NCBI GenBank assembly: GCA_017620475.1
Contig: JAFZQI010000011.1
Span: forward strand, 1-34,596
Reading direction: 5' to 3'
DNA: 34,596 nucleotides
Source: Clostridiales bacterium
GTDB lineage: Bacteria > Bacillota > Clostridia > Saccharofermentanales > Saccharofermentanaceae
The notes beneath the pieces were generated by a model. It saw only the letters and a list, made by a program, of their open reading frames with translations, was not told where the DNA came from and searched no databases. Within the stretch, counting starts at the first letter, position 1, and the number at the start of each line of letters is the position of its first letter. A program made the translations under genes and the position numbers. Shown piece after piece: positions 1-34,596 of the stretch.

Positions 1-80
1 ACATAATCCAACTCCATCATTCCTTATTTCCCCAAATGCTTCTTCTCACGCTCTTTAGAACGCGTTTACACTATTTTCCC

Positions 81-110
81 AAAAATCCCTTACATTTTCG
101 CACAAAGGGA
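81..110 (-). terminator. Rho-independent terminator of the DUF6273/FnIII gene
   Basis: Read on the minus strand, TCCCTT and AAGGGA form a 6-bp stem around a 13-nt loop and are followed directly by TTTTTGGG. It lies about 40 nt after the stop of the upstream minus-strand gene. The loop contains TGTGCGAAAA, a word found at three other intergenic places in this window. The remaining 80 bases to the window edge may hold the start of another minus-strand gene (ATG near 20), but too little is visible to call it. Confidence 0.65.
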
Positions 111-147
111 CTGAAAAGGAAAGAAAAAGTTGCGTGGAGCCGGATCG

Positions 148-2247
148 TTATTTTCCTGCCTTGGCATTGCTCCAGCCGCCGTAGTACACGACGCCGTCGA
201 CTCTCTTATAGGCACGCACTTTGTAGTAGTCGCCCTTCTTGCCGTTCGGGTCGGTATAAGTCAGCGTACCGCCGAGGACACTGGCCACATAGTCGTATTT
301 CCCGGTGGAAGTGTTGTATCTATACACGTTATACCGGTCGGCGCCGCTGGCCTTGGTCCAGGTTAAGGTCACACCCTTGCCGGACTTAAACGTCGCACTT
401 TCCAATGTCGGAGTCGCCAGAGCTACAGCAACGGAAGAAGCATATTTACTATACGAGGTCTCCCCGCTCACGGTCTTTTTGGCGCGGATCATGTAGTAGT
501 AACGTGTTCCCGCCTTAAGTCCCGTATCGGAAGTCGAAGTTCCGGTCGTTGCTTTAACATAGGTGTACGGGCCGGACGCAGAAGTTGCCCGGTAGATCTC
601 ATAGGATCCGGCGCCGCTTACCTCCGTCCATGACAGCCTCATCGTCACACCGCTCTTCGGCTCGGCGGTAAGCTTCGTATCCGGAAGAATCGTCACCTTC
701 TTCGCTTCGGACCAGTCCCCGTTTGTTGTTATTCCGCCTGACTTACTGTATGGGCGGACCTTATAGTAATATGTCTTTCCGCCCTGCGCCGTCTTATCGA
801 CATACTTATAAGAACCATCCGTGACACTTGCCAGATAACTATAGGTTCCGTTCTTACTATCCGAACGGTAGACATTGTATCGGGTAAAGCCATTGACGCT
901 ACTCCACCTGATCTGCACACCGTTATCTGTCGGTTCGGCCTTCGTGATCGTCGGACCGGAGAAGACCAGTTCGAAAGGTTCACTCGAAAAATCCGTCTTT
1001 CCCTCTTCGCAACGGAGCTCTGCCGTAACGTAAACATGATAATCCACGCCCCATCTCGATTGATCTAAGCTGCTCGGAATCTCGAAGTTCTCGATGATTT
1101 TATTCTCCCCGAGGTCTGTGATATCGTCTACCGTACTGTAGTAGAGAAGACTTGCGTCCGGATCCGTGTATTCTTTATCCGTAATGAAGTATACCAGTGC
1201 ATTGAGTGAATCTGCTTCCGTGGAATGGATAGTCACCGGAACCGAAACATTTCTTCCGGAGACGATAAAATCAGAGGATGGTTCATACTGATAGGTCAGA
1301 ATGGGAAGGATCAGAGTCAGCGAATACAAGGTTCCGACCTCTCCATACCAGCCTTCTATTGCAGTTGAGAAGAGAACTTTGGATAGATCTATGTTCATAG
1401 CCGGCGAAACGCCGAAGTCGAAATCACTATCATTCGGCGCGACGTCTCCTGCGACGGTTATCATACCCACAATCTCCGTGCTCAAAGCACTGCCCGAGCG
1501 CAGCCACCAGGTGGCGCAACCATGATCGGTCTCACCATATGAAGCTGTATATTCACTGCCGCTGTTATATTTTATTCTTTCACTGCACTGCATATAACTG
1601 GTTGAATGCCGATAACCGTATGCCGGATTGTGCGCCTCCTCAACATCCAAAAGGAAGAGTTTATCTCCGGAAAGACCAACGTAATTTTCGAAAATATCCT
1701 TGTAAATGCTATCGACCTGGCCGTTCGCAGTACCTACACTGAGCTCATGACCGGAAATAGAACTTTGCCAAATCGCATTTTGTTCCATCGGAGTAAATAC
1801 TTCGCTAAGGAAGGCAGTATCATTAAGTTCTTCTCTGATCTTACTATAGGACCAGTCATTCAAATTATCTTCATCGGTGCCTGTCTTGGAGAAAGTGGAT
1901 TTATAAAGTATATTGTTACAATCCAGGAACATCGTGCGCCCGCCGAATATCGTTGTTTCAGGATCCAGAACGCGGAAAATTATCGGCGCATCATTATAAT
2001 CACCATAACTCACATAGCTTCCCTTCCAATAGTTATCTTCATAAGCATCCGGCGTAACTGGTTTTGCCATTCCTTTCACGCCAAGTTCTGTATTATCAAT
2101 ACTTTTGTACGGAGTCGCATTCACCTTTTTTGTTCCCATAACCATGGAAAAAGCACTGACACCCAGCACTCCGGCGAGCCCCATCGATACGACCCTCATC
2201 ATAATCTTTCCGCTCATGATCCTACCGCTCATGCTCTTTCTTCCCAT
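148..2247 (-). CDS. Secreted DUF6273 protein with three C-terminal fibronectin type III domains
   Basis: A 699-residue exported protein, probably cell-surface or extracellular. I chose the ATG at 2247 because TTGGAGG lies 9 nt upstream; an upstream in-frame GTG at 2286 has no usable ribosome site. Residues 1 to about 44 form a signal peptide with a basic start and a hydrophobic core (GLAGVLGVSAF). Residues about 65-320 resemble DUF6273, with the characteristic WWLRSG and GVSPAMNIDLSKV motifs. Three FnIII repeats fill residues about 430-699, each with the W..V.G...Y.VYR and TYYYKVR pattern. No catalytic motif or LPxTG/sortase anchor is visible, so a binding or scaffold role is an inference. 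DUF6273 has no firmly known function. The word AAAAGCACTG (2149-2158) sits inside the signal-peptide codons. Confidence 0.85.
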   Translation of the reverse strand: MGRKSMSGRIMSGKIMMRVVSMGLAGVLGVSAFSMVMGTKKVNATPYKSIDNTELGVKGMAKPVTPDAYEDNYWKGSYVSYGDYNDAPIIFRVLDPETTIFGGRTMFLDCNNILYKSTFSKTGTDEDNLNDWSYSKIREELNDTAFLSEVFTPMEQNAIWQSSISGHELSVGTANGQVDSIYKDIFENYVGLSGDKLFLLDVEEAHNPAYGYRHSTSYMQCSERIKYNSGSEYTASYGETDHGCATWWLRSGSALSTEIVGMITVAGDVAPNDSDFDFGVSPAMNIDLSKVLFSTAIEGWYGEVGTLYSLTLILPILTYQYEPSSDFIVSGRNVSVPVTIHSTEADSLNALVYFITDKEYTDPDASLLYYSTVDDITDLGENKIIENFEIPSSLDQSRWGVDYHVYVTAELRCEEGKTDFSSEPFELVFSGPTITKAEPTDNGVQIRWSSVNGFTRYNVYRSDSKNGTYSYLASVTDGSYKYVDKTAQGGKTYYYKVRPYSKSGGITTNGDWSEAKKVTILPDTKLTAEPKSGVTMRLSWTEVSGAGSYEIYRATSASGPYTYVKATTGTSTSDTGLKAGTRYYYMIRAKKTVSGETSYSKYASSVAVALATPTLESATFKSGKGVTLTWTKASGADRYNVYRYNTSTGKYDYVASVLGGTLTYTDPNGKKGDYYKVRAYKRVDGVVYYGGWSNAKAGK

Positions 2248-2335
2248 AACACATTTCCTCCAATTCTTCCTCTTTTTTTGTTTCACTACCTTCGCATTGC
2301 ACCGGTCCCGAAATCTGTCTTAACCCGGCTCCCGG

Positions 2336-2364
2336 CATATAACTAATGCGAAATCACTTATCAA
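2336..2364 (-). promoter_or_regulatory. Possible sigma-A promoter for the DUF6273/FnIII gene
   Basis: On the minus strand TTGATA (2359-2364) and TATATG (2336-2341) are separated by 17 bp, about 90 nt upstream of the chosen ATG. The -35 box is good and the -10 box is only four of six, so this is a moderate call. Confidence 0.4.
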
Positions 2365-2398
2365 TTCGATCTTCAGTAAAAATGTCACATTCTTTTAT

Positions 2399-2408
2399 AT
2401 TTTCGCAC
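2399..2408 (-). repeat. Copy of the intergenic word TGTGCGAAAA
   Basis: TTTTCGCACA reads here on the plus strand, upstream of the DUF6273/FnIII gene. The same ten bases occur at about 95-104, 13819-13828 and 22528-22537, always outside coding sequence. The function is unknown; it could be a regulator site. Confidence 0.5.
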
Positions 2409-2570
2409 ATCAGAAAAGAAAAAGATACAGTTTCTTTTGAAGTCCGCTTCGAGCCCCCCACTCACTAACGAGCGTCACCTTTTCTTCTCGTCACCTTCTT
2501 CTCGTTTCACCTTCTCCGTTCGTTCCCTTCTCCGTGTTTCACCATCTTCGTTCATCATCTTCACTGTCCG

Positions 2571-2702
2571 TCACCAAAACTGTCACCAAAATGTCAAATC
2601 TGGTGACAGTTACGGTGAATCTTTAGTGCCTAATTACACTCACCCTCAAAAATTCACCAAATCTGTCACTGAAATATCAAATCTGGTGACAGTTTTGGTG
2701 AA
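2571..2702. repeat. Pair of nested-dyad TCACC elements (family 1, copies 1 and 2)
   Basis: Two related elements lie at 2571-2618 and 2653-2702. Each has the order TCACC - TGTCACC - AT-rich loop - GGTGACA - GGTGA, giving an inner and an outer inverted repeat. In copy 1 the inner arms AACTGTCACCA and TGGTGACAGTT are an 11-bp perfect dyad around AAATGTCAAATC. In copy 2 the outer arms TTCACCAAA and TTTGGTGAA are 9 bp. A second pair with the same spacing lies at 28866-28997. The rest of the 534-bp gap between the flanking genes is pyrimidine-rich, with degenerate copies of TTCTCGTCACC on the plus strand; I see no gene in it. Confidence 0.8.
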
Positions 2703-2781
2703 GCCTGGCCCGACCATCCGTCCATCTCGCATTTTATCTTCTATGCTCGTCATCTCCTCTGCTCGTCTTCTCCTCCGAACG

Positions 2782-4284
2782 TCACCCATCCAGTTCGATT
2801 GAATCGGATATGTAGTACACAAAATCATGATCGAGACAATAATCCCGGATCTTCTGCTCGATCCCCGCATTCTGCGTATACTCCAAAAGATAGATATACA
2901 CGCCCATTTCGGCATACCGCTCGACATAATCGGTGAAGAACAGGAAATCCTCATCATCCGTCTTCCGGGCACGAAGCTCCCCCGCATCCCAATCGATCTT
3001 GGTAAACACCGTCTCCTGGTTGATGCCCGTAATCACATCCCACCAGTCGCCGCGCATCTCCGTATACGCATCGATAAATGAATCGCCGCCGTTCATGATG
3101 ACAACCTTCCCTGTCGCCACCAATCCGCGCATGATGGCCGCCACAGCATCCAGCATCGCATCTGACGGATACACATAATAAACGTCGCAATTATCTACGA
3201 AGAACCCGTCGCAGCCCTTCGCAATCATCTCCGGCACAAGCTCTTCCAGGATGAAGCTCTGCCAGCGCGCAGAAGTCACATCCACCCACTTCTCCTCATC
3301 CCAATGCTCGTAATCCCCAAGGGCAAGATCCGCATACTCCTCATAGTACGGCCGGAAATCCTCGATCGACCCGATATTCAGATAAGAAAGAACATAGACT
3401 TCCTGATTCTTCAGTTTCCAAATCTCTTCCTCGGGAAAATTCTGCGCATCGATGACCACTGTCTGGCCGTACCCGAAATCAAACTGCGAAAGATCCTCCA
3501 CACTCAGAAGCACCTCATAATCGCGCCCGTAGTCCCTGCAGAAATGTTCCTTGTCCCGGAACGAGCAGTATGCATCGAAAAACTCCTGCGGCAGATTCTC
3601 ACGCACAACTTGCCGCATCTCGGAAAAGCGCTTATTCTGCGGGCAGAAACCGCCGCAGTCTTTCAAGATCTGATCGTCTTTTCCATAGATAAAAAGCCAG
3701 CAGCTGCCACCATCGTAGACCTCATCCGGGTCCAATTCCTCCGGATCCAGCTCATACAATTCCTCCAAATCGATCCCGTTTCTCATATTTTCGAATTGCT
3801 CATCCGTCAGCTCGAAAAGCACTGTTTCTTTTCGTGTTGTGCCATTAGACAGACTATGGTTGAAATCCGCCTCGATCCGCTTATCGTACCGCACCCGCAA
3901 GACGCAGACCGGATCGTTATCATAGATCGAATACGTGCTGTAATCGTATCCGACAAGATATATATCACTCAGTTCCAGGTCCCCGAAATCCGAACCGTCA
4001 GCCGTTCCGGCAATTGAACCATCCACCGGATCCGCATCAGACAGTGCTTTTCTATCGGAATCGGATGCGGTAGAATTCGTCTTCACCGGCTCCTTACGGG
4101 AATTCTTCCCTTTCTTTTCCGAGAATTCTTCTTTCCCGCAACCCGCAAGGGAAAGGATCATCGCCAGAACCAGCAGAACAGCCGCCACGCTTTTGCCTCC
4201 CGATTGCCCTGACACCTCAGCGGCAATCTTCATGCCTGCATCGCATCTCCTACGAGCAATCCCTGTTAAACCCGAATTTCTCAT
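2782..4284 (-). CDS. Lipoprotein with a C-terminal GH114/TM1410-like glycosidase domain
   Basis: About 500 residues. The N-terminus carries a lipoprotein signal (hydrophobic stretch, then LSLAGC with the lipid-modified Cys), followed by a Lys/Ser-rich linker. The first half (about 75-240) is acidic and unassigned. The second half (about 250-500) resembles the TM1410/GH114 family, putative endo-alpha-1,4-polygalactosaminidases, with EVYVLSYLNIGSIEDFRPYY, KGCDGFFVDNCDVYY and a late MNGGDSF segment. The Asp residues of the DGFFVDN motif are candidates for the active site. An alternative start at 4233 (MKIAAEV) would give a shorter, more usual n-region; neither start has a strong ribosome site. 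It lies downstream of the GH16 gene but behind a strong terminator, so it may be separately transcribed. A role in degrading or remodelling extracellular galactosamine polysaccharide is inferred. Confidence 0.8.
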   Translation of the reverse strand: MRNSGLTGIARRRCDAGMKIAAEVSGQSGGKSVAAVLLVLAMILSLAGCGKEEFSEKKGKNSRKEPVKTNSTASDSDRKALSDADPVDGSIAGTADGSDFGDLELSDIYLVGYDYSTYSIYDNDPVCVLRVRYDKRIEADFNHSLSNGTTRKETVLFELTDEQFENMRNGIDLEELYELDPEELDPDEVYDGGSCWLFIYGKDDQILKDCGGFCPQNKRFSEMRQVVRENLPQEFFDAYCSFRDKEHFCRDYGRDYEVLLSVEDLSQFDFGYGQTVVIDAQNFPEEEIWKLKNQEVYVLSYLNIGSIEDFRPYYEEYADLALGDYEHWDEEKWVDVTSARWQSFILEELVPEMIAKGCDGFFVDNCDVYYVYPSDAMLDAVAAIMRGLVATGKVVIMNGGDSFIDAYTEMRGDWWDVITGINQETVFTKIDWDAGELRARKTDDEDFLFFTDYVERYAEMGVYIYLLEYTQNAGIEQKIRDYCLDHDFVYYISDSIELDG

Positions 4285-4293
4285 CAATACAAA

Positions 4294-4338
4294 AATCCTT
4301 CCTTCATCATCTACATTATAGACGATGAAGAAAGGATT
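4294..4338 (-). terminator. Strong rho-independent terminator after the GH16 gene
   Basis: On the minus strand AATCCTT-TCTTCATC and GATGAAG-AAGGATT form a long, nearly perfect stem with extra TCTA/TAGA pairing near a small loop, followed by TTTTTG. It ends about 10 nt before the GH114-like start codon, so that gene either has a promoter overlapping this region or depends on read-through. Confidence 0.75.
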
Positions 4339-4389
4339 CTTGTTTCAACTTACGAGGTAGACAAGTTTTTCTCGAGAAGTCAGAATGAT

Positions 4390-5811
4390 TTAGCCTGTGA
4401 TCTCCTCCACACGAACATTCGTGATGTAGATCGTCGCGGTATCCCCGTGCTTACCCATATTGAACTCGAGACGGCCGTTGTTATCGTCCTTCTCCGTCAT
4501 ATCGAATTCAAATTCGTAAGTTTTCCAGTCCGTCGGCACATCGATCGACGTATCCGGGAAGTAACGGATCCAGCCCGCGTTCGGCGCAGACACACAAACG
4601 ATGCATTTACGATCTTCATCCGCTTTAATGTCGAAAGTGATCTTATACTTATGGCCCTTACGCATCGGAAGATCCGGATGCACGAGCTGTACGGAATACT
4701 CCTCGGTACCGCAGTTGGTGGAAGAAATGATCATCATTCCATCCTTGATCTCTGCCGCACCTTCACCGCCGTTAAACAGCAGGAACTTCCAGTCTACATC
4801 ATCCGTCAGATCCTCAGCTTCGGCGAAGTTGCCGTTACGGATGAAGTTACCGTCCGCCAATGCCTCACGGAAAGGCTTCTCGGGCTTACTTACATTGGTA
4901 TCGTACTCCGGCTTCTGATACACGCGGACATAATCGATCTCAAATTCCGCCTTGGAAAAATCGGTGGTTGCGTCCGGATTGCCCGGCCAGTCTCCGCCGA
5001 CCGCCAGGTTCAGCTGGATATAGAACGGCTGGTCAAAAGGCGCCGGATACGGCTTATCGTCTTCGCCCTGTACGGCCGTGAACCAATCATTGACCGTCAG
5101 CACAAGTTCGCCGTCGGTATAGAAACGCATTTCGCCCGGCTCCCACTCCACGGAATACTCGTGGAACTTCGCAGAAAAAGAATCCGCGCCGGACTTCTCG
5201 ATCGTACCCTGCTGCTCGCCATGAGGCTCACCGTAGTGGATCGTCGAATAGGAGATCGAAGTATCGTTACCAAGGGATTCCATGATGTCGATCTCACCGC
5301 ACTTCGGCCACTGACCATAGTGTCCCTCATCCGTCGGCATCATCCAGATCGCCGGCCACAGACCCTGTCCTTCCGGAACCTTCGCCGAAACCACGACCTT
5401 ACCATACAGGAAATCGGACTTGTTCTGACCCTTGATCTTACCGGACGTGTAGTAATCCGAACCGTTCTTTTCCGTCTTGATCGCCTTCAGGATGAGCTTA
5501 CCGTCTTTGACGAAAACATTATCCGTCGAAGTCGTATACTCCTGAAGCTCATTATTCGTCCAGCCCGGCTCATGGGGATCGTAGCTCCACTTGCTGTCAT
5601 CCAGCACATCGCCGTCAAATTCATCCGACCAAAGAAGATTGTATCCCTCGATCGCCGGGGTCTCCGTCTTCGAAACTTCCGGTTCCGTTGCGATCTGCCC
5701 GTTCTCCGGATGAGACGTCAGCGGCGTCGTTTCTTCCTTCTTCGAGCAGGCCGCCATCGGCAGCACCATCGCCATGGTCAGAAGAATGCCCAAAACTCTC
5801 GTTTTCTTCAT
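4390..5811 (-). CDS. GH16 beta-glucanase lipoprotein with C-terminal carbohydrate-binding module
   Basis: A 473-residue lipoprotein. The start at 5811 is chosen for GGAGGAGGG just upstream. The signal ends in a lipobox (LPMAAC). Residues about 55-310 are a GH16 domain with the catalytic motif GEIDIMES, where the two Glu residues are nucleophile and acid/base and the Asp assists. YNLLWSDEFDGDVLDDSKW and LWPAIWMMP are also typical of the laminarinase/licheninase branch. Residues about 330-470 look like a CBM4/9 (jelly-roll) module: NGNFAEAEDLTDDVDWKF and later RLEFNMGK. It should hydrolyse beta-1,3 or mixed-linkage beta-glucan outside the cell; the exact linkage cannot be told by eye. The divergent AraC-type gene next door is a plausible regulator. 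Confidence 0.9.
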   Translation of the reverse strand: MKKTRVLGILLTMAMVLPMAACSKKEETTPLTSHPENGQIATEPEVSKTETPAIEGYNLLWSDEFDGDVLDDSKWSYDPHEPGWTNNELQEYTTSTDNVFVKDGKLILKAIKTEKNGSDYYTSGKIKGQNKSDFLYGKVVVSAKVPEGQGLWPAIWMMPTDEGHYGQWPKCGEIDIMESLGNDTSISYSTIHYGEPHGEQQGTIEKSGADSFSAKFHEYSVEWEPGEMRFYTDGELVLTVNDWFTAVQGEDDKPYPAPFDQPFYIQLNLAVGGDWPGNPDATTDFSKAEFEIDYVRVYQKPEYDTNVSKPEKPFREALADGNFIRNGNFAEAEDLTDDVDWKFLLFNGGEGAAEIKDGMMIISSTNCGTEEYSVQLVHPDLPMRKGHKYKITFDIKADEDRKCIVCVSAPNAGWIRYFPDTSIDVPTDWKTYEFEFDMTEKDDNNGRLEFNMGKHGDTATIYITNVRVEEITG

Positions 5812-5910
5812 GTTACCCTCCTCCATCTAAGAAAAGATTTCTCACTGCTTCCAACATAACAAGAAAGCGCCTCCCGTTATTGCCTTTTCATATCTTTTTT
5901 TACTTTTTCA

Positions 5911-5919
5911 TGCTATAAT
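5911..5919 (+). promoter_or_regulatory. Extended -10 promoter for the AraC-type gene
   Basis: TGCTATAAT is a perfect extended -10 box. No convincing -35 is visible. The AAAAGCACTG word (5928-5937) covers the expected transcription start. The leader to the AraC ATG would be about 115 nt. Confidence 0.55.
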
Positions 5920-6043
5920 ACCTTGTGAAAAGCACTGTGTGTTTGTGTTTTTTTGATACTCGTTTTCATGCGTCGGAGCCGCGTCCGCCGCGTCACAGTT
6001 CTTTTGCCAAAGAAGGCGGAGCGAAAGAAATAAAGGAGGCCCC

Positions 6044-6781
6044 ATGCCCCGGAAAAAGATCTCCTATCAGGAATTCCTTCATCGCGAATATGAGCTCCAT
6101 CACGCGCCATTTGAGCCTGAGATGGACTTTTACGAGACCATCCGCTCCGGCGACACGAAGAAGCTGCAAGCCCTCCTCAAAGAGCCCTTTCACAAGAAAG
6201 AAGGATTAGGCATCCTGTCGAAGAATCCGCTATCGAATCTGAAATATCACCTGACGATCACGACCGCCATGGTCGCACGCTACTGCATGTCCGGCGGGAT
6301 GAGTCTTGCGGAAGCCTACAGTCTCAGTGATTACTACATCCGTCTTGCCGACGAGGCCCAAAGTCCCGAAGAGATCTCCGAGATCCACGACGACATGTGC
6401 AGAAATTATGCCCAGCGTATGCAGAGCCTAAAAAGAAGCGCCGTCACGTCCAAAGCCGTGAGCACCTGCATCAACTACATCTTCGAGCATCTGCACACAC
6501 GGATCACCGTCGAAACGCTTTCCCGCGTTACTCGGCTATCCGCCCCCTACCTCTCGAGACTTTTCAAGAAAGAGACCGGCTATTCCATCAGCCGCTACAT
6601 CCAGCTCAAAAAGCTTGAGACCGCTAAATCGATGCTCACCTCGTCCGATTACTCCATCGCCGAGATCTCCGCCTCGCTCGCCTTCCCCAGCCAGAGCTAC
6701 TTCACCAACCTTCTTAAACGCGACACCGGCCTTACGCCCAAGCAGTACCGCGACAGGAACAGCGGACACCTTACGCCATAA
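6044..6781 (+). CDS. AraC-family transcriptional regulator
   Basis: 245 residues. The ATG at 6044 follows AAAGGAGG by 4 nt. The C-terminal about 100 residues form the two helix-turn-helix motifs of the AraC/XylS family: ITVETLSRVTRLSAPYLSRL, the KKETGYSISRYI connector, then YSIAEISASLAFPSQSYFT and KRDTGLTPKQYRDR. The N-terminal part (about 20-140) has the NPLSNLKYHLTITTAMVAR segment seen in a group of clostridial AraC proteins and no cupin sugar pocket that I can recognise. It is divergent from the GH16 glucanase gene, so control of the polysaccharide genes is a reasonable inference, not shown. Confidence 0.88.
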   Translation: MPRKKISYQEFLHREYELHHAPFEPEMDFYETIRSGDTKKLQALLKEPFHKKEGLGILSKNPLSNLKYHLTITTAMVARYCMSGGMSLAEAYSLSDYYIRLADEAQSPEEISEIHDDMCRNYAQRMQSLKRSAVTSKAVSTCINYIFEHLHTRITVETLSRVTRLSAPYLSRLFKKETGYSISRYIQLKKLETAKSMLTSSDYSIAEISASLAFPSQSYFTNLLKRDTGLTPKQYRDRNSGHLTP

Positions 6782-6852
6782 ACAGGACGCGCCCTTTAGA
6801 AAAGCACTGATGTTTATTCTTTTCGAAAACCGCTGAGACCGTTTTTCCTTAG

Positions 6853-6884
6853 AAAAGCACTGAGGCGGATTTTGTCCGCCTCAG
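6853..6884 (-). terminator. Terminator of the Ser/Gly lipoprotein whose tail is the AAAAGCACTG word
   Basis: The arms CTGAGGCGGA (6860-6869) and TCCGCCTCAG (6875-6884) form a perfect 10-bp hairpin with a 5-nt loop. The hairpin includes the stop codon of the minus-strand lipoprotein gene (6881-6883). Read on the minus strand the stem runs into TGCTTTTCTAAGG, so the repeated word supplies the short U-run. It could also end the plus-strand AraC transcript. A second copy of the word lies at 6800-6809. Confidence 0.7.
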
Positions 6885-7798
6885 AAATTGGTATCTTCTT
6901 CACCTGCCAGATCGCCGGTATAAAGTGTCTGTTCTACTCTTGAAACCGACGGTTCGCCCGATTGCTTGTCCGAAGGTCCCGCTGTCTCGGAAGGACCCTG
7001 CTGGCCGTTTGAATGATCAGTCTGATTACCCGAAGAACCGGACTGGCTTCCGGAAGAACCGGACTGGCTTCCGGAAGAACCTGACTGTCCGCCGGAAGAT
7101 CCGGACTGCTTCCCCGAAGGATCGGTCTGCTGATCCGATGACCCGGACTGATTACCCGATGAACCGGATTGGCCGCTTCCCGAAGAGCCTGACTGACTTC
7201 CTGAAGACCCTCCCTGCACATCGGAAGGATCGGTATTCTGATTCGAACCATCTGACGGATCAGAGTTATTGTTAGAAGAAGGATCTGTCGGATCTTCCTT
7301 TTGATCTCCCGCACCATTGTCATTGGAAGACGGTGTCTTGCCGGAAGAACCGGAATCACCATTGTCGATAATATACTCGCCGGGTTCTAAATCTTCCCAC
7401 GAAGGTGAAGTCTGCTTTTCCGCCGGTGTGCTTGTCGTGGAAGCAGGTTCTGTTGTTTCCGTTTTTCCGCTTTCAGAAGAACCTGTATTGCCGTTCTCAG
7501 AAGGTTCAGAAACCGAAGTGGTCACCGCGCCCGAGGATGCAGCAGCTGAGCTGCTCTGGGCAGCACCAGATCCGTTTTCATCAGAAGGATCACCGCTCGT
7601 TGTCGCAGAGGTGCTGCTTCTCGCACCTCCCGAGGATTCACCGCCGCCAATCAGGTCAGGATCCGAGATCACCGCCTGCTGATTCGTCTTCTCGTCAAGA
7701 GGAGCGCCCGACACACTCGTCTCACTCCCCGCCTTGTCATGACAGGCAGTAGCGAGAATCAAACTTATTGAAAGAATAATAACTAACGACTTTTTCAT
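6881..7798 (-). CDS. Low-complexity Ser/Gly/Asn/Gln-rich lipoprotein
   Basis: 305 residues. The N-terminus is a lipoprotein signal (MKKSLVIILSISLILATAC, lipid-modified Cys at 19). Almost everything after it is disordered-looking sequence rich in Ser, Gly, Asp, Pro, Gln and Thr. Residues about 190-270 are tandem QSGSSGN-like heptapeptides encoded by 21-bp repeats (about 7030-7200). No enzymatic domain is visible; a surface spacer or anchor is likely. The start codon has no ribosome site of its own and lies 5 nt after the stop of the upstream mini-peptide gene, so translation is probably coupled to it. Homology searches will mostly return composition matches. Confidence 0.75.
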   Translation of the reverse strand: MKKSLVIILSISLILATACHDKAGSETSVSGAPLDEKTNQQAVISDPDLIGGGESSGGARSSTSATTSGDPSDENGSGAAQSSSAAASSGAVTTSVSEPSENGNTGSSESGKTETTEPASTTSTPAEKQTSPSWEDLEPGEYIIDNGDSGSSGKTPSSNDNGAGDQKEDPTDPSSNNNSDPSDGSNQNTDPSDVQGGSSGSQSGSSGSGQSGSSGNQSGSSDQQTDPSGKQSGSSGGQSGSSGSQSGSSGSQSGSSGNQTDHSNGQQGPSETAGPSDKQSGEPSVSRVEQTLYTGDLAGEEDTNF

Positions 7799-7803
7799 AG
7801 GAA

Positions 7804-7920
7804 TCAGATGTCAAGATCCTCACCGGGATTATTACCATTGAAATCTTCACTCTTATCATTCACTACATCAGCCACATCAAAGAGGATGACCTCCAGATCC
7901 AAAGCCTCATATCTTTCCAT
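7804..7920 (-). CDS. Acidic mini-peptide 1 (38 aa), paralogue of mini-peptide 2
   Basis: A 38-codon gene with a strong ribosome site (AAAGGAGA, 9 nt before the ATG). The peptide begins MERYEALDLEVILFDVADVV and ends in an acidic, Gly/Asn-containing tail. It aligns with mini-peptide 2 (11432-11545) over the first about 20 residues: YE, then L, [VI]I, FD and DV at the same spacing, while the tails diverge. It has no signal peptide, no Cys and no membrane segment. It lies 72 nt downstream of one large secreted protein gene and 5 nt upstream of the Ser/Gly lipoprotein. Two independent copies with conserved register, each in the same position after a homologous large gene, argue that it is a real gene. 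Function unknown; a regulatory, chaperone-like or precursor peptide are all possible. Confidence 0.7.
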   Translation of the reverse strand: MERYEALDLEVILFDVADVVNDKSEDFNGNNPGEDLDI

Positions 7921-7992
7921 TTTCTCTAATCTCCTTTATTTTCAATAAGATTCTCTCATATATCAGCGATTCGAAAAAGGATCTTTCATGAA

Positions 7993-10900
7993 TTAGTCAC
8001 TGATCGAATCAAAGTAATTCTTCGCCGCTTCACCATAACAATAAAGAGCCTTGGCAAGAGAACGCATATCCGGGCTGCCTTTCTCGACTGCAAGAATACA
8101 GTATGAAAGGACACTCGCTTCAACCGTCATCTGCGCTCCGGACGCTCTGTGTACAATGGCAAAACGATACTTAAACGCCAGGTTCGGAGCAGAGATATCT
8201 TCTACGTAGAATGTACAGCGGGTGCTGCTGACACTATCCGGCTCCACCTTGCTATTACTGATCCCATCGTAGAAATAGAAATCATATTCACTTGGGTTAA
8301 TTGTTCCATCCAGTTTGAATGTCACACGAAGCGTATTCTTTGTCTGGAAGTTCACATTAAGAGATGCGCCGGTAACACCGGGAGCATTACCTTCCATAAC
8401 CGCGCCATTCTTCGCATACACCTCATCAGTCACGGTGAAGTTGTAAATATTCGGATAGTAACCCGGGTCCGTTCCATCATCAGCGAAATAAATTTTGGCA
8501 AATTCATAATAGCCTGACAGATAAAGCGCAAGATCTCTCATCTCCTGACTGGAATCCGGATTCGTGATTACATTCACAGCATACTGCTTCAATGAATACT
8601 CACAAGCATTACCATCGAAGAGTGTTTTTCCATCCGGATGGAGCAAGTACACGGGATCTCCGTCGCCATCAAAGACCTTGACTGTGACCACCTTTGTATA
8701 ATCGAGGATCGGAACCTCAACACGGAATTGCGGCGCACCCGTCTTAGATGTTCCGTCCGGATTCGAAAGCAGTTTTCTTCCAATCTCTTTGCCTTCTTTT
8801 TCAAAAACAATGTACGCCTGATCATCAGTCGACAATTGCGGGGAGATTCCCAATGTAAACTGCAGCTGCATTCCCGATGTAAACACTGCCGAAGCCGAGT
8901 TAATCGTTACCGCTTCCAGATCCCATGTCGCCAAAAGACCGAAATTATCATCGGTTATCGGCGTATCAAAGTCAAAGAAATCTCCGGATGTTGTCTGCCA
9001 TCCATAGAAGTTTTTCCCGCCCATAAACGGATCAGGAACCGGACGGGAAACCTTACTTCCCTTGGAAATGACTTCATGAATATATGGATTTAGATCACTT
9101 TCATTAAGATAGAAGTATACATGACTGACATCCGCGCCACAAAGATCACACTTATAATCTTTATAACCCGAATTGGTCTCGTTCGTAATGTTATCTACAT
9201 GATTCTCTTCTGCAACAGCACAATGGCACTGAGCGCAGATTTTCATATGACCTGTCGCCGTAGGTGTATATGTGAACTCGCCATTATGTTCGCAAATCGT
9301 ATCTGCCCACTGAGCAGTCAGCGTCAAATCGCTATCAACTACAACACTGTATCCCGGAACATAGATCGTCTCGCTGCCGTTAATCGTCCAGCCGGCAAAG
9401 TGCTGTCCTTCCGGGGCAGTATAATCGCACTGCGGTAATGTGTACGTTGAACCATATTCAAGCTTCACCGGAGCAATCGCAACCGGCTCATCACCGCCGT
9501 TTGCTTCAAACGAAACGACCATTACCGGATGTACTTCAAGAATCACATCAGTATCCGGCATATCAAACTTAATCGACAAACGATAAGAACCACTACCTAT
9601 AACAGCGTATAGAACATCATCAATCGAACATACCTGCTGGCTTACGGGGTCAACATATGTTGCAGTAACATGAAAGTCCCGATCCGCACGATCCGCGTCA
9701 ACATAAACATGAGTCGTCCCATCTGGTACATATCCGTCCTGGTAGAAATAGAAATACTCTACAGTCGAACTATCCACTCCGATAACGCTGAGTTTATGTC
9801 CCACTTGTCCACATACACATTCATGTGTATCAGGATCAAAAGAATGGAAATCCAGGTAAGAATTAGTGTACTGATAAGTTTTGCAGTAATCACAGTGCGA
9901 GATATACAAATGCTTTGCATATCCGTTCTCATCGTAGTGATTGCCTTCATATTGATCCTTGTCAGGATGTTCACACATTGCAAGATGAACTTTATTCTGG
10001 GCGAAAGCAACATCCCAATCCTCATATTTGACCGGATTACCATATCCATCAAGAACACAAACCATCCAGCTATTGTCGCGGATAATGTGATTACCGGCAT
10101 CTGCCGCATCAAGCCCATCACCAATCGCTTCTCCGTATTGGCCATAGTATTCACCGGCTATGACAGTACCACGAATTGAAGAATCGAGATTGGGATTGAT
10201 CGTAACATCCAGATTTGCCGTTACACCGTAGCCTCCACCGATTCCGGCTGCTCCCGTCTTTCCTTTAACGGTAAAATCAGAACTAAACAAGTTGATCGCA
10301 CCGGTAAATGTTCCTGCACTTGCAGCCGAGCCGAGTCCTGCACCGCCATCTGCTCCGCCTTCTGCGGTTACATAGACCATCTCGTCTTTCCGGCTTTCTT
10401 GCAGGTAAATCAGGTCTGCGGACTGATATCCGCCGATTCCGGGGCCGACACCTTTTCCTGTCGCCTTGATTGTTCCACCATAAAGGAAAATACTACCGGC
10501 ATTTCCATGCCAGCCTCCACCAATACCGGCTCCGTTCCATCCGCCTTCTGCGGTGACCGATCCACCTAAAAAAGTAAACGCAGCCAACTGGTCCGCTTCG
10601 CTACCGCTTCCGATACCTGCGCCCTTGTCGCCACCGTACGCTTTAACCGTTCCACTATAGAAATTCATCCGGCCATTGCAATCAACACCATTTCCTGTTC
10701 CGATTCCGGCAGCATACGAACCTCCATGAGCTTCGAGGGTGCCACCGTAGAATTCAAACAATCCCTCTTCTAATTCGATACCGGGATTCGTTGAAGAAGC
10801 AGCATAGATCTTACCGCCATTACCCACCTCCGGATAGACAGTGAACTTGCTCGCCGTAACTTTAATGCCATCGTTTGCAGAAAGAGTATACCCGGTTCCA

Positions 10901-11184
10901 AGAATCAGGCTAACCTCATCACCACTAACAACGAGTGTTTCAGAGAAAGAGCAATTCCGATCAAGATAGTACCATCCATCAGACAATTCGTTCGTAGTAA
11001 CTTCACTAAGCTTCGTGTATTCGGTACACGTTATGACCTGCTCATACTTGGCATATTCTATTGCTTCTTCCGAAGTCTCGCCCTCCTCCGGATCGGCAAA
11101 TACCGTCATCGGCAGGAGCCCGACCAGCATCGTCACGCTCGTAAGAATCGAAAGAAAACGCACGAAACCCTTGTTATGTTTCAT
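7993..11184 (-). CDS. Large secreted surface protein A (Gly-rich beta-helix-like repeats, Cys/His knuckles, shared C-terminal domain)
   Basis: 1063 residues. The ATG at 11184 is chosen for GGAGG 8 nt upstream. Residues 1-30 are a signal peptide ending in TVFA. Residues about 70-370 carry repeated GG.I.A.GG..GAGIG motifs at about 25-35-residue spacing, as in right-handed beta-helix or carbohydrate-binding surface domains. Residues about 390-480 and 650-710 contain C..H/CxxC pairs (CDYC, CVCG, CAQC, CDLC) that could bind metal. Two InlB/Flg_new-like segments (FEANGGDEP...FAGWTINGS and FYGWQTTSG) lie between and after them. The last about 300 residues match the C-terminus of protein B (AVFTSGMQLQFTLG, LRVTFKLDG, SAPNLAFKYRFAI). 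No LPxTG anchor is seen. Binding to host or plant glycans is an inference. Confidence 0.82.
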   Translation of the reverse strand: MKHNKGFVRFLSILTSVTMLVGLLPMTVFADPEEGETSEEAIEYAKYEQVITCTEYTKLSEVTTNELSDGWYYLDRNCSFSETLVVSGDEVSLILGTGYTLSANDGIKVTASKFTVYPEVGNGGKIYAASSTNPGIELEEGLFEFYGGTLEAHGGSYAAGIGTGNGVDCNGRMNFYSGTVKAYGGDKGAGIGSGSEADQLAAFTFLGGSVTAEGGWNGAGIGGGWHGNAGSIFLYGGTIKATGKGVGPGIGGYQSADLIYLQESRKDEMVYVTAEGGADGGAGLGSAASAGTFTGAINLFSSDFTVKGKTGAAGIGGGYGVTANLDVTINPNLDSSIRGTVIAGEYYGQYGEAIGDGLDAADAGNHIIRDNSWMVCVLDGYGNPVKYEDWDVAFAQNKVHLAMCEHPDKDQYEGNHYDENGYAKHLYISHCDYCKTYQYTNSYLDFHSFDPDTHECVCGQVGHKLSVIGVDSSTVEYFYFYQDGYVPDGTTHVYVDADRADRDFHVTATYVDPVSQQVCSIDDVLYAVIGSGSYRLSIKFDMPDTDVILEVHPVMVVSFEANGGDEPVAIAPVKLEYGSTYTLPQCDYTAPEGQHFAGWTINGSETIYVPGYSVVVDSDLTLTAQWADTICEHNGEFTYTPTATGHMKICAQCHCAVAEENHVDNITNETNSGYKDYKCDLCGADVSHVYFYLNESDLNPYIHEVISKGSKVSRPVPDPFMGGKNFYGWQTTSGDFFDFDTPITDDNFGLLATWDLEAVTINSASAVFTSGMQLQFTLGISPQLSTDDQAYIVFEKEGKEIGRKLLSNPDGTSKTGAPQFRVEVPILDYTKVVTVKVFDGDGDPVYLLHPDGKTLFDGNACEYSLKQYAVNVITNPDSSQEMRDLALYLSGYYEFAKIYFADDGTDPGYYPNIYNFTVTDEVYAKNGAVMEGNAPGVTGASLNVNFQTKNTLRVTFKLDGTINPSEYDFYFYDGISNSKVEPDSVSSTRCTFYVEDISAPNLAFKYRFAIVHRASGAQMTVEASVLSYCILAVEKGSPDMRSLAKALYCYGEAAKNYFDSISD

Positions 11185-11345
11185 ATGCAAACCCTCCATG
11201 TTTCCAAAAACCTTAAGTCGAACTGAAACTTCCCCAACGCCTACAGTCAACCAAGTATATTGTATTTCATAAAGAGGCTTTCGTCCATCTTTTCCCTAAA
11301 AAATCTTTGTCAAATTTACTCTGAATCGGTTTCATAAACGCAGCA

Positions 11346-11379
11346 AACCCGCAAAACCGAAAAAACAGTTTTGCGGGTT
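11346..11379 (-). terminator. Hairpin between mini-peptide 2 and surface protein A
   Basis: AACCCGCAAAAC (11346-11357) and GTTTTGCGGGTT (11368-11379) are a perfect 12-bp inverted repeat with a 10-nt loop. The downstream U-run on the minus strand is poor (GGGTTTGCTGCGTTT), so termination may be partial. It separates the two surface cassettes. Confidence 0.55.
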
Positions 11380-11431
11380 GATCGCCATATTACGAGTTCG
11401 GAGTTCAGTCTCCCGAGAAAAACCTTCGACC

Positions 11432-11545
11432 TTAGACGCCTGTATCCTCTTCCGGTCCGCCGTTTTCCGGATCGCTGATCGTAATCACATCTTCTGTGTC
11501 AAAAGCAATGATCTGTAACTCAATCTTTTCGTATTCCATTTTCAT
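11432..11545 (-). CDS. Acidic mini-peptide 2 (37 aa), paralogue of mini-peptide 1
   Basis: A 37-codon gene with AGGAG 7 nt before the ATG at 11545; a second ATG two codons later is possible. The peptide starts MKMEYEKIELQIIAFDTEDV and ends in a Pro/Glu/Gly/Asp-rich tail. The YE...L.[VI]I.FD..DV[VI] pattern is shared with mini-peptide 1, but the nucleotide sequences differ at many synonymous positions, which suggests selection on the peptide. It sits 52 nt after the stop of surface protein B and before a hairpin, so it is probably the last gene of that transcript. Short Clostridia ORFs of this general look are, to my recollection, common near surface-protein genes and uncharacterised; I cannot check this here. 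Confidence 0.7.
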   Translation of the reverse strand: MKMEYEKIELQIIAFDTEDVITISDPENGGPEEDTGV

Positions 11546-11597
11546 TATTCATCTCCTGCTAATCTTCCGTGTCTGACAATTCCTGTTCCACCCGTGA

Positions 11598-13784
11598 TCA
11601 TCCCTCGGAACCCGGCGGCGGCTGAACCGGCCAGTTGAAGTACTCACATGCACTCAGATAGTAGTTATATATGCTCCAGCCAACGTTCGCTCTCAGGCCT
11701 GCATCTGCATAATCGTTCGTCAGCAGTCTCGCATAACAGAGTGCGCAGGCGTTGATCGTATAAGGATCCTGCGTTGATCCCTTCACTTTGATGCCAAATG
11801 TATGGTACGCTCCCAGATTCGGCGCGGCGATTTCTCTGACATCAACCGCTGCGCAAGTATCCGAGATGATACGCGGGCTGACCTTCACGCCATCGCGATA
11901 GAATTCATAATCGGAAACATTATATCCGTCCTGAAGATAGAACGTTACCCGAAGCGTGTGGTCTTCTTCGAAATACATACGGATCGTTGACTTTTTATAT
12001 CCATCCGGCCGGTTCCCATCTGCCGAAATCTTATAATCATCAAGATCCCAGTTCCTATCAGGATAATCATAGATATCGTTTGACCAGTCACCCGGATAGA
12101 AGTACTCTTTTACGTTTACTGCATAGAGATAGAAATCATATGCAAATTGATACATCGGTCCACCCGAGGATGTCTGCTTGATGTGTTGCGCGTAAATCTC
12201 CGGGGAATACACGAAGCCGGTGTCCGTATAATCCGTACCCTTAGCAGACCGTAGAGAAACCGGAGCCGGGTTTTCGCCTCCGCGGAAGACTCTGAGCGTT
12301 ACCTCATCCTGGAAATCCGTGATGATGAACGGATAGAAGAACTGTACAACATCTCCATTCACAGCACCATCTTTTACCAGAACCTTCGTCTCTTCCATAT
12401 CCTCATTTACGATAGATACATAGGCATCGTCATCGGCCAGAATACTCTGGGAGAAAGACATGGAAAAACGCATCTGAAGCTTCCCGTCGAAAAGCACTGT
12501 TGCCGATCGTATCGTCGCCTCCGCACCCCTGGCGCATACTGTACATATGCCGTTGGCATCATTCACATGCGGTTCCGTCGGGAGCGGCACCATGCAATCC
12601 GGGCAAACCATCGTATGGCTATCCTCGTCGATCTGATAATAGCCGTTCTCATGATCACACTTGGTTATATACGCATGGTGACTGATCAGACATTGAGAAA
12701 CATCCTGTGCGATTTTGTCCGATAGGTCATTCGGATCCTCCACGAATGCTTTGGAGCCCGCAAATACTCTTACCGCATCAGCGGGAATGTCCGCTTCGAT
12801 CTCCGACCGTGAGAAAAGAAGCGCGCCGCCATAATCTGAATAGGCATCCACTTCTCCGCCTTTGATATTGATTACGCATCCGCCGGCGTATGAACCGCCA
12901 TAGCCATCACCAATACCGGCTCCGTAATATTCTTCATTCTTATAGGACGCATATCCGATAACATGTCCACCGCTGATTTCAATATACCCGCACGCTTTTC
13001 CGTATCCGGCACCGATTCCGGCACCGCCATCATAACCGTAGGCAGAAACATGGCCGGACTCGATAAAGATCGGACAGTTGGATGCGTTCGCACCGCCACC
13101 GATTCCGGCACCTCCGGGACCGCCATCACATAAAACAACCGAATTAAAGTAAGTGGAATATGCGTTGATCACGATTTTGATACTGTCATCAGTAAACGCA
13201 GGAATTTCAAGGCTTTTCCATGCACCGCCGGTTCCGATACCGGCTGCGCCCTTTCCGCCTTTTGCATCAACTTTACAGTTGTTGATCTCAATATAGCCGT
13301 TCTGCTCATCCGCATCTCCGCCGATACCGGCACAGTAAGCAGGAACATTCGAATTGCAATAAATCGAAGCGTATTTGCTGATATCAGTTGCATAGACAGT
13401 AAGTGATGACTGGTTATTGACATGGATGCCCTGATCCGCCCAAATACTTGCGGCACCTTCAAGGATCAGTTTCACATCGCCCTCAATATTGATACGCTGA
13501 TAATAATTGTGCGAATCACTTTCGAGTACATAATACCAGCCGGACGAAATCGTCGCGCTTTCTTCCTCGGTTTCCGGCTCGGCCAGTCTCCTTACGATCA
13601 CCCCGTCAGGTGTGACATGGGTCTCTCCGTCCCGGCCGATATACTCTACGTTCTGGAATTCTTCGATGATTTCCGGATCTTCGTCATCGTCCTCTGCCAG
13701 AACACTCGATGTCATGATCGAGCCGAGCATCGCGACGCACATGATCACTGAAAGAAACCTTCTGAGCTTCGTTTCCTTTTTCAT
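11598..13784 (-). CDS. Large secreted surface protein B, paralogue of surface protein A
   Basis: 728 residues. The start at 13784 is chosen for GAGAGGAT just upstream. The signal peptide ends at SSVLA, followed by a very acidic stretch (EDDDEDPEI). Residues about 85-335 carry glycine-rich GGAGIGAGYG-type repeats like those of protein A. One Cys/His knuckle region follows (CDHENGYY, CPDC, CTVC). The last about 300 residues match the C-terminus of protein A, with VLFDGKLQMRFSMSF, LRVTFYLQDGYNVSDYEFY, IAAPNLGAYHTFGI and a final helical segment ending SACEYFNWP. It is shorter than A because it lacks the InlB-like segments. It heads a cassette with mini-peptide 2. The AAAAGCACTG word (12490-12499) encodes V-L-F here. 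Confidence 0.82.
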   Translation of the reverse strand: MKKETKLRRFLSVIMCVAMLGSIMTSSVLAEDDDEDPEIIEEFQNVEYIGRDGETHVTPDGVIVRRLAEPETEEESATISSGWYYVLESDSHNYYQRINIEGDVKLILEGAASIWADQGIHVNNQSSLTVYATDISKYASIYCNSNVPAYCAGIGGDADEQNGYIEINNCKVDAKGGKGAAGIGTGGAWKSLEIPAFTDDSIKIVINAYSTYFNSVVLCDGGPGGAGIGGGANASNCPIFIESGHVSAYGYDGGAGIGAGYGKACGYIEISGGHVIGYASYKNEEYYGAGIGDGYGGSYAGGCVINIKGGEVDAYSDYGGALLFSRSEIEADIPADAVRVFAGSKAFVEDPNDLSDKIAQDVSQCLISHHAYITKCDHENGYYQIDEDSHTMVCPDCMVPLPTEPHVNDANGICTVCARGAEATIRSATVLFDGKLQMRFSMSFSQSILADDDAYVSIVNEDMEETKVLVKDGAVNGDVVQFFYPFIITDFQDEVTLRVFRGGENPAPVSLRSAKGTDYTDTGFVYSPEIYAQHIKQTSSGGPMYQFAYDFYLYAVNVKEYFYPGDWSNDIYDYPDRNWDLDDYKISADGNRPDGYKKSTIRMYFEEDHTLRVTFYLQDGYNVSDYEFYRDGVKVSPRIISDTCAAVDVREIAAPNLGAYHTFGIKVKGSTQDPYTINACALCYARLLTNDYADAGLRANVGWSIYNYYLSACEYFNWPVQPPPGSEG

Positions 13785-13818
13785 AACGCTATCCTCTCTA
13801 CTAACCAAAATCCCAGTT

Positions 13819-13828
13819 TATTTTCGCA
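13819..13828 (-). repeat. Copy of the intergenic word TGTGCGAAAA upstream of surface protein B
   Basis: On the minus strand TGTGCGAAAAT lies 35 nt upstream of the surface protein B start, with TTTACA 17 bp before GAAAAT. It could therefore be part of a weak extended -10 promoter or a regulator site; the other copies do not have such a -35 box. Confidence 0.4.
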
Positions 13829-13884
13829 CAGCCCCTGCTTCTTGTAAAGAATAAATGACAATTAAAGGGGGTGGGTATACTCGA

Positions 13885-14328
13885 TCAGGCTTCCGATATC
13901 CGTTCGGAAAGGGCAGCGAAGAACTCCGGACAGTCCTTTTCAAGACGGATCGGGCGGCCTTCGAGGTTAAGGAAACAGTGCTCGGACCGGGCCTGGCAGA
14001 CCACTTTCCCGGCGGCGTTTTCCATCTCATATCCGAGTGTCAGGCGCACACCCTTGCACGCCAGTATCTTGACCCTGATCGTGACCTCGTCCGGAAAAGT
14101 CGTTGTGCCTTTGTAGTGCACTTCAATCGAGACGACCGGTGAAGCGACGCCTGTTGCTTCAAGTTTATCGAAATCCCAGCCGATCTTGCTGAGATAATCG
14201 ACTCTCGCCTCCTCCATCCACCGTACATAGTTCGAGTGATGGGTGATGCTCATCTTATCCGTTTCATAGTACTGCACCTTGTGCACATATGGTTCAACTG
14301 TATTCATAGGAATAGCCTTCCGATCCAT
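13885..14328 (-). CDS. Acyl-CoA thioesterase, hotdog fold (YbgC/4-hydroxybenzoyl-CoA thioesterase type)
   Basis: About 147 residues, the usual length for this family. The N-terminal motif VQYYETDKMSITHHSNYVRW matches the family signature, in which the Asp of ETD is catalytic and the HxxYxxW segment packs over the CoA thioester. The later VSIEVHYKGTTTFPDEVTI and CFLNLEGRPIRL segments are also typical. The enzyme hydrolyses a thioester of CoA in the cytoplasm; the substrate is not predictable. The start is uncertain: the ATG at 14328 follows GAAAGAAAG, and an ATG at 14307 would give a protein starting MNTVEPYV. It lies just after the terminator of the flavodiiron gene and so probably has its own promoter. 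Confidence 0.85.
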   Translation of the reverse strand: MDRKAIPMNTVEPYVHKVQYYETDKMSITHHSNYVRWMEEARVDYLSKIGWDFDKLEATGVASPVVSIEVHYKGTTTFPDEVTIRVKILACKGVRLTLGYEMENAAGKVVCQARSEHCFLNLEGRPIRLEKDCPEFFAALSERISEA

Positions 14329-14353
14329 TTTTCTTTCTTTCGTAAGTATACAT

Positions 14354-14434
14354 AAAAAACCGGAGAGGGGCATCCCTTGAGCGACGAGTTTTGCGAAGCA
14401 AACTGTTTGAGTCGCGAGAGCGATGCCCCTCTCC
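14354..14434 (-). terminator. Long stepped-hairpin terminator after the flavodiiron gene
   Basis: GGAGAGGGGCATC (14362-14374) and GATGCCCCTCTCC (14422-14434) form a perfect 13-bp outer stem. Inside, GCGAC/GTCGC and AGTTTTGC/GCAAACT give further stems around a small loop. On the minus strand the structure is followed by GGTTTTTTATG. It is longer than a normal terminator hairpin and may be a repeat element used as one. Confidence 0.75.
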
Positions 14435-14455
14435 TTCTTCGGATTCTAATACGGA

Positions 14456-16249
14456 TCAGCTGATCGGCTCGAAATCGGCAGCGCCGTGTTTACAGAGCGG
14501 ACATACGAAGTCTTCCGGAAGCTCGTCGCCTTCGTAGACATATCCGCAGACCTTACATACGTAGCCCTTCTTGCCTTCCGTCTCCGGCTTCGGCTTAACA
14601 TTCTTCTGGTAATAGGTGTAGGTCATCGTCTCCTTATCGGACAGCACACGGGCCTCGGTCACGGAGCAGATGAACATGCCGTGGGTGTCAAGGTCAACGT
14701 AATCCTCGACCTTCAGCGACATGAAGGAGTTGATGTACTTCGGCAGGAAGATCAGGCCGTTATCGGAACGCAGGAGCTTTTCGCATCCCGCAAACTTATC
14801 GACATTTCTTCCGCTTTGGAAACCGAAGGTCTCGAAGACCTTGAACGGAGCTTCAACGGAAAGGCAGTTGACGTTCATGACCCCCGTCTGCTTGATGACG
14901 TGGTGCGAATAGTTCTGCTTGTTGATCGTTACGGCGATACGGTTCGGCGTGTTAGTCACCTGAGTTACGGTGTTGACGATGAGGCCGTTGTCCTTCTTCC
15001 CGTCATTGGAAGTGACCACATAAAGGCCGTATCCGATATTAAACAGCGCGGTCAGATCGTTCTTATTCGCAGTATCTTCCTTCTGCGCAAGATAGTCCTG
15101 ACACAGTTCTTTTGCCAAAGCATCGACCTGCGCCTTCGACTCGTCATAAAGAGCCGACATGATCTTGACGTTGTTCTCGGTATAGGTGATATTCTTGCTC
15201 TTTTCGAGCATGGCCTTCATGGTGCGGATGGCCTGCGGCGCCCAGGAACCGTTCTCGATCATGGCAACGGTCTTATTCTGGAACTGGCGCTCCGTCAGGT
15301 GATGGATGAATTCTCTCATGAACGGGAACACATCCGCGTTGTATGTCGTGGTCGCGAGTACAATTCTGCCGTAGCGGAAGGCGTCCTCCACACACTCGGC
15401 CATGTCTTCTCTTGCCAGGTCGTTCACAACGACCTTCGGGCATCCGTTCTCCTTGAGCTTATTCGCCAGAAGCTCCACTGCCGCCTTGGTGTGGCCGTAT
15501 ACGGAGGTGTAGAAAATGGCGATGCCCTCAGTCTCGACGCCATAGGAAGACCAGGTGTCATAAAGCTTGAGGTACGGGGAAAGATCGCCGGTCAGAACGG
15601 GACCGTGGAGCGGGCAGATCGTCTTGATCTCAAGGCCCGCCGCCTTCTTGAGGACCTGCTGCACCTGTGCGCCGTATTTTCCGACGATACCGATGTAATA
15701 GCGTCTTGCCTCACAAGCCCAATCCTCTTCAACATCGAGGGCGCCGAATTTTCCGAATCCGTCCGCACTGAAAAGCACTTTGTCGAAGGTGTCGTAGGTC
15801 ATGAGGACTTCCGGCCAGTGGACCATCGGTGCACCGACGAATTTCAGGACGTGTTTTCCCAGCGGGAGCTCATCGCCCTCACCCACCACGATGCGGCGGT
15901 CTTCGAACTCGGTTCCGAAGAAGTTCTTCATCATGGTGAAGGCTTTCTGCGAAGAGACGATCTGCGCCTGGGGATAATTCTTCATGAAATTCACGATATT
16001 GGCGGAATGGTCCGGTTCCATGTGCTGGACGACCAGATAATCCGGAGCCTTCCCATCCAGTGCTTTTTCCAGATTATCGAGCCATTCATGGGTGAAATTC
16101 TTATCCACCGTATCCATAACCGCGACCTTATAATCGCTGATCACATAGGAGTTATACGCCATGCCGTTCGGCACCACATACTGTCCTTCGAAAAGGTCGA
16201 TCTGGTGATCATTTACGCCCACATACTTAATTTCATTACTTATAAACAT
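14456..16249 (-). CDS. Flavodiiron protein fused to a flavin reductase domain and a rubredoxin
   Basis: 597 residues. The start at 16249 is chosen because GGGAAAGGA lies just upstream. Residues 1 to about 240 are a metallo-beta-lactamase-like diiron domain with the full ligand set: H76, E78, D80, H81 (HMEPDHS), H144, D163 and H215 (PLHGP). Residues about 245-390 are a flavodoxin (IFYTSVYGHTKAAVELL) that binds FMN. Residues about 415-550 are a flavin reductase-like domain (NIGYGLYVVTSNDG, VTQVTNTPNRIAVTINK). Residues about 560-597 are a rubredoxin with CKVCG and CPLC. Such proteins reduce O2 to water (or NO to N2O) in the cytoplasm of anaerobes; carrying both reductase and rubredoxin lets one chain pass electrons from NAD(P)H inward. 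Reverse rubrerythrin lies two genes upstream in the same direction, consistent with oxygen and peroxide defence. Confidence 0.93.
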   Translation of the reverse strand: MFISNEIKYVGVNDHQIDLFEGQYVVPNGMAYNSYVISDYKVAVMDTVDKNFTHEWLDNLEKALDGKAPDYLVVQHMEPDHSANIVNFMKNYPQAQIVSSQKAFTMMKNFFGTEFEDRRIVVGEGDELPLGKHVLKFVGAPMVHWPEVLMTYDTFDKVLFSADGFGKFGALDVEEDWACEARRYYIGIVGKYGAQVQQVLKKAAGLEIKTICPLHGPVLTGDLSPYLKLYDTWSSYGVETEGIAIFYTSVYGHTKAAVELLANKLKENGCPKVVVNDLAREDMAECVEDAFRYGRIVLATTTYNADVFPFMREFIHHLTERQFQNKTVAMIENGSWAPQAIRTMKAMLEKSKNITYTENNVKIMSALYDESKAQVDALAKELCQDYLAQKEDTANKNDLTALFNIGYGLYVVTSNDGKKDNGLIVNTVTQVTNTPNRIAVTINKQNYSHHVIKQTGVMNVNCLSVEAPFKVFETFGFQSGRNVDKFAGCEKLLRSDNGLIFLPKYINSFMSLKVEDYVDLDTHGMFICSVTEARVLSDKETMTYTYYQKNVKPKPETEGKKGYVCKVCGYVYEGDELPEDFVCPLCKHGAADFEPIS

Positions 16250-16303
16250 AAACCATTCCTTTCCCGCGCATCCCGCGCGCCACAAGTCAAGTTACTTCTC
16301 ATA

Positions 16304-17017
16304 TTATGCACCAGATGAGTGCTTCTTCACAACCAAAAAGATGATCAGCGCAGCAGCCAGGATAACGAGCGGCACGCCGATCCAGATGAAAAGGCAGATC
16401 CCCAGAGGATGGGCACAGAAGCCGCAAACTGCGCACTTTTCTTCCTTCTTCGCATTCTTCCCCTTCTTCTCTTTTTCGCTCGCTCTTCCCCTTGCCCGAT
16501 TCGACGGATTGGTGCATGGCACAGTCACGGAATCATAAATCGTAAAATCCTCCAGGCAATACTCCGAGTACAGATCCTCCTGACCCTCCTGAGTGCATAC
16601 GATACGACACCGGATCTGTACAAAAGGATCCTCGGAGAAAGGCCCGCATTCCTCTATAAACGGAAGTAGCGAGCACTTCATTGATTCGTCTCTGAATTCG
16701 TATTCTGTGTTGCTGATATCGACCCAGTCTCCGCCATCCCTCACGCGTATTTCTGTCTCCACGCTGAGGCGGGCATCTGCCGATTTTGCTTTCTTAATAA
16801 GTTCTTCCATATCATACGAGAACCAGAATTCGATTTTCAGAGAAGGCTTGTCTTTGGACTGAAATCCATCGATATAGATCTCTTCGAAATACAGGTCCGG
16901 AATATCTTCAGAAGTAACCGGATCATTCCCCGCTTTATCCGCCCAAGCCCCGAAAGTCAGGCTCGACAAAACCACGGCAACCGTCACCATCAAGAAAATC
17001 CACTTTCTCACGCGCAT
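16304..17017 (-). CDS. Exported protein with C-terminal membrane anchor, function unknown
   Basis: 237 residues. The start at 17017 follows GAGGAAAAAGAA. A signal peptide (residues 1 to about 26, ending FGAWA) is followed by an extracytoplasmic region of about 150 residues with mixed beta-type sequence. A Lys/Arg/Glu-rich linker (about 172-192) comes next, then CAVCGFCAHPLGIC and one membrane helix (WIGVPLVILAAALIIFLVV), ending KKHSSGA. The basic residues lie on both sides of the helix, so its topology is not certain. I do not recognise the family. It ends 54 nt before the flavodiiron gene and may be co-transcribed with it. Confidence 0.7.
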   Translation of the reverse strand: MRVRKWIFLMVTVAVVLSSLTFGAWADKAGNDPVTSEDIPDLYFEEIYIDGFQSKDKPSLKIEFWFSYDMEELIKKAKSADARLSVETEIRVRDGGDWVDISNTEYEFRDESMKCSLLPFIEECGPFSEDPFVQIRCRIVCTQEGQEDLYSEYCLEDFTIYDSVTVPCTNPSNRARGRASEKEKKGKNAKKEEKCAVCGFCAHPLGICLFIWIGVPLVILAAALIIFLVVKKHSSGA

Positions 17018-17125
17018 TTCTTTTTCCTCATTTCATCAAACATTTGGCGTACGATACACCCGCATTTGAGCCGTTTACGCCGCCTTTGTCCTGTATTTTT
17101 ATATTGTACTAGAAACACATGGGAT

Positions 17126-17164
17126 TAAAAAGCCTCGGGTGCCTTACCGGCATCAGAGGCTTTC
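17126..17164 (-). terminator. Terminator of the reverse rubrerythrin gene
   Basis: On the minus strand AAAGCCTC and GAGGCTTT flank a loop that has its own short GCC/GGC stem, and the run continues as TTTTTAATCCC. It lies about 50 nt after the rubrerythrin stop. The rest of the 193-bp gap to the next gene shows nothing I can assign. Confidence 0.75.
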
Positions 17165-17210
17165 GTCGATTATTGTTTGGAAGTTCTTTTCCCGGCCGAA
17201 AAAACGGTGA

Positions 17211-17798
17211 TCAGCCGAAATATCTGTCCAGCAGGCCCTTCAGTGCTTTTCCATGACGGGCTTCGTCACGTGCCATCTCATGAACGGTGTCATGGATCGC
17301 GTCGAGGTTATTCTTCTTCGCGCAGGTAGCAAGCTCCGTCTTACCGGCTGTCGCGCCGAATTCGCAGTCTACACGCCATGCCAGGTTCGCCTTCGTGGAA
17401 GCCTTCATGTTCGGTTCGAGATCCTCGCCCAAAAGTTCTGCAAACTTCGCTGCATGCTCCGCCTCTTCAAAAGCGGCCTTCTCCCAGTAAAGTCCGATCT
17501 CCGGATACCCCTCGCGGTATGCGATACGGGCCATGCAGAGGTACATGCCGACCTCGCTGCACTCGCCGGTGAAGTTCGCCTTGAGCTGTTCGAAAATATA
17601 CTTCTTATCTTCCTCGGAGATGTCCGGATTATTCTTTACCGTCTCGGCATATACACCGAACTTGTGCTCGGCAGCCAGGCCCATCTCAGCTTCCATTTTC
17701 TTAAATGCTTCTTTCTTTGCTTTGCAGACCGGGCACTCATCCGGTGCTTCATCGCCCTCATAAACATAACCACAAACTGAGCATACATACTTTGCCAT
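17211..17798 (-). CDS. Reverse rubrerythrin (rubredoxin domain first)
   Basis: 195 residues. The ATG at 17798 follows AAGGAG by 9 nt. Residues 1-35 are a rubredoxin with Cys at 6, 9, 22 and 25. Residues about 50-195 are a ferritin-like four-helix diiron domain with helix motifs [39 protein letters not shown] and [14 protein letters not shown], which supply the Glu/His ligands. The domain order is inverted relative to classical rubrerythrin, as in the NADH-linked hydrogen-peroxide reductases of clostridia. It reduces H2O2 to water in the cytoplasm and may be fed by a flavodiiron or NADH reductase. It has its own sigma-A promoter and terminator. Confidence 0.93.
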
Positions 17799-17840
17799 AC
17801 ACGAATTCTCCTTTTCTAAAATGGATTTTCTATATTATTA

Positions 17841-17869
17841 ATGATATGTCACCCGAAAGAGATTTGCAA
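17841..17869 (-). promoter_or_regulatory. Sigma-A promoter of the reverse rubrerythrin gene
   Basis: On the minus strand TTGCAA (17864-17869) and TATCAT (17841-17846) are spaced by exactly 17 bp, about 43 nt upstream of the start codon and 1 nt downstream of the preceding EAL gene stop. No PerR-type box is obvious by eye. Confidence 0.6.
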
Positions 17870-20569
17870 TCATTCCTGATATTTGATTGCTGCATACATA
17901 CGGATCGTATCCGCCACCCGGTAAAGGATCGACTGGAGCATATCTTTCTCCGGCCGGGCCGTGAAATAGCCCTGGATCAGGTCCGCACCGAGAAGAATGA
18001 CCGTCATCAGTTCCGATTCCGTCTCCACGCCTTCTGCAAGTGCCAGGATCCCGTTATCGTGGGCAAAATCGATGATATCCTTGACGAAATGCTGTTTCTG
18101 CGGACTATCCTCGATCATGGCGATCAAAGATCGGTCGATCTTTACGTAATCCGGCTGGTAGCGAAGGAGGTTGGAGACATTGGAATAGCCTGCTCCATAG
18201 TCATCGACCGCCGTCTTTATCCCGATCCGTTCATACGTCTTCTTCATGTTCTGGATCGTCTCGTCCGGCACCTCGGAGTGCTCCGTCAGTTCCACGACAA
18301 CGGAGTCGGGATGTTTACCGACATATTCCTCGAGGCCCTTGATGTCATCGTCGTTGAGGAGATGGCCCGGGATCGAGTTAATGAAGATCTTCTTTCCGTT
18401 CGAAAGCTTGGCTGCATTCTTCTCCATGATCTTGATCACATTCGTGAAAGTGGCCCGCTCCACATCGTACAGGCGGTCATAATACTCCGCATACCTAAGG
18501 ATCGTCATCGGTGACACATACGGTGTCACATCCGCACGCATCAGGGCTTCGTAGCCGTAGATCTTCCCTGTCCTTACCTCGACGATCGGCTGGAAGTGAT
18601 ATGTCAGCTTGTTGTCATCCAGGATCGAGCTGACCACTCTGGCTTCCCGGAGTTCCTCCTCCGTGAGTTCGCGCTTCTCGAGAAGTTTCTTCGCATTGTC
18701 CTTATCTGCGCTCTTACGACTGATCGCGACGTTCACCAGTCTTTCCAGTTCCTCGGAAGTTTCGGGGCTTCCGCTTTGCACCCCGTAGAAAAGCTCTATA
18801 TTGTAAGGGGCTTTTGTCTCGCTGATGCTCTCTTCGATGATACGCATGAGCTTATCCTTCTCGGCCAGCATCTCGCCGTCGTCCGGACTTCTCGTGATGC
18901 GGAGCGCCACGAGTTCATCGTTACCGACACGAATGCACATACAGTTACGGGAAGAGAATACCTTCTCCAAAGCACCTGCCATCATCATAATGACATTGTC
19001 GCCTTCTTTACGTCCATACTGATCGTTGATCCTCGAAAGGCCCTTGGCATCAATGGCCAGGACACCCATATATCCGCCATTATTCCGCATCAGGTGCAGA
19101 AGCGTCTCTGACTGCTCCAGGAAGCCCAGATAGTTCGGAAGTCCGGTCAGGCTGTCCGTCGTGATGCCTTTCTTCGCGATCGTATTACTGCCGATCAACT
19201 CATCGGACCGCTTATAGCACTCGATACCGCGGCTCACACTACGAAGCCATGCACGGTATTCCGGCGTGATTACTTTCCCCTGGTCGCCATAGCTGACTAC
19301 CGCATAACCGAAAACGCTCTCTTCGTAGTAAAGCGGCATGAAGCAGAAGCACGAGGGTTTCTCGCGTGGTGCATCCAGTTCCGGCAGCATCTCCTCTTTC
19401 GGGAAATAGGTATTACTGAGGATCTTATCGTTTTCGTCAAACCCGCAGCGGATCACCTGCATGATCCGGTCTTCAAAACCTTCTCCGGCTTCACCGAGGG
19501 AGGGATTCAGACATAGGCTGAAACTCTTAAATCCACTGATATACTGGATCGACACGAAGATCGTGCTGAGAAGTCCCGTAAAGCTCGACTGGGCAAGGAG
19601 ATCCTCATCCATTAGGTTGAGCGGCGAAAACATTGAACGCAGCGATTGGTCCGTATCCCATTCGTTTCTTAGATAGTAGGAGGGCTTGATGCTGTCGCCT
19701 GCGCAGCCGCAGCTCATTCCGACAAATACACCCGTATCGCTCTCGATCGTTTCTGTTTCCTCGCCTGTAATGAGCGTATGGGTCCTCCTCGCGGCATTCT
19801 GCCCGAGGATATATGAAGAAAGCTCCGAGGATGTGATCGGTACCGGTGCATGCCGGCCCTCTTCGTTACAGTCACATCCTACAACGGCAATATCGTCCGG
19901 AACCGCAAGTCCCTTCTCCGAAAGGCGCTTCGACAGGCCCATCGCCATATAATCGTTCGCACAGGCCACCGCTTCCGGAAGATTGCTGTCCCCGCTCATC
20001 AGGCTGTCTGCCAGGCTCTCTCCGCTGGTATACCAGAAATCACCGAAGAAGATCCGGTCCTCGTTGACTTCAATCCCATGTTCAGTAAGCGCATCCTTAT
20101 ATGCGTTCAGGCGGATCTGCGAATGCGGATGCCAGGACTTCCCCGTCAGGAAAGCAATGTCCCGTTTGCCGTGTTTCTCGATCAAGTGCGAAATGACCGC
20201 TTTCTCCGGGTTGTAGTTATCGATATGGATGGAAGGATAATACGCGCTGTCTTTATCTACGAAAAGCACCGGGCCCCGGTACTTTTCTCGTAATTGCTGC
20301 TCGATTTTGGCCACGACGCCCTCGGTCTGAATGGTATCCGCCATCACGACAACGGCATCGAAACTTTCGAAATTCACCAGATTGAAGATCGACGACTCGC
20401 CGATACATCTTGCCGGAGTGTTCTGGTACTTGATGAACATCGCAAACACACAAACGTCATAGTCCCTGTCAAAAGCCTCCTTCAGGAAGCCTTTCAGGAA
20501 CCGCTCGTGGTAGTATTCTTCTGGCTGTCCGAGCAGGACAGCGATTCTTTTACGGCCCGTCTTTCCCAT
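17870..20569 (-). CDS. LacI-type sensor protein with degenerate GGDEF and intact EAL domain (c-di-GMP phosphodiesterase)
   Basis: 899 residues. Residues about 7-300 resemble the periplasmic-binding-like effector domain of LacI regulators (RKRIAVLLGQ, GKRDIAFLTGKSWHPHSQ, DDIAVVGCDC), but without a helix-turn-helix and without a signal peptide. They probably sense a ligand in the cytoplasm. Residues about 300-450 are a GAF-like linker. Residues about 460-615 are a GGDEF domain whose active motif reads GNDEL, so cyclase activity is doubtful. Residues about 640-890 are an EAL domain with the catalytic set present: YEALMR, FINSIPG, VELTEHS, DDYGAGYSN, VKIDRSLI and LAEGVET, with QGYF near the end. 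It most likely hydrolyses c-di-GMP in response to a sugar-like ligand. No ribosome site is visible before the ATG. Confidence 0.88.
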   Translation of the reverse strand: MGKTGRKRIAVLLGQPEEYYHERFLKGFLKEAFDRDYDVCVFAMFIKYQNTPARCIGESSIFNLVNFESFDAVVVMADTIQTEGVVAKIEQQLREKYRGPVLFVDKDSAYYPSIHIDNYNPEKAVISHLIEKHGKRDIAFLTGKSWHPHSQIRLNAYKDALTEHGIEVNEDRIFFGDFWYTSGESLADSLMSGDSNLPEAVACANDYMAMGLSKRLSEKGLAVPDDIAVVGCDCNEEGRHAPVPITSSELSSYILGQNAARRTHTLITGEETETIESDTGVFVGMSCGCAGDSIKPSYYLRNEWDTDQSLRSMFSPLNLMDEDLLAQSSFTGLLSTIFVSIQYISGFKSFSLCLNPSLGEAGEGFEDRIMQVIRCGFDENDKILSNTYFPKEEMLPELDAPREKPSCFCFMPLYYEESVFGYAVVSYGDQGKVITPEYRAWLRSVSRGIECYKRSDELIGSNTIAKKGITTDSLTGLPNYLGFLEQSETLLHLMRNNGGYMGVLAIDAKGLSRINDQYGRKEGDNVIMMMAGALEKVFSSRNCMCIRVGNDELVALRITRSPDDGEMLAEKDKLMRIIEESISETKAPYNIELFYGVQSGSPETSEELERLVNVAISRKSADKDNAKKLLEKRELTEEELREARVVSSILDDNKLTYHFQPIVEVRTGKIYGYEALMRADVTPYVSPMTILRYAEYYDRLYDVERATFTNVIKIMEKNAAKLSNGKKIFINSIPGHLLNDDDIKGLEEYVGKHPDSVVVELTEHSEVPDETIQNMKKTYERIGIKTAVDDYGAGYSNVSNLLRYQPDYVKIDRSLIAMIEDSPQKQHFVKDIIDFAHDNGILALAEGVETESELMTVILLGADLIQGYFTARPEKDMLQSILYRVADTIRMYAAIKYQE

Positions 20570-20575
20570 ATGATT

Positions 20576-20604
20576 ATTCTAAATCAACCCCCGATGACTC
20601 GCAA
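20576..20604 (-). promoter_or_regulatory. Possible promoter giving a near-leaderless EAL transcript
   Basis: On the minus strand TTGCGA (20599-20604) and TAGAAT (20576-20581) are 17 bp apart. The -10 box ends only 6 nt before the ATG at 20569, so transcription would start at or next to the start codon. This fits the lack of a Shine-Dalgarno sequence, but both boxes are imperfect. Confidence 0.35.
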
Positions 20605-20811
20605 CAAAAAACAAAATCATTTACAGATACTTTTCATTCATAACACAAGACCGTCATGATAAAATAGAAAAAGCACACGGGCCTGCACGAGGCGCGGCAC
20701 GCCGGAATACAAGCGATCGCTGCGGATAGAAGCGTCTCGCGGCCCGCCGGTCTGCAATCAGTCGAAGCGGATAGAATCGGCCCGGTAATGACAGCAATAG
20801 GAGAAAAGCCC

Positions 20812-22503
20812 ATGGCTTCAACGCAACAGCATAAAATTGAACCAAACTGCATCAAAAGAAGCATTATTGGCCGCTCCCTCCCCCGCTTCCGACGCGAGTC
20901 CCTTCACTCACAGCACTTATTCTGGTGCGAGCGCCTTCCCGCACGGCTCTTATCCAGGCGCGTCAGTTTTGCGGCGTCCGTTCTTCTCTCGCTCTCCATC
21001 TGCCTGTCCGCTACCGGCTGCAGCAGCATCTTTTCCCGTTCTGACACGGAAAACAGACAATCACAAGCCGCGGCACAGTCCTTTTCGGGCGGAGGAAAAA
21101 TTAACGGACAAGCCTCCGGCATCCCGGGCTCAGATAACAGCGACACAAGTTCCGGCAGCAACAGCTCCGGCGATTCCGGCAGCAACAGCTCCGGCGATTC
21201 CGGCAGCAACAGCTCCGGCGATTCCGGAAGCAACAGCTCCGGCGATTCCGGCAGTAACGGCTCCGGCGCAGACTCCGGTGTGACTTCGTTTTCTGAAGAA
21301 ACCCTGACCACCGCACCTGACCCCGACGAGGCGGCGCGCGAAGAAGCCCTTCAACTCGCCAATCTCCACCATGTCAACGAAGACGCGATGCAGGGCCGCT
21401 ACGACCTGTTTCTTCGCTATTCCGAAACCGTGGAAGGAAACAGCAAACTTGACGAGTTCAAGGAGTATTTGTACCTGATCTTCCCGGTCATCGCCGAAAA
21501 CCTCAAGCCGGATCAGGAAACGCACTTTCTGGCCCGGGTCGGCACGCTCTCCATTGCCTGCCGCAACATCACAGCCAATCATGCCGGCGAGTACGATTGT
21601 TCCAACAACGCGATCGTCATCAACGGGCAGTATCGCGATTCCGACCAAGTCTCTTTCTACTCATCACTTTGTCACGAGCTCATGCATTTTGTCGACTCCA
21701 ACATCGATGGTGATCTTGAGAACGCGAGTTTTTCCGAAAATGCGGTCTACCCGCAGTTCGACATTCCAAGCGATACCAAAGTGTCCCTTATCGACAGTGA
21801 TACGGCCGATTTTCTCATGGAAGGCGGGGCCGAGCTTTTTACCGCCAAATACTGCACCTTCGCGCTTGAGACATACATCGCGCCGACCCAGTTTCTCACC
21901 GGATTGGAACTGATCTTCGGAAGCCGGTGGCTCGAGGACCTGGTTTTTGCGCACGACAGCGCCTATCTTCTGGCGGAACAGATGCTTAACAACGGCTTTA
22001 CTGTTGAGGAGATCCGCCGTTTCTACCGCACGATGGATTCGATGGCTTATCACCTGAATCCGCCGTCCGAGCCGCTGCGGCCGGAAGATGTGCTTATCCG
22101 GTTATATGAGAAAAACATGGACGGAAGTTATCAGGACGATGCGGTTTTCTGCTATATCCTTTCGTGCATATGTGATGATGAATATGATTTCGACACCTAT
22201 CCCTCCGAATACCGCGATTTCCTTGAACCAATCGCACTTATCGGCGACAGGGCTGTTGATCGTGCCCGCACAATGGTGCAGAATATGTATCTTGATAATG
22301 ATATCGCGCTTCACTACGTGCCTCTTTGCGGGATCTACCTTGACGGGGAATTCGTCATCGCCGCGCCGATCTGTGTATACGAGGAAGACGGGACCGAGAA
22401 AGACTGGCAGATTCTTTTGTCAGAATACGATTTTGACAACGACTGCGCCCTCTCCCGGATCGTGTTCGAACTCAAAACGCCGGAGTCCGGTTCCGACGCC
22501 TGA
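20812..22503 (+). CDS. Lipoprotein zinc metallopeptidase with Ser/Gly/Asp repeat linker
   Basis: 563 residues. The ATG at 20812 follows AGGAGA by 7 nt; an ATG at 20788 has no ribosome site. A long basic n-region of about 47 residues precedes a hydrophobic segment and the lipobox LSATGC. Residues about 115-152 are tandem SNSSGDSG octapeptides encoded by 24-bp repeats. The catalytic part has LCHELMHFVD, an HExxH zinc motif, followed about 55 residues later by MEGGAELFTAKY, whose Glu is a likely third ligand, as in gluzincins. A further 200 residues are unassigned. I cannot place it in a named peptidase family. It is expected to act outside the membrane, anchored by lipid, with the repeat acting as a spacer. 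The unusually long n-region could mean a different real start. Confidence 0.75.
   Translation: MASTQQHKIEPNCIKRSIIGRSLPRFRRESLHSQHLFWCERLPARLLSRRVSFAASVLLSLSICLSATGCSSIFSRSDTENRQSQAAAQSFSGGGKINGQASGIPGSDNSDTSSGSNSSGDSGSNSSGDSGSNSSGDSGSNSSGDSGSNGSGADSGVTSFSEETLTTAPDPDEAAREEALQLANLHHVNEDAMQGRYDLFLRYSETVEGNSKLDEFKEYLYLIFPVIAENLKPDQETHFLARVGTLSIACRNITANHAGEYDCSNNAIVINGQYRDSDQVSFYSSLCHELMHFVDSNIDGDLENASFSENAVYPQFDIPSDTKVSLIDSDTADFLMEGGAELFTAKYCTFALETYIAPTQFLTGLELIFGSRWLEDLVFAHDSAYLLAEQMLNNGFTVEEIRRFYRTMDSMAYHLNPPSEPLRPEDVLIRLYEKNMDGSYQDDAVFCYILSCICDDEYDFDTYPSEYRDFLEPIALIGDRAVDRARTMVQNMYLDNDIALHYVPLCGIYLDGEFVIAAPICVYEEDGTEKDWQILLSEYDFDNDCALSRIVFELKTPESGSDA
21154..21270 (+). repeat. 24-bp tandem repeats in the metallopeptidase linker
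   Basis: Four copies of GGCAGCAACAGCTCCGGCGA plus TTCC lie at 21154-21177, 21178-21201, 21202-21225 and 21226-21249, nearly identical at the DNA level (one A for C change in the fourth), followed by a degenerate fifth. The near identity suggests recent expansion, and copy number probably varies between strains. Confidence 0.9.
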
Positions 22504-22527
22504 AACAGTATAGTTCAGCCAATAAAC

Positions 22528-22537
22528 TTTTCGCACA
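22528..22537 (+). repeat. Copy of TTTTCGCACA upstream of the XRE pair
   Basis: The word lies 25 nt after the metallopeptidase stop and about 100 nt before the first XRE gene. The region also has TACTC (22541-22545), GGAGTA (22596-22601) and TACTCC (22628-22633), which form inverted pairs around the start region and could be operator sites. Confidence 0.4.
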
Positions 22538-22633
22538 ATCTACTCTAACAGTCTGTTTTTTCCAAAAACTGTATCTTTAGTCTGTGGTTTTTGATGGAGT
22601 ATCTTTATAAAATTTTTAGGGAAGGTGTACTCC

Positions 22634-23050
22634 ATGAGTGAAATCAATACGATCATCGGGCAAAGAATTCGAAACTATCGCAAGCTTCTTGGACTTAGTC
22701 AGGAGTCTTTAGCATCTCTGAGCGACAATCACCCGACCTACATCGGGTGTCTGGAACGTGGGGAGAAAAATCCGACGCTGAATTCACTCGAAAAGATCTG
22801 TGATGCTCTGCAGATCCCCATCTCTCAACTCTTTGCCAAAATAGGCAGCCACGAGTCTTCTTTATCAGATGACATTCCGCTGCGTTGTTACGAGATCATC
22901 TGCAGCAAATCTATCAAAGAGCAGGAAGAACTGTTCAGAATCCTTCTCGCCGTCGAGCGGTTTGGAGAAGAATCCGGCAAAGGAAACAACGGGAACAGTA
23001 CAAATATAGGAAGTAGCGGGAATAACGGGAAAAATAAAGAGAACGAGTAG
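22634..23050 (+). CDS. XRE-family helix-turn-helix regulator 1
   Basis: 138 residues. I chose the ATG at 22634 because AGGGAAGG lies 8 nt upstream; the in-frame GTG at 22625 is inside that ribosome site. Residues about 5-65 are a Cro/CI-type helix-turn-helix (IGQRIRNYRKLLGLSQESLA, HPTYIGCLERGEKNPTLNSL, EKICDALQIPISQLF). The remainder is short and polar, ending in a Gly/Asn-rich tail. It lies 24-33 nt upstream of a second XRE gene, so the two are probably one transcript. The targets are unknown; self-regulation through the GGAGTA/TACTCC pairs upstream is a guess. Confidence 0.85.
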   Translation: MSEINTIIGQRIRNYRKLLGLSQESLASLSDNHPTYIGCLERGEKNPTLNSLEKICDALQIPISQLFAKIGSHESSLSDDIPLRCYEIICSKSIKEQEELFRILLAVERFGEESGKGNNGNSTNIGSSGNNGKNKENE

Positions 23051-23083
23051 TCCTTAAGCAAGCAACAACGGGGGGTGGAGCGC

Positions 23084-23518
23084 TTGTACACGGTGAGTCG
23101 TTTTCGAGTTGTCCGAACTCGGCACAACATGACACAGGCGCAGGTCGCCTGTGCGCTCGGCTGTTCCCAGGCTTCGTACTCGCGCTACGAACTGGGGCGG
23201 ATCCAGATTCCCGTCGACCTTCTCGTGCAGATCGCCGACATGTACGGAGTCTCGACCGACTACCTGCTCAACCGAAGCGACCTGCCCGATCGAGACAATC
23301 TGCCCGAAGAATTGGCGGGTCCAGCTGGGAACGAAGCCTCAGCCAACGAAGGTGACGCATCCGGAACTGAGGCACACGAAGTATCGGGACTCAGTGCTTT
23401 TGCGGACGAAGCTGAGCTATCGGAATACGAAATCAAACTGATCCTGGCGTCGCGATCTGCTGACGAACGAGCCAAGCAGGATGCGCTATCTCTGCTCGAA
23501 AAGCACTGTGCGGAGTAG
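23084..23518 (+). CDS. XRE-family helix-turn-helix regulator 2
   Basis: About 144 residues. The start is ambiguous: a TTG at 23084 has GGGGG 8 nt upstream, a GTG at 23075 would overlap that site, and a GTG at 23093 is also in frame. The helix-turn-helix fills residues about 5-65 (RFRVVRTRHNMTQAQVACAL, CSQASYSRYELGRIQIPVDL, YGVSTDYLLNRSD). The second half is acidic and Ala/Ser/Glu-rich and ends with a short helix (LILASRSADERAKQDALSLL). It contains two copies of the AAAAGCACTG word in opposite orientation (23392-23401 and 23499-23508), the second encoding E-K-H-C near the stop. It belongs with the preceding XRE gene. Confidence 0.8.
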   Translation: MYTVSRFRVVRTRHNMTQAQVACALGCSQASYSRYELGRIQIPVDLLVQIADMYGVSTDYLLNRSDLPDRDNLPEELAGPAGNEASANEGDASGTEAHEVSGLSAFADEAELSEYEIKLILASRSADERAKQDALSLLEKHCAE

Positions 23519-23550
23519 TGTTGTTCATGTTTTGCCAAGCAAAGGATACC

Positions 23551-23786
23551 GCTCTCTAATTTGCTCTATTTCTGCACGAAAAAGAGAGCATTTTAGAGAG
23601 CAGCATGTGGCAGGATCCTCGAGATACGATGTTGCTCTCTCAAAAAACAGTTTTTTACCCGAATAGGTGTGAAAGCTCTCTCATTGTCTCTCTCAAAATA
23701 AGAAATAAGAGTGAAAACGAGAGAGCAGGTTCTTGCTCTCTTATTCGCTCTCTTAAACCACAAAATAAGAGTGAAAATGAGAGAGC
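23551..23786. repeat. Three nested-dyad GCTCTCT elements (family 2)
   Basis: Elements at 23551-23601, 23675-23726 and 23735-23786 each begin GCTCTCT and end AGAGAGC, with a second GCTCT/AGAG-type pair inside. The 3' halves of copies 2 and 3 are close to identical (AAATAAGAGTGAAAA, then GAGAGAGC). They fill the 534-bp space between the converging XRE and trpB2 genes. No ORF with a ribosome site is visible there. The layout is the same as in the TCACC elements but the repeated word is different. Spacing and lengths are too irregular for CRISPR. Confidence 0.75.
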
Positions 23787-23870
23787 AGAATCCGAGCAGA
23801 GCCGAGTCACATCTCAAAAGCTGAAAACGTCCCTCACATCCCCCCGCTTCTCGAACCCATAAAGATAAAG

Positions 23871-23923
23871 AAAAACCTCCCGGCGTGGTCTGCAGCACCT
23901 TGTAGCACCGCTCCGCCGGGAGG
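23871..23923 (-). terminator. Terminator downstream of trpB2
   Basis: On the minus strand CCTCCCGGCG and CGCCGGGAGG form a perfect 10-bp stem followed by TTTTTCTTT. Inside it GGTGCTAC/GTGCTGC adds pairing. It lies about 130 nt after the trpB2 stop; the intervening stretch has several GATC-containing short dyads but no gene. Confidence 0.75.
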
Positions 23924-24052
23924 CTCATAAAACAATATCAAGAGGTTTTTCCCATTTCAGGGATACGGATCCAAGTTCCAGATCCTTTTTTAGTAGTCTG
24001 GATCTTACCAATCCGGTTCTGCTTAGTTTCTCAGCAATCCTGATCCTAAGAA

Positions 24053-25420
24053 TCAGATCTTCGGCAGATTCTCCGCGTACTTAGCCAGTTCCTCATCTGT
24101 CGGGATGTAATCATCCATCTTTCCGTCATGGAACTTCTCATAAGCAACGAGGTCGAAGTAACCTGTACCTGTAAGACCGAATACGATGGTCTTCTCCTCG
24201 CCGGTCTCCTTACACTTCATCGCCTCATCGATCGCCGCACGGATCGCGTGAGAGCTTTCCGGTGCCGGGAGGATACCTTCAACACGGGCAAACATCTCCG
24301 CCGCCTCGAATACATCCGTCTGCTTAACGGATCTAGCCTCCATGAAACCATCATGATAGAGCTGGGACAGCGTTGAGCTCATGCCGTGATAACGCAGGCC
24401 GCCGGCGTGGTTCGGAGCCGGAATAAAGTCGGAACCAAGCGTGTACATCTTCGCAAGAGGACATACCATACCGGTATCGCAGAAGTCATATGCGAACTGA
24501 CCACGTGTGAAGCTCGGGCAGGATGCCGGCTCAACAGCGATGATGCGATAATCTGCTTCGCCACGGAGCTTCTCACCCATAAACGGAGCAATCAGACCGC
24601 CGAGGTTCGATCCGCCGCCTGCGCAGCCGATAATGATATCCGGCTTCACGCCGAGCTTATCGAGCGCCGCCTTGGTCTCCAGACCGATCACGGACTGATG
24701 GAGCAGAACCTGATTCAGAACAGAACCGAGCACATAACGGTAACCCGGCGTACCAACAGCCACTTCCACCGCCTCGGAAATCGCACAACCCAGAGAGCCT
24801 GTCGTACCCGGGTGCTTTTCGAGGATCGCGCGGCCAACATTTGTCGTATCCGACGGAGAAGGCGTAACAGAAGCACCATACGTTCTCATCACCTCACGGC
24901 GGAACGGCTTCTGCTCATAAGAAACCTTAACCATGTACACTTTACAATCAAGATCGAAATACGAGCAAGCCATCGACAAAGCCGTACCCCACTGGCCGGC
25001 ACCGGTCTCGGTAGTCACGCCCTTCAGCCCCTGCTTCTTCGCGTAATAAGCCTGAGCAATCGCGGAATTCAGCTTATGGGATCCGCTTGTGTTGTTACCC
25101 TCGAACTTGTAGTAGATCTTCGCCGGAGTACCGAGTTTCTTCTCAAGGAAGTAAGCACGTACCAGCGGAGACGGACGATACATCTTATAGAAATCCAGGA
25201 TCTCATCCGGGATCGGGAAATAAGCGGTATCATTATCGAGCTCCTGCTTAACGAGTTCTTCGCAGAAAACGCCGTTCAGCTCTTCAGCCTTCATCGGCTC
25301 ATGCGTACCCGGGTTCAGAAGCGGCGCCGGCTTATTCTTCATGTCCGCGCGCATATTGTACCAAGCGGTCGGGATCTCCTTTTCATCAAGGTAGGTTTTG
25401 TAAGGAATTCTCTCAGACAT
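24053..25420 (-). CDS. trpB: Tryptophan synthase beta chain-like protein TrpB2
   Basis: 455 residues, longer than the TrpB of the operon and of the TrpB2 type. The ATG at 25420 follows AAAGGAGA by 8 nt. PLP features are present: the Schiff-base Lys in NTSGSHKLNSA, TTETGAGQWG with the catalytic Glu, and the phosphate-binding CAGGGSNLGG. TrpB2 proteins condense indole and serine to tryptophan and do not depend on TrpA, so they may salvage indole. The gene lies after trpA but has its own promoter and its own T-box with a UGG specifier. This indicates that the cell treats it as a tryptophan-responsive gene separate from the operon. It is not a recent duplicate of the operon trpB, since the two differ throughout. 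Confidence 0.92.
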   Translation of the reverse strand: MSERIPYKTYLDEKEIPTAWYNMRADMKNKPAPLLNPGTHEPMKAEELNGVFCEELVKQELDNDTAYFPIPDEILDFYKMYRPSPLVRAYFLEKKLGTPAKIYYKFEGNNTSGSHKLNSAIAQAYYAKKQGLKGVTTETGAGQWGTALSMACSYFDLDCKVYMVKVSYEQKPFRREVMRTYGASVTPSPSDTTNVGRAILEKHPGTTGSLGCAISEAVEVAVGTPGYRYVLGSVLNQVLLHQSVIGLETKAALDKLGVKPDIIIGCAGGGSNLGGLIAPFMGEKLRGEADYRIIAVEPASCPSFTRGQFAYDFCDTGMVCPLAKMYTLGSDFIPAPNHAGGLRYHGMSSTLSQLYHDGFMEARSVKQTDVFEAAEMFARVEGILPAPESSHAIRAAIDEAMKCKETGEEKTIVFGLTGTGYFDLVAYEKFHDGKMDDYIPTDEELAKYAENLPKI

Positions 25421-25540
25421 AATGTGTCTCCTTTCGTAATATGGGCGTTTGCCCGAATCTCCTTTGGACCTTTTCCTCGGCAAAAGCACTTGTCGCCGGT
25501 GGTTTTTGGTCCTTGGGGCTGACTTCTCTTTTCTGCCGGA

Positions 25541-25585
25541 AAAACAAAAATCCCGCCCCAGCTTCTTAAGTTCTGCTGGGACAGG
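25541..25585 (-). terminator. T-box-controlled terminator before trpB2
   Basis: On the minus strand CCTGTCCCAGC and GCTGGGGCGGG form an 11-bp stem with G-U pairs, followed by ATTTTTGTTTTT. It follows the T-box sequence directly and is the competitor of the antiterminator. Confidence 0.85.
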
Positions 25586-25890
25586 AACGATATTCTTTCC
25601 TGCGGTGCCACCCGGCTTGATCGCTCCGCTTCCGCGTCGCCGATCCTCTCACGCATACCGACATATGCTGGTTTTTGATGACGGGGAACCTTGCCCCGGC
25701 GCAGATACTTGTTTCTTCCTTTGCTTCTCGAAAAGCACTGTGACCCGGCTTTTCGATTCTTATGCAAAACAAGGAACTTTCCCCTTGCCCTCGAAAGTCC
25801 ATTCGGAACAGTTTCTTCGTGCTGCACTCTCACCACCGGCAACTCTCTGTACGGAAGGAGCTCTGTTCTTACTCACTCTTTCTCTACGGT
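25541..25890 (-). promoter_or_regulatory. T-box riboswitch (tRNA-Trp) controlling trpB2
   Basis: The leader contains the T-box sequence GGGTGGCACCGCA (25601-25613), an AGAGAGTTGCCGGTGGTGAG-type stem I region (about 25819-25847), and a specifier position reading GAATGGAC. There TGG (25799-25801) is the Trp codon followed by a purine, as usual. Uncharged tRNA-Trp pairs with the specifier and T-box and prevents the terminator, so trpB2 is expressed when Trp is scarce. One AAAAGCACTG word (25731-25740) lies between stem I and the antiterminator, within CTTCTCGAAAAGCACTG. Confidence 0.92.
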
Positions 25891-25898
25891 TTGGCACG

Positions 25899-25928
25899 AT
25901 TATATACATCCAAGGGCGAACATGTCAA
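25899..25928 (-). promoter_or_regulatory. Sigma-A promoter of the trpB2 leader
   Basis: On the minus strand TTGACA (25923-25928) and TATAAT (25899-25904) are both perfect consensus boxes with an 18-bp spacer. Transcription would start a few bases into the T-box leader. It lies about 85 nt after the trpA stop. Confidence 0.85.
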
Positions 25929-25975
25929 GACACTTTTTTGCAAACGCCGCCAAAGCCGGCCAAAAGCCAAGGTCT

Positions 25976-26004
25976 CAGTGCTTTTCGCAAGGAACAGTGC
26001 TTTT
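25976..26004 (-). repeat. Tandem pair of the AAAAGCACTG word after trpA
   Basis: Two direct copies of TTGCGAAAAGCACTG (minus strand) lie 19 bp apart just after the trpA stop codon. They are the closest-spaced copies of the window-wide word. The pair is outside coding sequence and overlaps no clear hairpin. Confidence 0.9.
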
Positions 26005-26013
26005 CGCAACGGC

Positions 26014-26784
26014 TCAGCGGATCGCGTCCTTCATCGACTTAACAAAAGAACCGATGCTCTCGGGTGCCTGCGTCCCTTTCTCCTCCAGGATCTTCACGAT
26101 CGCCGAGCCCACGATCACGCCATCCGCCGCCTTTGCCATCTCCGCAGCCTGCTCGGGCGTCGAGATCCCGAATCCGATCGCGCACGGCACGTCTGTCACC
26201 TCGCGGATCCTGGACACAACATCGGAAAGCCCGGTCGCAATCGACGACCGCATCCCCGTCACGCCCATGCTCGAAACGATATAAATGAAGCCTTTCGCCT
26301 CTTTGGCAATCATGGTCACGCGTTCCTCGGAAGTCGGCGCCACCATCGAAATCAGGTCCACATCGTATTTTTCACAGATCGGCTCGAACTCGTCTTTCTC
26401 CTCGTACGGGATGTCCGGAATGATCAGCCCGTCGATGCCGATTTCCTTACATGTCCCGATGAAACGCTCTGCGCCGTACGAAAACACAACGTTGGCGTAG
26501 GTCATGAACACCAGCGGGATCGACACTTCCCGGCGGATCTTGCGCACCAGATCGAACACCTTGTCCGTCGTGATACCGCCCGCGAGCGCGCGGATATTGG
26601 CACCCTGGATCACCGGGCCCTCCGCCGTCGGATCCGAAAACGGGATCCCCAATTCAATCAGATCCGCCCCGTTTTGCACCGCCTCCACGACCGCGTGCAA
26701 AGTCGTCTCCACATCCGGATCACCGCAGGTAATAAACGGAATAAATGCTTTTCCATTTGCAAAAGCACTGGCTATTTTACTCAT
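26014..26784 (-). CDS. trpA: Tryptophan synthase alpha chain
   Basis: 256 residues, full length. The start at 26784 follows GAAGGAG. The TIM-barrel family motifs are present: FITCGDPDVETT, DLIELGIPFSDPTAEGPVIQ with the catalytic Glu and Asp, and the late phosphate-binding GFGIST and GVIVGSAIV. It cleaves indole-3-glycerol phosphate to indole, which is channelled to TrpB. It is the last gene of the trpEGDCFBA operon, 87 nt after trpB. Codons for S-A-F-A and K-A-F near the N-terminus form an inverted pair with one AAAAGCACTG word (26761-26770). Confidence 0.95.
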   Translation of the reverse strand: MSKIASAFANGKAFIPFITCGDPDVETTLHAVVEAVQNGADLIELGIPFSDPTAEGPVIQGANIRALAGGITTDKVFDLVRKIRREVSIPLVFMTYANVVFSYGAERFIGTCKEIGIDGLIIPDIPYEEKDEFEPICEKYDVDLISMVAPTSEERVTMIAKEAKGFIYIVSSMGVTGMRSSIATGLSDVVSRIREVTDVPCAIGFGISTPEQAAEMAKAADGVIVGSAIVKILEEKGTQAPESIGSFVKSMKDAIR

Positions 26785-26811
26785 ATCTTCTCTCCTTCGT
26801 ATCTGCCCACG

Positions 26812-26887
26812 TCACTCGTGGATATCTTTAATTCACTTCAACAGAATAATCGGATCACGCGTCTCGCGATCTCACTCGTGAATATCT
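26812..26887. repeat. Partial duplication of the trpB 3' end in the trpB-trpA gap
   Basis: TCACTCGTG-ATATCTT occurs at 26812-26828 and again, with one substitution, at 26872-26888, where it encodes the last residues and stop of trpB. The copies are 60 bp apart. The flanking TCTCC...TCGTATCTG also resembles the trpB copy. Confidence 0.6.
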
Positions 26888-28059
26888 TCTCCTCTGTATC
26901 TCGCGATCGCTGCGCAATCCTTGTCGCCGCGGCCCGAAACCGTCACCACGATGATCTTATCCTTGTCCATCTTCGGCGCGATCTTCATCGCGTGAGCAAT
27001 CGCATGCGATGACTCGATCGCCGGAATGATCCCCTCCGTACGGGACAAGTACTCGAATGCCTCGACCGCTTCGTCATCTGTCACCGGCACATAGGAAGCG
27101 CGTCCAATATCGTGGAGGTACGCATGCTCCGGACCGACACCCGGATAATCCAGGCCTGCCGAAATCGAGTAAACCGGCGCGATCTGGCCGAACTCATCCT
27201 GGCAGAAATACGACTTCATACCGTGGAAAATACCAAGTTTTCCAGTGCTGACCGTTGCCGCCGTCTCAAATGTATCGATTCCGCGTCCGGCCGCCTCACA
27301 GCCGATCAGCTGAACACTCTTATCCTCGATGAAATGGTAAAAAGACCCGATGGCGTTACTGCCGCCACCGACACAGGCCATCACCACATCCGGCAGGCGC
27401 CCTTCTTTTTCGAGCATCTGCTGCTTGGTCTCCTTACTGATGACCGCCTGAAAATCCCGGACGATCGTCGGGAACGGGTGCGGCCCCATGACCGATCCCA
27501 GACAGTAATGCGTATCGTCCACACGCGTCGTCCATTCGCGCATCGCCTCGGACACCGCATCCTTCAGCGTCCTCGTACCCGTCATGACCGGCACCACCGA
27601 TGCACCCAGAAGCTTCATGCGGTACACATTCAGCGCCTGGCGTTTGGTATCTTCTTCGCCCATAAACACCACGCATTCCATCCCGAAAAGCGCTGCGGCC
27701 GTGGCGGTTGCAACGCCATGCTGTCCGGCGCCGGTCTCCGCGATCAGACGGGTCTTACCCATCTTCTTCGCCAGCAGCGCCTGTCCCAAAACATTGTTTA
27801 CCTTATGTGCACCCGTATGGTTCAGGTCCTCTCTTTTCAGGTAGATCTTCGCACCGCCAAGATCCTCCGTCATTTTCTTAGCAAAATACAGTCTCGACGG
27901 ACGATTCGCATACTCGTTGAAAAGTTCCGTCAGCTCGGCCTGAAATTCCGGGTCGTTCTTATAGTGCTCATACGCCTGTTCCAGTTCATGAATCGCATGC
28001 ATCAGCGTCTCAGGAATATACTGCCCGCCATGCACACCAAATCTTCCAACCTTTTCCAT
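26872..28059 (-). CDS. trpB: Tryptophan synthase beta chain (TrpB1)
   Basis: 395 residues, the normal length. I chose the ATG at 28059 because GGGAAAGGA lies about 8 nt upstream; ATGs at 28077 and 28104 lack a ribosome site. PLP-binding Lys is in HTGAHKVNN, the catalytic Glu in AETGAGQHG, and the phosphate loop is [10 protein letters not shown]. It condenses indole with serine. The N-terminal [16 protein letters not shown] is typical of the TrpA-partnered type, in contrast to the TrpB2 gene downstream of the operon. It begins 28 nt after the trpF stop. Confidence 0.95.
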
Positions 28060-28087
28060 CGTCAAATCCTTTCCCATATATCGATTC

Positions 28088-28792
28088 TCATTCGCCGCGA
28101 ACATTCAAAATGAATTCGCGCATCTTCACTTCATCTTTCACGCCGTCCGTCTCGATCCCGGAACTCACATCCACACCATATGGCCGAAGCCACGTGACCG
28201 CCTCGCCAACGTTGCTGCAGTTCAATCCCCCCGCAAGGATATACGGTCTTTGCACCTTTTTCAATACTTCCCAGTCAAAAGCACTTCCGCTTCCGCCGCC
28301 GGGTGTGTCCAGAAGGATCAGATCCGCAGACGACTTCTCCGCTCTCTCCACATCCTCTTCATTACGGATCCCAAAAGCCTTGATGATCCGCACCTTTCCA
28401 ACATCCTGTGGTTCTTCACACTTACGAAGATCCTTTTTCGTTTGCTTAGCACGATTACTGCAACCGTCCGCCGCAGCCGCCCGCACGTCATTTGCTTTCT
28501 TTATGGCCGCCCGCAGATCGCGGATGTACTCTTCCGACTCATTCCCATGAAGCTGCGCGATATCTATAATACCACCGGTCAGAAGTTCCGCGACTACCGA
28601 AATCTCTTCATCGACAAAAACACCGACCGCCCTGACCCCGGGATCCAGTGCTTTTCGCAAAGAAGCAACTTCAGCCGGCGAAACATAACGTTTCCGTCCC
28701 GGCACGATCACAAACCCTGCCAAATCAGGCTTACAGCGGTTCACCGCCGCCACATCCTCCGGTCTTCTGATTCCACAAAACTTAACGATCAA
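28088..28792 (-). CDS. trpF: Phosphoribosylanthranilate isomerase with an internal insertion
   Basis: 234 residues, about 30 more than usual. It starts with TTG at 28792; GAGG lies 7 nt upstream. Family motifs: [12 protein letters not shown] with the catalytic Cys, [29 protein letters not shown] with the catalytic Asp, and [10 protein letters not shown]. It opens the ribosyl ring of PRA by Amadori rearrangement. Extra residues (about 95-130, Lys/Ala/Cys-rich, around [20 protein letters not shown]) interrupt the barrel between the QLHG strand and the KAFG strand. Two AAAAGCACT words lie in the gene, one encoding R-K-A-L-D and one encoding G-S-A-F-D in the phosphate loop, where the family usually has GTGKTFDW-like residues. 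Confidence 0.93.
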
Positions 28793-28865
28793 AGCTCCAC
28801 CTCACGCAACATCTGGTCCACTCATCATCCGGTTCAATCAACAAAATCCAATTCCATCCCAAACC

Positions 28866-28997
28866 TTCACCAAATCTGTCACCAAAATGTCAAATCTGGT
28901 GACATCTACGGTGATTTTTCTGATTACTTCAATTTCCTTCTCAAACCTTCACCAAATCTGTCACCAAAATATCAAATCTGGTGGCATCTGCGGTGAA
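28866..28997. repeat. Pair of nested-dyad TCACC elements (family 1, copies 3 and 4) inside the trp operon
   Basis: Elements at 28866-28914 and 28948-28997 share the core TGTCACC - AAAATRTCAAATC - TGGTGACA with the pair at 2571-2702, plus outer TTCACC/GGTGA arms. The 33-34-bp spacing between members is the same in both pairs. They fill most of the 232-bp space between trpC and trpF, so they would be transcribed in the operon mRNA as two hairpins. Confidence 0.8.
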
Positions 28998-29024
28998 GGT
29001 TCCGTCCGGACCAGGTTCAAATCA

Positions 29025-29924
29025 TCACCGCTTGCCCCGAAGCTCAGCCAGCGTCGTCTTCTTGTCCGCTGCCCGCATGAGCGTCTCGCCCACGAGCACC
29101 GCATCCACGCCGATTGCCTCAAGCGCTCGCACATCCGCGGCCGTCCGGATCCCGCTCTCCGCCACGAAAATAACTCCCGGCGGCACAAGTTTCCGCAGTT
29201 TCGCGCTGTTGCCCGTATCGACGGAAAAATCCGCAAGATTCCGGTTGTTGACGCCGATCACCCGCGCCCCCGCCACAACGGCATCGTACACTTCGCCTTC
29301 ATTATGCGTCTCGAAAAGCGCTGTCAGCCCGAGGCTGTTGCATATGGCCGCATACTCCGATAGCTGCGACGGCTCCAGGATCGAACAGATCAGCAGGACC
29401 GCCCCCGCGCCCAGAACTTTGGCCTCGTAGATCATGTATTCATCCACCGTAAAGTCCTTTCGAAGGCACGGCACATTCACCGCCGCCGCGATCTCCTCAA
29501 GGTACGCGTCCGATCCCAGGAACCACCGGGGTTCCGTCAGCACCGAAATGCAATCCGCGCCCGCCGCCTCGTAGTCCCGCGCGATCTGAAGATACGGAAA
29601 ATCCTCCGCAATCACGCCTTTGCTCGGCGAAGCCTTTTTGCACTCGCAGATGAAGGACATGCCATCCCGGCGAAGCGCCTCCTCGAAAGCAAAAGCCTTG
29701 GGGCCGGTTGCTTTTGCCGATGCAAAAGCACTTTCCCCTTTCCGATTCATCACCTCTCCACTAAGCGAATCTGCACTCCGTGAATCCACACTAAGCGGAT
29801 CCGCCTTCGCCTGAAGCCGGCAGATCTCCTCCGCCCGCGCACGCATCTCCGCCAGCGGCACCTGTGCCTTCCTCATTTCGGTTCTCTCTCTGGCATAAGC
29901 CGCCAGTTCATCCAAAATCGTCAT
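29025..29924 (-). CDS. trpC: Indole-3-glycerol phosphate synthase with an N-terminal-side insertion
   Basis: 299 residues; the family is usually about 255-270. The ATG at 29924 has GAAGGG 9 nt upstream, provided by the last part of a 35-bp repeat. Core motifs: FICECKKASPSKG, SVLTEPRWFLGS, LRKDFTVDEY, LFETHNEGE, GVNNRNLADFSVD and FVAESGI. It closes the indole ring from CdRP. The extra segment (residues about 38-75) lies between the first helix and the ECKKASPSKG strand. It is Ser/Ala-rich and holds the word AAAAGCACT (29724-29732) within a DNA palindrome, GCTTTTGC-CGAT-GCAAAAGC (29710-29729). Confidence 0.94.
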   Translation of the reverse strand: MTILDELAAYARERTEMRKAQVPLAEMRARAEEICRLQAKADPLSVDSRSADSLSGEVMNRKGESAFASAKATGPKAFAFEEALRRDGMSFICECKKASPSKGVIAEDFPYLQIARDYEAAGADCISVLTEPRWFLGSDAYLEEIAAAVNVPCLRKDFTVDEYMIYEAKVLGAGAVLLICSILEPSQLSEYAAICNSLGLTALFETHNEGEVYDAVVAGARVIGVNNRNLADFSVDTGNSAKLRKLVPPGVIFVAESGIRTAADVRALEAIGVDAVLVGETLMRAADKKTTLAELRGKR

Positions 29925-29933
29925 AATCGTCGT

Positions 29934-30050
29934 CCCTTCAGCGTCCCGTATCTCCTGGTGTCTCGAATCCCTTCAGCGTCCCGTATCTCCTGGTGTCTCG
30001 AATCCCTTCAGCGTCCCGTATCTCCCGCTGCCTCGAATCCCTTCAGCGTC
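29934..30050 (-). repeat. 35-bp tandem repeat between trpD and trpC
   Basis: Three units begin at 29934, 29969 and 30004, followed by a 12-bp fourth piece. Units 1 and 2 are identical; unit 3 has a few changes. Each unit carries, on the minus strand, CAGGAGATACGGG and CTGAAGGG, both ribosome-site-like. The last CTGAAGGG lies at the right distance to serve trpC. Confidence 0.92.
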
Positions 30051-30058
30051 ATCCGAAC

Positions 30059-31081
30059 TCAAACCTCGCTGTTGCTCACTTCAATAAAACGCTCCAGCGT
30101 CGCCGCTGCCTTGCCGCTATCGATCAGCTCGCCGGCCAGCGCTACGCCAGCCTCGAAAGACTCCGCCTTCCCGGCAATATACAGCGCCGCGCCCGCATTC
30201 AGCAGAACCGTATTTCTCTTATGCCCCTTGGCACCGCCCAGAATATCCCGCACGATCTGCGCATTCTCCTCCGGCGCACCGCCCTTAAGATCCTCCTTCG
30301 TGCAACGCTCAAAACCAAACTGCTCCGGCGTGATCGTATACACTTTATACCAGCCATCCTGGAACTCACAAACCTTCGTCGGCGCAGAAAGCGAAATCTC
30401 ATCAAGCTTGTCCTTCCCGTATACGACCATACCGCGCTTCACGCCCAGCGAAATCAGGACCCGCGCCAGCGGCTCGATCAGATACTCATCATACACGCCC
30501 AGAAGCTGCATCTTCGGGCTCGCCGGATTCGTCAAAGGCCCGAGGATATTAAACACAGTACGGAAACCCAGCTCCCGGCGGATCGCACCGACAAACTTCA
30601 TGGAAGTATGGTACTTCTGCGCAAAGAAGAAGCACATGCCCACTTCTTTAAGAAGCTTCACGCACATCTCCGGGCTCTGATCGATATTCACACCCAAAGC
30701 CTCGAGGCAATCCGCCGTTCCGCACTTCGAAGACGCCGCACGGTTACCATGCTTGGCCACCTTCACGCCGCCCGCCGCGCACACCAGCGCCGAAATCGTC
30801 GAAATATTAAAGCTGTGCGCTCCGTCACCGCCGGTACCCACGATCTCCAGAACATCCATCCCCGTATCCACCTGCGTCGCATGGTCACGCATCGCTTTCG
30901 CGCATCCCGCGATCTCATCGGTCGTCTCCGCCTTCGCACTCTTCGTCGAAAGCGCCGCCAGGAAAGCCGCGTTCTGCGTCGGCGTCGTCTCCCCGTTCAT
31001 GATCTCATTCATCACGGTGTACGCCTCATCGTACGTCAGGTCCTCTTTGTTCACGATCTTAACAATTGCTTCCTTAATCAT
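30059..31081 (-). CDS. trpD: Anthranilate phosphoribosyltransferase
   Basis: 340 residues, full length. The start at 31081 follows AAGGAG by 9 nt. The PRPP-binding motif [14 protein letters not shown] is present, as are [12 protein letters not shown] and GPLTNPA. It transfers phosphoribosyl from PRPP to anthranilate. Unlike enterobacterial TrpGD fusions it is a stand-alone gene. The gap to trpG (161 bp) is large for an operon and contains an inverted repeat and one AAAAGCACTG word. Confidence 0.95.
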
Positions 31082-31117
31082 TTTTCAAATCTCCTTACAA
31101 ATTAATTATTCTTCTCG

Positions 31118-31213
31118 AAAAGCACTGTCTGCCTTTCGTTTTCTTCTTTACTTTTTCCTGGGTTCGCTCCAGTTTCGCTCAAATGTCAAAAAAAGCGAAT
31201 CCTGAGCGAAACT
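31118..31213. repeat. AAAAGCACTG word plus nested-dyad TTCGCTC element between trpG and trpD
   Basis: CTTCTCGAAAAGCACTG (31111-31127) is the same 16-17-base string found in both T-box leaders. Next to it, AGTTTCGCTCA (31171-31181) and TGAGCGAAACT (31203-31213) are an 11-bp perfect inverted repeat. Additional copies of TTCGCTC (31163-31169) and AGCGAA (31194-31199) allow an alternative pairing. The loop contains AAATGTCAAA, as in the TCACC elements. Confidence 0.75.
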
Positions 31214-31242
31214 TCCGCTCGCCAGACATCCGGCCCACTTTC

Positions 31243-31809
31243 TCACGACGAAAGAAAGTTCCTTAGGATCTGCTCCCCATCCGGCGTCAGGATCGACTCC
31301 GGATGAAACTGCACGCCATAGATCGGATAGTCCCGATGCTCCACCGCCATCACTTCACCCTCATCCGTCACCGCCGTCACCTTCAGTTCCTCCGGTAACG
31401 TCGCAGGATCCGCAATCAGTGAGTGGTACCTCGCCACCGGAAATCTCTTCTCCATCCCACGGAAAAGCACTGTTTCCGTGTCGGCCGTGACCACCGATTG
31501 TTTCCCGTGCATCAGCCGCGGCGCATAGGTCACCGTCGCCCCGAATACCATGCAGATCGCCTGATGCCCCAGGCAGACCCCGAGTATCGGAAACTTCCCC
31601 TTAAGGGAACGGATCACTTCCGGCACGACCCCCGCATTCTCCGGTCTTCCCGGGCCAGGCGACAGAACGATGTGCGAAGGTGAAAGCGCCTCGATCTCTT
31701 CGATAGAAAGTTCATCATTACGCACCACCCGGATATCCGGATCGATTGCACCGATCATCTGAAAAAGGTTGTAGGAAAAACTATCGTAATTATCAATCAG
31801 CAAAATCAT
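31243..31809 (-). CDS. trpG: Anthranilate synthase glutamine amidotransferase component
   Basis: 188 residues, the usual size. The ATG at 31809 follows GGAGGAAG and overlaps the trpE stop as ATGA, a classic coupling arrangement. It starts MILLIDNYDSFSYN and has the nucleophile in GVCLGHQAI and the His/Glu pair in VQFHPES. It supplies ammonia from glutamine to TrpE. One AAAAGCACTG word (31463-31472) encodes V-L-F here. Confidence 0.95.
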   Translation of the reverse strand: MILLIDNYDSFSYNLFQMIGAIDPDIRVVRNDELSIEEIEALSPSHIVLSPGPGRPENAGVVPEVIRSLKGKFPILGVCLGHQAICMVFGATVTYAPRLMHGKQSVVTADTETVLFRGMEKRFPVARYHSLIADPATLPEELKVTAVTDEGEVMAVEHRDYPIYGVQFHPESILTPDGEQILRNFLSS

Positions 31810-33335
31810 AATTCTTCCTCCTTTCCGCCGCGCGCTCCGGCTGCGCGACACGCAGTTTCTGCACGCGCGCCATCCTCTTCCTCCTGCGCCGCCTGAAGCG
31901 CCCGCACCACAGCCTTGGCCTTATTGATGCACTCCTGATATTCCTTCTCCGGATCCGAATCCGCCACGATCCCAGCGCCGCTTCTCACGAAGACTTTCCC
32001 GTTCTTCTTATACGCAATACGGATCGCAATACACGTATCCATATTCCCGGCAAAATCGATATATCCGATCGCCCCGCCGTAGATCCCGCGCTTATTATTC
32101 TCCAGTTCACCGATGATCTGGCACGCCCGGATCTTTGGCGCACCTGACAGTGTTCCTGCCGGCAGCACCGCCTCCACCGCATCCAGCGCATCCTTATCCT
32201 CACGGATCCGCCCGCGCACGGTCGAGCCGATATGCATCACATGCGAGAACCGCTCGATGGAATGCAGTTTCTCGACCTCTACTGTTCCAAAATCACTGAT
32301 CCTTCCGAGGTCATTTCTCCCCAGATCCACAAGCATATTATGCTCAGCCAGTTCTTTTGCATCCGAAAGAAGGTCAGCCTCCAAAGCCAGATCCTCCTCG
32401 TCTGTAGCGCCGCGTGGCCGCGTCCCGGCTAAGGGGAACGTATGCAGCACGCCATCCTTAAGATTCACCAGCGTCTCCGGTGACGCCCCGGCCACCTCAA
32501 CATCGGTACCCGAAAAATAAAACATATACGGAGACGGGTTGATCGTCCGAAGATAGCGGTACGTGTCCAGAAGGCTTCCCTCAAACGGCGCCGACAAACG
32601 GTTGCTCAGCACCACCTGGAAAATATCCCCCTCATGGATATAATGCTTTCCTTTTTCCACCATCTCCATGAACTGCTCTTTGCCGAAGAGCGGCGCCGGC
32701 TCCGCCAAAAGCCGTCCCTTATGCTCTCCGTCCGCCTTGCCGTGAAAGATCAGTTCTCTCATCTGCTCAAGTTCCAGGACCGCCTTGTTGTAGCCAACCT
32801 CACCGTCCTTAAGGAACATGTTGGCGATCAGGATGATCTTCTGCGCATAATTATCGAAAGCGATGACCTTGTCAAAAAGCATCAGGTCGATGTCCTGAAA
32901 GCCCTCTTCGTCCTCGGTCTCCACCCGCGCAGTCGGCTCGCTGTAATAAAGATAATCGTAGGAAAAATACCCCACCAGTCCCCCGGTAAAAGGCGGCAGG
33001 TACGAAAACCTCGGGCTCTTATACTCACCCAGGATCTGCCTTAAATACTTATTCGGCTCACGCGTCTCGATACACACGTCACCGATCCGCATCTTCCCGT
33101 CGCTGCAGGTCACGGACACCTTCGGCTCAAATCCGAGAAATGTATATCTTCCCCATTTCTCATTCTCCGCCACCGACTCCAGCATATAGCAATGCGTCGA
33201 CACGGTCTTAAGGACCTTCATGGTCTCGATCGGCGTCCTAACATCCGACAGAAGTTCGCAGCTTAAGGGAACAACACTGAAGCGGCCCTCCTGCGCGATC
33301 TTCTGCACTTCCGAAAATGCAGGAACAATCTTCAT
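31806..33335 (-). CDS. trpE: Anthranilate synthase component I
   Basis: 509 residues. The ATG at 33335 follows GGAGG by 7 nt. The N-terminal half carries the probable Trp feedback region (PLSCELLSDVRTPIETMK, then the conserved TGGLVGYFSYD). The chorismate-binding half has GASPETLVNLKDGVLHTFPL, AGTRPRGATDEED, HNMLVDLGRNDLGRI, GTLSGAPKIRA and GGAIGYIDF. It makes anthranilate from chorismate with TrpG. The Glu/Ala-rich C-terminal tail after ALQAA is longer than usual. It is the first gene of the operon, behind the T-box. Confidence 0.96.
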   Translation of the reverse strand: MKIVPAFSEVQKIAQEGRFSVVPLSCELLSDVRTPIETMKVLKTVSTHCYMLESVAENEKWGRYTFLGFEPKVSVTCSDGKMRIGDVCIETREPNKYLRQILGEYKSPRFSYLPPFTGGLVGYFSYDYLYYSEPTARVETEDEEGFQDIDLMLFDKVIAFDNYAQKIILIANMFLKDGEVGYNKAVLELEQMRELIFHGKADGEHKGRLLAEPAPLFGKEQFMEMVEKGKHYIHEGDIFQVVLSNRLSAPFEGSLLDTYRYLRTINPSPYMFYFSGTDVEVAGASPETLVNLKDGVLHTFPLAGTRPRGATDEEDLALEADLLSDAKELAEHNMLVDLGRNDLGRISDFGTVEVEKLHSIERFSHVMHIGSTVRGRIREDKDALDAVEAVLPAGTLSGAPKIRACQIIGELENNKRGIYGGAIGYIDFAGNMDTCIAIRIAYKKNGKVFVRSGAGIVADSDPEKEYQECINKAKAVVRALQAAQEEEDGARAETACRAAGARGGKEEEL

Positions 33336-33436
33336 CTTCTTTCCTCCTTCTTCACCCGCCGTCCACGCTCGCGTCTTCGGCAAAATCTTCGCCATTTCAC
33401 GCTTACATCTTCGGCTTATTCTCGTTCCGGGAGGAA

Positions 33437-33476
33437 ACAAAAAATCCTCGACAGAACACATGATTTCTGTCAAGGA
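33437..33476 (-). terminator. T-box-controlled terminator before trpE
   Basis: On the minus strand TCCTTGACAGAA and TTCTGTCGAGGA form a 12-bp stem with a small loop, followed by TTTTTTG. It lies just after the T-box sequence. Confidence 0.88.
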
Positions 33477-33745
33477 CGAATTACATCGCGGTGCCACCTT
33501 GATTCACGGCCACTTGTGCCGTGCACTTAGCGAGATACCATCATATCCCCGGCAAGTAACGTATGCCTTCACGTTGCAGAATACTTTGCTTCCGGAAATC
33601 TCTTTTCTTCTCGAAAAGCACTTTCCCTCGGCATTTGACTGCACCCTCAGCGGTCCATTTGATGACTTGTTTTCCGCCGGATTCTCATCCTCGCCGGCTC
33701 TCTGTAGGAGCATCATCACCGTTATCTCCGCGTCAACGGTTTGAT
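33437..33745 (-). promoter_or_regulatory. T-box riboswitch (tRNA-Trp) controlling the trp operon
   Basis: The T-box sequence GGTGGCACCGCG lies at 33487-33498. The stem I region has CTACAGAGAGCCGGCGAGG and later GCTGAGGGTGCAG. The specifier reads CAAATGGACC, with TGG (33655-33657) the Trp codon followed by A. The mechanism is tRNA-dependent antitermination, so the whole operon rises when charged tRNA-Trp falls. The string GTGCTTTTCGAGAAG (with the AAAAGCACT word at 33614) is shared with the trpB2 leader in the same relative place. Confidence 0.92.
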
Positions 33746-33757
33746 TTATTTAGGTGC

Positions 33758-33786
33758 ATGATAGCATTAAGAAAACCAAAGGTCAA
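33758..33786 (-). promoter_or_regulatory. Sigma-A promoter of the trp operon
   Basis: On the minus strand TTGACC (33781-33786) and TATCAT (33758-33763) have a 17-bp spacer, just upstream of the T-box leader. Upstream of it CTCCGCCTCTTTCGTCCTT occurs twice, 28 bp apart, between the promoter and the DAHP synthase stop. No clear terminator is seen for the upstream gene. Confidence 0.75.
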
Positions 33787-33908
33787 CAGTTTTTTTCGCA
33801 ATGCTATCTCCGCCTCTTTCGTCCTTCGGCGTTGCCTCCGCCTCTTTCGTCCTTTCACTCATCCGCGCAGCAAACGCATCCTCCGAGCCCACAACGGGGA
33901 CCCGCTTC

Positions 33909-34596
33909 TCATATCGAATAGAAAAGATCCGCGGCCTCATAGATCAGCCTTTCACTTTTTTCCCACCCGAGACACGCATCCGTGATCGACTTGCCGTAAA
34001 CATTCCCGCTGACATCCTGATTTCCGTCCTCGATATAGCTTTCGATCATGAAGCCCTTCACAAGTTTATACACATCCTCGCTCAGTTTCATGGAATTGAG
34101 TACTTCCTTGATGATCCTTGGCTGTGCGAACGGATTCTTATTCGAGTTCGCGTGATTCGTATCGATGATCGCCGCCGGATGCTTCAGATTTTTCGCGCCG
34201 TACATCTCGCTCAAACGAAGAAGATCCTCGAAGTGATAGTTCGGCTGGGATTCACCGTGCTTATTCGTATATCCTCGAAGCACCGCATGCACATATTCAT
34301 TTCCGTTCGACTCGACTTCCCAGCCACGGTATATAAATGTGTGCGGATGCGATGCCGCCACGATCGCATTGAGCATCACGGCATAGTCACCGCTGGTCGG
34401 ATTCTTCATCCCGACCGGCGAATCGATCAGGCTCGCGGTTAGGCGGTGCTGCTGATCCTCCACGCTTCTCGCGCCCACGGCAACATATGCCAGAACATCA
34501 TCCAGATACTGATAATTCTCCGGATACAGCATCTCGTCCGCGCACGCAAATCCCGTCTCCGCGATGGCACGCATATGCAGCCGCCTGGTCGCCAGG
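33909..34596 (-). CDS. 3-deoxy-7-phosphoheptulonate (DAHP) synthase, 5' end beyond the window
   Basis: The last about 229 codons of a class I (AroG-like) DAHP synthase; the reading frame continues off the right edge. Motifs: GARSVEDQQHR, SPVGMKNPTSGDYAVMLNAI, the metal- and PEP-binding region around PAAIIDTNHANSNKNP, and VKGFMIESYIEDGNQ with the conserved Glu. It condenses PEP and erythrose-4-phosphate, the first step towards chorismate, and so feeds the adjacent trp operon. Which aromatic amino acid inhibits it cannot be read here. Confidence 0.93.
   Translation of the reverse strand, partial: LATRRLHMRAIAETGFACADEMLYPENYQYLDDVLAYVAVGARSVEDQQHRLTASLIDSPVGMKNPTSGDYAVMLNAIVAASHPHTFIYRGWEVESNGNEYVHAVLRGYTNKHGESQPNYHFEDLLRLSEMYGAKNLKHPAAIIDTNHANSNKNPFAQPRIIKEVLNSMKLSEDVYKLVKGFMIESYIEDGNQDVSGNVYGKSITDACLGWEKSERLIYEAADLFYSI

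Follow-up and report, generated by a model that had tools for sequence, protein, structure and literature searches.

The word in the window

Among the genes of the window analysed here (the whole stretch of 34,596 nt) are trpA, trpF, trpC, trpD, trpG and trpE, an ORF of the rubrerythrin family and an HTH ORF (Pfam HTH_3), and scattered through it are 18 matches to the word AAAAGCACTG, where 100 shuffles gave a mean of 0.06 and a largest count of 1. A first-pass annotation had placed 18 copies of this word, 5 of the spelling AAAAGCACTT (15771, 25482, 28277, 29724 and 33614) and near-copies AAAAGCGCTG at 27686 and 29314; all of these positions, and the strand of each of the 18 copies, are exact. 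It overlooked a third spelling, AAAAGAACT[GT], with 4 further copies in the window, and there is an additional near-copy, AAAAGCGCTT, at 3624.

The sites lie as follows, with motif-matrix scores in bits. The minus-strand ORF 148–2286 contains AAAAGCACTG at 2149–2158 (+, 17.2 bits), and the minus-strand ORF 2782–4287 contains it at 3815–3824 (+, 23.7 bits) and 4042–4051 (−, 22.7 bits). An intergenic copy at 5928–5937 (+, 24.3 bits) faces the variant AAAAGAACTG 69 bp away, also intergenic, at 5996–6005 (−, 24.2 bits); two more intergenic copies stand in tandem at 6800–6809 (+, 19.5 bits) and 6853–6862 (+, 19.2 bits), the latter leading into an inverted repeat found by eye, CTGAGGCGG...CCGCCTCAG. 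Within ORF 11598–13808 (−) is the copy at 12490–12499 (+, 20.5 bits), and ORF 14456–16285 (−) holds AAAAGAACT[GT] at 15104–15113 (−, 22.7 bits), AAAAGCACTT at 15771–15780 (+, 14.0 bits) and AAAAGCACTG at 16058–16067 (−, 17.3 bits). Another AAAAGAACT[GT] at 17181–17190 (−, 16.1 bits) is intergenic, and AAAAGCACTG at 17241–17250 (−, 12.8 bits) falls within the rubrerythrin-family ORF 17211–17798 (−). The HTH ORF 23075–23518 (+) contains AAAAGCACTG at 23392–23401 (−, 19.3 bits) and at 23499–23508 (+, 26.4 bits), where it encodes E-K-H. Then AAAAGCACTT at 25482–25491 (+, 24.3 bits) spans the listed 5' end of ORF 24053–25489 (−), and intergenic copies of AAAAGCACTG follow at 25731–25740 (+, 26.8 bits) and, in tandem, at 25976–25985 (−, 24.1 bits) and 25995–26004 (−, 22.5 bits). 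Among the trp genes, trpF contains AAAAGCACTT at 28277–28286 (+) and AAAAGCACTG at 28646–28655 (−, 26.2 bits), trpE contains AAAAGAACT[GT] at 32349–32358 (−, 22.7 bits), and the top score among the window sites, 29.4 bits, belongs to the intergenic AAAAGCACTG at 31118–31127 (+), upstream of trpD. The last site is an intergenic AAAAGCACTT at 33614–33623 (+, 27.0 bits). Going by the listed ORFs, 14 of the 23 copies lie wholly within likely genes, in agreement with the earlier count; the HTH ORF that holds sites 23392 and 23499 is missed by a crude gene caller.

Abundance in the genome

The window's source genome (G000, 2.68 Mb in a 50-contig draft) carries 365 copies of AAAAGCACTG, 194 and 171 on the two strands, and just 2 (2 and 0) of the reversed control word, which rules out an anomaly confined to the window. 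Over 435 kb of G000 the most over-represented 10-mer is CAGTGCTTTT, with 89 copies against 1.46 expected. These counts are far above expectation, where the first-pass annotation had held that counts near it would dismiss the word. The window is itself enriched about 3.8-fold, with 18 copies where the genome mean predicts about 4.7. A 24-column matrix at a threshold of at least 16 bits finds 290 sites against 3.2 expected in 541 kb, the same DNA on which it was trained, or one site per 1.9 kb; this is about half the density of known uptake words, given as about 1 per kb in a passage of PMC5397411. Contamination or an assembly artefact is unlikely, since 23 separate genomes carry the word. The existence of a short word, vastly over-represented genome-wide, is thus confirmed.

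Shape of the motif

Alignment of G000 sites places AAAAGCACTG at the core of a motif of about 22 bp, T..T.C..C[GT][GC]G-AAAAG[CA]AC[TC][GT]. The CG extension described earlier on the 5' side is right in kind (among 135 aligned sites, G at −1 in 61% and C at −2 in 45%), and a conserved C at −7 had been overlooked. Beyond about −13 to +11, none of 75 aligned columns exceeds 0.14 bits in the 135 sites; there is no long shared flank, and the mobile repeat family with longer shared flanks that the first-pass annotation had raised is therefore rejected.

The flank consensus is common to different spellings of the core: in seven of seven groups, position −7 is C and position −3 is G or T. In genomes G008, G020 and G021, 41 AAAAGAACT sites (39 distinct) in 516 kb keep T at −9, T at −8, C at −7 and G at −2, a consensus that is absent around a decoy word in the same DNA, and erosion of the motif in these genomes is rejected on this ground. 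Around AAAAGCAC in the same three genomes there is no C at −7.

Distribution and spelling within the genus

All 23 genomes of the genus that we examined carry AAAAGCACTG, in 36–370 copies, and the 92 other genomes examined from the rest of the family have 0–18. The spelling AAATGCACTG occurs 244, 184 and 177 times in G009, G016 and G010 and 4–33 times in the remaining 20; G009 favours it over AAAAGCACTG (244 vs 36), and G010 and G016 use both. Four genomes are poor in AAAAGCACTG, namely G006, G008, G020 and G021 (36, 69, 89 and 89 copies), and the last three favour AAAAGAACTG, with 103, 127 and 107 copies. A search of 140–156 kb from each of these three yielded no alternative top word as clear as that of G000. 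The best 11-mer of G006, GGCAAAAGCAC (16 vs 0.22 expected), is present in 16–165 copies in all 23 genomes, and is therefore a common form of the motif and not a G006 dialect. The word is thus lineage-limited, with dialects among related species.

Conservation at orthologous sites

Of 1896 aligned pairs of word sites, 386 (20.4%) are exactly identical, against 10.9% of flanking 10-mers, while 40 permuted decoy words are identical in 138 of 1115 pairs (12.4%), against 15.1% for their flanks, all of these being pair counts that share ancestry and are not independent. The word is thus kept above both flanks and decoys at orthologous sites, a check that the first-pass annotation had proposed; AAATGCAC spellings show no conservation above flanks (24/319, 7.5% vs 12.9%). 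At some shared sites, G009 differs from its relatives by just one base of the word. In 69 aligned pairs of AAAAGCACT[GT] sites with G009, 17 differ solely by A4 → T and 1 by some other single change; 2 are identical, and 49 have more differences or gaps; only 9 distinct G009 positions are identical or one step away, 6 of them switched A4 → T, 2 identical and 1 with the other single change. In the window, the AAAAGCACTG near the trpA start (26761–26770, +) is replaced by AAATGCACTG in both G009 and G010, and six other species have AAAAGCACT[GT] there; that in trpG (31463–31472, +) is matched by AAAAG[CA]ACT[GT] at the same site in G014, G007, G005, G003, G013 and G018; and AAAAGCACTT in trpC (29724–29733, +, 23.2 bits) falls where the aligned relatives have a gap.

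Competence genes and candidate receptors

The competence and pilus genes considered here are gene predictions. PilB is predicted in 22, ComEC in 21, ComEA in 22, and DprA and pilins in all of the 23 genus genomes, so the genus has the predicted type IV pilus and com genes that the first-pass annotation had suggested looking for. Pfam matches in the G000 operon are A24_N_bact, T2SSE (twice), T2SSF, PilM_2, PilN and N_methyl; PilO has no Pfam match there and is named by gene position alone. Beyond the genus, ComEC and ComEA are each found in 17 of the 18 relatives examined, and T2SSE ATPases in all 18; because these relatives lack the word, such genes are not specific to its carriers. N_methyl pilins, in 6 of the 18, are more genus-specific. 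The word-poor G006, G008, G020 and G021 all match PilB, ComEC, ComEA and DprA, and G010, in which no full PilB was found, has nevertheless kept its words.

Two predicted minor pilins encoded after pilO in G000 are candidates for a receptor, one PilV-like (L143:18114–18698) and one PilJ-like (L143:18695–19240); a Foldseek search with the latter found no structure in the PDB at E ≤ 0.001. Among the pilins listed, no receptor co-varying with spelling was found. A pilin of about 240 aa was set aside as, in our judgement, more likely an adhesin.

Placement of the sites and alternative explanations

Chi words are abundant, short and lineage-specific and occur both within and between genes, as does the present word, which might then be a recombination signal recognised by an intracellular nuclease-helicase of the AddAB/RecBCD type. 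Chi and KOPS words are, however, also strand-polar, with a leading-strand bias, and here polarity is absent: by GC skew, 99 G000 sites are leading and 118 lagging (217 of 219 sites), and forward and reverse counts are similar in the 23 genomes, in which contig orientation is arbitrary. This disfavours the strand-polar form of the Chi/KOPS-like alternative offered by the first-pass annotation, which had called for the strand comparison. Moreover, graded information over about 22 bp with a C at −7 resembles, we infer, the binding of duplex DNA by a protein and not the reading of 5–8 nt of a single strand, and the one-base spelling differences found here between species of one genus are, to our knowledge, not known for Chi. 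We regard a Chi-like role as improbable. A site for chromosome architecture or segregation (KOPS/SRS, matS, Noc or a nucleoid protein) would agree with the spread of the word over the genome and with the 3.8-fold excess in the window, but the word is neither palindromic nor polar, sites are present on all nine contigs listed, and their spacing is near random (CV 0.97–1.18 on three contigs, where regular spacing was looked for and not found); we think such a site quite improbable.

The same near-random spacing might be expected of a passive or selfish repeat, or of a HIP1-type mutation or repair bias acting without a binding protein. The lack of a long flank speaks against the repeat, and retention of orthologous sites above decoys speaks against both forms, as does a flank consensus that stays constant around different cores and so suggests a reader; this explanation is very doubtful. 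A regulatory site or terminator half-element could be proposed from the higher density of sites between genes (0.85 per kb vs 0.325 per kb within them) and from occasional facing pairs, with a T run after at least one of them (L111). Yet 151 of 219 sites lie wholly within genes, where the six reading frames are all used (one of them twice and each of the other five between 3 and 59 times in the 219-site sample), and adjacent pairs within 100 bp number only 16 among about 211 AAAAG[CA]ACT sites in 435 kb. Nor is there an excess in gaps of promoter or terminator type: convergent, tandem and divergent gaps have 1.04, 1.01 and 1.12 sites per kb, and the terminator link suspected in the first-pass annotation finds no enrichment in convergent or tandem gaps. 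Since most sites are genic, this last explanation is largely excluded.

A probable DNA uptake sequence

Strand neutrality, restriction to the genus, conservation at orthologous sites, species-specific spellings with in-place base switches and predicted competence genes all support the resemblance to uptake sequences pointed out in the first-pass annotation. We conclude that the word forms the centre of a motif of about 22 bp that occurs throughout the genus, varies in spelling from species to species and is probably a DNA uptake sequence. Cells would recognise the word on free DNA outside by means of a minor pilin of their predicted type IV pilus, giving DNA of the genus preferential entry; a PilT-like ATPase would retract the pilus, ComEA and ComEC would pass one strand into the cell, and DprA and RecA would recombine it. 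Sites would accumulate because alleles with the word enter cells and recombine more frequently than those without it, and a shift in receptor preference would cause sites to be rewritten, giving rise to dialects.

For decades the only known uptake words have come from two proteobacterial families, and those of Neisseria and Haemophilus are linked to terminators, a typical but not a defining trait. The DUS of Neisseriaceae is GCCGTCTGAA or its dialects, and AAAAGCACTG matches neither. Here the word is unrelated, the host belongs to the Clostridia, a weak flank reaches about 12 bp upstream, terminator preference is absent, and both receptor and uptake are putative; type IV pilus, ComEA and ComEC genes (here predicted) are common to both. 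DUS words, whose receptor is ComP, are about 10–12 bp long and likewise occur in hundreds to thousands of lineage-limited copies with dialects, and according to PMC3630211 S. muelleri holds two dialects in one genome, as G010 and G016 hold two spellings. The Pasteurellaceae USS, as described in PMC12616744, is alike in having dialects and a 9-nt core whose flanks are spaced, less strongly conserved and extend to about 32 nt, and a minor pilin, ComN/PpdA, is proposed as its receptor; it is unlike the present motif in phylum and in core, the latter given in a passage of PMC3630211 as AAGTGCGGT or ACAAGCGGT, and its two AT-rich tracts lie 3' of the core, where the weak flank here is 5' of the core as written. 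PMC12616744, a paper of 2025, states that uptake sequences are known from no families other than these two, and a Veillonella genome screen described in a passage of PMC5397411 found no sequence of at least 10 bp in at least 100 copies. In the open literature of PubMed Central we found nothing joining Clostridia with uptake sequences, and among the matches listed for AAAAGCACTG and CAGTGCTTTT no title concerns such a word.

On balance we favour, with somewhat less confidence than uptake itself, the view that a third self-DNA password evolved here independently; it would be the first from Bacillota and from a gut-anaerobe genus, with a motif of about 22 bp present in at least 23 species and read by a fast-evolving minor pilin. 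One-letter dialects would seemingly have arisen more than once, rewriting shared sites in place and partitioning gene exchange between congeneric species. If true, an independent case in Clostridia would mean that the uptake-word trick evolves repeatedly, and a genus in which some species keep to one spelling and others mix them would be a setting in which to follow the co-evolution of receptor and word. It would make testable the long-standing question of whether such words spread by biased uptake (drive) or are favoured for kin recognition, and it would suggest that uncultured gut Clostridia are transformable, and with which DNA.

Abundance and placement of the word

The first-pass annotation had placed 18 copies of AAAAGCACTG in the window, and all 18 positions are correct (shuffle mean 0.06), as are those of its five copies of AAAAGCACTT and two near-copies AAAAGCGCTG; a third spelling, AAAAGAACT[GT], adds 4 window copies. 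Throughout the source genome (G000) AAAAGCACTG occurs 194 times on the forward and 171 times on the reverse strand, and its letters read backwards 2 and 0 times. When we ranked 10-mers in 434,596 bp of this genome (the window plus 20 stretches) against an order-3 Markov model, CAGTGCTTTT came first with 89 copies versus 1.46 expected; CAGTTCTTTT had 48 versus 2.9.

Of the 219 exact AAAAG[CA]ACT[GT] sites in 537,905 bp, 151 are genic, 62 are intergenic and 6 lie at gene boundaries, with genes called by a crude codon-score script; the density is 0.325 per kb in genes versus 0.85 per kb between them. All six frames are used by the genic sites (same-2 59, opposite-1 39, opposite-2 34, same-0 14, same-1 3, opposite-0 2). 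Convergent gaps contain 16 sites (1.04 per kb), tandem gaps 30 (1.01 per kb) and divergent gaps 23 (1.12 per kb). On three contigs the sites are spaced almost randomly (CV 0.97–1.18). An architectural role of the Chi or KOPS kind had also been considered possible for the word. By GC skew the leading strand carries 99 sites and the lagging strand 118 (217 of the 219, the other two being on untabulated contigs), and the polarity of Chi and KOPS is absent from this motif.

Shape of the motif

Alignment of 135 AAAAGCACT sites reveals a graded 5′ flank: position −12 favours T (51%), as does −9 (61%), while −7 (76%) and −4 (53%) favour C, −3 favours G or T (89%) and −1 favours G (61%); G or T directly follows the core in 93%, and beyond about −13 to +11 every column of this alignment holds at most 0.14 bits. 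We refined a 24-column matrix on 540,905 bp; scored on the same DNA, it finds 290 sites of at least 16 bits versus 3.2 in simulated sequence, or one per 1.9 kb, which would extrapolate to about 1,400 in the whole genome.

Other repeats were seen as well. The palindrome CTTTTCGAAAAG is over-represented in stretches L111–L130 of G000 (16 both-strand counts, or 8 places, versus 0.38), as is TTTTCGAAAAG in stretches of its congener G008 (10 versus 0.6), and facing words account for these excesses only partly. Linked words in G021 (stretches L160, L161 and L198–L202), including TCTTCGACTGT, ACAGGAGCTTC and TGCTCGACAGG, each with 7–11 copies in 140 kb, seem to belong to a longer repeat dispersed in that genome.

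Distribution and species-specific spelling

Among 115 genomes of the family, AAAAGCACTG has 36–370 copies in each of the 23 of this genus versus 0–18 in the other 92, and 2–14 in 24 genomes from other families of the order. One member, G020, matches LVAV01000022.1 (Clostridiales bacterium Firm_16) at 100% over 18,595 bp; from this name match the genus is probably Candidatus Scatonaster, given in PMC8957277 as the name for GTDB genus Firm-16 of the Saccharofermentanaceae, from diverse mammalian guts.

Spelling differs among species. AAATGCACTG is frequent in G009 (244 copies), G016 (184) and G010 (177) and has 4–33 copies in the remaining 20 genomes (control word 0–3); AAAAGCACTG numbers only 36 in G009, 189 in G016 and 199 in G010. 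AAAAGAACTG (control 4–18) has 291 copies in G018, 218 in G000 and only 10 in G006, and outnumbers AAAAGCACTG in G008 (103 versus 69), G020 (127 versus 89) and G021 (107 versus 89). GGCAAAAGCAC occurs in all 23 genomes, at 16–165 copies each (control 0–5). Flanks anchored on AAAAGCAC or AAA[AT]GCAC were compared in seven groups (G000; G009; G006; G010/16; G014/17/19; G003/13/18; nine species of the other clade): all seven have C at −7 (52–68%) and G or G/T at −3, six have T at −9, five C at −4 and four G at −2. Around these anchors G008/20/21 show no preference for C at −7; around AAAAGAACT the same three genomes have C at −7 and T at −9, both at 54%. A nine-protein FastTree tree, in which some branches are weak and G010 is represented by 734 of 3,326 columns, puts G009 and G010/16 as non-sisters and the word-poor genomes in three places.

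Conservation and change at orthologous sites

Across 1896 aligned pairs, the usual words match exactly in 386 (20.4%) versus 10.9% for flanking 10-mers, the pairs sharing ancestry and being non-independent; permuted decoys are identical in 138 of 1115 (12.4%) versus 15.1% for their flanks, and AAATGCAC words in 24 of 319 (7.5%), below their flanks' 12.9%. Site by site, conservation is above the site's own flanks at 110 of 217 and below at 76.

Letters also change in place. One site close to the trpA start reads CAAAAGCACTGG in G000, G017 and G019, CAAATGCACTGG in G009 and AAATGCACTGG in G010; a trpC site is AAATGCACTG in G009 versus AAAAGCACT[GT] in nine species, with no word in G000. In 2.22 Mb from the 23 genomes, with G010 and G016 excluded as partners of G009, 111 alignments of G009 AAATGCAC[TC][GT] sites yielded AAAAG[CA]ACT[GT] in 25, the G009 form in 2 and neither in 84, and the 116 reverse alignments onto G009 yielded 25, 15 and 76 for the G009 form, AAAAG[CA]ACT[GT] and neither. 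Of 69 alignments of AAAAGCACT[GT] sites with G009, 17 differ solely by A4 to T, 2 are identical, 1 has another single change and 49 are further off; the first three classes represent 6, 2 and 1 distinct G009 positions. Six other targets gave A4-to-T pairs in G010 (3), G016 (3) and G008 (1), and none in G020, G021 or G000. Other single changes at these sites include A7 to G in G021 (6 pairs) and A7 to T in G020 (4 pairs).

The trp region of the window carries two PLP-dependent TrpB-like genes (24053–25489 and 26872–28104). Compared with the trp loci of 20 congeners, the former matches at 94% in G018 only and at 28–35% in the other 19, as would be expected of the second TrpB kind (26872–28104). 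Elsewhere in the window, ORF 6881–7798, judged by eye, starts like a lipoprotein and contains a long Ser/Gly/Gln repeat.

Pilins and a probable role in DNA uptake

By eye, a PilV-like minor pilin (L143:18114–18698 and orthologs) has a zinc-ribbon-like C-terminal Cys/His pattern in most of the genus members compared, and a sister-genus pilin of 199 aa (in L178) has a single Cys at that position; the PilV-like protein is a candidate receptor of the word. Another pilin of ~240 aa (L223:9257–9988, on contig C44 of G000; similar ORFs in L225, L227, L230 and L233–L242) has a linker rich in Pro and Thr, and its C-terminal part varies between species of the genus; it adjoins ORFs that by eye are tRNA nucleotidyltransferase-like and CAP-like, and is perhaps a swappable adhesin. 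G010 (listed as 95% complete) keeps both spellings, ComEA, ComEC and DprA, but its pilin matches number only 3 and a full PilB is missing, reflecting either an assembly gap or recent pilus loss.

The low word density of G008/20/21 still counts against an uptake word; the third spelling that they favour, rather than plain erosion, fits one. The word belongs to neither the Neisseriaceae DUS nor the Pasteurellaceae USS family. The motif resembles those systems in being strand-neutral, genus-limited, ~22 bp long and retained at orthologous sites, in a spelling that varies by species, partly at shared sites, and in that pilus and competence genes are predicted in the genus. We infer that it functions as an uptake word in these bacteria.
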